Origin: Agromyces aureus
Lineage (GTDB): Bacteria; Actinomycetota; Actinomycetes; Actinomycetales; Microbacteriaceae
NCBI RefSeq assembly: GCF_001660485.1
Contig: NZ_CP013979.1
Span: forward strand, 1,426,001-1,490,000
Reading direction: 5' to 3'
Length of the DNA stretch: 64,000 nt
This document shows positions 1 through 64,000 of this stretch, one piece after another (position 1 is the first letter of the stretch; each line of letters begins with the position of its first letter). Both the position numbers and the translations under genes were made by a program. Under the pieces are notes generated by a model. That model was not told the origin of the DNA and did no database searches. It worked only from the letters and a program-made list of their open reading frames with translations.

Positions 1-1229
1 CGCGGCGCCACGAAGTCCCAGTACTGCCCGACGGTGCCCGCCGGCAGTTCGCGCGAGGCGCCCATCTCGTGCCAGCCGACGACCGTCTTGCCGGTCGCCG
101 CGCCCGCGGCCGTGATGCGCCGCACGAGGTCGAGGTAGTCGGCCTCCGAGGTCGCGAGCGACTCGTCGCCGCCAACGTGCAGCCACGGGCCGGGCGTGAG
201 GTCGGCGACCTCGCCGAGCACGTCGGCGAGGAACCGGTCGGTGACCTCGGCGCGTTCGGGGGTGGCGCAGAGCGACGAGAAGCCGACCTCGATGCCCTCG
301 TACGGTCTGGGTGCGACACCGTCGCAGTTCAGCTCGGGGTAGGCGCTGAGCGCGGCGTTCGTGTGCCCGGGCAGGTCGATCTCGGGCACGACGGTCACGA
401 ACCGTTCGGCGGCGTACTCGACGATGCGCCGGTAGTCGTCCTTCGTGTAGAAGCCCCCGCCGTCGCCCCCGGTCGACGTCGAGGCGCCGATGCCGGTGAG
501 CTCGGGCCACGAGTCGATCTGCAGCCGCCAGCCCTGGTCGTCGGTGAGGTGCAGGTGCAGCACGTTGAGCTTCAGCAGGGCGATGCGGTCGATGTGGTCG
601 AGCACGTCCTCGACCGGGAAGAAGTGGCGCGCGACGTCGAGCATCGAGCCGCGGTAGGCGAACCGGGGCGCGTCGGCGACGGATGCCGCGGGCACGAGCC
701 ATCCGTCGGCGGGCGGCTTCGCGGCATCCGTGCGCTCGATCTCGGCGGGCAGCAGCTGGCGCAACGACTGGCTCGCGCGGAACAGCCCGGCGGGGGTGTC
801 TGCCGCGAGGCGCACGCCGTCGGATCCGGATTCGAGCGTGTACCCCTCCGCCTCGCCGAGGGGCGCGTCGTCGGGCGCCTCGCCCGCGGCGATCACGAAC
901 GAGATGTCGGATGCCGCGGCATCCGCTCCACCCGAGCCCTCGACGACCGGCAGTTCGAAGCCCGTCGACACGCGTGCGAACGCGGCGAAGGTCCGGGCGA
1001 CGGCCGCCGCACCCTCGCCCGTGGCGACGAATCGCGTGTCGGTGTCGAGCGCGAAGGGCGCCCGGTCGGGGTAGTCGGCGCTGATCGGCGCCGGCACGAT
1101 GCCGGTCATGGGTTCTCCGTTCTGGGCCGGTGCGGTGCACGCGGTGAGGGTCGCCGCGGTCACGGCTGCGAGCACGAGTCCGACGAAGAGCACGGGCCGG
1201 CGTGCGATGGTGCGGGTGCGTCGTGGCAT
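1..1229 (-). CDS. Secreted lipoprotein beta-N-acetylhexosaminidase, GH20 (3' end cut by window)
   Basis: Family 20 hexosaminidases remove terminal GlcNAc/GalNAc from chitooligosaccharides or glycans outside the cell. ATG at 1229 follows GAGGA. The N-terminus has Arg residues, a hydrophobic stretch and a lipobox LTAC near residue 31, so it is probably a lipoprotein. The family signature HVGGDES is present, placing the catalytic Asp-Glu pair at about D355-E356; GWHEM further on is also typical. An N-terminal GH20b-like domain precedes the barrel. About 409 codons are visible and the stop lies beyond the left edge. It probably works with the two GH18 chitinases at 23-28 kb, trimming chitobiose, although it is not in their operon. 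The perfect 16-bp GGATGCC palindrome at 909-924 lies inside the coding region. Confidence 0.93.
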
Positions 1230-1400
1230 GCGTCCTCGGGGTGCTCGGGCACCGCGCGGGAATGCGAAGGATTCCTAACACAGCGGCGCGGCTCCCATCT
1301 TGGCATCCGAAGGGCCGCAGCGACAGGGCCGAGCCGGCTGACCCGGTGCCGACGACCGATCCCACGTCGATCCGGATCTCGCGCCCGCGGCATCCGTTGC

Positions 1401-1406
1401 TATGCT
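1401..1406 (+). promoter_or_regulatory. -10 box of glyA-folD
   Basis: TATGCT sits about 7 nt before the first conserved base of the ZTP aptamer, so transcription would begin with the riboswitch. No convincing -35 is visible. Confidence 0.5.
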
Positions 1407-1410
1407 TGCG

Positions 1411-1484
1411 GGGTCGCGACTGGCGTTGAGATGGATTCCCATCGGGGAGCGACTGGCGAGTACCGACCGTACGCCTGGGCCGGT
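1411..1484 (+). promoter_or_regulatory. ZTP (pfl) riboswitch in the glyA leader
   Basis: The conserved blocks of the pfl motif occur in order: GGGTCGCGACTGGCG at 1411, CGGGGAGCG near 1443, and CGCCTGGGC near 1472. GGCG (1422-1425) can pair with CGCC (1472-1475) as the conserved pseudoknot. ZTP riboswitches sense ZMP/ZTP, the purine intermediate that builds up when 10-formyl-THF is short, and are known upstream of folD, glyA and purH. Here the aptamer precedes glyA-folD. About 70 nt separate it from the start codon. A hairpin CCTCGT/ACGAGG around 1492-1515 could be part of the expression platform; that step is inferred. Confidence 0.88.
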
Positions 1485-1556
1485 GCGGATGCCTCGTCGC
1501 GCGAGTCGCACGAGGTCGAACCCTCGTTCAATCCGTACCGTAAGAAGGAGCCAGTC

Positions 1557-2831
1557 TTGGCCGAGTCCGTTTTCAACGCCCCCCTCTCCGAGGTCGATCC
1601 CGAGATCGCCGAGGTGCTCGAACTCGAGCTCGGTCGCCAGCGCGACTACCTCGAGATGATCGCGAGCGAGAACTTCGTTCCCGTCTCGGTGCTGCAGTCG
1701 CAGGGGTCGGTGCTCACCAACAAGTACGCCGAGGGCTACCCCGGTCGCCGTTACTACGGCGGCTGCGAGTACGTCGACATCGCGGAGTCGCTCGCGATCG
1801 AGCGCGCGAAGAGCCTGTTCGGCGCCGAGTACGCCAACGTGCAGCCCCATTCCGGCGCGACCGCGAACGCGGCCGTGCTCTCGGCGATCGCGACGCCCGG
1901 CGACACGATCCTCGGCCTCGAGCTCGCGCACGGCGGCCACCTCACGCACGGCATGAAGCTCAACTTCTCGGGCAAGCTCTACAACGCCGTGTCGTACGGC
2001 GTCGACCCCGAGACCTTCCTCGTCGACATGAACGTCGTGCGCGACAAGGCCCTCGAGCACAAGCCGCAGGTCATCATCGCCGGCTGGTCGGCGTACCCCC
2101 GTCACCTCGACTTCGCCGCGTTCCGCGCGATCGCCGACGAGGTGGGCGCGAAGCTCTGGGTCGACATGGCGCACTTCGCGGGCCTCGTGGCCGCGGGCCT
2201 GCACCCGTCGCCCGTGCCCTACGCCGACGTCGTGTCGAGCACGGTGCACAAGACCATCGGCGGCCCCCGCTCGGGCTTCATCGTCTCGCGCGACACCGAG
2301 CTCGCGAAGAAGCTGAACTCCAACGTGTTCCCTGGCCAGCAGGGCGGCCCGCTCATGCACGTCATCGCGGCCAAGGCCACGGCGTTCAAGATCGCGGCCT
2401 CCGAGGAGTTCAAGGACCGCCAGGCGCGCACCATCCGCGGCGCGCAGATCCTCGCCGACCGCCTCACGGCCGACGACTCGCGTGCGGCCGGCGTCGACGT
2501 GCTCACGGGCGGCACCGATGTGCACCTCGTGCTCGCCGACCTCCGCAACTCGAAGATCGACGGCCAGCAGGCCGAAGACCTCCTGCACGAGGCGCTCATC
2601 ACCGTGAACCGCAACTCGGTGCCGTTCGACCCGCGCCCGCCGATGGTCACCTCCGGCCTGCGCATCGGCACCCCGGCGCTCGCGACCCGCGGCTTCGGCG
2701 ACGTCGAGTTCACCGAGGTCGCCGACATCATCGCGCTCGCGCTCCAGGGCGAGGCGGATGTCGCGTCCTTGCGTTCGCGCGTCGAGGCCCTCACGGCGGC
2801 CTTCCCGCTCTACCCGGGCCTCGCCCAGTAG
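1557..2831 (+). CDS. glyA: Serine hydroxymethyltransferase
   Basis: PLP enzyme that interconverts serine + THF and glycine + 5,10-methylene-THF, the main source of one-carbon units. The protein is 424 aa, the usual length. It starts [20 protein letters not shown] and contains [12 protein letters not shown], the substrate-binding [13 protein letters not shown], and the PLP lysine motif [13 protein letters not shown]. The start is taken as TTG at 1557 because AAGGAG lies about 7 nt upstream and homology begins there. The open frame runs far upstream, but that part is antisense to the hexosaminidase. It forms an operon with folD, 7 nt downstream, under the ZTP riboswitch, so both respond to folate one-carbon status. 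Confidence 0.97.
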
Positions 2832-2838
2832 GCCGCCG

Positions 2839-3714
2839 ATGACCGCCATCACGCTCGACGGCGTGGCCACGGCCACCGCCGTCAAGTCCGAGCTGGCGTC
2901 GCGCATCGCGGCGCTCCGCGCGAAGGGCGTCGTGCCCGGCCTCGGCACGCTGCTCGTCGGCGACGACCCGGGTTCGCGCTCGTACGTCGCGGGCAAGCAC
3001 CGCGACTGCGCCGAGGTCGGCATCGAGTCGATCCGGGTCGACCTGCCGGCCACGGCGACCCCGGCCGACGTGCGCGCCGCGATCGCCGACCTGAACGCGG
3101 CATCCGAGGTCACCGGCTACATCGTGCAGCTGCCGCTGCCCGCGGGGCACGACGAGAACGCGATGCTCGAGCTCATCGACCCCGACAAGGACGCCGACGG
3201 CCTGCACCCGACCAACCTCGGGCGGCTCGTGCTCGGCGTCGCGGGCGAGCTCGCGTCGCCGCTGCCGTGCACCCCGGCGGGCATCGTCGAGATGCTGCAG
3301 CGCTACGACGTGCCGATCTCGGGCCGCCACGTCGCGGTCATCGGCCGCGGCATCACGGTCGGGCGCCCGCTCGGCCTGCTGCTGACCCGCAAGGGGCTCG
3401 ACGCGACGGTCACGCTCACGCACTCGCGCACGGTCGACCTGGCCGCGGAGGTGCGCCGCGGCGACATCGTCGTGGCCGCCGTGGGCGTGCCGAACCTGAT
3501 CAGGCCCGACTGGGTCAAGCCGGGTGCCGCGGTTCTCGACGTGGGCATCACGCGCGTCGAGGACCCGGCGACGGGCAAGGGCCGGCTCACGGGCGACGTC
3601 GACCCGGCGGTCGCCGCGGTCGCCGGCCACCTCTCGCCGAACCCCGGCGGCGTCGGGCCGATGACCCGCGCCATGCTGCTCGCGAACGTCGTCAAGGCGG
3701 CCGAGCTCCGGTAG
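2839..3714 (+). CDS. folD: Bifunctional methylenetetrahydrofolate dehydrogenase/cyclohydrolase
   Basis: Oxidises 5,10-methylene-THF with NADP and hydrolyses methenyl-THF to 10-formyl-THF, supplying purine synthesis and formyl-Met. The protein is 291 aa. The catalytic Tyr-x3-Lys is in [17 protein letters not shown]. The substrate motif VQLPLPAG and the Rossmann loop [11 protein letters not shown] are clear, and the C-terminal [13 protein letters not shown] signature is intact. ATG at 2839 was chosen because homology starts at MTAITLDG and it lies 7 nt after glyA; the open frame upstream overlaps glyA. It is co-transcribed with glyA and ends just before a strong hairpin. Confidence 0.97.
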
Positions 3715-3732
3715 GTCGAACCACCAGCACGA

Positions 3733-3766
3733 ACGGATGCCGCGGGCCGACGCCCGCGGCATCCGT
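3733..3766 (+). terminator. Hairpin terminator after folD built from the GGATGCC element
   Basis: Perfect 15-bp arms (acggatgccgcgggc at 3733-3747 and its complement at 3752-3766) enclose a 4-nt loop. Each arm is a copy of the recurrent GGATGCCGCGG element in inverted orientation. There is no U-tract. The next 180 bp up to the nonulosonate genes hold only a short imperfect tandem repeat of GGCTCGGCTGC near 3832-3860. Confidence 0.7.
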
Positions 3767-3947
3767 CGTCCTCTGCGCGGTCTGCGGCGGCGAGGGCCGG
3801 GCGCGCGCCGGCGCGGCACGACCTGAGGGTCGGCTGCGGCTCGGCTGCGGCTCGGCTGCACCCGGGTCGCCTGTCGGTCGCTCGTCGTTCACCGGCCGAT
3901 CACCGGACGGCAAGGGCGCGGCAAGCGGCCGACCGTAGCGTCGCAGC

Positions 3948-5246
3948 ATGCTCGAAGACGGGCGGCCGTCGGGTCGCGCCATGCACCCCGACCCGCGGGT
4001 GATCGCCGTGATCCCGGCGCGGGGCGGCTCGAAGGGCCTGCCCGGCAAGAACCTCGCCGAGGTCGGGGGAGTGCCCCTCGTCACGAGGGCGGTGCGCTCC
4101 GCCCTCGCGGCCCGCCGCATCGACGCCGTGCTCGTCTCGACCGACGACGACCGCATCGCCGAGGTCGCGCAGGCGGCCGGAGCGGGCGTGGTCCGCAGGC
4201 CGGCCGACCTCGCCGGCGACACCGCCAGCTCGGAGTCCGCACTGCTGCACGCGCTGCACAGCGTGGCCGCGCACACGGGCGCCCGCCCCGAGGTGCTCGT
4301 GTTCGTGCAGGCGACGTCGCCGTTCCTCGATCCCGCCGCGCTCGACCTCGCCGTCGAGCGCGTGCAGCGCGGCGACGAGGACGTCGTCTTCTCGGCCGTG
4401 GCGAGCCACGTGTTCCTCTGGCGCGAGACGGCCGACGGCGCCGTCGGCGTCAACCACGAGGCATCCGCCCGCCCTCGCCGCCAGGACCGCGAGCCCGAGT
4501 ACGCCGAGACCGGCGCCTTCTACGTCATGCGCGCCGACGGCTTCGTGCAGTCCGGCCACCGATTCTTCGGCCGGGTCGGCATCGCCCCCGTCGATCCGGC
4601 GCACGCGATCGAGATCGACGACGCCGGCGACCTCGGGCGCGCACGCCTGCTCGCCCCGGCCGTCGACGCGCTCGCCGCGAACGGCGACCCCCGGCATCCG
4701 ATCGTCGACGTCGACGCGGTCGTCACCGACTTCGACGGCGTGCACACCGACGACACCGCGTGGGTCGACACCCTCGGCCGGGAGTCGGTGCGCGTGAGCC
4801 GCAGCGACGGCGCCGGCGTCGCCCGGCTGCGGGCGGCGGGCGTGCCCGTGTTGATCCTCAGCGCCGAGGCGAACCCCGTCGTCGCCCGCCGGGCCGAGAA
4901 GCTCGGCGTCGAGTGCCTGCACGGCGTCGACGCGAAGGGCGAGGCGCTCGCCGAGTGGGCCGAGACCCGCGGCATCAGCCTCGATCGCATCGCCTACGTC
5001 GGCAACGACCGCAACGACCTGCCCGCGCTCGACCTCGTCGGCTGGCCCGTCGCCGTGCGCGACGCCGTGCCCGACGTGCTCGCCGCGGCGAGGCACGTGC
5101 TCGACCGCACGGGCGGCCACGGCGCCGTGCGGGAGCTCGCCGATCTCGTCATCGCCTCGCGCGACCACGCGGCGAGACACCTCGCCGCGCTCGAGCCGGA
5201 CACCACCAACCACCACCACCACCACGCGCGCGCTTCGGCGCGCTGA
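3948..5246 (+). CDS. Acylneuraminate/Kdn cytidylyltransferase fused to a KdsC-type HAD phosphatase
   Basis: Residues about 17-240 are a nucleotide-sugar cytidylyltransferase that loads CMP onto a nonulosonic acid: VIAVIPARGGSKGLPGKN and QATSPFL are the CTP-binding motifs. Residues about 255-410 are a C0-type HAD phosphatase with motif I DFDGVHTDD (nucleophile about D261) and motif IV YVGNDRNDLPAL, so both halves look active. A nonulosonate 9-phosphate phosphatase joined to its CMP-activating enzyme would cover two consecutive steps. The C-terminus ends in a natural run of five His residues. The start ATG at 3948 has a -10 box TAGCGT at 3936-3941, so it is probably leaderless; ATG 3981 is an alternative. 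First gene of a three-gene operon. Confidence 0.87.
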   Translation: MLEDGRPSGRAMHPDPRVIAVIPARGGSKGLPGKNLAEVGGVPLVTRAVRSALAARRIDAVLVSTDDDRIAEVAQAAGAGVVRRPADLAGDTASSESALLHALHSVAAHTGARPEVLVFVQATSPFLDPAALDLAVERVQRGDEDVVFSAVASHVFLWRETADGAVGVNHEASARPRRQDREPEYAETGAFYVMRADGFVQSGHRFFGRVGIAPVDPAHAIEIDDAGDLGRARLLAPAVDALAANGDPRHPIVDVDAVVTDFDGVHTDDTAWVDTLGRESVRVSRSDGAGVARLRAAGVPVLILSAEANPVVARRAEKLGVECLHGVDAKGEALAEWAETRGISLDRIAYVGNDRNDLPALDLVGWPVAVRDAVPDVLAAARHVLDRTGGHGAVRELADLVIASRDHAARHLAALEPDTTNHHHHHARASAR

Positions 5247-5262
5247 CCGCGAGGAGCAGCAC

Positions 5263-6135
5263 ATGTCGGTGCGCATCGGAAGATCCCTGATCGGCCCCGG
5301 AAACCCCGTCTACGTCATCGGCGAGATCGGGCTCAACCACAACGGCGACGTCGAGATCGCGAAGCGACTCATCGACGTGGCCGTCGAGGCCGGAGCGCAG
5401 GCGGTGAAGTTCCAGAAGCGCACGCCCGAGATCGCGACGCCCGAGCACATGCGCGATGTGCTCCGCGAGACGCCGTGGGGCACCATGACCTACCTCGAGT
5501 ACCGCCACCGCGTCGAGTTCGGCGAGGCCGAGTACCTCGAGATCGCCTCGTACGCGATGCGCGCGGGCGTCGACTGGTTCGCCTCCCCGTGGGACGTGCC
5601 CTCGGTCGCGTTCCTCGAGGGGCTCGACGTCGTCGCGCACAAGGTCGCGTCGGCGTCGATCACCGACCTCGACCTGCTCGACGCGCTCGCGGCCACGGGC
5701 AAGCCGATCATCCTCTCGACGGGCATGTCGACCATCGACGAGATCGACCGCGCCGTCGACCGCCTCGACCGCGACCGTCTCGTCGTGATGCACGCCACGT
5801 CGAGCTACCCGATGCCAGAGCACGAGGCGAACCTGCGCATGATCCAGACCCTGGGATCGCGCTACCCCGGCGTTCCGATCGGGTACTCGGGCCACGAGCG
5901 CGGCCTGCAGATCTCGCTCGCCGCGGTCGCCCTCGGCGCCGTCGCCGTCGAACGCCACATCACGCTCGACCGGGCCATGTGGGGTTCCGACCAGGCCGCG
6001 TCGCTCGAGCCGCAGGGCTTCGAGCACCTCGTGCGCGACATCCGCATCATCGGCGACGCCATGGGCGACGGGGTGAAGCGGGTGTTCCCCGGCGAGGAGG
6101 CGCCGCGCGCGAAGCTCCGCCGCGTGCCCGCGTGA
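5263..6135 (+). CDS. NeuB-family nonulosonate (sialic acid/Kdn) synthase without SAF domain
   Basis: Condenses phosphoenolpyruvate with a hexosamine or hexose (6-phosphate) to give a nine-carbon 2-keto acid. The 290-aa protein is a NeuB TIM barrel: VIGEIGLNHNGD near the N-terminus, KFQKRTPE, KVASASITDLDLL, STGMSTIDEI, and GYSGHERGLQISLAAVALGA followed by ERHITLDR. It stops right after the barrel, so the C-terminal SAF/antifreeze domain of standard NeuB (about 340 aa) is missing. GAGGAG lies 7 nt before ATG. It lies 16 nt after the cytidylyltransferase-phosphatase and overlaps the next gene by one base. No NeuC epimerase is nearby, which favours a Kdn-type pathway starting from mannose-6-phosphate; this is inference. 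Confidence 0.9.
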   Translation: MSVRIGRSLIGPGNPVYVIGEIGLNHNGDVEIAKRLIDVAVEAGAQAVKFQKRTPEIATPEHMRDVLRETPWGTMTYLEYRHRVEFGEAEYLEIASYAMRAGVDWFASPWDVPSVAFLEGLDVVAHKVASASITDLDLLDALAATGKPIILSTGMSTIDEIDRAVDRLDRDRLVVMHATSSYPMPEHEANLRMIQTLGSRYPGVPIGYSGHERGLQISLAAVALGAVAVERHITLDRAMWGSDQAASLEPQGFEHLVRDIRIIGDAMGDGVKRVFPGEEAPRAKLRRVPA

Positions 6136-7631
6136 TGTTCGACCGCTCGGTTCCCGGGCACGGCACGGGCACGGCATCGGGGGCGACGGATGCCGCGGGG
6201 CGGCGTCTGCTCGTCGTCGCCGACTCCGACTCGTACGTGAAGTGGGGTGCGGCGCTCGCGTCGACGCTTCCGCCGACGTGGCGGGTGCAGCTCGTGGTGC
6301 TCGCCTCGCCCGTGCAGCCGAGCCCGGCGCAGCTGCGGCACGCGCTCGCGGGCACGAGGTTCTCTCCGTCGCAGGCGGAGGTCGTGCACCTCGACGACCT
6401 CGACGGTCTGCTCGACGTGTTCGATCCGCACGCGGTGCTGCTGTCGCTGCGCGGACCGTTCGTGCGGGTCGTCGCGCCGTTGCTCGAAGGGCGGGCGAAC
6501 CGTCCGGTGCTCGTGAGCGGGTTCCCTGGCCTCACGATCCCGGCCGTGCCGAAGGCCGTGATCTACCGCGAGCAGACCGACCTCGTGGTGCTGCACAGCC
6601 GCCGCGAGGTGCGCGAGTTCCGTGCGAACGCGGCCGAGCTGGGTCTCGGCACGACGTTCGCGCTCGCGACCCTGCCGTTCCTCGCGGGTGCTCCGGCCGA
6701 CCCGGCGACGGACGCCGCGAAGGCCGGGGGCGAGGCGACTCCCACACTCGACGGGGGGCGGACCGCCGAGGCGGCGCACGCGACATCCGCCCCCCGTGTC
6801 GACGGGCCTGCACGGACCGACATCGTCTTCGCGACGCAGGCCAAGGTGCCCGCCTCGCGCGAGGACCGTGTGCACCTGCTCGGCGGCCTGGCCGAGCTTG
6901 CGCGGCGCCGACCCGGGCAGCGCGTCGTCGTGAAGGTGCGCGCCCGCCGCGGCGAGGCGCAGACCCACGACGAGAACTTCGACTACGCCGACCTCCTGCC
7001 CGAGGTCGACCCGCCGGCGAACCTCGTCGTCGAGGACGGCCCGATGGCGGAGAAGCTCGCCACCGCCGCCGCGCTCGTCACGGTGAGCTCGACGGCCGTG
7101 CTCGAGGCGGTCGCGCTCGACCTGCCGGCGCTCGTGATCGACGATTACGGGGTCACGCCCGCGATGATCAACGTCGTCTTCGAGGGGTCGGGGCTGATCG
7201 GGTCGACGGTCGACCTCGTCGAGGGCCGGTTCAAGGCAGCGGATGCCGCGTGGCTGGCCGACAACTACTTCCACGCCGAGGCGGCGGCCGACTGGGTTCG
7301 CCGGCTCGAGTCGTTCGTCGAGGCGCGCGAGCTCGTGCCGCTTCGGCCGTTGCCGCGGCGCCGGGATCTCTCGGGCGGCCTGCTGCGTTCGGCGTTCGAG
7401 CGGCGCCGCATGCTCGGCGACCATGATCGCAGCCTGCTCGGTTCGGTGGCGTGGGGGGTCGGCGTTCCAGTGCGAGGAGCGGTGCGCCGGGTGCGACGCC
7501 TGCGATCGCGCCGCGCGCGCGGCGGCGCACCGGTCGCGGCCGTGCAGCGCACGCCGGGGTGGACGGCCGTGGCCGCTGCCGGGACCTCAGCCGACGGAGG
7601 CCGCGTGCCGCTCGACATGGCCGAGGTATGA
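6135..7631 (+). CDS. Putative glycosyltransferase of the nonulosonate operon
   Basis: 498 aa, starting at ATG 6135 in a TGATG overlap with the synthase gene. The N-terminal half begins RRLLVVADSDSYVKWGAALA and the C-terminal half contains VVEDGPMAEKLATAAALVTV and SSTAVLEAVALDLPALVIDD, a GT-B-like nucleotide-sugar pocket reminiscent of polysialyl- and CDP-glycerol polymer transferases. Residues about 185-230 are a low-complexity Ala/Pro/Asp linker between the two halves. I recall related actinobacterial proteins being annotated as DUF6716 glycosyltransferases, but could not check. Its operon position suggests it transfers or polymerises the CMP-activated sugar. The last 45 nt overlap the convergent carbonic anhydrase gene. 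Confidence 0.72.
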   Translation: MFDRSVPGHGTGTASGATDAAGRRLLVVADSDSYVKWGAALASTLPPTWRVQLVVLASPVQPSPAQLRHALAGTRFSPSQAEVVHLDDLDGLLDVFDPHAVLLSLRGPFVRVVAPLLEGRANRPVLVSGFPGLTIPAVPKAVIYREQTDLVVLHSRREVREFRANAAELGLGTTFALATLPFLAGAPADPATDAAKAGGEATPTLDGGRTAEAAHATSAPRVDGPARTDIVFATQAKVPASREDRVHLLGGLAELARRRPGQRVVVKVRARRGEAQTHDENFDYADLLPEVDPPANLVVEDGPMAEKLATAAALVTVSSTAVLEAVALDLPALVIDDYGVTPAMINVVFEGSGLIGSTVDLVEGRFKAADAAWLADNYFHAEAAADWVRRLESFVEARELVPLRPLPRRRDLSGGLLRSAFERRRMLGDHDRSLLGSVAWGVGVPVRGAVRRVRRLRSRRARGGAPVAAVQRTPGWTAVAAAGTSADGGRVPLDMAEV

Positions 7632-8123
7632 CTCGGCATTGCGTCGGATTCCGGCCCGCTCGTCGTCGGTGAGCCCCCGACGCACCTTGGCCGGCACCCC
7701 CGCGACGAGTGAGCCGGGCGGCACGACGGTGCCCTCGAGCACCACGGCGCCGGCCGCGACGAGCGACCCGGCGCCGATCACGGCGCCGTTCAGCACGGTC
7801 GCGTTCATGCCGATGAGGCAGTCGTCCTCGACGGTGCAGCCGTGCAGCACCGCGCCGTGACCGACCGAGACGCCCGAGCCCAGCACGAGCGGGAAGCCCC
7901 GGTCGACGTGGCACGCCACCGTGTCCTGCAGGTTCGAGCGCTCGCCGACGGTGATCGGCTCGGCCTCGGCGCGGAGCACCGCGTTGTACCAGACGCTCGC
8001 GTTCGCGGCGAGGCGCACATCGCCGACGAGCACGGCGCCCGCGGCGACGAACGCCGTCGCGTCGAGGGTCGGCGCCGGGACTCCGGCGATGGCGAGGATG
8101 CGGGCGGAGGGGTCGGCGCTCAT
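7587..8123 (-). CDS. Gamma-type carbonic anhydrase / hexapeptide-repeat protein
   Basis: 178-aa left-handed beta-helix protein of the gamma carbonic anhydrase family. The metal-ligand histidines are recognisable in ACHVDRG and GHGAVLHGC, with the preceding SNLQD element. Such proteins hydrate CO2 or, in some cases, act as acyltransferase-like scaffolds, so activity is likely but not certain. ATG at 8123 has TAGGCT at 8130-8135 with a 6-nt gap, giving a leaderless transcript even though the permease gene ends only 31 bp upstream on the same strand. Its 3' end runs 45 nt into the glycosyltransferase gene. Confidence 0.9.
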   Translation of the reverse strand: MSADPSARILAIAGVPAPTLDATAFVAAGAVLVGDVRLAANASVWYNAVLRAEAEPITVGERSNLQDTVACHVDRGFPLVLGSGVSVGHGAVLHGCTVEDDCLIGMNATVLNGAVIGAGSLVAAGAVVLEGTVVPPGSLVAGVPAKVRRGLTDDERAGIRRNAESYLGHVERHAASVG

Positions 8124-8154
8124 GGCGTCAGCCTAGCCGCGGCCCGCCTTCGGG

Positions 8155-9447
8155 TCACGGCCGCCCGTCGGCGCCCTGCGGCCCTCGCCGCTTCGCCGCG
8201 CGCGTGCGCACGAGCCGATTCGCGGCGCCGACGGCGAACACCGCGAGCCCGCCCAGCACGGCCGGGACCGGAAGGGTGACGACGAGCACGACGCATCCGA
8301 ACGCCCCGGCGGCGCTCAGCCAGCGCGGAGCCCGATGCCCCTCCTTCGGCAAGGTCAGAGCCGCGATGTTGGCGACGAGGTAGTAGGCGAGCACGCCGAA
8401 GGAGCTGAAGCCGATCGCGCCCCGGAGATCGACGACGAGCACGAGCACGACGATCGCCGCGGCGACGACGAGCTCGGCGACCCACGGCACGTGCGTGCGG
8501 GGATGCACCGACGCGAGTCGTCCCGGAAGCTCGTGGTCGCGCGCCATCGCGAGCGACGTGCGCCCGATGCCCGCGAGGAGCGCGAGCAGTGCGCCGAGCG
8601 CGGCGACGGCCGCGGCGACCGCCACGACGGGCGCGAGCCACGCCCACCCGCTCGCGGCCGCGAGGTCGGCCAACGGCGCGTCATCGGATGCGGCCAGGGC
8701 GGCGGGGCCGAGCACGAGGAGCAGCAGCGCGGCGAGCACCGCATACAGCGCGACCACGATGCCGAGCGCCGTCGCGATCGCTCGCGGGATCGTGCGTGCG
8801 GGGTCGCGCACCTCCTCGCCGAGCGTCGCGATGCGCGCGTAGCCCGCGAACGCGAAGAAGAGCAGCCCGGCCGACTGCAGCACGCCGTACCAGCCGAGGT
8901 CGGGCGCGGAAGGTGCCCCGTGATCGGGCAGGCCCGCCCGTGCGAGTCCGACGGTCGAGCCGACGATGACGAGCCCGAGCACGAGCAGCACGACCGCCAC
9001 GATGATCGCGGCCGTGCGAGCCGTGCGCGTGACCCCGAGCAGGTTGACGCCCGCGAGCACGAGCACGGCGAGCACGGCGACCGGCTTCTCCCACGCGGCG
9101 GGCACGAGGTAGGCGGCCGCGGTCAGTGCCATCGCGGCGCAGCTCGCCGTCTTGCCGACCACGAAGCCCCACCCGGCGAGAAATCCGGGCCACTCGCCGA
9201 GTCGTTCGCGTCCGTAGCGGTAGGCGCCGCCCGATTCCGGATACCGCGCGGCCAACCGGCCCGTCGAGCTCGCGTTCGCGAAGGCCACGAATGCCGCGGC
9301 GACGAGTCCGACGACGAGCCAGGCCCCGGCGGCGCGTGCGGCCGGCACCCACACCGCGAACACGCCGGCGCCGATCATCGACGCGAGGCCGATGGCGACC
9401 GCGTCGCGGAGTCCGAGGCGTCGGGCGAGAGCGGGGCGGTCGGTCAC
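8155..9447 (-). CDS. APC-family amino acid permease
   Basis: 430-aa integral membrane transporter with about 12 hydrophobic helices. It starts with RLGLRDAVAIGLASMIGAGV, the family's helix 1 motif, followed by GRLAARYPESGGAYRYGRE (helix 2-3 region) and FFAFAGYARIATLGEEVRDP, which are all characteristic of amino acid-polyamine-organocation permeases. The substrate cannot be told. The start is GTG at 9447, because TAGGGT lies 7 nt upstream at 9455-9460 (leaderless) and homology begins just after it. The open frame further upstream is antisense to the ybaK gene. It lies head-to-head with ybaK. Confidence 0.92.
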   Translation of the reverse strand: MTDRPALARRLGLRDAVAIGLASMIGAGVFAVWVPAARAAGAWLVVGLVAAAFVAFANASSTGRLAARYPESGGAYRYGRERLGEWPGFLAGWGFVVGKTASCAAMALTAAAYLVPAAWEKPVAVLAVLVLAGVNLLGVTRTARTAAIIVAVVLLVLGLVIVGSTVGLARAGLPDHGAPSAPDLGWYGVLQSAGLLFFAFAGYARIATLGEEVRDPARTIPRAIATALGIVVALYAVLAALLLLVLGPAALAASDDAPLADLAAASGWAWLAPVVAVAAAVAALGALLALLAGIGRTSLAMARDHELPGRLASVHPRTHVPWVAELVVAAAIVVLVLVVDLRGAIGFSSFGVLAYYLVANIAALTLPKEGHRAPRWLSAAGAFGCVVLVVTLPVPAVLGGLAVFAVGAANRLVRTRAAKRRGPQGADGRP

Positions 9448-9520
9448 GGTCGGCACCCTACGGCATGCGGATGTCGCGGCGGTGGCGCGCGGCATCCGCT
9501 CGCGTTCGTAGGATCGACCC

Positions 9521-10015
9521 ATGACCACCCCTTCGCACCCCGCCGTCGACCGCGTCGCCGAGACCCTCGCGGGCCACGGACTCTCACCCGAGATCGTCTG
9601 GTTCGACGACGCCGTCACGACGGCCCCGCTCGCCGCGGCGGCGCTCGGTGTCGAGGTCGGGCAGATCGCGAACTCGCTCGTGTTCACGCTCGACGGCGCA
9701 CCGATCCTCGTGCTCACCTCCGGCGCGCACCGGGTCGACACCGAGTGGCTCGGCACGCAGCTCGGCGGCGTCATCGGGCGCGCGTCGAAGGAGGCGGTGA
9801 AGGAGGCCACGGGGCAGGTCATCGGCGGCGTCGCCCCGGTCGGGCACCCGGCGCCCGTGCGCACGCTCGTCGACGTCGACCTCGCCGGCTACGACGACGT
9901 CTGGGCGGCCGCCGGGCATGCCAAGACGGTGTTCCCGACCACGTTCGACGAGCTCGTGCGCATCACGGGCGGCACGCCCCACGCGGTCGTGCCTGCTGCC
10001 GGGGCGAACGCGTGA
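9521..10015 (+). CDS. YbaK/EbsC-family aminoacyl-tRNA deacylase
   Basis: 164-aa member of the YbaK/ProX fold, which hydrolyses mischarged aminoacyl-tRNA such as Cys-tRNA(Pro). Visible family features are EIVWFDDAVTTAPLAAAALG, the region QIANSLVF, LVLTSGAHRVD, and VIGGVAPVGH near the active site. ATG at 9521 follows TAGGAT (9509-9514) by 6 nt, so the message should be leaderless. The following GNAT gene overlaps by three bases (GTGA), so the two are translationally coupled. The exact tRNA substrate is unknown. Confidence 0.9.
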   Translation: MTTPSHPAVDRVAETLAGHGLSPEIVWFDDAVTTAPLAAAALGVEVGQIANSLVFTLDGAPILVLTSGAHRVDTEWLGTQLGGVIGRASKEAVKEATGQVIGGVAPVGHPAPVRTLVDVDLAGYDDVWAAAGHAKTVFPTTFDELVRITGGTPHAVVPAAGANA

Positions 10016-10587
10016 CGGCGCCGTCCGCGACCTGGCCGCGACGGGTCGGCGGGCTCGAGCTCCGGCCGCCGACGCGCGACGACCTCGAGCAGGTGCTCGT
10101 CTGGCGCAACCGACCAGAGGTGACGCGCTGGCTGCTGCGCACCACGGTGGAGCCCGAGGCGTTCGTGAAGGCGTGGCTCGACGCCGTCGAGGATCCCGAC
10201 CAGCACGCCGTCGTCGCCGTGCTCGACGGTCGCGTGGTCGCCACCGGATCGCTCGACGTGCACGACGGCATGGGGCAGTTCGACGGCGACGAGTGGCGTG
10301 GATCCGAGGGCCTGCTCGGGTATCTCGTGGACCCCGCCTGCGCCGGGCGGGGATTCGCGACGGACATCGCCCGCGCGCTGCTCGACCTCGCGTTCACCGA
10401 GCTGGAGCTGCATCGGGTGACCGCCGGCTGCTTCGCCGACAACCATGCCTCCTGGCGGGTCATGGAGAAGCTCGGCATGCGTCGCGAGCAGCACGGGGTG
10501 CGCGACTCGTGGCACGCCGAGCTCGGCTGGATCGACGGGTACACGTATGCGATCCTCGCCGAGGAGTGGGCGTCGTCCGTGGCGTGA
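10012..10587 (+). CDS. GNAT N-acetyltransferase, RimJ/RimL type
   Basis: 191 aa. It shows the GNAT order: LELRPPTRDDLEQVLVWRN (beta1-alpha1), central strands VVAVLDGRVVATGSLDVH, the acetyl-CoA loop region GLLGYLVDPACAGRGFATD, then LHRVTAGCFADNHASWRVME and KLGMRRE. This pattern fits the RimJ/RimL group that acetylates protein N-termini or small molecules; the substrate is unknown. The start is GTG at 10012, overlapping the ybaK stop (GTGA). It converges with galK, 39 bp away. Confidence 0.88.
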   Translation: MTAPSATWPRRVGGLELRPPTRDDLEQVLVWRNRPEVTRWLLRTTVEPEAFVKAWLDAVEDPDQHAVVAVLDGRVVATGSLDVHDGMGQFDGDEWRGSEGLLGYLVDPACAGRGFATDIARALLDLAFTELELHRVTAGCFADNHASWRVMEKLGMRREQHGVRDSWHAELGWIDGYTYAILAEEWASSVA

Positions 10588-10626
10588 GCGCCGCACCGAA
10601 CCCGCGCGACCTCGCCGGCGCCGGGC

Positions 10627-11786
<1,160 letters not shown>

Positions 11787-11790
<4 letters not shown>

Positions 11791-13031
11791 GCGCGGGTTC
11801 CTTCGGTGTCTGATGCGGTCCCGGATGCCGCGGCATCCGTCGTCGTGGTGTGCGCGTTCGCCGTGGTCGGAGTCGCCCTGGTCGCCGTCTCGTCGCTCGC
11901 GGCGGCCGCGATCGCGGTTCGGAGCGCTTCGGCCGCGGTCTCGGGGGCGACGTCGCCGATCCAGGCGCCCTTGGCCGCCTCGGACCCGGCGAGGAACTTG
12001 AGCTTGTCGGCCGCACGGCGCGGGCTCGTGATCTGGAGCATGAGCCGCACGTCGTCGCGGTGCTCGTGCACGGGGGCCTGGTGCCAGGCCGCGATGTAGG
12101 GCGTGGGGGAGTCGTAGATCCGGTCGATGCCGCGCAGCAGCTGCAGGTAGAGGCCCGCCAGCTCATCGCGCTCGTCGAGGGTCGTCGCGGCGAAGTCGGG
12201 AACGTGGCGGTGGGGCAGCAGGTGCACCTCGATGGGCCAGCGCGCGGCGAACGGCACGAACGCGGTCCAGTGCTCGCCCGAGAGCAGCACGCGCGGGCCG
12301 TTGCGCTCGCGCTCGAGGACGTCGGCCATGAGCGTGGGGCCGTAGTCGTCGATCGCCGCGAGCAGGCGCTCGGTGCGCGGCGTGATGTAGGGGTAGGAGT
12401 AGATCTGGCCGTGCGGGTGCGGCAGCGTGACGCCGATCTCGCGGCCGCGGTTCTCGAACGGGAACACCTCCTGCACGCCGGGCAGCGCGGAGAGCGCTGC
12501 GGTGCGGTGCGCCCACGCCTCGATCACGGTGCGCGCCCGCGAACGCGAGAGGGAGCCGAACGAGCCCTCGTGCGCCGGGCTGAAGCACACGACCTCGCAG
12601 CGGCCGATCGAGGTCTTCGTACGCTCGAGGCCGACCCGGCGCAGGTCTGCGAGCGCTTCGGCGTCGGAGGTGCCGGGCTCGGCGAGGGCGGGCCCGAACG
12701 AGGGGGAGCGGTTCTCGAACACGGCGACGTCGTAGACGCTCGGGATCTCGGAGGGGTTGTCGGGCGTCTGCGGGGCGAGCGGGTCGAGGTGGGCCGGCGG
12801 CAGCATGACGCGGTTCTGGCGGGCCGCCGCGATCGAGACCCACTCGCCGGTGAGGGGATCTTGACGCATGTGCGCGTTCGCGGGGCGCGCGTCGAGCGTG
12901 CGCGCGTCGACCGACCGCTCGGCGTCGAGCGTCGTGTCGGCGTCGTCGAAGTAGATGAGGTCGCGGCCGTCGGCGAGCTTCGCGGGGCGCACGGCGATGG
13001 CGGGGTCGAAGACCGGTTCGGTGTCAAGCAC
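11787..13031 (-). CDS. galT: Galactose-1-phosphate uridylyltransferase
   Basis: Transfers UMP from UDP-glucose to galactose-1-phosphate. 414 aa. The catalytic HPH is in LPHPHGQIYSYPY; ENRSPSFGP, EVVCFSPAHEGSF and the C-terminal histidine motif WPIEVHLLPHRHV are conserved. The protein carries an Ala/Thr-rich tail of about 40 residues, containing a GGATGCC palindrome (11823-11838), that galT proteins do not need. The start is GTG at 13031, 6 nt after a TACAGT -10 box, so leaderless. The open frame upstream of this is antisense to deoR and was not used. First gene of galTK. Confidence 0.95.
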
Positions 13032-13037
13032 GCGGCC

Positions 13038-13066
13038 ACTGTACGCGATTTTCGTTTTGCAAACAA
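13038..13066 (-). promoter_or_regulatory. galTK promoter
   Basis: On the minus strand, TTGTTT (13061-13066) and TACAGT (13038-13043) are separated by 17 bp, a good sigma-A type promoter. The -10 ends 6 nt before the galT GTG. Operator 1 covers the spacer and part of the -35. Confidence 0.75.
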
Positions 13067-13087
13067 CCAAGTTTCGTATTGCAAAAC
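13049..13087. promoter_or_regulatory. Paired operator sites between galT and deoR
   Basis: Two AT-rich copies of TTCGTWTTGCAAA begin at 13051 and 13073, 22 bp apart, that is two helical turns. Copy 1 lies between the -35 and -10 of galT and copy 2 upstream of the -35. They stand out in a GC-rich background. Position and spacing suggest binding of the divergent DeoR-family repressor, which could also control its own gene. Confidence 0.7.
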
Positions 13088-13113
13088 TCGCGGCGGTCGC
13101 CGAAGATACGAGC

Positions 13114-13947
13114 ATGACGGATGCCCCACTCACCGCCCTCGAGCGCCGCGAGCGCGCCCTCGGGCTCGTTGCCGAACGCGGCTTCGTGCGCGTCGCCGAA
13201 CTGAGCGACGTCTTCGGCGTCACCACGGTCACCGCCCGCGCCGACCTCGACGCGCTCGAGCGCGCGGGCTCCATCCGGCGCGTGCATGGGGGAGCCGTGC
13301 CCACGTCGTCGCTCATCGCGGTCGAGCGGCCCGATCGCGAGCCGAGCTTCGAAGAGGCGCTCGCGGCATCCGTCGAACCGAAGCGCCGCATCGGCGTGCA
13401 TGCGGCCTCGCTCGTGCGCAACGGGCAGAGCATCATCCTCGACGTCGGCACGACCACGCTGCAGATCGCTCGGGCACTCCGCGCTCGCCACGACCTCGAC
13501 GACCTCACCGTCTTCACCAACGGGCTGTCGATCGCGCTCGAACTCGAGGCGGAGATCCCGCGGTTCACCGTCATCGTCACGGGTGGCAGCCTGCGACCGA
13601 AGCAGCACTCCCTCGTGCATCCGCTCGCGGGAGCGATGCTCGCCGAGGTGCACGTCGACGTCGCGTTCATCGGGTGCAACGGGGTCGACCCCATGCACGG
13701 CGTCACGAACTCGAACCTCCCCGAAGCGTCGGTGAAGGCCCTCATGCTCCGGTCCGCCGCGCGGTCGGTCGTCGTCGCCGACGGCTCGAAGCTCGGCGAG
13801 GTCCACCTCGGCCGCATCGCCGCCGTCGACGCGTTCGACACCCTCATCACGGATGCCGCGGCACCCGCCCAGCTCATCGCCGAGCTGGGCGAGGCCGGCC
13901 TCGCGACGGCGATCGCAGGAGACCCGGAGCCGGGGGATGAACCCTAG
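13114..13947 (+). CDS. DeoR-family repressor, probably of galactose genes
   Basis: 277 aa. The N-terminal DeoR winged helix (RRERALGLVAERGFVRVAEL, then TTVTARADLDALERAGSIRR and HGGA) is followed by the DeoRC sugar-phosphate sensor domain: SIILDVGTTTLQIARAL, TVFTNGLSIALEL, TGGSLRPKQHSLVHPLA and VADGSKLGE. Members repress sugar operons and are released by a sugar phosphate. It is divergent from galTK, with two repeated sites in the 82-bp gap, and 9 nt ahead of galM, so control of galactose metabolism is a strong inference. ATG at 13114 was chosen from homology; upstream codons overlap the operator region. Confidence 0.92.
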   Translation: MTDAPLTALERRERALGLVAERGFVRVAELSDVFGVTTVTARADLDALERAGSIRRVHGGAVPTSSLIAVERPDREPSFEEALAASVEPKRRIGVHAASLVRNGQSIILDVGTTTLQIARALRARHDLDDLTVFTNGLSIALELEAEIPRFTVIVTGGSLRPKQHSLVHPLAGAMLAEVHVDVAFIGCNGVDPMHGVTNSNLPEASVKALMLRSAARSVVVADGSKLGEVHLGRIAAVDAFDTLITDAAAPAQLIAELGEAGLATAIAGDPEPGDEP

Positions 13948-13956
13948 AGTTGAGAC

Positions 13957-14892
13957 ATGACCCTTCCGACGGGCGAGCAGTTCGTGCTCGAGACCTCGAC
14001 TGCGAGCGGCGACCTCCGCGCGACGATCACGGCCGTGGCCGCCGGCATCCGCACCCTCAGCATCAACGGCATCGACCTCGTCCCGCCGTACGGCGACGAC
14101 GAGGTGACGCCCATGGGCGCCGGCATCGTGCTCGTGCCGTGGCCGAACCGCATCCGCGACGGCGTATGGCGCGACGACGACGGCCGTGAGCACCGCCTCG
14201 CGATCACCGAGCCCAAGTTCAACAACGCGATCCACGGGCTGCTGCGCTACGCCGAGTACCGCGTGGTCGACCAGCAGCGAGACTCGGTCACCCTCGCCGC
14301 GAACATCTACCCGCAGCTCGGCTACCCGTTCCTGCTCGAGACCGCGGTGCACTACGAACTCGTCGCCGACGGGCTGCGCGTGACGCACCACATCGAGAAC
14401 CTCGGCGGCGAGGCTGCGCCGGTCGCGATCGGCACGCACCCCTACCTCAAGATCGGCGGCGTGCCCACGGGCGACCTCGTGCTGAAGCTCGACGCCGCGA
14501 GCCACATCGAGGTCGACGACCGCATGCTGCCCACGGGCGAGGTGCCCGTGGACGGCACCGAGTGGGACCTCCGCGAGGGGCGCCGCGTGGCAGATCTCTC
14601 GCTCGACGACGCCTTCGGCGAGGTCGTCGATCGCGACGGCGAGGTGGTGCACTCGCTCACTGCGCCCGACGGTCGCACCGTGTCGATCAGGGCCGACGAC
14701 GAGTTCGCCTACGTGCAGGTCTACACGACCCACCGGTTCCCAGGCGAAGGCGGCCAGGTCGCCATCGCGATCGAGCCCATGACCGCGCCGGCCGAGGCGT
14801 TCAACTCGGGTCGCGGGCTCCGCCTGCTCGACCCGGGCGAGGCGTGGGAGCTCTCGTGGGGCATCCACTTCGAGGGGTTCACGGCCGAGTAG
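13957..14892 (+). CDS. galM: Aldose 1-epimerase family protein (mutarotase)
   Basis: 311-aa aldose-1-epimerase superfamily protein that would interconvert alpha and beta anomers of galactose or related sugars before phosphorylation. It shows VLVPWPNRIRDGVWRDDDG, NAIHGLLRYAEY with the catalytic-type histidine, IGTHPYLKIGG with the second His, and IAIEPMTAPAEAFNSG with the Glu expected for the catalytic base. ATG at 13957 follows TAGAGT (13945-13950), a -10 box that contains the deoR stop codon, so it can be transcribed separately from deoR as a leaderless mRNA. Confidence 0.9.
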   Translation: MTLPTGEQFVLETSTASGDLRATITAVAAGIRTLSINGIDLVPPYGDDEVTPMGAGIVLVPWPNRIRDGVWRDDDGREHRLAITEPKFNNAIHGLLRYAEYRVVDQQRDSVTLAANIYPQLGYPFLLETAVHYELVADGLRVTHHIENLGGEAAPVAIGTHPYLKIGGVPTGDLVLKLDAASHIEVDDRMLPTGEVPVDGTEWDLREGRRVADLSLDDAFGEVVDRDGEVVHSLTAPDGRTVSIRADDEFAYVQVYTTHRFPGEGGQVAIAIEPMTAPAEAFNSGRGLRLLDPGEAWELSWGIHFEGFTAE

Positions 14893-14901
14893 GGCGTCGG
14901 C

Positions 14902-16080
14902 TCAGCCGGTCGTGCAACTGCCGGAGTCGACCGCCCGGTCGAGCGACGAAGCGCTGCCCGCGAAGGCGTTCAGCGTCGACACCGGAATGGCAAACCCCAC
15001 GTTCTCGACGGCTTCCGACTTGGCGAACACCACCCCCGCGACGGTGCCGTCGCCCGTGAGCACCGGGCCGCCCGAGTTGCCGTGGTCGACGTCGGCCGCG
15101 AGCGTCATGACATCGCGCGTGGAGGTGCCGTCGGCCTCGCGGAACGTCACCGGTCCGACCGACATGACCCGCCCCGGCCGCAGTTCGAGCGGACCGCCGA
15201 ACGGGTAACCCGCCACCGCGACGTCCGTGCCGGCTGCGGCATCCGTCACCGGCAGTGCGGCCGCGTCGAGTCCGTCGACGGCGATGACCGCGAGGTCGAG
15301 GTCGGCGTCGAATGCGACGATCCGGCCAGATCGGGCGGTGAGCCCCGGCGTCTCGACGACGGGCTCGTCGACCCCCGCGACGACGTGCGCGTTCGTCACG
15401 ATGCGGTCGGGGGCGATCACGAACCCGCTGCCCGACATCGACACGCCGCACTCGAAGGCCGTTCCGGTGACCCTGACGACGGATGCCGCGGCCTGCGCGA
15501 TCTCGGGATCGTCGACGCCGCCCGACGGGAGGGTCGGCGGCACCGCCGGCACCTCGAGCACGTCGACGAGCCAGGGGAGCGCCTCGCCGACGGCCGCGGA
15601 CCGCACCTCGGCGAGGAACCGCTGCGCCGGCGTCGGCGTCAGCGCCTCGATCGTGCCGAGCACGCGGGAACCGGCGATCGCGGGCGAGACGACCGGCACG
15701 CCCATCGCGGAGACGCCGGAGGCGACGAGCATCACGACGAACACCGTCACGAGCAGGTTGCCGACCGCGCCGAGCACGCGGTCGACGACGCCGAGCTTCA
15801 CGGCCTCCGCGCCGCGGCCGAGGACCGCACCCAGAGCGCCGCCCGCGGTGCCGCCGATCGAGATCAGCACGAGCGCCGCACCGATGGCCGCCGGCGCTCG
15901 CCACTCGGGAGCCGAGACCAGGCCCATGACCCATGGCATCACGAAGGCCGCCGCGACCGCGCCGAGCAGCACGCCGATCAGGCCGGCGGCCGTGCGCAGC
16001 AGGCCCGTGCGGTAGCCGTTCGCGACGGCGCCGATGAACACGAGCACCAGCAGCACGTCGAGCAGCAGGCTCCAGCCCAT
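14902..16080 (-). CDS. Membrane-anchored serine protease, MarP-like (CvpA-type membrane domain + trypsin-like domain)
   Basis: 392 aa. The first about 150 residues hold four hydrophobic helices of CvpA type (MGWSLLLDVLLVLVFIGAVA). After a linker, a chymotrypsin-fold protease follows with the triad in NAHVV (His, about residue 232), DLDLAVI (Asp) and DHGNSGGPVL (Ser, about residue 334). This architecture matches mycobacterial MarP, a periplasmic protease needed for acid and oxidative stress resistance. Two Cys near the protease ends may form a disulfide. ATG at 16080 has GGAGGA 4 nt upstream. The long open frame before it lacks coding-like character and was not included. Confidence 0.88.
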   Translation of the reverse strand: MGWSLLLDVLLVLVFIGAVANGYRTGLLRTAAGLIGVLLGAVAAAFVMPWVMGLVSAPEWRAPAAIGAALVLISIGGTAGGALGAVLGRGAEAVKLGVVDRVLGAVGNLLVTVFVVMLVASGVSAMGVPVVSPAIAGSRVLGTIEALTPTPAQRFLAEVRSAAVGEALPWLVDVLEVPAVPPTLPSGGVDDPEIAQAAASVVRVTGTAFECGVSMSGSGFVIAPDRIVTNAHVVAGVDEPVVETPGLTARSGRIVAFDADLDLAVIAVDGLDAAALPVTDAAAGTDVAVAGYPFGGPLELRPGRVMSVGPVTFREADGTSTRDVMTLAADVDHGNSGGPVLTGDGTVAGVVFAKSEAVENVGFAIPVSTLNAFAGSASSLDRAVDSGSCTTG

Positions 16081-16103
16081 GGTCCTCCGTTCGTCGAGCG
16101 CGT

Positions 16104-16174
16104 CGGATGCCGCAGGCAGGCCGTTCGCGTCGGCAGCGCCGTCGGTCGGCGCGAACCCAAGCCTGCGGCATCCG
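16104..16174. repeat. Inverted repeat of the GGATGCC element, 43-nt loop
   Basis: Arms cggatgccgcaggc (16104-16117) and gcctgcggcatccg (16161-16174) are perfect 14-bp complements. They lie in the divergent gap between the MarP-like gene and the oxidoreductase gene. The rest of that 283-bp gap has no convincing open frame; TTAGCCT near 16314-16320 may be the -10 of the downstream gene. Confidence 0.8.
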
Positions 16175-16363
16175 CCTTCGAGCATGCTGCGAGCCGCACT
16201 GCGAGCCGGGTTTCCGCGCCCGACGTTCACGGATTCCACCACGGATCGCGCCACCGTCGCCGCGGGCTCGTCGCCCGTGCACAATCGGCCGTCGCTCGTG
16301 CGGACCCGTCGGTTAGCCTCGGAAGGGCCGCGATCGTCGGCCGATCACACGATGAGGAGTGAC

Positions 16364-17413
16364 ATGCGCGTCGGGATGTTCCTGAACTATGCGGGCGGGT
16401 TCCGCGAGGCGGCCGACGAGGTCGCCGAACTCGAGCAGGCGGGCGTCGACCTCATCGCCGTGCCGGAGGCGTACTCGTTCGACGCCGTCAGCCAACTCGG
16501 ATTCCTCGCGGCGCGCACGTCGAAGATCACGCTGGCCTCCGGCATCCTGCAGCTGTACACGCGCACCCCCACGCTCACGGCGATGACCGCCGCCGGACTC
16601 GACTACGTCTCCGGTGGCCGATTCGAGCTCGGCATCGGCGCCTCCGGGCCGCAGGTCATCGAGGGGTTCCACGGCGTGCGCTACGACGCCCCGCTCGGCC
16701 GTACGCGCGAGATCATCGAGATCTGCCGCATGACCTGGCGGCGCGAGCTGGTCGTGCACGCCGGGCGCAACTACGCGATCCCGCTGCCCGCCGGCGAGGG
16801 CACCGGGCTCGGCAAGCCGCTGAAGCTCATCAACCACCCCGTGCGCGAGCGCATCCCGATCACGGTCGCCTCGCTCGGCCAGAAGTCCGTCGAGCAGACC
16901 GCCGAGATCGCCGACGGATGGCTGCCGATGTTCTTCCACCCCGAGAAGGCGACGGGGGTCTGGGGCGACGCGCTGGCGGCCGGTACGGCGAAGCGATCGG
17001 GCGACCTCGCCCCGCTCGACGTGTTCGCCAGCCCCGCGCTCGCGATCACCGAGGATCCCGCGCTCACCGCACTCGCGCTCGCGGCCGCGAAACCGCAGCT
17101 CGCGCTCTACGTCGGCGGCATGGGCGCGCGCGGCAAGAACTTCTACAATCACCTCGTCGCGAGCTACGGCTTCGAAGCGGATGCCGCGCGCATCCAGGAC
17201 CTCTACCTCGAGGGTCGCCGCGAGGAGGCCGTGGCGGCCGTGCCCGACGAGCTCGTGCGCGCGATCTCGCTCATCGGCTCGCCTTCGGAGGTGGCTGAGC
17301 GTGTCGCGGCGTTCCGGCAGGCGGGCGTCACCACGCTCGCGGTCACGCCGCTCGCTCGCAACTCCGCCGAGCGCATCGCGCTCATGTCGGGCTTCCGCTC
17401 GATCGTCGGCTGA
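16364..17413 (+). CDS. LLM-class (luciferase-like) F420-dependent oxidoreductase
   Basis: 349-aa TIM-barrel protein of the luciferase-like monooxygenase family, F420-dependent branch. Typical features: AADEVAELEQAGVDLIAVPE with the early acidic pair, FLAARTSKITLASGILQLYT, RTPTLTAMTAAGLDYVSGGR, FELGIGASGPQVIEGFHG and ITVASLGQKSVEQTAEIADG. It resembles mycobacterial F420 enzymes of the Rv3520c type; the substrate is unknown. ATG at 16364 is preceded by GAGGAG at a good distance. A hairpin at 17423-17449 follows. Confidence 0.87.
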   Translation: MRVGMFLNYAGGFREAADEVAELEQAGVDLIAVPEAYSFDAVSQLGFLAARTSKITLASGILQLYTRTPTLTAMTAAGLDYVSGGRFELGIGASGPQVIEGFHGVRYDAPLGRTREIIEICRMTWRRELVVHAGRNYAIPLPAGEGTGLGKPLKLINHPVRERIPITVASLGQKSVEQTAEIADGWLPMFFHPEKATGVWGDALAAGTAKRSGDLAPLDVFASPALAITEDPALTALALAAAKPQLALYVGGMGARGKNFYNHLVASYGFEADAARIQDLYLEGRREEAVAAVPDELVRAISLIGSPSEVAERVAAFRQAGVTTLAVTPLARNSAERIALMSGFRSIVG

Positions 17414-17422
17414 ATCCTGCGT

Positions 17423-17449
17423 GGATCGGCGTCGTTTCGGCGCCGATCC
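17423..17449 (+). terminator. Hairpin after the F420-type oxidoreductase
   Basis: Perfect 9-bp arms GGATCGGCG and CGCCGATCC enclose a 9-nt loop just 10 nt after the stop codon. No U-tract. Further on, 17500-17515 is a 16-bp dyad CGTGAACCGTTTCACG with 6-bp arms, which looks like an orphan repressor site. Confidence 0.55.
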
Positions 17450-17606
17450 GGCGCGGTGTTCTGCATTCGCAGGCGTTCTTGGTCGTGGTCGCGCTCTCAC
17501 GTGAACCGTTTCACGATGTGCGTCGGGACTTCTGTCGAACCGGCTCGAGAAGCCCCGGGAAAACACTGGTATTCGCGCGCGCAGGAGCGTACGGTGAGTC
17601 CCAATT

Positions 17607-17704
17607 CGCACGGAGTCGTGCGGACCAAGGGGACACTTGGGGAGGGGCCGTCGGGGCGGGAGTGCTACCTCCAACGAGGGCGAACTCCCGCCAGACGGTG
17701 TCCC
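17607..17704. other. Highly structured intergenic region, candidate RNA
   Basis: Nested perfect stems: GGGACAC 17630-17636 with 17698-17704, CCGTC 17648-17652 with 17694-17698, GGCGGGAGT 17655-17663 with 17684-17692, and CCTC 17668-17671 with 17676-17679. A separate stem CGCAC/GTGCG lies at 17607-17622. A tRNA T-loop-like GTTCGAATC follows at about 17715. No protein-like frame is supported on either strand. The function and the strand are unknown. Confidence 0.45.
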
Positions 17705-17739
17705 GGGTCGCCAGTTCGAATCAGGTCGCGGATTCGCAG

Positions 17740-17812
17740 TGGGCCCCGTGGGGCTCGAACCCACGACCCGCGGATTAAAAGTCCGCTGCTCTGCCAACTG
17801 AGCTAGAGGCCC
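17740..17812 (-). tRNA. tRNA-Lys(TTT)
   Basis: 73-nt cloverleaf on the minus strand. Acceptor GGGCCTC pairs with GGGGCCC plus discriminator A; the D-arm AGCTCAGTTGGCAGAGC, anticodon loop CTTTTAA with anticodon TTT, and T-loop GGTTCGAGCC are all present. CCA is not encoded. Confidence 0.97.
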
Positions 17813-17959
17813 GCGTCACCACATTACCCGGTGCGCGCCCCCGGCTCGCGCTCGATCGCTTCCGCGGGAGGCCGCGACCCTCCCGACGTTTTCAGCTCGC
17901 GGGACTGCTCGATGCGCGAGCATGCCGCGTGTGTCGGCGGTGCTCGTTACGTTGCGAAG

Positions 17960-18424
17960 ATGAAGACCTGCCCGGCATGTCGTCAGGGGCTCGCTCCGAC
18001 GGAGTTCAACCGGCGATCGGCCTCGCCCGACGGTCTCCAGGCGCTGTGCCGTGCCTGCAACGCGGCGCGGGCCCGACGCTATTACGCCGAGAACCTCGAC
18101 AAGCACCGCGCCGCGGTCGCCGCGCAGGTCGCGAGAGCACGGGCGGCCAACATCGAGCGCATCGGCGAGTACCTGTTGTCGAATCCGTGCGTCGATTGCG
18201 GTGAGCGGGATCTCCGAGTCCTGGACTTCGATCATCGTGAGGGCTGCGACAAGACGGCCGAGGTGATGAAGTTGGCGAAGGCGGGCTACTCGGCGGCGCG
18301 TGTCCTGGCCGAGATCGCGAAGTGCGACGTGCGGTGCCGCAATTGCCATGCCAAGGTCACGTATGAGCGAATGGGCGCGAACTGGCGCACCGCACTCATG
18401 CAGCGGGTTGCGGGCGATCGCTGA
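17960..18424 (+). CDS. Small HNH-type endonuclease-like protein
   Basis: 154 aa starting at ATG 17960 (MKTCPACRQGLAPTEFNRR). An N-terminal zinc ribbon (CPAC, CRACN) is followed by a Lys/Arg-rich helix and an HNH-like core: CVDCGERDLRVLDFDHREG, then CDVRCRNCHAKVTYERMGAN. The last part has the metal His and the paired Cys of the structural zinc. Such proteins are common in actinobacterial phages and accessory islands; they nick or cut DNA. It lies 148 bp from tRNA-Lys and beside a structured intergenic region, so a past insertion at the tRNA is possible. No integrase or att repeat was found. A longer upstream start is open but less likely. Confidence 0.75.
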   Translation: MKTCPACRQGLAPTEFNRRSASPDGLQALCRACNAARARRYYAENLDKHRAAVAAQVARARAANIERIGEYLLSNPCVDCGERDLRVLDFDHREGCDKTAEVMKLAKAGYSAARVLAEIAKCDVRCRNCHAKVTYERMGANWRTALMQRVAGDR

Positions 18425-18469
18425 GGCTCGAGGGCGGGCGGCTGGGCCGAGCGGGTACCCTTGACGGCA

Positions 18470-19114
18470 ATGGCTTCCGACGATTCCTTCCACCGTCCGA
18501 CCAAGTTCCCGCCGCACGTGTTCGACTCGTACCTGGGCGGCGAAGATCCCGCTCGGCTCAGCCGCATGGCCCACGACACGGCCGCGGCCCTCCTTGCGCG
18601 CGTGCGCGAAGACCCAGACCCGCAGGTCGTCGAGCGCCTCATCTCGTACACCGACGAGCACGGCATCGACGCGATCGCCGAGCTGTGGTCGCAGGCGTCG
18701 GCGAAGAGCCTCCCCGGTGCGCTCTGGCGCGTCTACCTGCTCCGCACGCTCATCCGCCAGGACCCCCAGGGCGTCAGCCTCGGCTACCAGCGCGGCGCCG
18801 AGGTGTCGCACACGATCGACCAGGTCGTCGCGGGTGCGCCGGTTCCTGCCGGCCCCGACGAGGTGCGCGAGCTCGCCGACCGGATCCTGCACGGGCTCTT
18901 CGTCGGCGATTTCGCCGTCGCGCTCGACCGGGCGGCCGCGTTCTGCCGTCTGGTCGGGGTCGGATACACGAGCCTCGCCGACGACGCGGACGCTGCCGAC
19001 CATGTGCACCCCGACCGCCCGCGCGAGCTCACGCAGCGGGCCCTCCGGCTCACCCAGCTCGCCGACGAGTTCGCGGCCTGCGCCCGCCTGTGGCGGCGCG
19101 ACGCGCTCGACTGA
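18470..19114 (+). CDS. Conserved actinobacterial protein of unknown function
   Basis: 214-aa mostly helical soluble protein starting MASDDSFHRPTKFPPHVFDS. I do not recognise a catalytic motif. Charged helices (ARLSRMAHDTAAALLARVRE, DPQVVERLISYTDEHGIDAI) alternate with SLPGALWRVYLLRTLIRQDP, a conserved-looking Trp/Arg segment. There is no signal peptide or membrane helix. ATG at 18470 is 8 nt after TACCCT (18456-18461), fitting a leaderless transcript. The reading frame has normal codon use for the genome, so I consider it a real gene. Confidence 0.75.
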   Translation: MASDDSFHRPTKFPPHVFDSYLGGEDPARLSRMAHDTAAALLARVREDPDPQVVERLISYTDEHGIDAIAELWSQASAKSLPGALWRVYLLRTLIRQDPQGVSLGYQRGAEVSHTIDQVVAGAPVPAGPDEVRELADRILHGLFVGDFAVALDRAAAFCRLVGVGYTSLADDADAADHVHPDRPRELTQRALRLTQLADEFAACARLWRRDALD

Positions 19115-19175
19115 ACGGACTCGACCCGGCGTGCGCCCTGACGTCGACCCGATCCCGCTCGGGTTCGTCCGAACA

Positions 19176-19195
19176 GCGGATGCCGCGGCATCCGC
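19176..19195. repeat. Perfect 20-bp palindrome GCGGATGCCGCGGCATCCGC
   Basis: Intergenic, between the unknown protein and pabC. It is the fullest copy of the element that recurs all over the window. The rest of the 351-bp gap holds the candidate structured RNA listed next and the pabC -10 box. Confidence 0.95.
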
Positions 19196-19253
19196 CCCCA
19201 TCGTCGAGGCATGCGTTCGGCGTGCACGGAATACCGCACCCTCTCGCCTCGTT

Positions 19254-19345
19254 TACACTTGACGTGGCCGGCCGCAGTAACCCCGGGCTCCAATATTCGC
19301 CGCTCCGAGCGGCCTCGCGCCGAGAGGCGTTCCTGCGGCCGGCCT
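19254..19345 (+). ncRNA. Candidate structured small RNA
   Basis: A -10-like TACACT at 19254-19259 is followed by a long stem: GGCCGGCCGCAG 19266-19277 pairs perfectly with 19333-19344. The 55-nt loop contains a second hairpin CCGCTC/GAGCGG near 19300-19312. The only downstream gene, pabC, has its own leaderless promoter, so this is probably not its leader. I recognise no known family. No good -35 is visible. Confidence 0.4.
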
Positions 19346-19465
19346 CTTCATGCCTTCGGGCGCGTTCTGGCGCGGCCCGCATGCCGTCCGGTGGCTGACG
19401 GCGAGCGTGCATGGGCGTGCGACGGGTGTGCGGGGCCGTCCGCGGCATCCGCGTAGCATCGTGGC

Positions 19466-20347
19466 ATGACCGTGACCCTGCTGCTCGAGCCGCTGCCCGC
19501 CGATGCCCGTCTCGTCGACCTCGCGTCGACGTTCCGCGAGGTACCGGCGGATGCCCCCGCGCTCCGCGTCGGCGAGCTCTCCACGCAGCGCGGCGACGGC
19601 GTGTTCGAGACCATCTCGGTCACGAACGGGCACGCGCAGGAGTCGGGGCCGCATCTCGAGCGGCTTCGGAACTCCGCGGTGATCTGCGAACTGCCGGAGC
19701 CGAACCTCGCGCAGTGGCGCGCGGCGATCGACCGCGCGGTCGAACTCCTGCCCGAGACGGGGGAGTTCGCCCTGAAGCTCGTGCTGAGCCGAGGCGTCGA
19801 GCACGGCCCGGCGCCGACCGCGTGGCTGCACGCCGCGCCCGCCGCGGACTTCAGCCGTCCGCGCGAGCAGGGCGTCAGCGTCGTGACCCTCGACCGCGGC
19901 TACGCGCACGACGCGGCGGCGAAGGCGCCGTGGCTGCTGCTCGGGGCGAAGACGCTGAGCTACGCCACGAACATGGCGGCGCTGCGCGAGGCGCACCGCC
20001 GGGGCGCCGACGACACGATCTTCATCTCGTCCGACGGGTTCGTCATGGAGGGGCCGACCTCGAGCGTGATCCTCCGGCACGGCGACGTCTACTCGACGCC
20101 GGCACCGTCGGGCGCCATCCTGCACGGCACGACCCAGATGAGCCTGTTCGAGCATCTCGCCGAGACCGGGCGGTTGACCTCCTACCGCGACATTCGTGCA
20201 GCGGAGCTCGGCACGGCCGACGCCATCTGGCTGGTGTCGAGCGTGCGACTCGCGGTAGGGGTGACCGAGCTCGACGGCGCGGCGTTCCCGTACGACGCCG
20301 AGACGACGCGCGGGTTCAACGCCTACCTGCTCGAGCCGCGCGACTGA
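19466..20347 (+). CDS. pabC: Aminodeoxychorismate lyase-like class IV PLP aminotransferase
   Basis: 293-aa fold-type IV PLP enzyme, probably 4-amino-4-deoxychorismate lyase, which makes p-aminobenzoate for folate. It contains RGDGVFETISV, the PLP lysine segment LLGAKTLSYATNMAALREAH, and the cofactor-phosphate loop EGPTSSVILRHG. Branched-chain and D-amino acid transaminases share these motifs, so the exact reaction is inferred from the short length and N-terminal sequence. ATG 19466 is 6 nt from TAGCAT (19454-19459), a leaderless start. Folate genes glyA-folD and a folP-like gene also lie in this window, but not adjacent. Confidence 0.82.
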   Translation: MTVTLLLEPLPADARLVDLASTFREVPADAPALRVGELSTQRGDGVFETISVTNGHAQESGPHLERLRNSAVICELPEPNLAQWRAAIDRAVELLPETGEFALKLVLSRGVEHGPAPTAWLHAAPAADFSRPREQGVSVVTLDRGYAHDAAAKAPWLLLGAKTLSYATNMAALREAHRRGADDTIFISSDGFVMEGPTSSVILRHGDVYSTPAPSGAILHGTTQMSLFEHLAETGRLTSYRDIRAAELGTADAIWLVSSVRLAVGVTELDGAAFPYDAETTRGFNAYLLEPRD

Positions 20348-20467
20348 TCTCGGAACGACGGAGCGGTCCCGCTCCGGCGCGATGGAGTCGACGGTCGAGC
20401 CTCGACCCGCGGAACGGCGCCGAGAGAGCGTTCTCACGCGTCCGACGCGTCTCGACGTCCCCTGAAC

Positions 20468-20525
20468 GGGGAATTGCGAACGCGTGAATTCCCCCTCGAC
20501 TCCCGTTTGTAAACGTTGCTAACAT
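20468..20525 (+). promoter_or_regulatory. Promoter and operator-like dyad of the LuxR-type gene
   Basis: TCGACT (20496-20501) and TAACAT (20520-20525), 18 bp apart, form a plausible promoter. Immediately upstream GGGGAATT (20468-20475) and AATTCCCC (20487-20494) make a perfect 8-bp-arm dyad with 11-nt spacing, an operator-like arrangement. It could instead be the pabC terminator. Confidence 0.5.
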
Positions 20526-20564
20526 AACCCCACGCGATCAGTGAAGTGAGCGAGCGGAGGGCCG

Positions 20565-23114
20565 ATGCAACCCAGAGACGACGACCCGCGCACGACGCCA
20601 CGGCATCGCTCGAACGTCGAGGCGTTCGAGAGTTCCAACGCGATCATCGAACTGCTGGCGCGGCACCGCCTGGTCGTCGCACCGCACGTCGCCTCACGCC
20701 TCGGGCTCGGTCTCGGGGGCGACGCCGACGCGATCATCGAGGTCACCACGCTGCTCCGGGCGTCGCAGCGCCTGGGGCTCGCGGCGCTGCCCGACCCGTT
20801 CCCGCTCGTGCCGGCGATCTCCGCGGCGATCGAGCCGCAGGCCGCGAACCTCGCCGACTGGGAGCGCCAGGCGCTCGTCGTCGCTGCGGTCTGCACCGAT
20901 GACCGCATCGATGTGCTGCTCGCCGCGAGCGGCCGCTCGATGGCGGAGTTCGTCGACGGGCAGGTCAGCCGGCACCTGCTGCTCGTCGCCGGCCACTTCG
21001 CGTTCGCCGATCCTCGCATGCGCGTGTGGGTGCACGCCGAGGCGTCGCTCGCCGAGCGCACCGCGGCGCACGGTTCCCTCGCCGACGCCTGCGTCGCACT
21101 CGGCGTCGACGACCAGGCGATCTGGCACCGTTCGCTCGCGACGCTCGAAGGGTCGCCCGACCTCGTCGCACCGCTGCTCGAGATCGCGAGGCGAGCGGAT
21201 GCCGCGGGCGAGGCCGAGCGTGCGCACGCGGTCGCACGCGAGGCCGAGAGCCACGCCGCAGGCGAGCAGGCCGTGCTCGCACGTCGGGTCGCGGGCGTCG
21301 CCGCGCTGCACGGCGGATTCGTCGAGGACGCGGAGCGCTGGCTGGGCGCGGTGCTGGCCGACGGCGATGACTGCGCGCGCGCGAGCGTGCTCGGGGAGTA
21401 CCTGCTCGCCACGGCGCTGCTCCGCGGTGACGTGGTCGAGCCCGAGCTCGATGCGCAGCTCGAGCGGGCGGCGCAGTCAGAGGGACTCGACACCGCGACG
21501 AAGTGCCGACTGGCGGCCCTGGTGCGCGCGACCACGATCGCCGCCGGGCTGCTCGCCGAGCGCGGCGCCGCTCAGCGCGCCGGCCGCCGACTCGAACAGG
21601 CGCGGCAGCTCATCGAGCGGCACGGGCTCTCCGATGCGGACTGGGTGGTCGGGCATGCCTGGTGCACGCTGTTCGTGGGCGAGGCGTTCGCGGCGCTCGG
21701 TCGGATCGGCGACGAGCACCTCGGCGACCATCGGATCGCCGCGGCCCCTGCCCCCGCTTCCGTCCCGGCCAGCGACCGGTCGTCGATGACGTCGGGCCGC
21801 GCGGCAGACGGCGGCAGCGTGCTCAACGGACTCCACGCCATCGCCGTCGCGCTGGAGCTCGGACTCGACGGGGACCCGACGGCGGCCGTGCGATGGCTCG
21901 GCTCCCGTCGAGAGGTCGCGCCGGACGCGCACTCGGGGGTCATCGGTCTCGAACGATCCGCCCTGCTCCGGGCCGATCGCGCGGTCGCCATCGCCCTGCT
22001 CGACCTCTGGGCCGGAGAGGTGCAGCGTGCCGCCGACGGATTGCGGCAGGCAGCCTGCGACCTGCCGATCGCCCTCGCCTTCGGCGGACTCGGGGCCGCA
22101 TTGGCGCGCCGCCTCGAACTCATCGAGACCGGCGAGATCGGCCCGTGGGCCCGCGCCGTCGAGGCGACGCTGCCGCAGAACGCCTCAGGCGTGCGCCGCG
22201 AAGACCTCGTCGACCGTGCGGTCGAGGCGCACCTGCACGGCCGTCGCTCCGAGGCCGAGACGCTCGTGGCGCTCGCCGACGAGCGCGCCCGCGGCGGCTT
22301 CGGCTGCGGGTTGCACATCCCCGGACTCGACGCCGCCGCCGAGGGCGCGTCGGCGCCGCGGGAGTCCGCCGAGAATGCCGGCGGGGTCGAGTCGTTCGGC
22401 ACGGGCATCGCCCGTCGCCCGCCCGACGCCCGACTCGCGAGCGAGCTCCGGCACCGCATGCGCGGCATCGACCGTCGCGGCTTCGACGCCGAGTACGCGG
22501 CGATCGCCGATCGTGCGCGCGGCATCCGCTCGCCGTACGAGCGCGCGCGCACCGAGCTCATGCTGGCGCGCACCTGCGCCGCCTTCGGATCGGTGGACCC
22601 GGCCGGGCGCCACCTCGTCGCGGCCGAGCACCTCTTCGCGGACTGCGGTGCGATCGGCTGGCTTCGCGCCGTCGCCGCAGAGCGCGTCGCCCAGATCGCG
22701 ACCCGACGCGGGCTCTCGGCCTCCGGTGTCGCAACGTCCGGTTTCGCGACCGCCGCGTTCGCTACGTTCGACGGCGCCGCGACCGGCATCCCGCCCCGAT
22801 CCGGTGAGACGGCGAGCGGCGGGCCGACGCACGAGCGCGCGGCCGCGACATCCGACCACCCGGATGACGACGACGTGCTGGGGGAGTGCCGCAACGCCTG
22901 GGCCGATGTGCTCACCGAGCGCGAGCTCGAGGTCGCCATGCTCGTCGTGGAGGGCTGCTCGAACCGCGTGGCCGCATCGAGGCTCTACGTCTCGGTACGC
23001 ACGGTCGAAGTGCACGTGGGGCGGGTCTTCACGAAGCTCGCGGTGCACTCCCGGGTCGAGTTGACGGTGCTCGCGCACCGCATGCAGGGGCGCCTGTCGT
23101 CGTCACGTACGTAG
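20565..23114 (+). CDS. Large LuxR-family transcriptional regulator without ATPase module
   Basis: 849 aa. The last about 65 residues are a LuxR/NarL helix-turn-helix: LTERELEVAMLVVEGCSNRV, AASRLYVSVRTVEVHVGRVF, TKLAVHSRVEL. The rest is Ala-rich helical sequence, probably TPR-like repeats as in the sensor part of MalT/LAL regulators. No Walker A or B motif is visible, so the N-terminal STAND ATPase typical of this size class is absent. ATG at 20565 has GGAGG 6 nt upstream. It directly precedes two chitinases, and a 16-bp dyad shared by both chitinase leaders overlaps its stop codon, so it probably controls them; its ligand is unknown. Confidence 0.85.
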   Translation: MQPRDDDPRTTPRHRSNVEAFESSNAIIELLARHRLVVAPHVASRLGLGLGGDADAIIEVTTLLRASQRLGLAALPDPFPLVPAISAAIEPQAANLADWERQALVVAAVCTDDRIDVLLAASGRSMAEFVDGQVSRHLLLVAGHFAFADPRMRVWVHAEASLAERTAAHGSLADACVALGVDDQAIWHRSLATLEGSPDLVAPLLEIARRADAAGEAERAHAVAREAESHAAGEQAVLARRVAGVAALHGGFVEDAERWLGAVLADGDDCARASVLGEYLLATALLRGDVVEPELDAQLERAAQSEGLDTATKCRLAALVRATTIAAGLLAERGAAQRAGRRLEQARQLIERHGLSDADWVVGHAWCTLFVGEAFAALGRIGDEHLGDHRIAAAPAPASVPASDRSSMTSGRAADGGSVLNGLHAIAVALELGLDGDPTAAVRWLGSRREVAPDAHSGVIGLERSALLRADRAVAIALLDLWAGEVQRAADGLRQAACDLPIALAFGGLGAALARRLELIETGEIGPWARAVEATLPQNASGVRREDLVDRAVEAHLHGRRSEAETLVALADERARGGFGCGLHIPGLDAAAEGASAPRESAENAGGVESFGTGIARRPPDARLASELRHRMRGIDRRGFDAEYAAIADRARGIRSPYERARTELMLARTCAAFGSVDPAGRHLVAAEHLFADCGAIGWLRAVAAERVAQIATRRGLSASGVATSGFATAAFATFDGAATGIPPRSGETASGGPTHERAAATSDHPDDDDVLGECRNAWADVLTERELEVAMLVVEGCSNRVAASRLYVSVRTVEVHVGRVFTKLAVHSRVELTVLAHRMQGRLSSSRT

Positions 23115-23123
23115 TCCTGCGTA
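23108..23123 (+). promoter_or_regulatory. Chitinase operator, copy 1 (TACGTAGTCCTGCGTA)
   Basis: A 16-bp near-palindrome with half-sites TACG(T)A, overlapping the regulator's stop codon and lying 94 bp before the first chitinase ATG. A -10-like TAACGT follows at 23162-23167. It differs at one base from the copy before the second chitinase. Confidence 0.65.
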
Positions 23124-23217
23124 TGCGTGGATCCGCTGATTCGCTCGGCGGCCGGTCGCCGTAACGTCGGGCTGCCCGCGTTCGTGCGGGACACCTCTCG
23201 ACTCAGACAGGAACGAC

Positions 23218-25824
23218 ATGCGAACTCCCACTCTCACGCGCACGCGGCTCGTCACCGCCGTCGCCGGGGTCGGTCTGCTGCTGGCGGCGCTGATCCCCGC
23301 GGCGACCGCGAACGCGGCCGAACCCTGCGCCCCCGCGTGGAACGCGACCACCCAATACGTCGGCGGCGCGAAGGCGTCCTACCAGGGCGCCAACTACACC
23401 TCGAAGTGGTGGACCCAGGGCAACACGCCCGGCGCCGAGCAATGGGGCCCGTGGGCGAGCAACGGCGCGTGCGGCACGACGCCGACGCCGACCCCGACGC
23501 CGACCCCGACGCCGACCCCAACCCCCACGCCGACCCCGACCCCCACGCCCACGCCGACCCCGACCCCCACGCCCACTCCGACCCCGACGCCGACCCCCGG
23601 CACGGGCACGCCGTGGACCACGAACCCCGACGAGAAGTGCCGCCCCGACGGCCTGTACCAGACCCCGGGCGTCGACGTGCCGTACTGCACGATCTACGAC
23701 GAGCAGGGCCGCGAGAAGCTGCCGAACGGCCTGAAGAACCGCGTCATCGGGTACTTCACGAGCTGGCGCACGGGCGTGAACGGCGCCCCCAAGTACCTCG
23801 CGAGCGACATCCCGTGGAAGAAGCTCAGCCACATCAACTACGCCTTCGCCCACATCGACGGGCAGGGCAAGGTCTCGGTCAACCAGACCGTCGCCGGCAA
23901 CGCCTCGACCGACCTGACCTGGCCCGGTGTCGCCGGAGCCGAGATGGACTCGTCGCTGCCGTACAAGGGGCACTTCAACCTGCTCACGAAGTACAAGAAG
24001 GCGAACCCGGGCGTGAAGGCGCTCGTCTCGGTCGGCGGCTGGGCCGAGACCGGCGGCCACTTCGACGCCGCGGGCGCACGGGTGGCCGACGGCGGCTTCT
24101 ACACGATGACCGAATCGCAGGCCAAGATCGACACGTTCGCCGACTCGGCGGTCGCGTTCATCCGCACCTACGGGTTCGACGGCGTCGACATCGACTACGA
24201 GTACGCGAACAGCAACGGCAAGGCGGGCAGCCCCGACGACTTCACGTTCTCGGAGCCCCGGCGCGCGAAGCTCTGGGCCGGGTACGAGTCGCTCATGAAG
24301 ACGCTCCGCGTGAAGCTCGACCGCGCGGGCGCGGCCGACGGCAAGCACTACCTGCTCACGGTCGCGGCACCGGCATCCGGTTGGCTGCTGCGCGGCGCCG
24401 AGGTGTACCAGGTGACCCCGTACCTCGACTACGTCAACATCATGAGCTACGACCTGCACGGCTCGTGGAACGACTACGTCGGCGGCAACGGCCCGCTCTT
24501 CGACGACGGCAACGACCCCGAGCTCGCCGCAGGCGGCGTGTACGGCGCGTACAGCAACATCGGCTACCTCAACACCGACTGGGCGTACCACTACTTCCGC
24601 GGCGCGATGCCGGCCGGCCGCATCAACGTGGGCCTGCCGTTCTACACGCGCGGTTGGGACGGCGTGCAGGGCGGCACCAACGGCCTCTACGGCAAGGCGC
24701 CGCTCGCCGACCAGACGAAGTGCCCGCCGGGCACCGGGCCGACGATCGGCGGCACCTCCAAGTGCGGCAACGGCGCGGTCGGCATCAACAACCTCTGGCA
24801 CGACCTCGACAAGACCGGCACCGAGGTCGGCGCGGGTGCGAACCCGATCTGGCACGTGCTGAACCTGCAGAAGGGCGTCGTGGGCGACTACACGTCGGCA
24901 TACGGAGCGCCGTCGTCGATCACCGGCACGTACACGCACCACTTCGATTCGGTCACGAAGACCGAGTGGTGGTGGAACGCGACCACGAAGACCTTCCTCT
25001 CGGGTGACTCGAACCAGGCGATCGCGGCGAAGGCCGACTACATCGCCGACAACGGCATCGGCGGCGCGATGATCTGGGAGCTCGCCGGCGACTACGGCTA
25101 CAACGCGCAGAAGGGGCAGTACGAGATGGGCTCGACGCTCGTGTCGCTGCTGCACGACCGGTTCGCCGCGTCGACGCCGTACGACGCGACGAAGGCGAAC
25201 GTGCCGATGCCCGCGAAGGCGATCGACCTGCAGGTGAAGTTCGGGGAGTTCGCGCTCGGCGACAGCAACTACCCGATCAACCCCAAGGTGACGTTCACGA
25301 ACCGGTCGAAGACCGCGATCCCCGCGGGCTCGACGATCACGTTCGACACCGCCACGAGCGACACCGGCGCGATGGGCGAGCAGAACGGCTGGGGCATCAC
25401 CAAGGTCTCCAGCGACCACACGGGGTCGAACGTGGGCGGTCTGAAGGGCGACTTCCACACGTACTCGATCAAGGTCCCCACGGGCGGCATCCCCGCCGGC
25501 GGCAGCGTGTTCACGAAGTTCTCGTGGCGCCTGCCGATGACCGAGATCTCGAATCTGCGGGTGAAGATCGGCACCGAGACGTTCGCCTCGCTCTCAGACC
25601 TGCCGCGCGGGGTCACGGTCGTGGAGCCGTCACCCGGCACGGGCGGCGGAACCGGCGGTGGCGGTGGCACGGGCACCTGCGGCGCGACCGCGTGGAGCGC
25701 CACGGCGATCTACACGGGCGGCCAGAAGGTGTCGTACAACGGGTCCGAGTACACGGCCAAGTGGTGGACCCAGGGCAACACCCCCGGCACGAACGACGTC
25801 TGGGGCACCGCGACCGCCTGCTGA
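23218..25824 (+). CDS. Secreted chitinase, GH18, with two CBM5/12 chitin-binding modules
   Basis: 868 aa. Order: Sec signal peptide (about 1-34, cut after NANA), CBM5/12 (about 36-82, with YTSKWWTQGNTPGAEQWGPW), a Thr-Pro linker of about 50 residues, GH18 catalytic barrel (about 170-650), an all-beta module (about 670-800), a Gly-rich linker and a second CBM5/12 at the C-terminus. The catalytic motif DGVDIDYEY places the proton donor at about E328; SVGGW and MSYDLHGSW are also typical. It cleaves chitin outside the cell and should feed oligomers to a GH20 enzyme. AGGA precedes ATG. The shared dyad at 23108 lies in its leader. Confidence 0.96.
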   Translation: MRTPTLTRTRLVTAVAGVGLLLAALIPAATANAAEPCAPAWNATTQYVGGAKASYQGANYTSKWWTQGNTPGAEQWGPWASNGACGTTPTPTPTPTPTPTPTPTPTPTPTPTPTPTPTPTPTPTPTPGTGTPWTTNPDEKCRPDGLYQTPGVDVPYCTIYDEQGREKLPNGLKNRVIGYFTSWRTGVNGAPKYLASDIPWKKLSHINYAFAHIDGQGKVSVNQTVAGNASTDLTWPGVAGAEMDSSLPYKGHFNLLTKYKKANPGVKALVSVGGWAETGGHFDAAGARVADGGFYTMTESQAKIDTFADSAVAFIRTYGFDGVDIDYEYANSNGKAGSPDDFTFSEPRRAKLWAGYESLMKTLRVKLDRAGAADGKHYLLTVAAPASGWLLRGAEVYQVTPYLDYVNIMSYDLHGSWNDYVGGNGPLFDDGNDPELAAGGVYGAYSNIGYLNTDWAYHYFRGAMPAGRINVGLPFYTRGWDGVQGGTNGLYGKAPLADQTKCPPGTGPTIGGTSKCGNGAVGINNLWHDLDKTGTEVGAGANPIWHVLNLQKGVVGDYTSAYGAPSSITGTYTHHFDSVTKTEWWWNATTKTFLSGDSNQAIAAKADYIADNGIGGAMIWELAGDYGYNAQKGQYEMGSTLVSLLHDRFAASTPYDATKANVPMPAKAIDLQVKFGEFALGDSNYPINPKVTFTNRSKTAIPAGSTITFDTATSDTGAMGEQNGWGITKVSSDHTGSNVGGLKGDFHTYSIKVPTGGIPAGGSVFTKFSWRLPMTEISNLRVKIGTETFASLSDLPRGVTVVEPSPGTGGGTGGGGGTGTCGATAWSATAIYTGGQKVSYNGSEYTAKWWTQGNTPGTNDVWGTATAC
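23480..23600 (+). repeat. ACSCCSACC-type microsatellite encoding the Thr-Pro linker
   Basis: Short tandem units of ACSCC encode about 40 residues of alternating Thr and Pro between the CBM and the catalytic domain. Length polymorphism by slippage is likely. Confidence 0.9.
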
Positions 25825-25911
25825 CCGCGTCCGGGCGACGAATCCCATCCCCATCGTCGTCCGGATGCCGCGGGCGGGGCCGCATCCATCGTCCCCGCCC
25901 GGTTCCACCCA

Positions 25912-25945
25912 CGCCCGACACGGTGCCCCCATGCCGTGTCGGGCG
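25912..25945 (+). terminator. Hairpin after first chitinase
   Basis: Perfect 12-bp arms cgcccgacacgg and ccgtgtcgggcg with a 10-nt loop, about 90 nt after the stop codon and just before the second operator copy. Confidence 0.65.
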
Positions 25946-25951
25946 GCTCCC

Positions 25952-25985
25952 GGAGCCGGGTACGTAGTCCTACGTACCCGGCTCC
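25952..25985. promoter_or_regulatory. 34-bp palindrome containing chitinase operator, copy 2
   Basis: Perfect 16-bp arms (ggagccgggtacgtag and complement) with a 2-nt centre TC. The core TACGTAGTCCTACGTA (25961-25976) matches the dyad before the first chitinase. It lies 121 bp before the second chitinase ATG; TACCGT at 26043-26048 could be the -10. In RNA it would also be a very stable hairpin. Confidence 0.7.
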
Positions 25986-26097
25986 TCCGCATGCCCGGCG
26001 AACATGTGGATCGTGCGGACGCCGCGCTGCGGCATCCGCTCGTACCGTGACCTCGAGGGGCGCGACCGCGCCCGTTCCTCCCTCGACGAAGGACACC

Positions 26098-27975
<1,878 letters not shown>

Positions 27976-27997
27976 TCCGGCGACCACGGTGAAACGG

Positions 27998-28033
27998 CGG
28001 ATGCCCCGGAGCGAACTCGCTCCGGGGCATCCG
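27998..28033. terminator. Bidirectional terminator between chitinase and pstB
   Basis: Perfect 17-bp arms starting cggatgccccggagcga, 2-nt loop, between convergent genes. The outer part of both arms is the GGATGCC element. Confidence 0.8.
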
Positions 28034-28067
28034 TGTTCATGCCGGCTCTCTCAGCCGCGGCATCCGA

Positions 28068-28847
28068 TCAACCGAAGCGGCCGGACACGTAGTCTTCCGT
28101 GGCCTTGACCGACGGGTTCGAGAACATCGTCGTGGTGTCGTCGTACTCGATGAGCTTGCCCGGCTTGCCGGTTCCCGCGATGTTGAAGAACGCGGTCTTG
28201 TCGCTCACGCGCGAGGCCTGCTGCATGTTGTGGGTCACGATCACGATCGTGTACTCCTGCTTGAGCTCTTCGATGAGGTCCTCGATCGCGAGCGTCGAGA
28301 TCGGGTCGAGGGCCGAGCACGGCTCGTCCATGAGGATCACCTCGGGGGAGACGGCGATCGTACGTGCGATGCAGAGTCGCTGCTGCTGACCGCCCGAGAG
28401 GCCCGAGCCCGGACGGTCGAGCCGGTCCTTGACCTCGTTCCAGAGGTTCGCGCCCTGCAGCGACTTCTCGACGAGGTCGTCGGCGTCGGTCTTCGACATG
28501 CGCTTGTTGTTCAGGCGCACACCGGCGAGCACGTTCTCCTTGATCGACATCGTCGGGAACGGGTTGGGGCGCTGGAACACCATGCCCACCTGACGGCGCA
28601 CGAGCACCGGGTCGACGGCTGAGTCGTAGAGGTTGTTGCCGTCGATCAGCACCTCGCCCTGCACCCGGGCGCCGGGGATGACCTCGTGCATGCGGTTCAG
28701 TGTGCGGAGGAAGGTCGACTTGCCGCAGCCCGACGGGCCGATGAAGGCCGTCACCGTGCGGGGTTCGATCTCGAGCGAGACGCCCTCGACCGCGAGGAAA
28801 CTGCTGTAGTAGACGTTGAGGTCGTTGACTTCGATGCGCTTGGACAC
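28068..28847 (-). CDS. pstB: Phosphate ABC transporter ATP-binding protein
   Basis: 259-aa ATPase that drives high-affinity phosphate import with PstA and PstC. Walker [10 protein letters not shown], the PstB-specific [15 protein letters not shown], signature LSGGQQQR, Walker [14 protein letters not shown] and the switch histidine THNMQQA are all present. The start is GTG at 28847 ([20 protein letters not shown]), with AGCGAAG upstream. It is the last gene of pstSCAB, 58 bp after pstA, followed by the bidirectional terminator. The PHO box upstream of pstS implies induction when phosphate is scarce. Confidence 0.98.
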
Positions 28848-28905
28848 TGGGAGCTTCGCTTCTCTCTGGGCTCGGGTTGGATGCAGGTCTGGAGGTGCCG
28901 GGCGA

Positions 28906-30006
28906 TCAGCGGCCGGTCTTCGGCGAGAAGACCTTGGCGACGACGCGGGCGATGACGTTCAGCAGGGCGACGATGAGGATGAGCGTGAGCGCTCCGGCCC
29001 ACGCGCGGTCGATGTAGGCCTGGGCGTCGGCACCCTGGTTGGCGTACTGCGTGTACACGAACACGGGCAGCGTCATCATCCGCTCGGAGAACAGGTTGTA
29101 GTTCATGCTCGTCGTGAAGCCGGCGATGATGAGCAGCGGCGCGGTCTCGCCGATGACACGGGCGATCGAGATCATGATGCCCGTGATGATGCCCGCGATC
29201 GAGGTGGGCAGCACGACCTTGAGGATCGTGAGCCACTTCGGAACGCCGAGGGCGTATGCGGCCTCGCGCAACTCGTTCGGAACGAGCTTCAGCATCTCCT
29301 CGCTCGAGCGCACGACGACCGGGATCATCAGCACCGAGAGGGCCACCGAGCCGCCGAACCCGAAGCGGATGCCCGGGTCGTCGGTGATGAGCGCGAAGAG
29401 CGCGAACGCGAACAGGCCGGCGACGATCGACGGGATGCCGGTCATGACGTCGACGAAGAAGGTGATCGCGTGCTTCAGGCGACCGCGACCGTACTCGACG
29501 AGGTAGATCGCGGCGAGCAGGCCGACCGGAACTGAGATCAGCGTCGCCATGCCGGTCACGAGCAGCGTGCCGACGATCGCGTGCAGTGCGCCGCCGCCGG
29601 GGCCGACGACGTTGCGCATCGACTCGCTGAAGAACTGGATGTCGAAGCGCGGCAGTCCGTTGACGATGGTCGTGAACGCGACCGAGATGAGGGGCAGCAG
29701 GGCGATGGTGAACGCGGTGGCCACGAGGGCGGTCACCAGTCGGTCTGAGGCCTTGCGTGGGCCCTCGACGGCCCGCGAGAGCACCCAGATGACGACCACG
29801 TAGGCGACCACGCCGAGGAAGACCGCCAGGACGATGTTGAAGTCGGTGCCGGCGGCCGCCGCGATCATCGCGAAGACGAGCGACATGACCGCGAGGCATC
29901 CGACGAGCACGTAGACGGCGGTGTAGCGGGGCAGCTTGCCAGCCGTGAGCGAGTTGGCCACCGGCGTGCCCACTGGCGACTTCGGGGGCGAGGTGAGGAC
30001 GCTCAT
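28906..30006 (-). CDS. pstA: Phosphate ABC transporter permease PstA
   Basis: 366-aa inner-membrane permease. Two to three extra hydrophobic helices at the N-terminus ([20 protein letters not shown]) precede the usual six-helix core. The ABC coupling EAA-like loop is [23 protein letters not shown]-type, and [13 protein letters not shown] is the PstA signature. Standard PstA is about 300 residues, so the longer N-terminus is an actinobacterial feature or an extension. ATG at 30006 shares one base with the pstC stop (TGATG), so PstC and PstA are coupled. Confidence 0.95.
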
Positions 30007-30950
30007 CAGTTCGCTCCCGAGAATTCCTTGCGCCGGTCCACGATGTACCGGGCGATCATGTTGACGGCGAGGGTGATCACGAAGAGGATCAGGCCCGTCG
30101 CGATGAGGATGTTGACCCCGACGCCGTGCGCCTCGGGGAAGTTCAGCGCGATGTTCGCCGCGATGGTGGTCGGGTTCTGCGACTGCAGCAGCGCGAACGA
30201 GATGATCGCCGCGGGCGAGAGCACCATGGCCACGACCATCGTCTCGCCGAGTGCACGGCCGAGGCCGAGCATCGAGGCCGAGATGATGCCGGGGCGTCCG
30301 AACGGCAGGACGGCGAGCTTGATCATCTCCCAGCGGGTCGCGCCGAGCGCGAGCGCGGCCTCCTCGTGCAGCACCGGGGTCTGCAGGAAGACCTCGCGGC
30401 AGAGCGCGGTGATGATCGGCAGGACCATGACGGCGAGCACCACGGCGACGGTGAGGATCGTGCGGCCGGTGCCCGAGACGGGGCCGGCGAAGAGCGGGAA
30501 CCAGCCGAACCATTCGGTCAGCGTGGTGTAGAAGGGCTGCACGGCCGGGGCGAGCACCGAGATGCCCCACAGGCCGAACACGACCGACGGGACCGCGGCG
30601 AGCAGGTCGACGATGTAGCCGAGACCCTGCGCGAGCTTGCGCGGGGCGTAGTGCGAGATGAACAGCGCGATGCCGAGCGCGATCGGGATCGCCATGATCA
30701 GTGCGAGGGCGGCGGCCCAGAGGGTGCCGAAGACGAGCGGGCCGACGTACTGCCAGAAGTTGTCGGCGTCGCCCTTGAAGTCGGCCGACTCGGCCGTGAA
30801 GGCCGGCAGCGACTGGGCGATGAGGAAGATCGCCACTGCGGCGAGGGTGACGAGGATGAGCGTTCCGGCCACGACCGTCGCGGTGGAGAACACCCGGTCG
30901 CCGGGTCGAGGTTTCGCTGTGATCGCGGATGCCGGTGGGGCTGACGTCAT
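30006..30950 (-). CDS. pstC: Phosphate ABC transporter permease PstC
   Basis: 314-aa integral membrane partner of PstA with six helices. Motifs: FSTATVVAGTLILVTLAAVA (helix 1), APRKLAQGLGYIVDLLAAVP, GISVLAP, LPIITALCREVFLQTPVLHE and the coupling segment EEAALALGATRWEMIKLAVL, followed by GRALGETMVVAMV. The start MTSAPPASAI at 30950 was chosen over an upstream in-frame ATG because AGGAAG sits about 10 nt before it. It lies 123 bp after pstS within the same operon and overlaps pstA by one base. Confidence 0.96.
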   Translation of the reverse strand: MTSAPPASAITAKPRPGDRVFSTATVVAGTLILVTLAAVAIFLIAQSLPAFTAESADFKGDADNFWQYVGPLVFGTLWAAALALIMAIPIALGIALFISHYAPRKLAQGLGYIVDLLAAVPSVVFGLWGISVLAPAVQPFYTTLTEWFGWFPLFAGPVSGTGRTILTVAVVLAVMVLPIITALCREVFLQTPVLHEEAALALGATRWEMIKLAVLPFGRPGIISASMLGLGRALGETMVVAMVLSPAAIISFALLQSQNPTTIAANIALNFPEAHGVGVNILIATGLILFVITLAVNMIARYIVDRRKEFSGAN

Positions 30951-31073
30951 GGCCGGGTCTTCCTGCGTGGATCGAGTGGAACGGATGCGACGCACTGGCG
31001 GATGCCTGCGCGCCAAGCCTGCCCGACCCGGTCACCGCGCGCAATGGCGGGTGACCGGGCCGGGCAGCAGGTG

Positions 31074-32165
31074 TTACTTGACGGTCGCGAGGGCGGCCGC
31101 GACCTTGTCCGACAGGTCGGACGAGAGCGGAGCCGAACCGGCCTGCTCGGCGGCGACGGCCTGGCCGTCGGCGCTGGCGATGTAGCTCACGTAGGACGTG
31201 ACGAGCTCGCCCTGGGCGGCGTCGGCGTACTCCTGGCAGACGATCGCGTAGCTCACGAGCACGAGCGGGTAGTGCGACGGGTCGGTCGTGGTGCGGTCCA
31301 GCTGGATCGCGAGGTCGTTGGCCTCGCGGCCCTCGACGAGCGGCGACTCGGCGACGACGGCTGCAGCGGCCTCGGCCGTGTAGCCGACGAACTCCTCGCC
31401 GACCTGGATGTTCGCGACACCGAGGTCGCCGGCACGGGATGCGTCGGCGTAGCCGATGGTGTTCACGCCGTTGGTGACGGCGTCGACGACGCCGGAGGTG
31501 CCCTGTGCACCCTCACCGGTCTGGTACGGGAACGGGTCGGCCGGCGCGGCGTCCCACACGTCGGGAGCGGTCTGGAAGAGGTAGTCCGCGAAGTTCTTCG
31601 TGGTGCCCGAGTCGTCGGAGCGGTGCACAGCCGTGATGTTCGCGGCGGGCAGGGTCGCGTCGGGGTTCAGCGCGACGATCGCCGGGTCGTTCCAGGTGGT
31701 GATCTCGCCCTTGAAGATCTTCGCGATCGTGGCCGAGTCGAGGTTGAGCTCGTCGACGCCCTCGATGTTGAAGATGAGCGCGATCGGGGAGATGTAGACC
31801 GGGAGGTCGATCGCCTTGGTGTCGGGGGCGCAGGAGCCGAATTCGCCCGCGAGCTCCTCGTCCTTCAGGTACGAGTCGGAGCCGGCGAAGTCGACGCCGC
31901 CCGCGATGAAGGATTCGCGACCCGCGCCGGAGCCCGAGGGGTCGTAGTTGATCGTGACGCCGGTGTTGGCGGTCTGGAACGCTGCGATCCAGGCTTCCTG
32001 AGCGCTGCCCTGCGACGAGGCGCCGGCTGCGTTGATGGTGCCCGAGAGGGTCGAAGCCGACTCTTCGGGAGCGGCGGCGCCGCCTTCGTTCGTGGCGCAG
32101 GAGCTGAGCGCGAGCGCAGCCGTGACGGCGACGACGGCGGGCAGGCCGAAACGCTTGAGGTTCAC
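31074..32165 (-). CDS. pstS: Phosphate-binding lipoprotein PstS
   Basis: 363 aa. A signal peptide with lipobox LSSC (Cys about residue 23) anchors the protein outside the membrane, where it captures phosphate for PstCAB. The binding-protein motifs INAAGASSQGSAQEAWIAAF, NYDPSGSGAGRESFIAGGVD and FAGSDSYLKDEEL, and HRSDDSGTTKNFADYL, hold the Ser/Thr/Asp/Arg phosphate ligands. First and probably most expressed gene of the pst operon. Its 5' region has a PHO box and -10 box. The usual purine-rich RBS (GGAAGGG) precedes ATG. Confidence 0.97.
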   Translation of the reverse strand: MNLKRFGLPAVVAVTAALALSSCATNEGGAAAPEESASTLSGTINAAGASSQGSAQEAWIAAFQTANTGVTINYDPSGSGAGRESFIAGGVDFAGSDSYLKDEELAGEFGSCAPDTKAIDLPVYISPIALIFNIEGVDELNLDSATIAKIFKGEITTWNDPAIVALNPDATLPAANITAVHRSDDSGTTKNFADYLFQTAPDVWDAAPADPFPYQTGEGAQGTSGVVDAVTNGVNTIGYADASRAGDLGVANIQVGEEFVGYTAEAAAAVVAESPLVEGREANDLAIQLDRTTTDPSHYPLVLVSYAIVCQEYADAAQGELVTSYVSYIASADGQAVAAEQAGSAPLSSDLSDKVAAALATVK

Positions 32166-32223
32166 GTGGGGTTCCCTTCCGGGGATTGTGTGCAGGTTGG
32201 GGCCGGGTGCCGACCCGTCTGCG

Positions 32224-32278
32224 AGGCTATGCAGCCCGCCTTACGAGCTTGCGCCACAGCGGTGAACGGAAGGTGAAC
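32224..32278 (-). promoter_or_regulatory. pstS promoter with PHO box
   Basis: On the minus strand two GTTCACC units occur exactly 11 bp apart (plus-strand GGTGAAC at 32261 and 32272), the arrangement of actinobacterial PhoP/RegX3 boxes. A -10 TAGCCT lies at 32224-32229, and the PHO box sits just upstream of the expected -35 position. This predicts activation under phosphate limitation. Confidence 0.8.
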
Positions 32279-32294
32279 GACCGCTGTCCGGTGC

Positions 32295-32324
32295 GGAGGA
32301 TCCGCGGGATTCCGCGGATCCTCC
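32295..32324 (-). terminator. Terminator of the ppk-mutT1 operon
   Basis: Perfect 13-bp arms ggaggatccgcgg and ccgcggatcctcc with a 4-nt loop, 39 nt after the mutT1-like stop and before the pstS promoter. Confidence 0.75.
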
Positions 32325-32362
32325 GGCCCCGGCGAATGCCGTGCGTCGGAAGGGAATCGGGG

Positions 32363-33304
32363 TCAGACCCTCGGCGCGTGGGTCTCGATCGCGATGACGC
32401 CCGACCCGGAGTTCGTCTTCGACACGTGCACGACGCTGAAACCGCCGGGCTCGAGCTCGGCGGCATCGGCCACGTAGGAGCCGAGCGGGGTCGCGGTGGC
32501 GAGGGAGATCTCGCGGATGATCTCGGGCAGTACCGGCCCGTGACTGCACAGGACCGCCGAGCGGCCCGCGCGGATGCGCTTGCCGATCACCCGGCGGATG
32601 TCGGCGTCGCCGGCGGCCCAGGCGTCTTCGCTGATGCCGGGCTTCAGCCTGACCTTCATCGACGTGGCCGCCGACAACGGGCGAACGGTCGTCACGCAGC
32701 GGATCGCGGGGCTGGAGTAGATGCGCTCGGGTCGCCACGCGGAGAGCGTGTCGGCGAGGTCCGCGGCCTGTGCGACGCCGCGGGCGGCGAGCGGGCGCGC
32801 GGTGTCCTGGCCCTTCCAGCTGCCGCGTGCGAGCGCCTTGCCGTGACGAACCAGCAGCAGCGCGAACGTGCTCGTCACGCCCTGCTCGACGAGGGCCGCG
32901 AAGTTCTCGAGGATCTCGACATCCGGTGCGTAGGTGAGGTAGTTCCGCGCGCGCTTGATCGTGACCCACTCGAGTGCGGCGACCTCGCCGTTGGGCTTGA
33001 AGGTCGAGTGCTGGAGGGCGTGGTCGCTGACCTCGCCCGCCCAGTAGTGCACGACCTTCTCTCGCCCGCTCGGCATCAGGTAGCGGGAGACGCCGAGTGG
33101 CACGCCGAGCGCGATCTCGAGGCCGGTCTCCTCCTGGATCTCCCGGACGGCGGTCTGCGAGAGGCTCTCGCCCGGATCGACCTTGCCCTTGGGGATGGTG
33201 ACGTCGCCGTGCACGGTGCGGTGGATGAGCAGGACGTGCATTCGCCCGTCGATGATGCGCCAGCACACGGCTCCGGCCGCATAGACCGCGGTCTCGGGGC
33301 TCAT
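32363..33304 (-). CDS. mutT1: MutT1-type protein: Nudix hydrolase fused to histidine phosphatase
   Basis: 313 aa. Residues about 1-140 are a Nudix domain with the box [20 protein letters not shown] followed by TGLEI. Residues about 160-313 are a histidine phosphatase with LLVRHGKA and a second catalytic His in [11 protein letters not shown]. The same fusion in mycobacteria (MutT1) degrades oxidised nucleotides and diadenosine polyphosphates. ATG 33304 overlaps the ppk stop (ATGA), the same gene order as mycobacterial ppk-mutT1. It is therefore probably in the phosphate regulon with ppk. Confidence 0.92.
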
Positions 33305-35478
33305 CGGCGAAGGCCCGATCGACTGCGTGGGCCGATCTCGGCCATGAGTGAGGACTGCAGGTCCTCGAGCGGGCGTCCCGACTCGTCGACCGCGTGCCGG
33401 GTCCATGTGCCGTCGCCCTCGAGGTGCCACGAGCTGGTGCGGTCGTCCATCGCGCGATCGAAGTTCGCGCTGACGTCGGCGATGTGTCCGGGGTCGGTGA
33501 GGCGCACGAGCGCCTCGACGCGCCGGTCGAGGTTGCGGTGCATCATGTCGGCCGAGCCGATGTAGATCTGGGGGTCGCCGCCGTTGACCACGGAGAAGAT
33601 CCGCGAGTGCTCCAGGTAGCGGCCGAGGATCGAGCGCACGGTGATGTTCTCGCTGAGGCCGGGGACCCCGGGCCGGAGGCTGCAGATGCCGCGCACCCAC
33701 ACCTCGACCTTGACCCCGGCGTTCGACGCGCGGTAGAGCGCGTCGATGATGGCCTCGTCGACGATCGAGTTCACCTTGACGCGGATGCCGGCGGGCTTGC
33801 CGGCCTTCGCATTCGCGATCTCGTTGGCGATGAGCTTCAGGAGTCCCTTGCGCAGGTGCAGCGGTGCCACGAGCAGGCGCTTGAACTTCTTCTCGATGGC
33901 GTAGCCCGACAGCTCGTTGAAGAGGCGCGTCAGGTCCTTGCCGACCTGGTCGTCGGCCGTCAGCAGGCCGAGGTCCTCGTAGATGCGGCTGGTCTTCGGG
34001 TTGTAGTTGCCCGTGCCGATGTGGGAGTAGTGGCGCAGCGTGCCCTTCTCCTGGCGGATCACGAGCGCGAGCTTGCAGTGGGTCTTGAGGCCCACCAGGC
34101 CGTAGACCACGTGCACGCCGGCCTTCTCGAGCTTGCGAGCCCACGTGATGTTGGCCTGCTCGTCGAAGCGCGCCTTGATCTCGACGAGGGCGAGCACCTG
34201 CTTGCCCGACTCGGCGGCATCGATGAGCGCCTCGACGATGGGGCTGTCGCCCGACGTGCGGTAGAGCGTCTGCTTGATGGCCAGCACGTCGGGGTCGGCC
34301 GCGGCCTGCTCGAGGAAGGCCTGCACGCTGGTCGCGAACGACTCGTAGGGGTGGTGCAGCAGCACGTCGCGCCGCGAGACGGCCTTGAAGATGTCGGCGC
34401 GGAGGTTCGAGTCGGACGGCTGCAGCTGCGCCGCGGTGACGGGCACGTGCGTCGGGTAGTGGAGCTCGGGCCGGTCGAGACGGGACAGGTCGAACAGCCC
34501 GCCGAGGTCGAGCGGCGCGGGCAGTCGGTAGACCTCCTGCTCGGTGACGTCGAGTTCTCGCACGAGGAGCCCGAGGGTCACGTCGTCCATGTCGTCGGAG
34601 ACCTCGAGGCGGATGGGCGGGCCGAACCGTCGTCGGAGGAGCTCCTTCTCGAGCGCCTTGATGAGGTTCTCGGTCTCGTCCTCCTCGACCTCGACGTCTT
34701 CGTTGCGGGTGACGCGGAAGACGTGGTGCTCGAGGATCTCCATGCCGGGGAAGAGGTCGCCGAGGTGGTTGGCGATCAGGTCTTCGAGGGTGATGTACCT
34801 GGCGTTCTCGATCGACTCGGTCGGGTCGACGCGCACGAAGCGCGGGAGCATCTGCGGCACCTTGACGCGTGCGAACTCCTGACGGCCGGTGCGCGAGTTG
34901 CGCACGCGGACCGAGAGGTTCAGTGAAAGGCCGGAGATGTAGGGGAACGGATGCGCCGGGTCGACCGCGAGCGGCATGAGCACCGGGAAGATCTGGCTCG
35001 AGAAGTAGTCCCGCAGGTGGTCCCGGGCGTCGGCGCCGAGGCTGTCGAACGTCACGACCTGGATGCCGCCCTCGGCGAGGGCCGGCTTCACGAGGTCCTG
35101 GTAGACGGCCGCGTGGCGGTTCTGGAGCTCGTGGGCCTGCTTCGAGATGTCGCTCAGCACGTCGACGGGCGAACGGCCGACGTTGGTGGGCACGGCGAGC
35201 CCGGTGATGATGCGACGCTTCAGGCCGGCCACGCGGACCATGAAGAACTCGTCGAGGTTCGAGGCGAAGATCGCGAGGAAGTTCGCCCGCTCGAGCACCG
35301 GCAGGGTGGGGTCCTCGGCCAGCTCGAGCACGCGCTTGTTGAAGGCGAGCCAGCTGAGCTCGCGGTCGAGGTAGCGCTCGGCCGGCAGATCGGGAGCGCC
35401 TTCGATGTCGAAGGGTTCGAAGTCATCGTCGAAGTCGCTCGCCGTGCGGTCGTCGTCGAAGGCGCTGTCCGTGGTCAT
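33301..35478 (-). CDS. ppk: Polyphosphate kinase
   Basis: 725-aa PPK1 that polymerises phosphate from ATP into polyphosphate, reversibly. The N-terminal [20 protein letters not shown] motif, the catalytic histidine segment [20 protein letters not shown], and the ATP site [13 protein letters not shown] plus [17 protein letters not shown] are intact. ATG 35478 is 6 nt from a CATTAT -10, so the message is leaderless although GAGGGG lies directly before ATG. The promoter overlaps the 3' end of the GlnR-like gene and carries a PHO-box-like repeat. Confidence 0.97.
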
Positions 35479-35484
35479 CCCCTC

Positions 35485-35528
35485 ATAATGCCATTCGCGG
35501 GGATTCGGGCGATGAACACCGTGTCAAC
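35485..35528 (-). promoter_or_regulatory. ppk promoter with PHO-box-like repeat
   Basis: Minus-strand units GTTGACA and GTTCATC start 11 bp apart (plus-strand gatgaac 35511-35517 and tgtcaac 35522-35528), placed over the -35 of a CATTAT -10 (35485-35490). The match is weaker than the pstS box. It overlaps the last codons of the upstream regulator gene. Confidence 0.6.
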
Positions 35529-36210
35529 GCGTCGTGACGGGGGCGCCTTCGTCGTCTTCGTGCACGTTGAAGCGGTAGCCGACGTTTCGAACCGTGCCGA
35601 TGAGGCTGTCGAGGTCTCCGAGCTTGGCCCGGAGTCGTCGAACGTGCACGTCGACCGTGCGCGTGCCGCCGAAGTAGTCGTAGCCCCACACCTCGCTGAG
35701 CAGCTGCTCTCGCGTGAAGACTCGGGAGGGGTGCGCCGCGAGGAACCGCAGGAGTTCGAACTCCTTGTAGGTCAGGTCGAGCGTGCGCCCGTGCACCTTG
35801 GCCGAGTAGCTGGCCTCGTCGATCACGACGCCGGAGGTCTGGATGCGCTCGGAGGGCTGCGTGGCCGCGGCGCGACCGAGTGCGAGCCGGATGCGCGCGT
35901 CGACCTCGGCCGGGCCGGCGTGCTCGAGCACGACGTCGTCGACGCCCCAGTCGGGCGTGACCGCGGCGAGACCGCCCTCGGTGACGATCAGCACGAGCGG
36001 CGACGACAGTCCCGTCGTTCGCAGGATCTGCGAGAGGGCCTTCGCCGCGGCGAGGTTCGTTCGGGCGTCGAGGAACACGAGGTCCGCTTCGGGCGCTCTG
36101 ACCAGCTGCTCAGGCGAAGCGGGGATGATCCGCGTTCGGTGAGTCAGAAGTGAAAGCGCCGGAAGAACTTCTTCGTTAGCCGCCGGCGACAGGATCAGCA
36201 ACTGCGCCAC
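35524..36210 (-). CDS. glnR: GlnR-like OmpR-family response regulator
   Basis: 228 aa with a receiver-like N-domain ([39 protein letters not shown]) and an OmpR winged helix ([52 protein letters not shown]). No histidine kinase is adjacent and the acidic pocket at the N-terminus is reduced, as in GlnR, the orphan nitrogen regulator of actinobacteria. In mycobacteria glnR also lies near phosphate genes. GTG at 36210 was chosen because GGAG lies upstream and the family starts here. The gene name is by resemblance only. Confidence 0.8.
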
Positions 36211-36284
36211 GCACACACTCCAGGAGTAAGGTTCGTCAATACTACGGGACAGCACGTGCCCGAGGCCGACACGAAGAGGACGAC

Positions 36285-36599
36285 ATGCAGGCGGAGACCG
36301 ATTCGAGGGGCGGATGGCTCGCCGTCGGCGTCATCTGGGCGATCGCGATCGTCGGCTCGGTCGTCGTGATCTCGCTGGCCTACGGCGGCACGACGGCGTG
36401 GTTGGGCGACACCGACGTGCTCGGCGTGTACGACGCGCTCGGCGTGGTGCTCGCCACCAGCGTGGTCGGCGCGCTCGTGGCGCAGCTCGCGACCAGGCGC
36501 CCCGCGGGCTACGTCGTGCGCGCCAGCGCGAGCGTGGGCGGCGCGGTCGTCGTGGTGGCGCTCGCGGCGCTCGCCGTGGCGCCGACGCTCGCAGCCTGA
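36285..36599 (+). CDS. Small membrane protein of unknown function
   Basis: 104 aa with three predicted membrane helices: [38 protein letters not shown] and [20 protein letters not shown]. The N-terminus is short and charged (MQAETDSRG). GAAGAGGACGAC precedes ATG 36285. It is divergent from the GlnR-like gene, sharing the 74-bp gap. I do not recognise a family; small three-helix proteins of this kind are frequent in actinobacteria. Confidence 0.7.
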
Positions 36600-36676
36600 G
36601 GGCCGCCGACACGGTGGACCTCGCGAACCCCCGCGCACCGGCCGACAGGGTCGGATCGAACGGTTAGACTTCCACC

Positions 36677-36793
36677 ATGTCGCAGCTGCTCGCACTCGAA
36701 CTCCTCTTCATCGGTCTGCTCGGCCTCGCGAGCCTCGCGATCGCGTGGATCAGCGGCGTCGTGGTCTACAAGCTCTTCAAGGGTCAGCGCTAG
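36677..36793 (+). CDS. 38-residue single-pass membrane protein
   Basis: Starts MSQLLALELLFIGLLGLASL, continues IAWISGVVVYKLFKGQR, and stops at TAG. One hydrophobic helix spans most of its length and the C-terminus is basic, which predicts an outward-facing N-terminus. TAGACT (36665-36670) lies 6 nt before ATG, so a leaderless promoter supports it as a real gene although it is tiny. It lies 19 bp upstream of the nitrobindin gene and is probably co-transcribed with it. Function unknown. Confidence 0.7.
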   Translation: MSQLLALELLFIGLLGLASLAIAWISGVVVYKLFKGQR

Positions 36794-36812
36794 GCGCTGG
36801 CGAGGTCCTGCG

Positions 36813-37421
36813 ATGATCGAGCTCCCGGTCGACCTGCCGGCCGAACTCGTCCCGCTCTCCTGGCTCCTCGGGGTCTGGGAGGGCTCTGGCGTCCTCGACT
36901 ACAAGGTCGGCGACGAGAAGGTCGCGTCCGAGTTCGGGCAGCGCATCAGCTTCAGTCATGACGGCCTTCCGCATCTGAACTACACGTCGTACACCTGGCT
37001 GTTCCCCGAGGAGCCCGACGGCGACCCCCGTCCGCTCGCGACCGAGACCGGCTACTGGCGCATCGCACGTCAGCTCGCCGACGGCGACCCCGGTCCGGCA
37101 CTGCTGCCGAGCGTCGGCGAGCCGAGGTTCCGCACGCCCGACGACGTCGAGGCGCTCCGCAACGCCGACGGCGGCTTCGACCTCGAGGTCTCGCTCGTGC
37201 ACCCCGGCGGCGTCTCCGAGCTCTATCTCGGCGAGGTCAAGGGTCCGCGGATCGACCTCGCGACCGACGCCGTCATGCGCGGCGCCGGTGCGAAGGAGTA
37301 CGCGGCCGCCACCCGCCTCTACGGCCTCGTCGAGGGGCACCTGCTCTGGGCGTGGGACATCGCCGCCCTCGGCCAGGACCTCCGCACGCACGCCTCCGCC
37401 CGTCTCGCGAAGGTCGACTGA
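36813..37421 (+). CDS. Nitrobindin-like heme-binding beta-barrel protein
   Basis: 202-aa lipocalin-like barrel of the nitrobindin/THAP4 family (formerly DUF1794). The hallmark GVWEGSG (GxWxGxG) is near residue 25 and the other family elements LNYTSYTWLF, ATETGYWRI, and LVEGHLLWAWDIAALGQDL are present. Homologues bind ferric heme and react with NO or peroxynitrite. The expected heme-ligand His could not be assigned by eye. It overlaps the ygfZ-like gene by one base (TGATG), indicating coupled expression. Confidence 0.9.
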   Translation: MIELPVDLPAELVPLSWLLGVWEGSGVLDYKVGDEKVASEFGQRISFSHDGLPHLNYTSYTWLFPEEPDGDPRPLATETGYWRIARQLADGDPGPALLPSVGEPRFRTPDDVEALRNADGGFDLEVSLVHPGGVSELYLGEVKGPRIDLATDAVMRGAGAKEYAAATRLYGLVEGHLLWAWDIAALGQDLRTHASARLAKVD

Positions 37422-38584
37422 TGACCGCCTCCCCGTTCCTCTCGCTTCCCGGCGCCGTGCCGGCCGACGACGTCGACGAGTCGACCGCCGGTCCGGGGCA
37501 CTACGGCAACCCGATCGTCGAGCAGCGCCACCTCGAGCGCGGCACCGCGATCGTCGACCTCTCCGACCGCGGCGTCATCACGGTCGCGGGCCCTGATCGC
37601 CTGTCCTGGCTGCACTCCATGGCCAGCCAGTCCTTCCAGGGACTGCGGCCGGGCGAGGGCATCGAGGCGCTCTTCCTCGATGCCTCTGGCCGCATCGAGC
37701 ACGTGGTGCACGCGGTCGACGACGGCGAGACCACCTGGCTCATCGTCGAAGGGGCGGATGCCGCGCCGCTGGCGAGGTTCCTCGACCGCATGCGCTTCAT
37801 GCTCCGCGTCGAGGTCGCCGACCGTTCCGACGAGTTCGCCGTCCTCGGCGCGATGTCCGCGTCCGCGCTCGACGCGGCCGTTCCCGCGGCATCGCCCTCG
37901 GGCCTGCCGCTCGACTGGAACGACCCGTGGTCGACCCGCGCCCCGGGCACGCACCGGTATGCGCGCGACGCCGGGCATCCGGCATCCGACTGGCACTTCA
38001 TCGAGCGAATCGTCGCTCGCGACGCGCTCGCCGACGCCGTGGCGGCCGTGCGCGCGGGTCGCGTCGAGGTCGCGGGTTCACTGGCGGCCGAGGCGCTGCG
38101 CATCGCCGCCTGGCGTCCGCGCCTCGCAACCGAGGTCGACGAGAAGAGCCTGCCCCACGAGCTCGACTGGCTGCAGAGCGCGGTCGACCTCGGCAAGGGC
38201 TGCTATAAGGGCCAGGAGACGGTGGCCAAGGTGCTGAACCTCGGGCGTCCGCCGAGACGACTCGTGCTGCTGCACCTCGACGGCAGCGACACCGTGCTGC
38301 CCGCCCCCGGCGACGAGGTCATCGGCGAGAAGGTGCGCCCCGAGCCGCTTCCGGGCGAGGCGCCCGAACGGCGCGTGGTCGGGCACATCACGTCGAGCAC
38401 CATGCACCACGAGCTCGGCCCGGTCGCGCTCGCGGTGATCAAGCGGCAGGTGCCGGCCGACCTTCCGCTCATCGTCGAGAGCCACGGCACGGATGTCGCG
38501 GCCGCCCAGGTCGAGATCGTTCCGGCCGATGCGACGTCGGCCATCGACGTGCCGCGACTGCCGCGGCTCGGCGCGCGGCCCTGA
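37421..38584 (+). CDS. ygfZ: YgfZ/GcvT-family folate-binding protein
   Basis: 387-aa protein of the COG0354 family, which binds tetrahydrofolate and helps assemble or repair Fe-S enzymes. The diagnostic KGCYKGQETVAKV motif (K-G-C-Y-x-G-Q-E) with its reactive Cys is near residue 265. Upstream, DRGVITVAGPDRLSWLHSMA is the folate-barrel entry, and GRPPRRLVLLHLDG opens the C-terminal barrel. ATG 37421 overlaps the nitrobindin stop. Pairing with a heme/NO protein fits a role in redox stress; this is inferred from context only. Confidence 0.93.
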   Translation: MTASPFLSLPGAVPADDVDESTAGPGHYGNPIVEQRHLERGTAIVDLSDRGVITVAGPDRLSWLHSMASQSFQGLRPGEGIEALFLDASGRIEHVVHAVDDGETTWLIVEGADAAPLARFLDRMRFMLRVEVADRSDEFAVLGAMSASALDAAVPAASPSGLPLDWNDPWSTRAPGTHRYARDAGHPASDWHFIERIVARDALADAVAAVRAGRVEVAGSLAAEALRIAAWRPRLATEVDEKSLPHELDWLQSAVDLGKGCYKGQETVAKVLNLGRPPRRLVLLHLDGSDTVLPAPGDEVIGEKVRPEPLPGEAPERRVVGHITSSTMHHELGPVALAVIKRQVPADLPLIVESHGTDVAAAQVEIVPADATSAIDVPRLPRLGARP

Positions 38585-38606
38585 CCGGCGCGCCCGACGC
38601 GCGACG

Positions 38607-39479
38607 TCAGTCGAGCGGGGCGACGGCCGTCCACGGCAACGTCAGCTCGCCGAGTCTGGCGCGTCGCGGACCGCCGATGATCGGCCACCCCTCGTGGCGC
38701 AGCGTCGCGACGGTCGCGATCCACCGCTGCGACGGTCCGTAGACGGCCATCGCCGAATGCGTGCGCCACGCGAGGTCGAGGTCGCCGAGCAGTGCGTGGA
38801 TGCGCTCGCCGGGCACGTTGCGGTGGATGAGCGCCTTCGGCAGTCGCTCGGCGACGATCGAGGGCAGTTCGAGCCCCGAGCGTCGCAGGCTCACGGTGAA
38901 GGTCCGGGGCCCGGACGCCCCGATGCCGACCCAGCTCGACACCCGCCCGAGCTCGTCGCAGGTGCCCTCGACGAGCAGACCGCCCGGTGCGAGCCTGGAC
39001 TGCATCATCGCCCACGCTGACGCGACCTCGGCCTCGTCGTACTGCCGGAGCACGTTGAACGCCCGGATCACCGCCGGCCGTGCACCGCCGGCCACGGGGA
39101 CCTCGAACCCGCCGACCGCGAAGTCGACCCGGAGGTCGGCCGGGAAGTGCAGCTCGCCCGCGCGCACCCCGGCCAGCTGCTCGCGTGCGACGCGCACCCG
39201 CTCGGGCTCGATCTCGAGGCCGAGCACGTGCACGCCGGGGCGCACGTGCGACAGCCTGGCGGCGAGCTCCAGGGTGGTGACGCCGCTCGCCCCGTAGCCG
39301 AGGTCGACGACGAACGGATCGACGGCGTGCAGCAGGGCGGGGTGCGCGGCGATCCACCGGTCGACGCGACGCAGGCGGTTGGTGTTCGTCGTGCCGCGGG
39401 TGACGGTGCCCACGCGCTGCCCGGGCCGCAGGTGACCGGGTCGGAGCCGCCGAGGGTGGGGCGAGGCGTCCGCGGGCAT
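38607..39479 (-). CDS. Class I SAM-dependent methyltransferase-like protein
   Basis: 290 aa with a Rossmann methyltransferase core: DPFVVDLGYGASGVTTLELA (SAM motif I, with D-L-G-Y-G), HVLGLEIEPERVRVAREQLA (motif II acidic residue), and RLAPGGLLVEGTCDELGRVS. The substrate is not evident. The C-terminal half (RTHSAMAVYGPSQRWIATVA) is not a known substrate domain to me. ATG 39479 is 6 nt from a CAGACT -10 at 39486-39491. It converges with the ygfZ-like gene (22 bp) and diverges from gpmA. Confidence 0.8.
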   Translation of the reverse strand: MPADASPHPRRLRPGHLRPGQRVGTVTRGTTNTNRLRRVDRWIAAHPALLHAVDPFVVDLGYGASGVTTLELAARLSHVRPGVHVLGLEIEPERVRVAREQLAGVRAGELHFPADLRVDFAVGGFEVPVAGGARPAVIRAFNVLRQYDEAEVASAWAMMQSRLAPGGLLVEGTCDELGRVSSWVGIGASGPRTFTVSLRRSGLELPSIVAERLPKALIHRNVPGERIHALLGDLDLAWRTHSAMAVYGPSQRWIATVATLRHEGWPIIGGPRRARLGELTLPWTAVAPLD

Positions 39480-39581
39480 GCGTCAAGTCTGCCAGCAGCG
39501 GCCGACCGCGGCATCCGCCCCCGGGTGACGTCGATCGACGGGCGGCGAAGACGGAGGATGCCTCACGGCTAGGCTGGACGC

Positions 39582-40328
39582 ATGCCTCACACCCTCGTGC
39601 TGCTTCGCCACGGCAACAGCGAATGGAACCAGAAGAACCTCTTCACCGGATGGGTCGACGTTCGACTCAGTGAACTCGGACGCACCGAGGCCGCCCGCGC
39701 GGGCGAGCTCCTCGCCGAGTCGGGCCTGCTGCCCGATGTGCTGCACACCTCCGTGCTGACCCGCGCGATCCAGACCGCGAACATCGCGCTCGACGTCGCC
39801 GACCGCGCCTGGATCGACGTGCGCCGCACCTGGCGCCTCAACGAGCGCCACTACGGTGCGCTGCAGGGCCTCGACAAGGCCGAGACGCTCGAGAAGTACG
39901 GCCCCGAGCAGTTCCAGCTGTGGCGCCGTTCGTTCGACGTGCCCCCGCCCGTGCTCGAAGACGACGCCGAGTACTCGCAGGTGGGCGACGCCCGCTACGC
40001 CGGACTCTCCGACGACGAGCTGCCCCGCACCGAGTGCCTGAAGGACGTCATCGCGCGCATGCTGCCCTACTGGGAGGAGGGCATCGTGCCCGACCTCGCG
40101 GCCGGCAAGACCGTGCTCGTCACGGCCCACGGCAACTCGCTTCGCGCGCTCGTCAAGCACCTCGACGGCATCAGCGACGACGACATCGCCGACCTGAACA
40201 TCCCGACCGGCATCCCGCTGGTGTACGAGCTCGGCGACGACTTCGCGCCGATCGCGCCCGCGCGCTACCTCGACCCCGAGGCCGCCGCAGCGGGCGCCGC
40301 AGCGGTCGCCGCGCAGGGCAAGAAGTAG
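39582..40328 (+). CDS. gpmA: 2,3-bisphosphoglycerate-dependent phosphoglycerate mutase
   Basis: 248-aa glycolytic mutase interconverting 3- and 2-phosphoglycerate. The phosphohistidine motif [20 protein letters not shown] is at the N-terminus; [16 protein letters not shown] and [16 protein letters not shown] complete the active site. The C-terminus has an Ala-rich tail. TAGGCT (39570-39575) is 6 nt before ATG, so leaderless. The order gpmA, phoU, senX3, regX3 is shared with mycobacteria (where phoU lies elsewhere), linking central metabolism with phosphate signalling. Confidence 0.98.
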
Positions 40329-40333
40329 GTCGT

Positions 40334-40405
40334 CAGGCGGCGGCGCAGCACCTGCGCCGCCGCCTGGAACGACCGAAGGGCCGGGGAGGAATCCCCGGCC
40401 CTTCG
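40334..40405. terminator. Two tandem hairpins between gpmA and phoU
   Basis: Hairpin 1: 15-bp arms caggcggcggcgcag (40334-40348) and complement (40352-40366), 3-nt loop. Hairpin 2: 14-bp arms cgaagggccgggga (40374-40387) and complement (40392-40405). They lie between convergent genes, so each may serve one strand. Neither has a U-tract. Confidence 0.8.
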
Positions 40406-40444
40406 TCATGCCCGTCGCGGGCTCGCGTTCGTCAGCCCTGCACG

Positions 40445-41107
40445 TCAGAGTCCCGCGTTGATGTCGGGGTCCCAGTCGCCCGTCACCAGGTACTGCACCT
40501 TCTTGGCGATCGAGACCGCGTGGTCGGCGAAGCGCTCGTGGTAGCGGCTCGCGAGGGTCGCATCGACCGTGTCGGCCGCCTCGCCCTTCCACTTCTCGCC
40601 GAGCACGGTGTCGAAGACCGAGAGGTGCAGGTCATCGACCTTGTCGTCCTCGTTGCGGATCTCCTCGGCGAGCTTGACGTCCTCGGTGCGCAGCAGCTGG
40701 GTGAGCTTCTGCGCGATCTCGACGTCGAGCGCGCCCATCTCGAAGAACGTGCTGCGCAGGCGCTTTGGCACGACCTTGTCGGGGAAGCGGTAGCGCGCGA
40801 GCTGCGCGATGTGGGTCGACATGTCGCCCATGCGCTCGAGCGAGGCGCTGATCCGCAGCGCGCTCACGACCGTTCGCAGGTCGCGCGCGACCGGCGACTG
40901 GCGGGCGAGGATCGTGATGGCGAGCTCGTCGAGCTCCTGCGCGGCCTGGTCGATGCGGTGGTCGTCGGCGATCACCTCCTCGGCCAGACTCACGTCGGAC
41001 TCGTTGAACGCACGCGTCGCCTTGTCGATCGACGTGGCGACGAGTTCAGCGATCTCGACGAGTCGCTCCTGGACTTCCTGAAGCTCCTGCTGGAACACCT
41101 CACGCAT
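40445..41107 (-). CDS. phoU: Phosphate transport regulator PhoU
   Basis: 220-aa all-helical PhoU protein, two PhoU repeats. It senses the state of the Pst transporter and restrains the phosphate kinase. Each repeat carries the metal-binding-type motif: DDHRIDQAAQELDELA in repeat 1 and NEDDKVDDLHLSVFDTVL in repeat 2; ASLERMGDMSTHIAQLARY and YHERFADHAVSIAKKVQYL are also typical. ATG 41107 has GAGGAT upstream; the in-frame codons before it are not conserved. Divergent from senX3-regX3, so the 192-bp gap holds both promoters. Confidence 0.96.
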   Translation of the reverse strand: MREVFQQELQEVQERLVEIAELVATSIDKATRAFNESDVSLAEEVIADDHRIDQAAQELDELAITILARQSPVARDLRTVVSALRISASLERMGDMSTHIAQLARYRFPDKVVPKRLRSTFFEMGALDVEIAQKLTQLLRTEDVKLAEEIRNEDDKVDDLHLSVFDTVLGEKWKGEAADTVDATLASRYHERFADHAVSIAKKVQYLVTGDWDPDINAGL

Positions 41108-41196
41108 ATACGAAACATCCTCTTTCGGGTGCGCGCGCGGCGCGCACGCGGGATCGGTCCGGAGGTCGCACCGGACAAGCACATCGTCGCCCGGGA

Positions 41197-41292
41197 AGGT
41201 GAACGCCGGGTGCCGTAGACCTGAACACTCGTTAACCTACCGTCGTGATGCCCCGCTTTTCGGGAATCGGGGCTCCGGCGTGTGGTTACGCT
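41197..41292 (+). promoter_or_regulatory. Divergent senX3/phoU control region
   Basis: The senX3 -10 TACGCT (41287-41292) ends 7 nt before its ATG, a leaderless start. GGTGAAC and GGTGCCG begin 11 bp apart near 41199-41216, and TGAACACTCGTTAACC is near 41222-41238: weak PHO-box-like repeats, consistent with autoregulation. Confidence 0.45.
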
Positions 41293-41299
41293 ACAGAGT

Positions 41300-42514
41300 A
41301 TGGACTCCATCTGGCTGGTCCTCGGCGCGCTCGCACTCGGCGCGTTCCTCGGGGCCGGCTTCCTCCTCCTGCTGTACATGGCCGAGCGTCGTGGTGCACG
41401 TGCCGCACAGGTCATCGCCCCCACGATCCCCGACGGGGTCGAGCACGTGCTCGACGTCCTCGAGTCCGCCGGCATCGTGCTGGACCCCTCGAACAACGTG
41501 CTCCAGGCGTCGCCGGGTGCGCTCGCGCTCGGACTCGTGCGCGGCGGTGCGCTCGTGCATCCCGAACTCGTGGAGCTCGCGGCATCCGTTCGTCGCTCAG
41601 GGGAGACGATCGCCGACGAGTTCACCCTCGCGCGCGGTCCCTACGGCGAGTCGACCATGCGCCTGCGGGTGCTCGTGGCCCGGCTCGGCACCCGGTTCGT
41701 GCTGCTCATGGCCGACGATCGCACGGAGTCGCACCGGCTCGACGACGTGCGCCGCGATTTCGTCGCGAACATCTCGCACGAGCTGAAGACGCCGATCGCG
41801 TCGGTCAGCCTGCTCGCCGAGGCCCTCGACCAGGCGGCCGACGAGCCCGATCAGGTGCGACGGTTCGCGGGGCGCCTGTCGACCGAGGCGGCCCGGCTCG
41901 CGCACATCACGAGCGAGGTCATCGAACTCTCGCGCCTGCAGGCTCGCGATGCGCTGCGCCCCGACGTGCTCGTGAGGGTCGACGAGGTCGTCGCCGAGGC
42001 GGTCGACCAGAACCGCATCGTCGCGACGTCGAAGCGCGTGACGATCGCCGTGCGGACGTCGAAGTCCGCCCAGGTCTACGGAGACCGGTCGCTGCTCGTC
42101 GTGGCCGTGCACAACCTCCTCGCGAACGCGATCGCGTACTCGAGCGAGGGCGGTCGCGTCGGCGTCGGCGTCAAGGTCTCGGGCGACACGGTCGAGATCT
42201 CGGTCACCGACCAGGGCATCGGAATCCAGCGCGACGATCTCGATCGCGTGTTCGAGCGCTTCTTCCGCGTCGACCAGGCGCGTTCGCGCAACACGGGCGG
42301 TTCCGGCCTCGGCCTCAGCATCGTCAAGCACACCGTGCAGAACCACGGCGGCGATGTGCGGGTCTGGTCCACGCCGGAGCGCGGTTCGACGTTCACGATC
42401 CGACTTCCGCTCGCCGAGAAGCCGATCCAGGTGACGGATGCCGCGGGCGGGCGTTCGACGGCCGAACCCGGCGCCGCGCCGCGAACCGGTCGCACCGCGC
42501 ACCCCGTCCCATGA
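41300..42514 (+). CDS. senX3: Phosphate-sensing histidine kinase SenX3
   Basis: 404 aa. One or two N-terminal helices (WLVLGALALGAFLGAGFLLL), a PAS-like sensor (VLDVLESAGIVLDPSNNVLQ), the phospho-acceptor H-box DFVANISHELKTPIASVSLL and an ATP domain with NLLANAIAYSSEGGRV, DQGIGI and TGGSGLGLSIVKH. It phosphorylates RegX3, 61 bp downstream. By homology it signals phosphate starvation together with PhoU and Pst. The start at 41300 (MDSIWLV) fits the leaderless -10; a GTG 18 nt upstream is possible. Confidence 0.95.
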   Translation: MDSIWLVLGALALGAFLGAGFLLLLYMAERRGARAAQVIAPTIPDGVEHVLDVLESAGIVLDPSNNVLQASPGALALGLVRGGALVHPELVELAASVRRSGETIADEFTLARGPYGESTMRLRVLVARLGTRFVLLMADDRTESHRLDDVRRDFVANISHELKTPIASVSLLAEALDQAADEPDQVRRFAGRLSTEAARLAHITSEVIELSRLQARDALRPDVLVRVDEVVAEAVDQNRIVATSKRVTIAVRTSKSAQVYGDRSLLVVAVHNLLANAIAYSSEGGRVGVGVKVSGDTVEISVTDQGIGIQRDDLDRVFERFFRVDQARSRNTGGSGLGLSIVKHTVQNHGGDVRVWSTPERGSTFTIRLPLAEKPIQVTDAAGGRSTAEPGAAPRTGRTAHPVP

Positions 42515-42575
42515 CCGCCACCATCGACATCACCACCGGAGCGGCGCACGTCGTTCCTGACCGAGGAGACACCCT

Positions 42576-43256
42576 GTGACCCGCATCCTGCTCGTCGAGG
42601 ACGAGATCGCGCTGAGCGACCCGCTGAGCTTCCTTCTGGAACGCGAGGGGTACGAGATCGAGGTCGCGGCCGACGGTCCGTCGGCGATCGCGGCGTTCGA
42701 CCGCGGGGGAGCCGACCTGCTGCTGCTCGACCTCATGCTGCCGGGCCTGCCCGGTACCGAGGTCTGCCGGGAGATCCGCGCGCGCTCCAACGTGCCGATC
42801 ATCATGCTCACGGCGAAGGACTCCGAGATCGACATCGTGGTCGGGCTCGAGCTGGGCGCCGACGACTACGTCACGAAGCCGTACTCGACGCGCGAGCTGC
42901 TCGCGCGCATCCGTGCCGTGCTGCGACGCCGCATCGATGCCGACGACTTCGACGAGTCGCTCATCGAGGGCGGTCGGGTGCGCATGGACGTCGACCGGCA
43001 CACGGTGGAGGTCGAGGGAGAACCCGTTCCCATGCCGCTCAAGGAATTCGAGCTGCTCGAGCTCCTGATGCGCAATCCGGGCCGCGTGCTGACCCGCGGT
43101 CAGCTCATCGACCGCGTCTGGGGTTCGGACTACTTCGGCGACACCAAGACGCTCGACGTGCACATCAAGCGCATCCGCTCGAAGATCGAGAAGCAGCCGT
43201 CCGAGCCCGTGCAGCTCGTGACCGTGCGCGGACTGGGCTACCGGTTCGAGGCCTGA
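42576..43256 (+). CDS. regX3: Phosphate response regulator RegX3
   Basis: 226-aa OmpR/PhoB-type regulator. The receiver domain has the acidic pair in LLVEDEIALSDP, phospho-acceptor Asp in LLLLDLMLPGLPGTEV and the conserved Lys in DDYVTKPYS. The winged helix has LKEFELLELLMRNPGRVLTR, RVWGSDYFGDTKTLDVHIKR and LVTVRGLGYRFEA. It should bind the GTTCACC repeats upstream of pstS and ppk. The start is GTG 42576, with GAGGAG upstream. It ends 37 bp before the hairpin at 43294. Confidence 0.96.
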   Translation: MTRILLVEDEIALSDPLSFLLEREGYEIEVAADGPSAIAAFDRGGADLLLLDLMLPGLPGTEVCREIRARSNVPIIMLTAKDSEIDIVVGLELGADDYVTKPYSTRELLARIRAVLRRRIDADDFDESLIEGGRVRMDVDRHTVEVEGEPVPMPLKEFELLELLMRNPGRVLTRGQLIDRVWGSDYFGDTKTLDVHIKRIRSKIEKQPSEPVQLVTVRGLGYRFEA

Positions 43257-43293
43257 GGTCGGGCGCTCGACGGCCCTGCCGGCCCCGAACATG

Positions 43294-43327
43294 CGAAACG
43301 GCTCCCGCCGAGGCGGGAGCCGTTTCG
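43294..43327. terminator. Bidirectional terminator between regX3 and lpqE-like gene
   Basis: Perfect 15-bp arms cgaaacggctcccgc and gcgggagccgtttcg, loop CGAG, between convergent genes. The 3' flank TGCTTGGTCTTG has no U-run. Confidence 0.8.
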
Positions 43328-43368
43328 TGCTTGGTCTTGACGGGCGATTCGCCCGGAGGACCGGTGGC

Positions 43369-43818
43369 TTACGGGGCGAGGCCCGGGTAGAGGCGGTCGT
43401 CGAGCACGGGGATCTGCTTCTCGATGCCCTCTTCGCTCGCGTACTGGAAGAAGATCGGGGTCAGGCCGCCGACCTCGGCGTCGATGCCCTCGAGCAGCAG
43501 CGGCTCGGTCTCCTCGCCGCCGAGCACGACGGTCTCGTTCGCGGCGACCTCGAGCTCCTGTGTGGCCGAGCCGGCCTCGATCTTCAGGGTCTGGTCGTCG
43601 TCGCCGGTGTTGACCACGGTCATCACGAGGTTGCCGTCGACGCCGTCTTCGCTCACCACGAGGATGTTGCGCAGGTCGAGGTCGCCGACCGTGACCGAGA
43701 CGCCGTCGCTCGCGTCGTAGTGCTCGGTGGTCGCCTGGTAGGTGACCATCGAGCAGCCGGTCGCGCCGATGGCGAGACCCAGGGCCAGAACAGCGGATGC
43801 CGCGAGACGCGCCTTCAC
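43369..43818 (-). CDS. LpqE-like lipoprotein
   Basis: 149 aa with a signal peptide and a lipobox ATGC (Cys about residue 22). The mature part, DLDLRNILVVSEDGVDGNLV then MTVVNTGDDDQTLKI, predicts an immunoglobulin-like beta-sandwich outside the membrane. In mycobacteria the lipoprotein LpqE lies next to carD-ispD-ispF-cysS, exactly as here, so it is probably its counterpart. Function is unknown. It is divergent from carD, with a 158-bp gap between the two start codons. Confidence 0.82.
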   Translation of the reverse strand: MKARLAASAVLALGLAIGATGCSMVTYQATTEHYDASDGVSVTVGDLDLRNILVVSEDGVDGNLVMTVVNTGDDDQTLKIEAGSATQELEVAANETVVLGGEETEPLLLEGIDAEVGGLTPIFFQYASEEGIEKQIPVLDDRLYPGLAP

Positions 43819-43944
43819 AGAACCTCCAAGTACGGGCGTGCGCGACCGTCTGAAACGCGCACGGGAATCGATTCCGAGTGTAGCGCAACGGTGCCGCGGG
43901 GCCTGCGAGCGAGCGGCGGAACCTTAGCACGAACACGAATGTGA

Positions 43945-43950
43945 TATCCT
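43945..43950 (+). promoter_or_regulatory. -10 box of carD
   Basis: TATCCT, with a poor -35 TTAGCA at 43924-43929. Unlike many genes here, carD has a 20-nt leader and a GGAAGG ribosome site. Confidence 0.55.
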
Positions 43951-43976
43951 GAAAGTTGCCGGAAGGACATACATTC

Positions 43977-44459
43977 ATGCTTTTTGAGGTTGGCGAAACC
44001 GTCGTGTACCCGCATCACGGAGCCGCGACGATCATCGAAGTCAAAGACCGCGTCATCAAGGGCGAGACCAAGAAATACCTGAAGCTGAACGTCACGCAGG
44101 GAGATCTCGTGATCGAGGTTCCCGCTGAGAATGTCGACCTCGTCGGCGTTCGCGATGTCATCGGCAAGGACGGCCTCGACAAGGTGTTCGAGGTGCTTCG
44201 CGCCCCGTTCACCGAGGAGCCCACCAACTGGTCCCGCCGCTACAAGGCGAACCTCGAGAAGCTCGCCTCCGGCGACGTGATCAAGGTCTCCGAAGTGGTG
44301 CGCGACCTGTGGCGCCGCGACCAGGACCGCGGACTGTCGGCGGGTGAGAAGCGCATGCTCGCGAAGGCGCGCCAGATCCTGATCTCCGAACTCGCGCTCG
44401 CAGAGAAGACCGACGAGGAGGCCGCTTCGACGGTCCTCGACGAGGTCCTCGCCTCCTAG
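43977..44459 (+). CDS. carD: RNA polymerase-binding transcription factor CarD
   Basis: 160-aa essential actinobacterial regulator. The N-terminal Tudor-like RNA polymerase-interaction domain is [20 protein letters not shown], then [20 protein letters not shown]; the helical DNA-binding part includes the conserved Trp in [20 protein letters not shown] and [20 protein letters not shown]. It binds the RNA polymerase beta subunit and stabilises open complexes at promoters, including rRNA promoters. The ATG at 43977 fits both RBS and homology; upstream in-frame codons were discarded. Confidence 0.97.
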
Positions 44460-44465
44460 CGTCAC

Positions 44466-44501
44466 CAACGGCACCGCGTCCTCCCGGGCGCGGTGCCGTT
44501 G
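44466..44501 (+). terminator. Hairpin after carD
   Basis: 13-bp perfect arms caacggcaccgcg and cgcggtgccgttg with a 10-nt loop, 6 nt after the stop. It separates carD from ispDF, which has its own promoter. Confidence 0.7.
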
Positions 44502-44549
44502 TGCTGCCCTGGTGACCTGCGGCGGCCCCATGCTGGCTAGGCTCGAACC

Positions 44550-45800
44550 ATGAGTTCGTCGACCGTCGCCGTCATCCTGGTCGCCGCGGGCAGCGGCACG
44601 CGCCTCGGCCACGCCGAGCCCAAGGCCTTCGTGCCGCTCGGCGAATCCACGATCCTCGGGGTCGCCCTCGATGCCGTGCTGGGCATGCACGAGACGCCGC
44701 ACGTCGTCGTCGTCGCTCCGGCAGACCGCGTCGCCGAGGTGCAGGTGCGCTTCGCGGAGGTCGCGGCCGCGGCATCCGCCCCGTTCGACGTCGTGCCGGG
44801 CGGCGCGTCGCGTCAGGATTCGGTCGAGGCCGGACTCGCCGTGCTGCCGAGACTCGTCGACACCGTCCTCGTGCACGATGCGGCTCGCCCGCTCACCCCG
44901 TCGCTGGTCTTCGACGAGGTCGCCGCCGCCGTGCGCTCGCGCGGTCACGGCATCGTGCCGGGCCTCCCCGTGGTCGACACGATCAAGCGCATCGAGGGCG
45001 GTCATGTGGTCTCGACCGTCGACCGATCGGTGCTCGCGGCGGTGCAGACCCCGCAGGGCTTCCCGCGCGAGGATCTCGACGATGCCTTCGCGTCCGCCGA
45101 TCCGACGTTCGAGTACACCGACGACGCCGCGATCGCCGCGGCGGCCGGGTTCACCGTCGACCTCGTGCCCGGTGACGCGCGAGGCTTCAAGATCACCGTG
45201 CCGGAAGACCTCCGGCGAGCCGAGCAGCACTTGGGCGTCGCACCGCACGTCCGCCCCGACGGGGAACGCGCGGTGGCCCCGGCCTCGCACCCGGCCGAGC
45301 TCGGCACGCCCGCCGTCGCGCCGCCCGCATCTCGCATCGGCACCGGGGTCGACGTGCACGCGTTCGCCGACGACCCGGCCACGCCGCTCTGGCTCGCGGG
45401 CCTCGAATGGCCGGGTGAGCGCGGGCTCTCGGGGCATTCCGACGGCGACGCCGCCGCGCACGCGATCTGCGACGCCCTGCTCGCGGCCGCCGGCCTCGGT
45501 GACGTCGGCGCGATCTTCGGCACCGCCGACCCGCGATTCGCCGCGGCGCACGGCGAGGTGTTCCTCGCCGAGACGCGACGGCTGGTCGAGGCATCCGGAT
45601 TCCGCATCGTGAACGTGACCGTGCAGATCGTGGGCAACCGCCCGAAGCTCGCCCCACGCAGGGCCGAGGCCGAGGCCCTCCTGTCGCATGTGCTCGGCGC
45701 TCCCGTGTCGGTGGCCGCCACCACGACCGACGGCCTCGGCTTCACCGGCCGCGGCGAGGGCGTCTCGGCGCTGGCCACCGCACTGCTCGCGACGCCCTGA
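44550..45800 (+). CDS. ispDF: Bifunctional IspD-IspF, MEP isoprenoid pathway
   Basis: 416-aa fusion. Residues about 1-230: IspD, which makes CDP-ME from CTP and MEP ([34 protein letters not shown]). A Pro/Ala linker of about 35 residues follows. Residues about 262-416: IspF, which cyclises CDP-ME2P to MEcPP (GTGVDVHAF metal site, [36 protein letters not shown]). The missing middle enzyme IspE is not in the window. TAGGCT (44538-44543) 6 nt before ATG indicates a leaderless start. Separate ispD and ispF in mycobacteria occupy the same place. Confidence 0.96.
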
Positions 45801-45847
45801 TCGTCGCGCCGACCGGGCGTTCAGCCGGGCGCCGGTAGGCTTGCCGG

Positions 45848-47257
45848 GTGACCGTGCGACTCTACGATTCGAAGGCTCAGGCCCTGCGTGACTTCGTGCC
45901 CCTCCAAGAGGGACACGTCGGCATGTACGTCTGCGGTCCGACCGTGCAGTCGAGCCCGCACATCGGTCATCTCCGCAGCGCGCTCGTTTACGACATCCTC
46001 CGCCGCTGGTTCTCGTACCGCGGGTACGACGTGGCGTTCGTGCGCAACGTCACCGACATCGACGACAAGATCCTCGACGCCGCGACGGGAGAGCAGTGGT
46101 GGGCGCTGGCCTACCGCGTCGAGCTCGAGTTCCAGGCCGCCTACGCCTCGCTCGGCATCCTGCCTCCGACGTACGAACCGCGCGCGACCGCGAGCGTGCA
46201 GCAGATGCAGGAACTGATCACCCGGCTCATCGAGCGCGGGCACGCGTACGCGGCTCCGGATGCCTCGGGCGACGTGTACTTCGACACCGCGAGCTGGCCG
46301 GCCTACGGCGAGCTCACGCGCCAGGCGCGCGACAACATGGAGGCCGCGGCCGACGCCGACCCGCGCGGCAAGCGCGACCCCCGAGACTTCGCCCTCTGGA
46401 AGGGTCGCAAGGCCGACGAGCCCGCGTCCGCATCGTGGGCGTCGCCGTGGGGTGACGGCCGGCCCGGCTGGCACATCGAGTGCTCGGCCATGGCGAGCCG
46501 CTACCTCGGCACCGAGTTCGACATCCACGGGGGCGGTCTCGACCTGCGCTTCCCGCACCACGAGAACGAGCTCGCGCAGTCCACGGCGGCCGGTCACGGC
46601 TACGCCCGCTACTGGGTGCACAACGGGCTCGTGAACACCGGCGGGCAGAAGATGTCCAAGTCGCTCGGCAACTCCGTGTTCGCCGCCGAGCTGCTCGAAC
46701 TCGCCTCCCCGCTCGCGGTGCGCTACCTGCTCGGCGCCGCGCACTACCGCTCGACGCTCGACTACTCGCCCGGCTCGCTCGCCGAGGCCGAGGCGGCCGT
46801 CGATCGCATCCGCACGTTCCTCGAGCGCGTCGAACGACGCCTCGCGGGCACGCGTTACGAGGGCGTCGGCGCTCCCGTGATCCCCGACGCGTTCGCCGCA
46901 GCCATGGACGACGACCTGGGCGTGCCCCAGGCGATCGCCGTGCTGCACGACACCGTCCGCGCCGGCAACCAGGCGCTCGACGCCGACGAACTCCACGACG
47001 CCGCGGCGCTGCACGGGCAGGTCGCCGCCATGGCGGGCGTGCTCGGCATCGACCCCCGCGACGCCAGGTGGAGCCCGGACGCCGCGCCCGCGGCATCCGC
47101 CCTCGACACCCTCGTGACCAGACTCATCGAGGATCGCCAGGCGGCTCGTGCAGCGAAGGACTTCGCAGCCGCAGACCGCATCCGCGACGAACTCTCGTCA
47201 GCGGGCATCACCATCGAAGACAGCCAGACCGGCACACATTGGAGCTTGGAATCATGA
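45848..47257 (+). CDS. cysS: Cysteinyl-tRNA synthetase
   Basis: 469-aa class I synthetase. The zinc/cysteine site is in [10 protein letters not shown], the HIGH box in [14 protein letters not shown], and KMSKS in [27 protein letters not shown] and [11 protein letters not shown] supply other zinc ligands. It charges tRNA-Cys in the cytosol. The start is GTG at 45848, 6 nt after TAGGCT (45836-45841), a leaderless start. It overlaps rlmB by four bases (ATGA). The anticodon-binding C-terminal part is complete. Confidence 0.97.
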
Positions 47258-48285
47258 AGGGCAGCAGCAAGCCGCGCGCCGGAGCCGTGCGCAAGGGCAA
47301 GGGCAAGCAGGTCGGATCCGGAGGCCAGGGGCGTCAGGCGCTCGAGGGCAAGGGACCGACCCCGAAGGCCGAAGACCGTGCATGGCATCCCGCGGGCAAG
47401 CGCAAGGCCGCCGAGGAGCGCTATGCGGCATCCGGAGGCAAGGGCCGGCCTGGCGCGAAGGTGGCCGGGCAGGGCGGAGGGCGCCCCGGCGCACCCCGCG
47501 GTGCATCCGGTGCATCTCGTCGCTCGAAGTCGGGCGACGAGTCCGAGATCGTGACGGGCCGCAACTCGGTCCTCGAGGCACTGCGCACGCGCATCCCCGC
47601 GACGACCCTCTACGTCGCGGCACGCATCGAGATGGACGACCGCGTGAAGGAGGCGCTGAAGATCGCCACCAACCGCGGACTCCCGATCCTCGAGGTCATG
47701 CGCCCCGAGCTCGACCGCCTCGCCGGCGAGGGCGGCGTGCACCAGGGCCTCGCGCTCAAGGTGCCGCCGTACGAGTACGCGCACCCGATCGAGCTCCTCG
47801 ACCAGGTCATCGCCCGCGACCAGAACCCGCTGTTCGTGGCGCTCGACGGCATCACCGACGCACGCAACCTCGGAGCGATCATCCGCTCGACCGCGGCCTT
47901 CGGCGGGCAGGGCATCATCGTGCCGCAGCGCCGCTCGGTCGGCGTCAACGCCGGTGCGTGGAAGACCTCGGCCGGCGCGGCCGCGCGCATCCCCGTGGCC
48001 ATGGCTCCGAACCTCACCCAGACGCTCAAGGCGCTCAAGGAGCGCGGCGTGTTCGTGCTCGGACTCGACGGCGACGGCGACGTGTCGCTCCCCGGCCTCT
48101 CGTGGGCCGAGCGGCCCATCGTGGTCGTCGTGGGCAGCGAGGGCAAGGGCCTGTCCCGCCTCGTCGCCGAGACCTGCGACGCGATCGTCTCGATCCCGAT
48201 CAGCGCGGCGACCGAGTCGCTGAATGCCGGCATCGCGGCATCGGTCACGCTCTACGAGATCTCGAAGCTGCGCGCCGAGAAGTAG
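47254..48285 (+). CDS. rlmB: 23S rRNA (guanosine-2'-O-)-methyltransferase, RlmB/TrmH family
   Basis: 343-aa SpoU-type methyltransferase. The first about 90 residues are a disordered Lys/Gly-rich tail, common in actinobacterial members. The core has [11 protein letters not shown] (substrate-binding L30-like domain), the SPOUT motifs [20 protein letters not shown] (motif 1), [20 protein letters not shown] (motif 2) and [20 protein letters not shown] (motif 3). It methylates a ribose in 23S rRNA, or perhaps a tRNA. ATG 47254 overlaps the cysS stop. Hairpin 48317-48348 follows. Confidence 0.94.
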
Positions 48286-48316
48286 GCTCGCGTCGCCGAC
48301 CGCGCGCCGAGCATGG

Positions 48317-48348
48317 CGAAGGGGGCCTCCGCTCGGAGGCCCCCTTCG
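48317..48348. terminator. Terminator between rlmB and DUF4032 gene
   Basis: Perfect 15-bp arms cgaagggggcctccg and complement, 2-nt loop, followed by TCATGC. Convergent genes on both sides. Confidence 0.8.
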
Positions 48349-48388
48349 TCATGCGGTCGGGCTCCACGCCGGGGCGCGGTCGCTCGGC

Positions 48389-49708
48389 TCAGACCTTGAG
48401 CCGCCAGTCGTCCTCGTCGTCGGGATCGATGACCGCGACGGCCGACGTGTCGAGCGGCACCACGTCGATCGACGTCGTGATCGTGCCGGTCGTCGGACCG
48501 ATGACGGTCGCCTCGTCGCGGCGATGCCGGAGCACGGTGTTGATGTACGACGCGACCGCCTCGGCGAGCGGGATGTCGTGACCGGCCTGCTGGGCCAGGT
48601 ACCACCGGTGCTCGAGCAACTGGTGGAACACCTCGGCGGGCTCGAGCTTGCCGCGCAACTCCGTCGGGATCGCCCTGACGACCGGCTCGAACACGCGCAC
48701 GAGCCACTCGTGCGCCACCATCTCCTCATCGAGCTCGCCCTTGCCGTAGCTCGCGCGATACGAGTCGAGGTCGTTCAGCAGGCGTCGGGCCTGGTTCTCG
48801 CCGGCGTCGAGTCCGGTCAGGCGCAGCAGGCGTCGCTGATGGTGGCCTGCGTCGACGACCTTCGGCTGGATGCGCACGGTCGTGCCCTGCGCATCGGTGC
48901 GGATCGCGAGCTCCTCGATGTCGAATCCGAGCGCGTTGAGGCGGCTGACGCGCTCGTTGATGCGCCAGCGCTCGGCGGAGGAGAACGACTCGGAGCCAGT
49001 GAGCTCGCTCCAGAGGCTGCGGTACGCGTCGACGATGCCGTTCGAGATGCGCACTGGGTCGAGCTCGTCGGCGACCTTGCCGCCGGCTTCGAGGTCGAGC
49101 AGTTCGCCCGCGATGTTCACGCGCGCGATCTCGAGGTCGTTCTCGCGCTGCCCGTTCGACAGGCCGCCCTCGTAGAGCTTGCCGGTCTCGGCATCGACGA
49201 GGTAGGCCGCGAACGCCCCCGCGTCGCGACGGAACAGCGTGTTCGACAGCGAGACGTCGCCCCAGAAGAAGCCGATGATGTGCAGCCGAACGAGCAGCAG
49301 CGCCAGCGCGTCGACGAGCCGTGTCGCGGTGTCGGGGCGCAGCGTCTGCGAGAACAGCGCGCGGTAGGGGAGGGAGAACCGCAGGTGCCGGGTGACGAGC
49401 ACCGGCTTGAGGGGGTCGCCCTCGGCATCCGTTCGGTTCGTGATGACGGCGACGGGCTCGACGCACGGGATCTCGAGGCGCTGCAGCGTACGGAGCATCT
49501 CGTACTCGCCGCGCGCCATCTCGGCCGTGGTCTCCTTGATGGCGACGACGTGGCCCGCGAGGTGCGCGAACCGCACGAGGTGGCGCGAGATGCCCTTGGG
49601 CAGTGCCGCGATGTTCTCGTTCGGCCAGGCCTCGAGCGGCAGGTGCCACGGCAGGTCGAGCAGAGCAGGGTCGGTCGTGGCCGACGTGATCGAAAGTGAG
49701 CCGCTCAT
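48389..49708 (-). CDS. DUF4032 domain protein with kinase-like N-terminal half
   Basis: 439 aa. The N-terminal half looks like a protein-kinase-fold small-molecule kinase: VVAIKETTAEMARGEYEMLR supplies a Lys, and LHIIGFFWGDVSLSNTLFRR resembles a catalytic loop (HGDxxxxN-like) followed by LVDAETGK as the DFG equivalent. The C-terminal half (GHHQRRLLRLTGLDAGENQA, HEWLVRVFEPVVRAIP) is the part named DUF4032 in actinobacterial proteins. The substrate is unknown. ATG 49708 follows TACGCT (49717-49722) by 8 nt, so it is probably leaderless. Convergent with rlmB. Confidence 0.82.
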   Translation of the reverse strand: MSGSLSITSATTDPALLDLPWHLPLEAWPNENIAALPKGISRHLVRFAHLAGHVVAIKETTAEMARGEYEMLRTLQRLEIPCVEPVAVITNRTDAEGDPLKPVLVTRHLRFSLPYRALFSQTLRPDTATRLVDALALLLVRLHIIGFFWGDVSLSNTLFRRDAGAFAAYLVDAETGKLYEGGLSNGQRENDLEIARVNIAGELLDLEAGGKVADELDPVRISNGIVDAYRSLWSELTGSESFSSAERWRINERVSRLNALGFDIEELAIRTDAQGTTVRIQPKVVDAGHHQRRLLRLTGLDAGENQARRLLNDLDSYRASYGKGELDEEMVAHEWLVRVFEPVVRAIPTELRGKLEPAEVFHQLLEHRWYLAQQAGHDIPLAEAVASYINTVLRHRRDEATVIGPTTGTITTSIDVVPLDTSAVAVIDPDDEDDWRLKV

Positions 49709-49733
49709 CGTGGTTCAGCGTAGCCGGAAACGC

Positions 49734-49768
49734 CGATGCCGGCCGGGCCATGGGCCCGACCGGCATCG
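49734..49768 (-). terminator. Hairpin after the ABC ATPase gene
   Basis: 9-bp arms cgatgccgg (49734-49742) and ccggcatcg (49760-49768), with an inner gggcc/ggccc extension, 19 nt after the ABC ATPase stop. Confidence 0.6.
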
Positions 49769-49787
49769 TTCACGCGTGAGGCGATCG

Positions 49788-50888
<1,101 letters not shown>

Positions 50889-51037
50889 GGTCGTGCTTCT
50901 CCTTCACCGGCAGGTACGTGCCGGACGATCCGTAGTGATGGACTGCGTCATCGTCGACGCTCCCTCAGTATTGCACGCGCGGCGGCTGCGGCCGATTCGA
51001 CGCCCGTCGGCGGCATCCGCTCGGTGGATCCGGCTGC

Positions 51038-51069
51038 GAGCGCGCCCCGAGCGCGCCCCGAGCGCGCCC
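51038..51069. repeat. Three tandem 11-bp repeats GAGCGCGCCCC
   Basis: Two perfect copies and a third with one change lie in the 321-bp divergent gap between the ABC ATPase and the DsbA-like genes. Otherwise the gap holds a -10-like TACTAT (51149-51154) for the downstream gene. No other gene is visible there. Confidence 0.9.
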
Positions 51070-51209
51070 AGAGACGGCTGAATGCCCGCCGAGCGGGGGC
51101 CGAACGCCGGGTGAGGCGCTCGTGTGGCTGATTCCCAGCCATCCTTCCTACTATCGTGGGTGCGTTCGCAGTACGCGCGCGCCCACACAGCGACCCGGAG
51201 TGACCATCG

Positions 51210-52139
51210 ATGACCAACGTCGGATCCAATGAGCCTCGTGCCTCCCGCAACGAACGCCGGGAGGCGGCCCGAGAGAAGGCTCGAGTCCTTCGCGAAGAGC
51301 AGAAGAAGCGCGACAAGCGGAACAAGTTCCTGATCCAGGGCGGCATCATCGTCGCCGTGCTGCTCGTCGCCGGACTCATCGGTGCACTCATCTTCAACAA
51401 CATCAAGCCGGCCGGCCCCGGCCCGGCGAACATGGCGAGCGACGGCATCCTCCTGGTCGCCGGCGACGACGGCGCCATCACCGCGGTGGAGACCCCGGCC
51501 ATCAAGGCCGGCGGCGAGCCCACGGCGACCGTTCCCGACGACAGCGGCACGGTCGCGAACATCGTGACGTACATCGACTACCTGTGCCCCTTCTGCGGCC
51601 AGTTCGAGACGACGAACTCCGAGGCGATGCGCACCATGGTCGAGTCGGGGGCGGCGACGCTCGAGATCCACCCCATCGCGATCCTGACGAACAAGTCGGC
51701 CGGCACCCAGTACTCGCTGCGTGCGGCGAACGCCGCGGCGTGCGTGGCCGACCTCTCTCCCGAGGCGTTCTTCGACTACAACGAGCTGCTCTTCCAGAAC
51801 CAGCCCGAAGAGGGCTCGGTCGGCCTCAACAACTCCGACCTCAAGAAGCTCGCGGGTGACGCAGGCGCCGCCTCCTCGGTGAACGCGTGCATCGACGACG
51901 TGCGCTTCAAGGCGTGGGTGCAGGATGCCACGACGCGGGCGCTGACCGGCCCGATCCCGAACTCCGATCTCGCCTCCGTGACCGGCACGCCCACCGTGCT
52001 CGTGAACGGCCAGCAGTACAGCGGCTCGCTCACCGACGCGGCCGAGTTCCAGTCGTTCGTGGTGCAGGCCACGAGCGCGACGTTCAACGACGCCGAGTCG
52101 ACTCCGACGCCCAGCCCCACTCCGACCCCGGCTCAGTGA
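51210..52139 (+). CDS. Membrane-anchored DsbA-like thioredoxin-fold protein
   Basis: 309 aa. A charged cytosolic head (ASRNERREAAREKARVLREE) precedes one helix, FLIQGGIIVAVLLVAGLIGA, which anchors an extracytoplasmic thioredoxin-like domain. The active site is CPFC in YIDYLCPFCGQFETTNSEAM, and the cis-Pro is in TGTPTVLVNGQQYSG. This type helps form disulfides in exported proteins; mycobacterial relatives work with VKOR. A second Cys pair (AACV, NACID) may be structural. The C-terminus is a Thr-Pro-Ser tail. It ends before a hairpin and the tRNA-Thr gene. Confidence 0.92.
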   Translation: MTNVGSNEPRASRNERREAAREKARVLREEQKKRDKRNKFLIQGGIIVAVLLVAGLIGALIFNNIKPAGPGPANMASDGILLVAGDDGAITAVETPAIKAGGEPTATVPDDSGTVANIVTYIDYLCPFCGQFETTNSEAMRTMVESGAATLEIHPIAILTNKSAGTQYSLRAANAAACVADLSPEAFFDYNELLFQNQPEEGSVGLNNSDLKKLAGDAGAASSVNACIDDVRFKAWVQDATTRALTGPIPNSDLASVTGTPTVLVNGQQYSGSLTDAAEFQSFVVQATSATFNDAESTPTPSPTPTPAQ

Positions 52140-52146
52140 GCCGGCC

Positions 52147-52180
52147 CGCGCGACGGAGCCCGTTCGGGTTCCGTCGCGCG
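52147..52180 (+). terminator. Hairpin after DsbA-like gene
   Basis: 11-bp perfect arms cgcgcgacgga and tccgtcgcgcg, with inner gcccg/cgggt pairing, 7 nt after the stop codon. Confidence 0.7.
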
Positions 52181-52201
52181 GTCGCGTGCGGCCGCCATCG
52201 A

Positions 52202-52207
52202 TAGGAT
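52202..52207 (+). promoter_or_regulatory. -10 box of tRNA-Thr
   Basis: TAGGAT, 20 nt before the mature tRNA 5' end. It may also be the promoter of the transporter gene that begins right after the tRNA. Confidence 0.5.
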
Positions 52208-52227
52208 GGTGCCTCGAGGTTCGCCTC

Positions 52228-52300
52228 GCCGGCTTGGCGCAATTGGTAGCGCACCGCTCTTGTAAAGCGGGGGTTGCGGGTTCGAGTCCCGCAGCCGGCA
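52228..52300 (+). tRNA. tRNA-Thr(TGT)
   Basis: 73-nt cloverleaf. Acceptor GCCGGCT/AGCCGGC plus discriminator A, D-arm GCGCAATTGGTAGCGC, anticodon loop CTTGTAA with anticodon TGT, T-arm GGGTTCGAGTCCC. CCA is not encoded. Confidence 0.97.
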
Positions 52301-52301
52301 C

Positions 52302-53459
52302 TTGTCTGAAGACGTCCCCACTCCGGAATCCGCCGCTCCTGGCACGGCCGGCCCAGACGCGGCGGCGCGGTCCGGAGCTCCGGCGACCGAGCATCGGCAC
52401 GCGCACGCGCACGCGCACGCGCACGCCGAGGCCGGTGGCCTGCCCGTGTGGCTCGCGATCGCCATGGCGGCGATCGGCGGCGCGCTGACGGCCGTCCAGT
52501 CGCGCGTGAACGGGCAGCTCTCGGCGTCGATCGGCGACGCCTACACGGCGGCCGTCATCTCGTTCGGCTCCGGACTGCTGATCCTGCTCGTCGCGCTCGC
52601 GTTCTGGAAGCCGGGCCGCACGGGACTCCGCAACGTGGTGACGGAGCTGCGCGCCGGTCGCCTGCGCTGGTGGATGCTGCTCGGCGGGGTCGCCGGCGCG
52701 TGGTTCGTGGCGACCCAGGGCCTCTCCGCCGGCGTCATCGGCGTCGCGCTGTTCACGGTCTCGATCGTCGCGGGCCAGACGGTCGGCGGTGTGGTGTTCG
52801 ACCTGGCCGGCCTCGGGCCCGCCGGGCGGCGTCCCCTCACCGCGCCGAGGGCGATCGGCGCGCTGCTCGCCCTCGGCGCCGTGACCTGGACCCTCGCATC
52901 GGAGATCGGCGGCGCGGCCCCGGTGCTGCTCGTGCTGCTGCCCTTCACGGCCGGCTTCGGTTCGGCCTGGCAGCAGGCGGTGAACGGACGCGTCCGCGTC
53001 GCGGCGTCGAGCGCACTGACGTCGACGCTCGTGAACTTCGCCGTCGGCACTGCGGTGCTCGTCGTGGTGATGGTCGTGCACTCGTCGAGCGTCGGCTGGC
53101 CGACGTCGCTCCCGGCAGACGCGTGGCTCTACACCGGAGGCCTGATCGGCTGCGTCTTCATCGCCGTGCAGGCCGTCGTCGTGCGCGTGATCGGCGTGCT
53201 CGTGCTGGCGCTCGCGGGCGTCGCCGGCCAGCTGACCGCAGCGCTCGCGCTCGACCTGCTGGTCCCCGTCGGCGACCAGGCCGTCGACGTCGCCACGATC
53301 GGCGGTGCGGCGCTCGCGCTCGTCGCCGTGGTCATCGCGAGCACCAGGTGGACGCGGAGCCGGCACGTCGTCGCATCCGACCGGCACGGCGCGGGCACGA
53401 TCACCGACGCCGACGCTCACCCCGGAGACGACGACGGCCGGGTCAGTCGAGGGTTGTGA
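52302..53459 (+). CDS. DMT-superfamily transporter (two YdcZ-type repeats)
   Basis: 385 aa with about ten helices. The two halves start with LAIAMAAIGGALTAVQSRVN (then GQLS) and LLVLLPFTAGFGSAWQQAVN (then GRVR), matching duplicated YdcZ/DUF606 domains; the substrate is unknown. The TTG at 52302 is 2 nt after the tRNA-Thr 3' end; GTG at 52446 is the main alternative, which would remove the hydrophilic N-terminus. That N-terminus has an Ala-His repeat (HAHAHAHAHA) encoded by a CGCACG microsatellite. The last 17 nt overlap the convergent nitroreductase gene. Confidence 0.8.
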   Translation: MSEDVPTPESAAPGTAGPDAAARSGAPATEHRHAHAHAHAHAEAGGLPVWLAIAMAAIGGALTAVQSRVNGQLSASIGDAYTAAVISFGSGLLILLVALAFWKPGRTGLRNVVTELRAGRLRWWMLLGGVAGAWFVATQGLSAGVIGVALFTVSIVAGQTVGGVVFDLAGLGPAGRRPLTAPRAIGALLALGAVTWTLASEIGGAAPVLLVLLPFTAGFGSAWQQAVNGRVRVAASSALTSTLVNFAVGTAVLVVVMVVHSSSVGWPTSLPADAWLYTGGLIGCVFIAVQAVVVRVIGVLVLALAGVAGQLTAALALDLLVPVGDQAVDVATIGGAALALVAVVIASTRWTRSRHVVASDRHGAGTITDADAHPGDDDGRVSRGL

Positions 53460-54006
53460 GCCTCGCGGCGGCGTCGATCGGCTTGAGCCGCTCGACACGA
53501 CGTCGCTCGGGCTTGCCGCCCACGTAGAGCCAGCCGAGCAGGGCCTCGTTCGGCCTCAGGCCGTGAGCCGCCGAGACGGCCGGATGCCGCGTGTACGGGC
53601 CCGTGCGCCACAGCACGCCCCAGCCGGCCTCGTCGAGCAGCAGGCTGAGCAGGTGCGCGACGCCGGCCGCCGTGGCGTCCTGCTCCCACTCGGGCACCTT
53701 GGCGTAGTCGGGCGTGTGCACGGCGACCACCGCGAGCAGCAGGGGCGCGCGCAGCGGCTTGGTCGCGAGCTTCGCGGCTCCGCGCGGATCGGCGGCTTCG
53801 AGCCCGGACGCCAGGGCGAGTGCGGATCCGAGGCGATCGCGGGCCTCGCCCCGGAGCGCGACGACGCGCCACGGACGCAGTGATGCGTGGTCGGCGACGC
53901 GCCCGGCCGCGCCGAGCAACTCGAGGAGCTCGGCATCGTCGGGTGCGGCATCCGTCACCTTGGAGACCGACCTGCGGACGAGTGCGGCCTCGAGCGCGGG
54001 CCGCAT
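53443..54006 (-). CDS. Nitroreductase family protein
   Basis: 187-aa FMN-dependent nitroreductase-fold protein. ALVRRSVSKVTD supplies the FMN-phosphate Arg residues, LRPWRVVALRG follows helix 3, and EWEQDATAAGVAHLLSLLLD and WRTGPYTRHPAV belong to the FMN face. The substrate is unknown: small nitroaromatics, quinones or flavin. It lies 2 nt after msrB, in the same operon, suggesting a redox-repair role. The start ATG 54006 was chosen since homology begins at MRPALEAALVRRS. Confidence 0.85.
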   Translation of the reverse strand: MRPALEAALVRRSVSKVTDAAPDDAELLELLGAAGRVADHASLRPWRVVALRGEARDRLGSALALASGLEAADPRGAAKLATKPLRAPLLLAVVAVHTPDYAKVPEWEQDATAAGVAHLLSLLLDEAGWGVLWRTGPYTRHPAVSAAHGLRPNEALLGWLYVGGKPERRRVERLKPIDAAARLTTLD

Positions 54007-54008
54007 GC

Positions 54009-54410
54009 TCAGGGCTCTGGCGTGAAGTCGAGCGCGATGGAGTTCATGCAGTAGCGGTCGCCCGTCGGCGTGCCGAACCCGTCGGGGAAGACATGGCCGA
54101 GGTGCGAGCCGCAGTTCGCGCAGCGCACCTCGGTGCGCACCATGCCGAGCGAGGTGTCCTCGATGAGCTGGACCGCCTCGGGGCGGACCGACTCGTAGAA
54201 GCTCGGCCACCCGCAGCCGGAGTCGAACTTCGTGCCGCTCTTGAACAGTTCGGAGCCGCATGCCGCGCACGCGTAGATGCCCGCGCGCTCCTCGTCGAGC
54301 AGTTCACCCGTCCACGGGCGCTCGGTCGCGGCCTCGCGCAACACCTGGAACTGCTCGTCGCCGAGCTGCTCTCGCCATTCGTCGTCGGACTTCTCGACCT
54401 GGTACGCCAT
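54009..54410 (-). CDS. msrB: Peptide-methionine (R)-S-oxide reductase
   Basis: 133-aa MsrB that repairs methionine-R-sulfoxide in proteins. Two zinc-binding pairs CAACG and CANCG flank FDSGCGWPSFYESV; the catalytic Cys is in GDRYCMNSIALDF, with HLGHVFPDG. ATG 54410 has GGAGGG 6 nt upstream. It is the first gene of a two-gene operon with the nitroreductase and diverges from the DUF3263-like gene. Confidence 0.97.
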   Translation of the reverse strand: MAYQVEKSDDEWREQLGDEQFQVLREAATERPWTGELLDEERAGIYACAACGSELFKSGTKFDSGCGWPSFYESVRPEAVQLIEDTSLGMVRTEVRCANCGSHLGHVFPDGFGTPTGDRYCMNSIALDFTPEP

Positions 54411-54557
54411 TGGATTCCCTCCAGAACTGCGGATGCCTCCATCGTCGCAGGTCTGCACGGGCCGCGCACACACACGCCGCAGACGCTCGGCACCCTCACG
54501 GCGAGGCATCCCTAGGATGTGACGCGAAGGCGACGCCGTCGCCGCGGGAGGTGCACG

Positions 54558-54854
54558 ATGAGTCTCGACCGGACCTCGCGCGACGAGCCGACCGCCCGGC
54601 TCGACGACCTCGCCGTCCGCGTGCTCGCCTTCGAGGCGCATGCATGGCAGCAGCCGGGGGCGAAGGCCGAGGGCATCCGCGACGAGTTCGACATGTCCGC
54701 GGCCCGCTACTATCGGATCCTCGGAGAGCTGATCGACTCGCCGGCGGCACTCCGGTACGACCCGATGCTGGTCAAGCGCCTGCAACGACTGCGCGACGCA
54801 CGGGCGGCGACCCGGGCCCGCCGCTCACTCTCGAACGGCCGCACGCTCGACTGA
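54558..54854 (+). CDS. DUF3263-like small protein
   Basis: 98 aa. A helix-turn-helix-like arrangement (VRVLAFEAHAWQQPGAKAEG, IRDEFDMSAARYYRILGELI, PAALRYDPMLVKRLQRLRDA) is characteristic of actinobacterial DUF3263 proteins, which may bind DNA. ATG 54558 follows GGGAGG. TAGGAT (54513-54518) is a probable -10. It is 26 bp from the LytR_C-type gene and probably co-transcribed with it; the pair is common in actinobacteria. Confidence 0.85.
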   Translation: MSLDRTSRDEPTARLDDLAVRVLAFEAHAWQQPGAKAEGIRDEFDMSAARYYRILGELIDSPAALRYDPMLVKRLQRLRDARAATRARRSLSNGRTLD

Positions 54855-54880
54855 GCCGGCCCCGACCCCCGACTGGACCC

Positions 54881-55423
54881 ATGGCGCAGAACTCTCCTCG
54901 AGACCGCTTCGACACCATCCCGCACGGCATCGAGCGCGTCGGCGCCCACCGGGCGCCGCAGCGGCGGGGGGCGCGCTGGATCGCCTTCGGCTGGGCCGCG
55001 CTCGCGACCGTGGTGCTGACGGGACTCGGCATCGGCGCGGTCGTGGTCGCGAACGACCGCCTCGACTTCTCGCAGGCCGCGCCGACGCCTTCGGCGGCGC
55101 CGGTCGTCACCGCCGAGCCGACGATCGCGCCCGATGTGCCGGTGACCGTGCTGAACGGCACCGAGACGAGCGGACTCGCGGCCACGGCGGCCGATGCGTT
55201 GACCGCCGCGGGCGTACCCGTGGGGGCCACCGCGAACGCGAGCGAGAGCGACCTCAAGGACACGGTCGTGTACTACGCCAGCGCCGACCTCGAGGGCGCG
55301 GCCCGCGGTGTCGCGCAGGCGATCCCCGGCGCCGACGTGCGCCTCGACGCGAAGTTCGGCGAGATCGGCACGCCGCTCGTGCTCGTCGTCGGCTCCGACT
55401 ACGCCGAGAGCGTGGCCGGCTGA
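54881..55423 (+). CDS. Membrane protein with LytR C-terminal (LytR_C) domain
   Basis: 180 aa: a cytosolic N-terminus with Arg residues, one helix WIAFGWAALATVVLTGLGIG, a Pro/Ala linker and an external LytR_C-like domain starting PVTVLNGTETSGLAATAADA. Domains of this type accompany LytR-CpsA-Psr cell-wall polymer ligases, but the catalytic LCP domain is absent here. Its task is unknown, perhaps in cell-wall glycopolymer attachment. Start ATG 54881; no good RBS is visible. Confidence 0.85.
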   Translation: MAQNSPRDRFDTIPHGIERVGAHRAPQRRGARWIAFGWAALATVVLTGLGIGAVVVANDRLDFSQAAPTPSAAPVVTAEPTIAPDVPVTVLNGTETSGLAATAADALTAAGVPVGATANASESDLKDTVVYYASADLEGAARGVAQAIPGADVRLDAKFGEIGTPLVLVVGSDYAESVAG

Positions 55424-55506
55424 CGTCTGCCGACCTCGCGCGAATCGTTGCCATTCCGCGACATTTCGGGGCGTTCCACCCCTTCTCCTGGGCAGACCCG
55501 CGTCAT

Positions 55507-55636
55507 TAGTATCTGGAATTGGTCGCTCGAATCCGTGCAACCCGGCACCACCCTCGGTGCCGGTCGGCACGAAGCGGAGGCCCGGTACAGGCGAGACGCA
55601 CGTGCTGATCGACACACGGCTATTTGGGAGCAACGC
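55507..55636 (+). promoter_or_regulatory. Long 5' leader of the cold-shock gene
   Basis: TAGTAT (55507-55512) is a probable -10, giving a leader of about 118 nt before the csp ATG. It contains CACCACCCTCGGTG and CCGG-rich pairings and ends in GGGAGC. Long structured leaders are typical of cspA-type thermosensor mRNAs. Confidence 0.5.
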
Positions 55637-55837
55637 ATGGCGAACGGAACCGTCAAGTGGTTCAACGCTGAAAAGGGCTACGGGTTCATCACCGTCGACG
55701 GAGGCCAGGACGTGTTCGTCCACTACTCCGCGATCGACATGACCGGGTACAAGGTCCTCGAAGAGGGCCAGGCGGTCGTGTTCGAGGTCGGCACGGGGTC
55801 GAAGGGCCCGCAGGCCGAGGCCGTCCGCCCCGCCTGA
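55637..55837 (+). CDS. Cold-shock protein (CspA family)
   Basis: 66-aa single-stranded nucleic acid chaperone. It starts [20 protein letters not shown] (RNP-1 type) and has DVFVHYSAI (RNP-2). It destabilises RNA structures at low temperature or in fast growth. GGGAGC lies 7 nt upstream of ATG 55637. In-frame codons upstream belong to the leader. Usual length. Confidence 0.97.
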
Positions 55838-55975
55838 GACGCGTGATCGATGCGCCGCCCGCCCAACGCCGGCGGCGCATCGTCGTCTTCCGCCCCGGTC
55901 CGGGTCGCGGATGCCGCAGCTCGTGGCTCGGCGCGTCGCACCGTTCGGCGCGCGTGGCGGTGGTTGGCTGTGCGC

Positions 55976-57034
55976 ATGGCGAGGCGGGGCGGTTCTGCCG
56001 GAAGGCGGCAGGCGCGGTTCGTGCTGCTCGCGGCATCCGCCCTCCTATTCGTCGGATGCAGCGCCGATGCGCCGTTCGTCGCCACCCCGTCACCCACGCC
56101 GACGGCCGACGCCCGACCGATCGGTGAGTCGGCCACGCCGATGGCCCTCGCGTTCGCGCCGCTGCGGGGCACCCGGGCCGACTGGGCCGCGATGCAGCAT
56201 CCGTCGATCGCCGCGAAGATCGACAATCACGAGGAGGCGCGACCGCAGGTCGCGCTGAACCGCACCGACATCGTGTTCGAGGAGCTCGTCGAGGGCGGCC
56301 TCACGCGGTACGTGGCGATCTGGCACTCGGACATGCCCCCCGAGATCGGGCCCGTGCGCTCGATCCGACCCATGGACCCAGATATCGCGACGCCGTTCGG
56401 CGGCATGATCGCGTACTCGGGCGGTCAGGAGATCTTCGTCGAGATGATGCAGGCGACCCCGCTCGTGAACCTCGTCTTCGACTACGACGACACCGGCCTC
56501 TTCTCGAGGGCCGATGAGCGACCCGGCCCGCACGACGTGATCCTCGACGCGGAGGAGGCGCTGAGCCGCAACGCCGCGCTCGCCCCGCCGCCGGTGCAGT
56601 TCGTGTACGGCGGCACGGATCCGCTCGCCGATCCTGCGCTCGCGGCAACGCCGACGACGACGATCTCGCAGGTCTTCTCGGAGGAGCGGTTCCCGTCGTG
56701 GACGTGGGATGCCGCGGCATCCGTCTGGCTCAGGTCGCAGGAGGGCGCGCCCGACCTCGACGACGCGGGTGCACAGGTGCACGCGGTGAACGTCGTGACC
56801 ATGCGGGTCGACATCGACTGGCAGTACGGCGAGGTGCCGAAGACCGTGATGGTCGGCGCCGGCGAGGCGTGGATCTCGGTGGCCGGGCGTACCGCGCACG
56901 GCACGTGGTCGAAGGGCGCCCGCGAGGCGCCGATCGTGTTCACGGCCGACAACGGCGCGCCGTTGCGACTGGCGCCGGGCAACACGTGGATCGAGCTCGT
57001 GCCGACGACCGGATCGGTGACGTTCGCGCCCTGA
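55976..57034 (+). CDS. DUF3048 (YerB-like) lipoprotein
   Basis: 352 aa. A basic N-terminus and hydrophobic segment with lipobox FVGC (Cys near residue 27) predict an anchored lipoprotein. The body starts AAKIDNHEEARPQVALNRTD, then IVFEELVEGGLTRYVAIWHS, EIGPVRSIRPMD, all characteristic of DUF3048, and the second domain has GTWSKGAREAPIVFTADNGA and LAPGNTWIELVP. Function unknown; B. subtilis YerB is a homologue. ATG 55976 is likely; GTG 55970 is also possible. A GGATGCC palindrome (56707-56722) lies in the coding region. Confidence 0.88.
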   Translation: MARRGGSAGRRQARFVLLAASALLFVGCSADAPFVATPSPTPTADARPIGESATPMALAFAPLRGTRADWAAMQHPSIAAKIDNHEEARPQVALNRTDIVFEELVEGGLTRYVAIWHSDMPPEIGPVRSIRPMDPDIATPFGGMIAYSGGQEIFVEMMQATPLVNLVFDYDDTGLFSRADERPGPHDVILDAEEALSRNAALAPPPVQFVYGGTDPLADPALAATPTTTISQVFSEERFPSWTWDAAASVWLRSQEGAPDLDDAGAQVHAVNVVTMRVDIDWQYGEVPKTVMVGAGEAWISVAGRTAHGTWSKGAREAPIVFTADNGAPLRLAPGNTWIELVPTTGSVTFAP

Positions 57035-57077
57035 GCGAACGCGCGGGCAGGGCGGCAGGGGCCGTCGCCCCCTCGCT

Positions 57078-57105
57078 TGCACTCGTGGCGGTCGAGTGCC
57101 AGAAT
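57078..57105 (+). promoter_or_regulatory. groEL promoter
   Basis: TTGCAC (57078-57083) and CAGAAT (57100-57105) with a 16-bp spacer. The first CIRCE-like dyad covers the -35 and spacer, and the perfect CIRCE follows the -10. Confidence 0.6.
57079..57099. promoter_or_regulatory. Degenerate CIRCE (upstream copy)
   Basis: GCACTC-N9-GAGTGC, the 6-bp core of the CIRCE inverted repeat with correct 9-nt spacing. Its centre lies 34 bp from that of the perfect copy. A second HrcA site is likely. Confidence 0.65.
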
Positions 57106-57108
57106 TGA

Positions 57109-58797
<1,689 letters not shown>

Positions 58798-58803
58798 CCT
58801 TGA

Positions 58804-58820
58804 GCGGAGCGTAGCTCCGC
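58804..58820 (+). terminator. Short hairpin after groEL
   Basis: 7-bp arms gcggagc and gctccgc with a GTA loop, 6 nt after the groEL stop. A weaker ACCGGCC/GGCCGGT pairing follows to 58858. Confidence 0.55.
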
Positions 58821-58909
58821 GATGGTCAGGGTCGAGTGACCGGCCCTACCGGCCGGTCGTATCGAGACCCAGTCCGAACCGATCCTCGGCCGTCACGGCC
58901 TGATCAGCG

Positions 58910-58942
58910 CGAAGGGCGCCTCCGTCTCGGAGGCGCCCTTCG
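58910..58942. terminator. Terminator between groEL and WXG100 gene
   Basis: Perfect 15-bp arms cgaagggcgcctccg and cggaggcgcccttcg, 3-nt loop, between convergent genes. Very similar to the one at 48317. Confidence 0.8.
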
Positions 58943-59025
58943 TCGTGCGCGCGGACGTCGTTCGTGCGTGTGCGCGACGTCTGGGCCGTGTGCGGATGTG
59001 CGGATGCGTCACCGAGCAGGAGAGG

Positions 59026-59316
59026 TCAGCGCAGGAAGAGACGGGCGTTGGCCTGCTCGGCCTCGGCGTACTGCGTCGCCGCGACACCCAGGGCCTGATT
59101 GAGCCCGTCGAGGCTCTGCTCGACCTGGAGCTGGGTGGCGCGCCAATCGGAGACGGCACCCTGGAACGCCGTGGCGGCCTGGCCCGACCAGGAGGACTGC
59201 AGGCCGGTGAGCTGGCCGAGGAGCGAGGACACCTCGGACTGGATGCGGCCGATGGTGCCCTTCACGGTTTGGGTCGCTGCGGAGACTTGCGCGGCATCGA
59301 CGTGGTAACTCGACAT
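59026..59316 (-). CDS. WXG100-family (ESAT-6-like) protein
   Basis: 96-aa helical hairpin protein. SSWSGQAATAFQGAVSDWRA contains the W-x-G turn between the two helices; the N-terminal helix is HVDAAQVSAATQTVKGTIGR and the C-terminal LDGLNQALGVAATQYAEAEQ carries the Y-x3-E-like export signal (YAEAE). Such proteins are exported by the ESX/type VII system. No EccC ATPase or partner WXG100 gene is near, so it is an orphan. RBS GAAGGGACCCC precedes ATG 59316. Confidence 0.92.
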   Translation of the reverse strand: MSSYHVDAAQVSAATQTVKGTIGRIQSEVSSLLGQLTGLQSSWSGQAATAFQGAVSDWRATQLQVEQSLDGLNQALGVAATQYAEAEQANARLFLR

Positions 59317-59452
59317 GGGGTCCCTTCGTTCGGTTGATGCCGCAAACGTAGGGCGTCACCCACGCAGGAACCGCGGTTCGACCGAGCACGCTGCACTCGG
59401 TCGTGCGGTGCACCGATGTGGAGGACGAGTGGTCGACGACGCGGGGCGGCGG

Positions 59453-61258
59453 TCAGTCGGAAGACACCGACTGAGGCGCGGCCGCGCTGCCCGCGAGCGG
59501 CAGGAGAACCCGGAACGTGGCGCCGCCGCCCGGCGTCTCGACGACGTCGACCGCGCCGTTGTGGGCCGCGACGATCGAGGACACGATCGCGAGCCCCAGC
59601 CCGGAGCCGCCGGTCTCGCGGGTGCGGGACGTGTCGGCGCGCCAGAACCGCTGGAAGATCTTCTCGCGGATCTGCGGGGGGATGCCCTCGCCGTGGTCCA
59701 CGATCTGGATCATGGCTCGCTCGGTTGCGGGATCCGCGCTGACATGGATGTCGACTGGGCTGTCTTCAGCGGTGAACCGCATGGCGTTGCCCATGAGGTT
59801 CGTGATGACCTGGCGGATCTTGTTCTCCTCCGCGAGGACGACGGCCTGCTGGACACCATTGCGCACGGCCTCGGGCGGGCGGCTCGTCGAGGCGCCCGAA
59901 CCCTTCGGCCCGGCGCCCGAAGTGCCGGGCGGGCGCTTCGATGGGGAGTCCTCGGGCGGGACGGCGACGACCCGTCGTCCGCCGGAGTTCGCGGGATCGG
60001 TCGTGCGCGGACGTCGGTTGCGCAGGCGCGCGAGCGTCGCCCCGGCGAAGGAGATCGCGCCGGTGGCCGGGCGATCGGGCGCCGACCCGCCGAGGGCCGG
60101 CGTGCTGCCGGGCGGCGCGGCCGCGACATCCGCTGCGACGAGATCGTCGGGGGTCGTGACGGTGATGGTTCGACCGGGGTGCGCGGCCATGGCGTCGAGG
60201 GCCGCGTCCCGCGCGAGCGGCACCAGATCGACCTCGGCGAGCTCGAGCGGCTTCGCCTCGTCGAGCCGGGCGAGCGCGAGGAGGTCCTCGACCAGGCCGC
60301 CCATGCGGATGGCCTCCTTCTCGATGCGCTCCATCGCCTGGGCGACGTCCTCGGGGGTCTGCAGGGCGCCCATGCGGTACAGCTCCGCGTAGCCGCGGAC
60401 GGAGACGAGCGGAGTGCGGAGTTCGTGCGACGCGTCGCCGACGAAGCGACGCATCTGGTCGATCGTTCGTGCTCGGTCGCGGAATGCGCGGTCGATGCGG
60501 TTGAGCATGGTGTTCAGCGACCGGTTCAGCCGACCGACCTCGGTGTTCGGGGTCGCGCCGCCGAGGCGTTGGCTGAAGTCTCCGTCGGCGATGGCCGCCG
60601 CCGTGGCCTCGACCTCGCGGAGCGGCGTGAAGGTGGTCGTCACGAGCATGCGCGTGAGTAGGGCGCCCACGAGCACCACGCCGATGCCGAACCCGAGGAA
60701 GATCGTGAGGTACACGGCGATGAGCGACTCGGTGTCCTTCGACGAGATCGCGATGATGATCGGCGAGTAGACGCCGTGCTGGTCGGCGACCATGAGTGCC
60801 GTGACCGCTCTGAACGTCTTGTTGCCGTCGGCGTCCTTCAGCTCGAACACCGTGTACTTGCCGGAGCTCTGCGAATTGATCGCGTTGACCTCGGCCTGCG
60901 TCAGCGTCTCGGGGATGCGCGGAAGGTCCTCGATCGACCGGTCGTCCCAGTTGGTGCCGTCGCGCATGCCGGTCGCGGCGTCGTAGACGGCCACGAACAC
61001 CTGATCGTTGTCGGAGAACGAGCGGGAGTCATTGCTGGGCGCGGAATCAGTTCCGTCGTCGGTAAAGTACTTGTCGAGGCTGCCGCCCGCGATGCCGCCG
61101 AGCTTCGCCGACATCTGATCCTCGACGTACGAGCGCAGCATGGCCGCCGTGCCGATGCCCGAGACGAGCAGGCCGAGGGTCAGCATCAGGACCGTCACAC
61201 CGGTGATCTTGGTGCGCAGCGAGATGCGGTTCCACCGCTCGGAGATCGTCTGATGCAT
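59453..61258 (-). CDS. Two-component sensor histidine kinase with linker insertion
   Basis: 601 aa. Two membrane helices (about 18-40 and 178-205) flank an external sensor of about 135 residues. HAMP follows (TTTFTPLREVEATAAAIADG), then the H-box FVGDASHELRTPLVSVRGYA (H278) and an ATP domain with NLMGNAMRFTAEDSP, DHGEGIPP and TGGSGLGLAIVSS. Residues about 375-464 are a Pro/Ala/Gly/Arg-rich stretch inserted between the dimerisation and ATP domains, not seen in typical kinases. Cognate regulator is 31 bp upstream, in the same operon. Signal unknown; it resembles actinobacterial TcrY/TrcS-type kinases. Confidence 0.93.
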   Translation of the reverse strand: MHQTISERWNRISLRTKITGVTVLMLTLGLLVSGIGTAAMLRSYVEDQMSAKLGGIAGGSLDKYFTDDGTDSAPSNDSRSFSDNDQVFVAVYDAATGMRDGTNWDDRSIEDLPRIPETLTQAEVNAINSQSSGKYTVFELKDADGNKTFRAVTALMVADQHGVYSPIIIAISSKDTESLIAVYLTIFLGFGIGVVLVGALLTRMLVTTTFTPLREVEATAAAIADGDFSQRLGGATPNTEVGRLNRSLNTMLNRIDRAFRDRARTIDQMRRFVGDASHELRTPLVSVRGYAELYRMGALQTPEDVAQAMERIEKEAIRMGGLVEDLLALARLDEAKPLELAEVDLVPLARDAALDAMAAHPGRTITVTTPDDLVAADVAAAPPGSTPALGGSAPDRPATGAISFAGATLARLRNRRPRTTDPANSGGRRVVAVPPEDSPSKRPPGTSGAGPKGSGASTSRPPEAVRNGVQQAVVLAEENKIRQVITNLMGNAMRFTAEDSPVDIHVSADPATERAMIQIVDHGEGIPPQIREKIFQRFWRADTSRTRETGGSGLGLAIVSSIVAAHNGAVDVVETPGGGATFRVLLPLAGSAAAPQSVSSD

Positions 61259-61289
61259 AGCGGGGCGAGTCTAAGTGGTGGACCCTGAG

Positions 61290-61988
61290 TCAGGGCTTGG
61301 AGGCCGAGGACTTCAGCATGTACCCGAACCCGCGCTTCGTCTGGATCAGCGGCTCGGTCGAGTGCTGGTCGAGCTTTCGCCGCAGGTAGGAGATGTAGCT
61401 CTCGACGATGCCGGCGTCGCCGTTGAAGTCGTACTCCCAGACGTGGTCGAGGATCTGCGCCTTCGAGAGCACCCGGTTCGGGTTCAGCATGAGGTAGCGC
61501 AGCAGCTTGAACTCGGTGGGGGAGAGCTCGACGGGCACGTCGCTCACGAGCACCTCGTGGGTGTCCTGATCCATGACGAGCTCGCCGGTGCGGATGACGG
61601 CATCTTCTTCGGCGTGCATCGTGCGGCGCAGGATGGCCTTGATGCGCGCGACGATCTCGTCGAGGCTGAACGGCTTGGTGACGTAGTCGTCGCCGCCGAC
61701 CGTCAGACCCGTGATCTTGTCTTCGGTGTCGTCCTTCGCCGTGAGGAACAGGATCGGCGCCGTGTAGCCGGCCGAACGCAGGCGTTTGGTGACGCCGAAG
61801 CCGTTCATGTCGGGCAGCATGACGTCGAGGATGATCAGGTCGGGTTCCTCTTCGAGGACCGCCGAGATCGTCTGGGCGCCGTTGCCGACCGCTCGCACGG
61901 CGAAGCCGGCGAAGCGGAGGCTCGTGGTCAGCAGGTCGCGGATGTTGGGCTCGTCATCGACGATGAGAATGCGTGGTCCATCGCTCAT
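61290..61988 (-). CDS. OmpR-family response regulator
   Basis: 232 aa. Receiver: ILIVDDEPNIRDLLTTSLRF with the acidic pair, LIILDVMLPDMNGFG with phospho-Asp, FLTAKDDTEDKITG and DDYVTKPFSLDEI. Winged helix: LSPTEFKLLRYLMLNPNRVL, HVWEYDFNGDAGIVESYISY, LRRKLD, RGFGYML. It regulates genes together with the kinase that follows. ATG 61988 (MSDGPRILIV) is preferred because AGAAG lies at a suitable distance; ATG 61997 is possible. In the leader on the minus strand GTTCAGGAAAGTTCCAG may be a direct-repeat self-binding site. Confidence 0.93.
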   Translation of the reverse strand: MSDGPRILIVDDEPNIRDLLTTSLRFAGFAVRAVGNGAQTISAVLEEEPDLIILDVMLPDMNGFGVTKRLRSAGYTAPILFLTAKDDTEDKITGLTVGGDDYVTKPFSLDEIVARIKAILRRTMHAEEDAVIRTGELVMDQDTHEVLVSDVPVELSPTEFKLLRYLMLNPNRVLSKAQILDHVWEYDFNGDAGIVESYISYLRRKLDQHSTEPLIQTKRGFGYMLKSSASKP

Positions 61989-62076
61989 GTTGACCATCTT
62001 CTGCGCACTGGCTGGAACTTTCCTGAACATTCTTCGAGGGTCGTGAAATCCGTGCGCCGAATGGAACACTTGGCCT

Positions 62077-63363
62077 ATGGCCTCACATGAGCGAGTGGTC
62101 GTGGTCGGCGGCGGTCTGACAGCGGCTTCGGCGGTGGATTCGGTCCGCGAGGCGGGCTTCGACGGCGAGGTCGTGGTCGTCGCCGACGAGCGCCGCCCGC
62201 CGCATGAGCGACCGCCGCTCTCGAAGGGCTACCTGAACGGGTCGGATGCCGCGAGCAGCGTCTACCCGCACGATCGCCGCTGGTACGGGCGGCACGGCAT
62301 CGACCTGCGGCTCGGCACGAGCGCGGTCGCACTCGATCCAGCGGCGCACACGGTCGAGGTCGAGGGCGCGGACGGCGTGCACGCCACGCTCGACTACGAC
62401 CGGCTGCTGCTCGCGACGGGTGCGCGCCCGCGCCGGTTCACCGGTCCCGGTGCCGGAGTCGGCGGGGTGCACGTGCTCCGCACGCTGCCCGATTCGACGA
62501 GGTTGCGCACGGCGCTCCGCCGCGGCGACCGGCGGGTCGTGGTGGTCGGCGGCGGCTGGATCGGTCTCGAGGTCGCGGCGGCCGCGCGCGGCTACGGCAA
62601 CGAGGTGACCGTCGTCGTCCGGGGCGAGGAGCCCCTCGAAGCCGCGATCGGTCGAGGTGTCGGCAGCATGTTCCGGGGGCTGCACGAGCAGCACGGCGTC
62701 GTGATCCGCGGTGGGGCGGCCGTCACGGCACTCCGGGGCGAGCGGGGCAAGGTCGCTGCGGTCGTGCTCGGCACCGGTGAGCAGATCGAGGCCGACCTGG
62801 TGGTGTTCGGCATCGGCGCGATCCCGAACGTCGAGCTCGCGACATCCGCCGGCCTGCGCGTCGATGACGGCATCGTGACCGATGCCTCGTTCCGCACGAG
62901 TGCGGCCGACGTGTTCGCCGCCGGCGACGTGGCCTCGGTCTGGAACCCCGTGCTCGAGCGGCACCTGCGCGTCGAGCACTGGGCGAACGCGCTGGCGAGC
63001 GGGGCCGCGGCCGGCCGCGCGCTCGCCGGCGAGCCGGTCGTCTTCGACGAGCTGCCGTACTTCTTCACCGACCAGTACGACCTCGGCATGGAGTATTCGG
63101 GCTACGGAGACCTCGCGGCCGGCGCCGAGCTCGTCGTGCGCGGCGACGTGCCCCTCACCGCGGCGTTCGCGGCCGACACCGAGCGGCAGGGCATCGTCTT
63201 CTGGCTCGCGGCCGACGGTCGCGTCGTGGCCGGCATGAACGTCAACGTGTGGGACGTGAACGAGCAGGTGCAACGGTTGATCAGGTCGGGGCGGGTGGTC
63301 TCGCGCGACGAACTCGCCGACCCGTCGGTGCCGCTCGACGCGCTCGCCGGGGACGCCTCGTGA
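62077..63363 (+). CDS. FAD-dependent pyridine nucleotide-disulfide-type oxidoreductase (ferredoxin reductase-like)
   Basis: 428 aa. FAD-binding VVVVGGGLTAASAVDSVREA near the N-terminus, LLATGARPRR, NAD(P)-binding VVVVGGGWIGLEVAAAARGY, and the second FAD motif VFAAGDVASVWNP. The C-terminal reductase domain (FFTDQYDLGMEYSGYGDL) follows. No active-site Cys pair is present, so it belongs with ferredoxin/rubredoxin reductases of oxygenase systems rather than with disulfide reductases. The partner ferredoxin is unknown. It overlaps the folP-like gene by four bases (GTGA), so both are coupled. Confidence 0.92.
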   Translation: MASHERVVVVGGGLTAASAVDSVREAGFDGEVVVVADERRPPHERPPLSKGYLNGSDAASSVYPHDRRWYGRHGIDLRLGTSAVALDPAAHTVEVEGADGVHATLDYDRLLLATGARPRRFTGPGAGVGGVHVLRTLPDSTRLRTALRRGDRRVVVVGGGWIGLEVAAAARGYGNEVTVVVRGEEPLEAAIGRGVGSMFRGLHEQHGVVIRGGAAVTALRGERGKVAAVVLGTGEQIEADLVVFGIGAIPNVELATSAGLRVDDGIVTDASFRTSAADVFAAGDVASVWNPVLERHLRVEHWANALASGAAAGRALAGEPVVFDELPYFFTDQYDLGMEYSGYGDLAAGAELVVRGDVPLTAAFAADTERQGIVFWLAADGRVVAGMNVNVWDVNEQVQRLIRSGRVVSRDELADPSVPLDALAGDAS

Positions 63364-64000
63364 CGACCGCGTCCTCCGCTGAAGCGGCGACCGGGCATCA
63401 GGCGACGACGCCCGCGGCCCGAGCGATGGTCCGCACCATCGGCCCGCGCACGTTCGACTTCGCTCGCGAGGTCGCGGTGATGGCGATCGTGAACCGCACG
63501 CCCGACTCCTTCTACGACCGGGGTCGCACCGATGCGCTCGACGCCGCGGTCGCGGCCGGGCGACGGGCGATCGCCGATGGCGCCGACTGGATCGACATCG
63601 GCGGCGCGAAGTTCGCACCCGGCCCGCCGGTGCCGGTGGCCGAGGAGATCGAACGGGTCGTGCCCGTGGTCGCGGCGCTCGCCGATGCCGGCGCGGTCAT
63701 CTCGGTCGACACGTTCCACGCCGAGGTCGCCAGGGCGGCGATCGCCGCTGGGGCGCACGTGATCAACGACACCACGGGCCTGAGCGATCCGGGCATGGCG
63801 GCGGTCCTCGCCGAGACCGGGGCTTCGGTGGTCGTCACGCACAGCCTCGCGACACCGCGGACGCCGCTGCCGTCGCCGCGGTACGGCGATGTCGTGCTCG
63901 AGGTCGCCGACTACCTGCGCGAGCGGATTGCGCGCGCCGAGGCGGCGGGCGTCGCATCCGATCGCATCATCATCGATCCGGGTCACGACCTGAACAAGCA
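63360..64000 (+). CDS. Dihydropteroate synthase-like protein, FolP2 type (3' end cut by window)
   Basis: At least 213 codons are visible from GTG 63360. The DHPS barrel is recognisable by VAVMAIVNRTPDSFYDRGRT, then ADGADWIDIGGAKFAPGPPV, ISVDTFHAEVARAAIAAGAH and VINDTTGLSDP. In true FolP the second motif is GGESTRPG; here it is GGAKFAPG, and the first has NRTPDSFYD rather than NVTPDSFSD. This resembles mycobacterial FolP2, which has been reported not to complement DHPS activity. So folate synthesis should not be assumed. It is coupled to the preceding oxidoreductase by a GTGA overlap and ends at the window edge. Confidence 0.82.
   Translation, partial: MTTASSAEAATGHQATTPAARAMVRTIGPRTFDFAREVAVMAIVNRTPDSFYDRGRTDALDAAVAAGRRAIADGADWIDIGGAKFAPGPPVPVAEEIERVVPVVAALADAGAVISVDTFHAEVARAAIAAGAHVINDTTGLSDPGMAAVLAETGASVVVTHSLATPRTPLPSPRYGDVVLEVADYLRERIARAEAAGVASDRIIIDPGHDLNK

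Follow-up and report, generated by a model that had tools for sequence, protein, structure and literature searches.

The question raised by this locus is what a short word that recurs throughout it represents and what keeps it there. The window, the whole 64,000-nucleotide stretch of Agromyces aureus that was analyzed (NZ_CP013979.1, assembly GCF_001660485.1, forward-strand positions 1,426,001 to 1,490,000), had drawn attention in a first-pass annotation for about 75 copies of GGATGCC and for a palindromic 16-mer taken to be the basic element. We counted 84 copies of GGATGCC on both strands, compared with a mean of 12.2 and a maximum of 26 in shuffled sequences; for the whole genome, approximately one copy in every four or five is predicted by an order-3 Markov model, and part of the 84 is therefore due to chance. 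The four 16-mers lie exactly where they had been placed, at 909-924, 11823-11838, 19178-19193, and 56707-56722, and none occurred in 100 dinucleotide shuffles. Confinement to one genome region, which would have spoken against a real signal, was not seen: the 16-mer is present in 92 copies in 4,373,124 bases (reversed control, 0), and GGATGCC has a density of 0.9 to 1.8 per kb over 21 stretches (464 kb) of this genome.

As the basic element, the palindrome did not hold up. It consists of two copies of the asymmetric 12-mer CGGATGCCGCGG placed head-to-head with a common CCGCGG and is only one of several such arrangements, making up 14 of the 40 convergent pairs within 60 bases. CGGATGCCGCGG itself occurs 1,276 times in 4.37 Mb (reversed control, 10), with 139 copies observed and 1.2 expected under the order-3 Markov model in the 464 kb, and its 8-mer core, CGGATGCC, occurs 4,101 times (reversed, 225). 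Among one-off variants, single changes in GGATG bring the count down to near background, with the outer positions being tolerant. The repeated unit is the asymmetric 12-mer. Its copies in the window, including those of the 11-mer CGGATGCCGCG, are as follows.

681..62250, unstranded: span of all 84 GGATGCC core copies
908..925, unstranded: two head-to-head 12-mers with common CCGCGG (first 16-mer plus one flanking base per side)
11822..11839, unstranded: two head-to-head 12-mers with common CCGCGG, including the second 16-mer
19177..19194, unstranded: two head-to-head 12-mers with common CCGCGG, including the third 16-mer; intergenic hairpin, 63 bases past the end of a predicted gene (-15.5 kcal/mol, z -4.0)
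56707..56723, unstranded: fourth 16-mer, right half a full 12-mer (56712-56723, minus strand)
3734..3765, unstranded: head-to-head 12-mer pair, long hairpin, 20 bases past the end of a predicted gene (-34.1 kcal/mol, z -6.5); in the G240 ortholog, CCGG replaces GCGG in both arms
27999..28032, unstranded: head-to-head pair with CCCGG extension (GGATGCCCCGG...CCGGGGCATCC), forming a hairpin 23 bases past the end of a predicted gene (-39.3 kcal/mol, z -9.2)
680..730, unstranded: head-to-head CGGATGCCGCG pair, coding; copies 680-690 (plus) and 720-730 (minus)
1386..1396, minus: CGGATGCCGCG (12-mer 1385-1396); G240 has GGATGCCTCGC at the orthologous position
3096..3106, minus: CGGATGCCGCG
6187..6197, plus: CGGATGCCGCG (12-mer 6187-6198); extension TC in G079
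7240..7250, plus: CGGATGCCGCG
9488..9498, minus: CGGATGCCGCG
13362..13372, minus: CGGATGCCGCG
13850..13860, plus: CGGATGCCGCG (12-mer to 13861); G240 reads GGATGCCTCCG
15480..15490, plus: CGGATGCCGCG (12-mer to 15491)
17178..17188, plus: CGGATGCCGCG
19441..19451, minus: CGGATGCCGCG (12-mer 19440-19451)
21196..21206, plus: CGGATGCCGCG (12-mer to 21207)
22518..22528, minus: CGGATGCCGCG
25862..25872, plus: CGGATGCCGCG (12-mer to 25873)
27227..27237, plus: CGGATGCCGCG
28056..28066, minus: CGGATGCCGCG (12-mer 28055-28066)
37755..37765, plus: CGGATGCCGCG
39507..39517, minus: CGGATGCCGCG (12-mer 39506-39517)
41578..41588, minus: CGGATGCCGCG
42435..42445, plus: CGGATGCCGCG (12-mer to 42446); GGATGCC followed by TCGG in G079, TCCG in G240
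43794..43804, plus: CGGATGCCGCG; GGATGCC followed by ACGA in G079
44768..44778, minus: CGGATGCCGCG (12-mer 44767-44778)
47089..47099, minus: CGGATGCCGCG (12-mer 47088-47099)
53581..53591, plus: CGGATGCCGCG; GGATGCC followed by TCGT in G240
56029..56039, minus: CGGATGCCGCG
62243..62253, plus: CGGATGCCGCG; GGATGCC followed by TCG in G079, TCCT in G240

Base composition, codon usage, or dipeptide usage could produce such a word as a by-product, and Asp-Ala-Ala and Ala-Ala-Ser peptides are frequent in the proteome of the window's genome. When synonymous codons were shuffled within each predicted gene with the protein unchanged (60 shuffles; genes predicted by a simple rule of G+C by codon position), 506 copies of GGATGCC were observed versus a mean of 177, 176 copies of CGGATGCCGCG versus 11.8, and 7 16-mers versus 0.0. 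The observed numbers exceed those from the order-3 Markov model and from synonymous and junction-aware shuffles, and this explanation is further contradicted by the intergenic density and by the restriction to one family described below. It is refuted, and we give it practically no chance. The over-representation is genuine, genome-wide, and beyond codon and dipeptide usage.

At the level of the order, the word is restricted to a single family. CGGATGCC is enriched at least 7-fold over its reversed control in 16 of 18 Microbacteriaceae genomes. None of 230 genomes representing 19 further families of this order reached that level, their maximum being about 4-fold; among 80 further genomes of the family, 32 are above 7-fold, 23 are between 3- and 7-fold, and 25 are below 3-fold. 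Named matches to the 16-mer are mostly from Microbacterium, Agromyces, and Cryobacterium, with 67 of the 80 listed stretches belonging to these genera or to a Rhodoglobus or Actinomycetales MAG. With the 16-mer masked, the flanks are enriched 3.9- to 4.6-fold in the three genera versus 1.1-fold in 13 loci of other taxa, in agreement with the proposed occurrence in Microbacteriaceae. In two Microbacterium phages, GGATGCC is enriched slightly or not at all (16 versus 10.7 and 14 versus 13.0 expected), and the 11-mer is absent.

As the annotation had described, copies occupy coding, intergenic, and hairpin positions. In the window's genome, 173 of 246 11-mers lie inside predicted genes and 73 lie outside them, in 12% of the sequence, with densities per kb of 1.88 in gaps flanked by two 3' ends, 1.37 in gaps with one 3' and one 5' end, and 0.39 in gaps flanked by two 5' ends; only the window's genome shows such an intergenic excess clearly, G106 and G079 not. 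Pairs within 60 bases are convergent in 40 cases, divergent in 13, and on the same strand in 17, and 18 of the 23 intergenic head-to-head pairs are located at most 63 bases behind a gene end. Such positions, together with the strong folds, would be expected if the word had been propagated in the form of small repeat elements or hairpin terminators. However, most 11-mers are genic, few are paired, and 32 of 36 aligned comparisons in which a site was not kept (four relatives, with some sites counted in several) involve substitutions only and not insertions. As the driver, hairpin spread is largely refuted, and we regard it as very improbable, with a side use being something that the hairpins may have.

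Each site could instead be kept by selection as a binding site for another chromosomal machine, such as a Chi-like signal or a nucleoid or segregation protein, and the even spread of copies over 116 4-kb tiles (index of dispersion, 1.01) is in line with this. Chi- and KOPS-like signals are strongly oriented, whereas CGGATGCCGCGG is nearly equally distributed between the strands of the whole genome (652 and 624), and 66 of 147 and 58 of 99 11-mers are on the plus strand in two chromosome halves that were sampled without a mapped origin or terminus. The association of motif strand with chromosome half (P = 0.04 for 11-mers and 0.007 for 7-mers) parallels gene orientation, and intergenic copies show the same lean in small numbers. 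No regional concentration was apparent in the 21 stretches. Low-G+C tiles hold fewer copies, a comparison confounded by composition. The two stretches said to be nearly free of the word, at about 31.0 to 37.7 and 56.8 to 62.2 kb, are depleted but not empty, with 2 and 1 copies versus 8.9 and 7.2 expected (P of about 0.007 and 0.006 for stretches chosen afterwards). The second includes the best conserved of 44 tested genes (57130-58797), which has no copies and would fit functional constraint. Over the 44 genes, the relation between copies and gene conservation is weak (rho = -0.25, P = 0.10), and the 8 best conserved genes, picked afterwards, hold 2 copies versus 9.7 expected.

Among genomes with the same dialect, sites are retained more often than control words. 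At aligned sites, 11-mers were kept in 26 of 34, 29 of 34, 25 of 35, and 19 of 32 cases, compared with 31, 36, 24, and 9% for shuffled words. Such conservation in close relatives would also suit a chromosomal machine. Across dialects, core sites are not clearly kept (14 of 58 versus 29% and 22 of 59 versus 28%). The large-scale turnover and altered spelling of sites among species of a single genus argue against a chromosomal machine, which we consider quite unlikely.

The 3' extension differs between species like a dialect: it is GCGG in G000, G339, G302, G142, and G336, TCGG in G079, a mixture of TCGG and GCGG in G240, GCAG in G063, GCC or GCT in G001, and weak in G106. Coding copies of the TCG form number 57 versus 2.7 after codon shuffling in G079 and 34 versus 1.1 in G240, and among kept core sites, the extension had changed from G to T in 3 of 14 (G079) and 6 of 22 (G240). 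Three of four sampled core-poor genomes bear GGATCC instead, one of them sharing a genus with core-rich relatives. GGATCC exceeds codon-shuffled counts in G164 (145 versus 53), G034 (154 versus 46), and G004 (97 versus 34), and MGGATCCG occurs 4,246, 3,530, and 1,971 times in these whole genomes, respectively. This class is palindromic at the core, with flanks that are not palindromic in G004. Both words are scarce in G546, G051, G035, and G020, and no general trade-off between them was found in 75 genomes (rho = -0.15, P = 0.19). The earlier view from a single genome had missed both the dialects and the alternative word.

Of the two likenesses suggested previously, to uptake sequences and to cyanobacterial HIP1, the former stood and the latter is the poorer match, because the unit is asymmetric and can be paired head-to-head in several ways, of which the palindrome is just one. 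The DNA uptake sequences (DUS) of Neisseriaceae are asymmetric 12- to 13-mers with a strict core and dialects; their hundreds to thousands of copies lie within genes and, at higher density, in intergenic DNA, and head-to-head pairs form terminator-like hairpins, according to excerpts of PMC3630211, PMC12616744, PMC1939737, and PMC5031613. The USS of Pasteurellaceae is a 9- to 10-mer with a conserved GCGG core and two dialects that changes by point mutation (excerpts of PMC12616744 and PMC7811141). The pattern of our word matches the DUS and USS traits given in these portions of the five sources: a non-palindromic word within about 9 to 13 bases in hundreds to thousands of copies, a strict inner core with dialects that presumably follow lineages, change by point mutation and not insertion, and, in the window's genome, intergenic excess and head-to-head terminator-like hairpins. 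Unlike the DUS, its sequence is unrelated, its host is actinobacterial, its GGATCC class is palindromic at the core, and no ComP-type receptor was identified among the families searched; unlike the USS, it has another core and host and more spellings, including within one genus.

With regard to competence machinery, ComEC is present in 57 of 57 family genomes tested, core-rich and core-poor alike. A pattern search for ComEA matched 8 of 20 loci, 3 of the 8 being core-poor. A large PF00437 match (at least 454 bits, read as a type IV pilus ATPase) was found in 20 of 31 core-rich versus 9 of 26 core-poor genomes (P = 0.034); this ATPase is weakly associated with the core-rich state and not needed, and, unlike in Neisseriaceae, it is not universal in carriers. 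Core-rich and core-poor genomes are not distinguished by their competence genes, and none of the few families searched (ComEC, PF00437, and ComEA) yielded a receptor candidate that tells them apart. Micrococcus luteus becomes competent via a Flp/Tad pilus with comEA and comEC and no comG cluster; ComEC and PF00437 ATPases are likewise present in Microbacteriaceae, but the excerpted text of PMC6370729 names no uptake sequence for M. luteus competence.

The main rival to uptake, in our judgment unlikely, is a HIP1-like role, in which a solitary methyltransferase, or a reader of its mark, recognizes the GGAT-type core, the sites that it methylates are retained because they serve repair, replication, or chromosome organization, and the outer bases reflect a partner protein's preferences. 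All 27 genomes tested, 24 of them rich in GGATGCC and 3 with GGATCC, encode a PF01555 adenine-type methyltransferase, and no restriction gene was seen in the 6 kb around the G000 copy. PF00145 was found in 15 and PF07669 in 18 of the 27. Excerpts of PMC4390886 describe HIP1 as having about one core copy per kb and a core less tolerant of change than its ends, and as giving way to a different GC-rich word in certain genomes; the word described here likewise has about one core copy per kb, a rigid core with deviations at outer positions, replacement in some genomes, and a conserved methyltransferase in the genomes tested, and GGATCC contains GATC, as does the alternate HIP GGGATCCC. However, HIPs and their extensions are palindromic, and alternate HIPs have their own methyltransferase, whereas the GGATGCC unit is non-palindromic and its extensions keep no symmetry. 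In the PF01555 enzyme, the segment from the DPPF to the QKP motif, which by the domain order of such enzymes would be expected to read the DNA target, hardly differs whether a genome carries GGATGCC or GGATCC, and no column of the alignment separates 3 GGATCC from 17 GGATGCC sequences (130 of 341 columns are invariant). Such enzymes are also not known to have targets as long as 12 bases. Were the methyltransferase reading true, it would represent a HIP-like system outside cyanobacteria.

We therefore return to biased DNA uptake, for which CGGATGCCGCGG would be the local dialect of a DUS-like tag used by Microbacteriaceae, a reading that we moderately favor from the pattern of the word. Competent cells would bind and import tag-bearing DNA better than other DNA, and homologous recombination would then let tagged alleles displace untagged ones, with copies arising by point mutation and building up where protein or regulatory constraint permits. 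The spelling would be dictated by a surface DNA receptor that contacts the GGAT-type core strictly and the 3' bases more loosely, and upon a change in the receptor, the word could drift to a new dialect (GCGG, TCGG, GCC, or GGATCC). Head-to-head copies behind genes would form hairpins that may act as transcription terminators, as in Neisseria. We infer uptake bias, receptor, recombination drive, and terminator function alike from the sequence pattern. Points against uptake are ComEC in core-poor genomes, no receptor candidate among the families searched, genomes poor in both words with no general trade-off between them, core sites that are not clearly retained across dialects, an intergenic excess clear in one genome, the weak effect of constraint, and the methyltransferase conserved in all 27 genomes, which suits the rival.

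In excerpts of PMC5031613 (2016) and PMC7811141 (2020), sequence-specific DNA uptake is attributed to two Gram-negative families only, Pasteurellaceae and Neisseriaceae. The chances appear evenly balanced that Microbacteriaceae have a third, independently evolved self-recognition code for uptake, which would be the first among bacteria of Gram-positive type and would comprise several dialects of one core and a replacement by GGATCC in some lineages, once within a genus. If true, such a code in a large actinobacterial family of environmental bacteria would provide an independent test of how tags originate, spread, and are respelled and would point to a novel DNA receptor on cells that lack an outer membrane. 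Dialect shifts would act as barriers to gene exchange, dialect limits on interspecies recombination would become directly testable, and hard-to-engineer genera would become transformable with tagged DNA.

The word GGATGCC is strongly overrepresented in the window, with 84 copies compared to 12.2 in shuffled sequences. The 16-base palindrome reported by the first-pass annotation is present at each of its four positions there and occurs 92 times in the 4.37-Mb genome (reversed control, 0). Across a pooled sample of 464 kb, consisting of the window and 20 stretches of 20 kb, the density of GGATGCC was 0.9 to 1.8 copies per kb, and this evenness, together with the genome-wide 16-mer count, rules out a local effect. 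The proposal that the palindrome is the unit had to be abandoned, as the top 12-mer in the same sample, CGGATGCCGCGG (139 observed versus 1.2 expected), is itself not palindromic. One-base variants inside GGATG mostly had few copies or none in this sample, and variants at positions 7, 9, 11, and 12 were still common (16 to 45 copies for the most frequent). The 16-mer originates from two head-to-head 12-mers with a common CCGCGG, and 14 convergent pairs were found at offset 9. In the whole genome, the two strands carry 652 and 624 copies of the 12-mer (reversed control, 4 and 6). When synonymous codons were shuffled with the protein held fixed, the 11-mer (the first 11 bases of the 12-mer) dropped from 176 copies to 11.8, ruling out codon or dipeptide usage as the cause. 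Two further words exceeded this shuffle in the coding sequence of the window and sampled stretches L023 to L042, namely, GATCGCGA (227 versus 120) and GAGTCCGA (63 versus 29.5).

With genes predicted by a simple rule, 173 of the 246 11-mers on both strands lay inside genes, mainly in the frames Asp-Ala-Ala, Ala-Ala-Ser, and Arg-Gly-Ile-Arg. Outside genes, the 11-mer was densest where two gene ends converge (1.88 per kb), followed by gaps flanked by a 3' and a 5' end (1.37) and by divergent starts (0.39). Pairs within 60 bases of each other were convergent in 40 cases versus 13 divergent and 17 same-strand cases; by manual count, 18 of 23 intergenic convergent pairs fell within 63 bases behind a predicted gene end, and strong folding was obtained for three convergent pairs in the window. 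An intergenic excess was not clear in the family genomes G106 and G079. The window also encodes tRNA-Lys (ttt; 17739-17812, minus strand) and tRNA-Thr (tgt; 52228-52301, plus strand).

Among 299 Microbacteriaceae genomes, the 16-mer is present in 79 and the 12-mer in 269, mostly at a low copy number. Counts of the 8-base core CGGATGCC covered 248 genomes from the order. Relative to its reversed control, whose TAG is rare in such genes and therefore inflates the ratios equally in all genomes, the core was at least 7-fold enriched in 16 of 18 family members (2.6- and 3.7-fold in the remaining two) and at about 0.3 to 4 in 230 genomes from 19 other families. Of 80 additional family genomes, 32 exceeded 7-fold, 23 lay at 3- to 7-fold, and 25 fell below 3-fold. 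Of at least 120 stretches with the 16-mer, the 80 listed comprised 44 from Microbacterium, 17 from Agromyces, 4 from Cryobacterium, 1 from Rhodoglobus, 1 from an Actinomycetales MAG, and 13 others. In the stretches listed, flanks remained enriched after masking of the 16-mer in Microbacterium (4.3-fold), Agromyces (3.9-fold), and Cryobacterium (4.6-fold), with values of 2.0-fold for two MAG loci and 1.1-fold for 13 loci of other taxa. Two Microbacterium phages showed little or no excess of GGATGCC (16 versus 10.7 and 14 versus 13.0 expected) and no copy of the 11-mer; a viral collection gave six stretches with the 16-mer as a raw, nonnormalized count.

Congeneric species with few 12-mers carry the core in abundance, followed by a different 3' extension. 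G079 uses CGGATGCCTC (39 versus 1.1 expected) and CGGATGCCCC (26 versus 1.0), and G240 mixes TC (43 versus 1.5) with GC (37 versus 4.4); the TCG form was upheld by codon shuffling in both (57 versus 2.7 and 34 versus 1.1, respectively). The extension is weak past GGATGCCG in G106, reads CGGATGCCGCAG in G063, and reads CGGATGCCGCC or GCT in G001. In alignments with the window at 79% identity, core sites were kept at 14 of 58 places in G079 (29% for control words) and 22 of 59 in G240 (28%); as this retention is near that of control words, the sites turn over. At kept sites, the G following GGATGCC in the window was replaced by T at three places in G079 and six in G240, by A at two in G079, and by C at two in G240, the latter being both arms of a hairpin at 3735-3764. 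Within the dialect with the GCGG extension, 11-mers were kept at 26 of 34 sites in G339 (control words, 31%), 29 of 34 in G302 (36%), 25 of 35 in G142 (24%), and 19 of 32 in G336 (9%); G316 kept just 3 of 11 (8%). Nonkept sites in relatives differed by substitutions alone in 32 of 36 comparisons, 16 of these 32 by a single base, which rules out inserted repeat elements as the source.

In 113-kb samples of four core-poor genomes, GGATCC words were in excess in G034, G164, and G004, with no clear excess in G045. These exceeded codon shuffling (154 versus 46, 145 versus 53, and 97 versus 34, respectively), and whole-genome counts of MGGATCCG were 3,530, 4,246, and 1,971; GGATCGCC-type counts (34) were left out of this comparison. 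All 34 genomes with >400 CGGATGCC per Mb had at most 273 MGGATCCG per Mb, and GGATCC was mostly below the Markov expectation in the GGATGCC-rich genomes sampled (0.2- to 0.8-fold; 1.0 in G063). G164 shares its genus with the GGATGCC-rich G106, G215, G258, and others. Pooled across 75 genomes, there was no general trade-off (rho, -0.15); some genomes are low in both words. The 113-kb samples also revealed a repeat with CGCGAGATGCCA and AAGTGGCATCTC in G045 (L318 to L322 and L268; 14 to 16 copies) and repeats CGCTCAGGGCTT and CTCAAGCCAGCG in G063 (L276 to L280 and L260; 11 to 12 copies), the latter looking like a separate repeat family.

PF01555, PF00145, and PF07669 methyltransferases were searched in 27 genomes. 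PF01555 was found in all 27; its conserved representative is as follows.

Sampled stretch L333, 2375-3244, plus strand: PF01555 methyltransferase, conserved, adjoining a lipoate-ligase-like frame

Its closest solved relatives are M.RsrI and CcrM, and among PADLOC models it scores highest against a type II methyltransferase (494 bits). The named best relatives of the window genome's enzyme are mostly from Agromyces, which makes this genus the very probable source of the window. Inspected by eye, a 6-kb stretch spanning the enzyme's gene in G000 contains lipoate-ligase-like and transporter-like frames and no restriction gene. No column in 20 aligned PF01555 copies separates the 3 GGATCC genomes from the 17 GGATGCC genomes. 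PF00145 and PF07669 were present in 15 and 18 of the 27 genomes, respectively, so that neither the C5 nor the Eco57I-type enzymes can be the universal reader.

ComEC is encoded by all 57 family genomes examined, core rich and core poor, and hence does not separate the two groups; ComEA was recovered in part only. PF00437 matches of at least 454 bits, read as type IV pilus ATPases, occur in 20 of 31 core-rich versus 9 of 26 core-poor genomes (P = 0.034), and with just 20 of 31 carrying one, the type IV pilus is ruled out as a necessary reader. Weaker matches, read as Flp/Tad type, are widespread among the matches listed. PilB-like and PilT-like PF00437 matches adjoin each other at G000:C1:3455424-3457764, and the large match is absent from four close core-rich relatives of G000 (G142, G280, G079, and G240). 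In the core-poor G285, the ComEC match is in two adjoining pieces (G285:C1:2981383-2982173), possibly owing to a frameshift. We know of no transformation test in Agromyces. A Hi-C study lists a Microbacterium among the organisms transformed by added plasmid (PMC10257627).

A search of the literature on actinobacteria, with subscription journals mostly outside its coverage, found no paper describing this motif or a comparable one in Microbacteriaceae. Work on uptake sequences (PMC12616744, PMC1939737, PMC3630211, PMC5031613, and PMC7811141) describes them, from two bacterial families, as nonpalindromic words whose core is strict and whose spelling varies by dialect; they arise by point mutation, are denser between genes, and in part form inverted pairs at terminators. 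HIPs are palindromes with matching methyltransferases (PMC4390886). Compared with these descriptions, the Microbacteriaceae word agrees with the Neisseriaceae and Pasteurellaceae uptake sequences on most testable points; it shares with HIPs a constrained core, a similar density, and an accompanying conserved methyltransferase. A methylation-linked word seems unlikely, and a word read by another recognition system is less likely still; the share left to remaining explanations is small. On this comparison, we lean, with caution, toward the view that the word acts as a biased DNA uptake signal.
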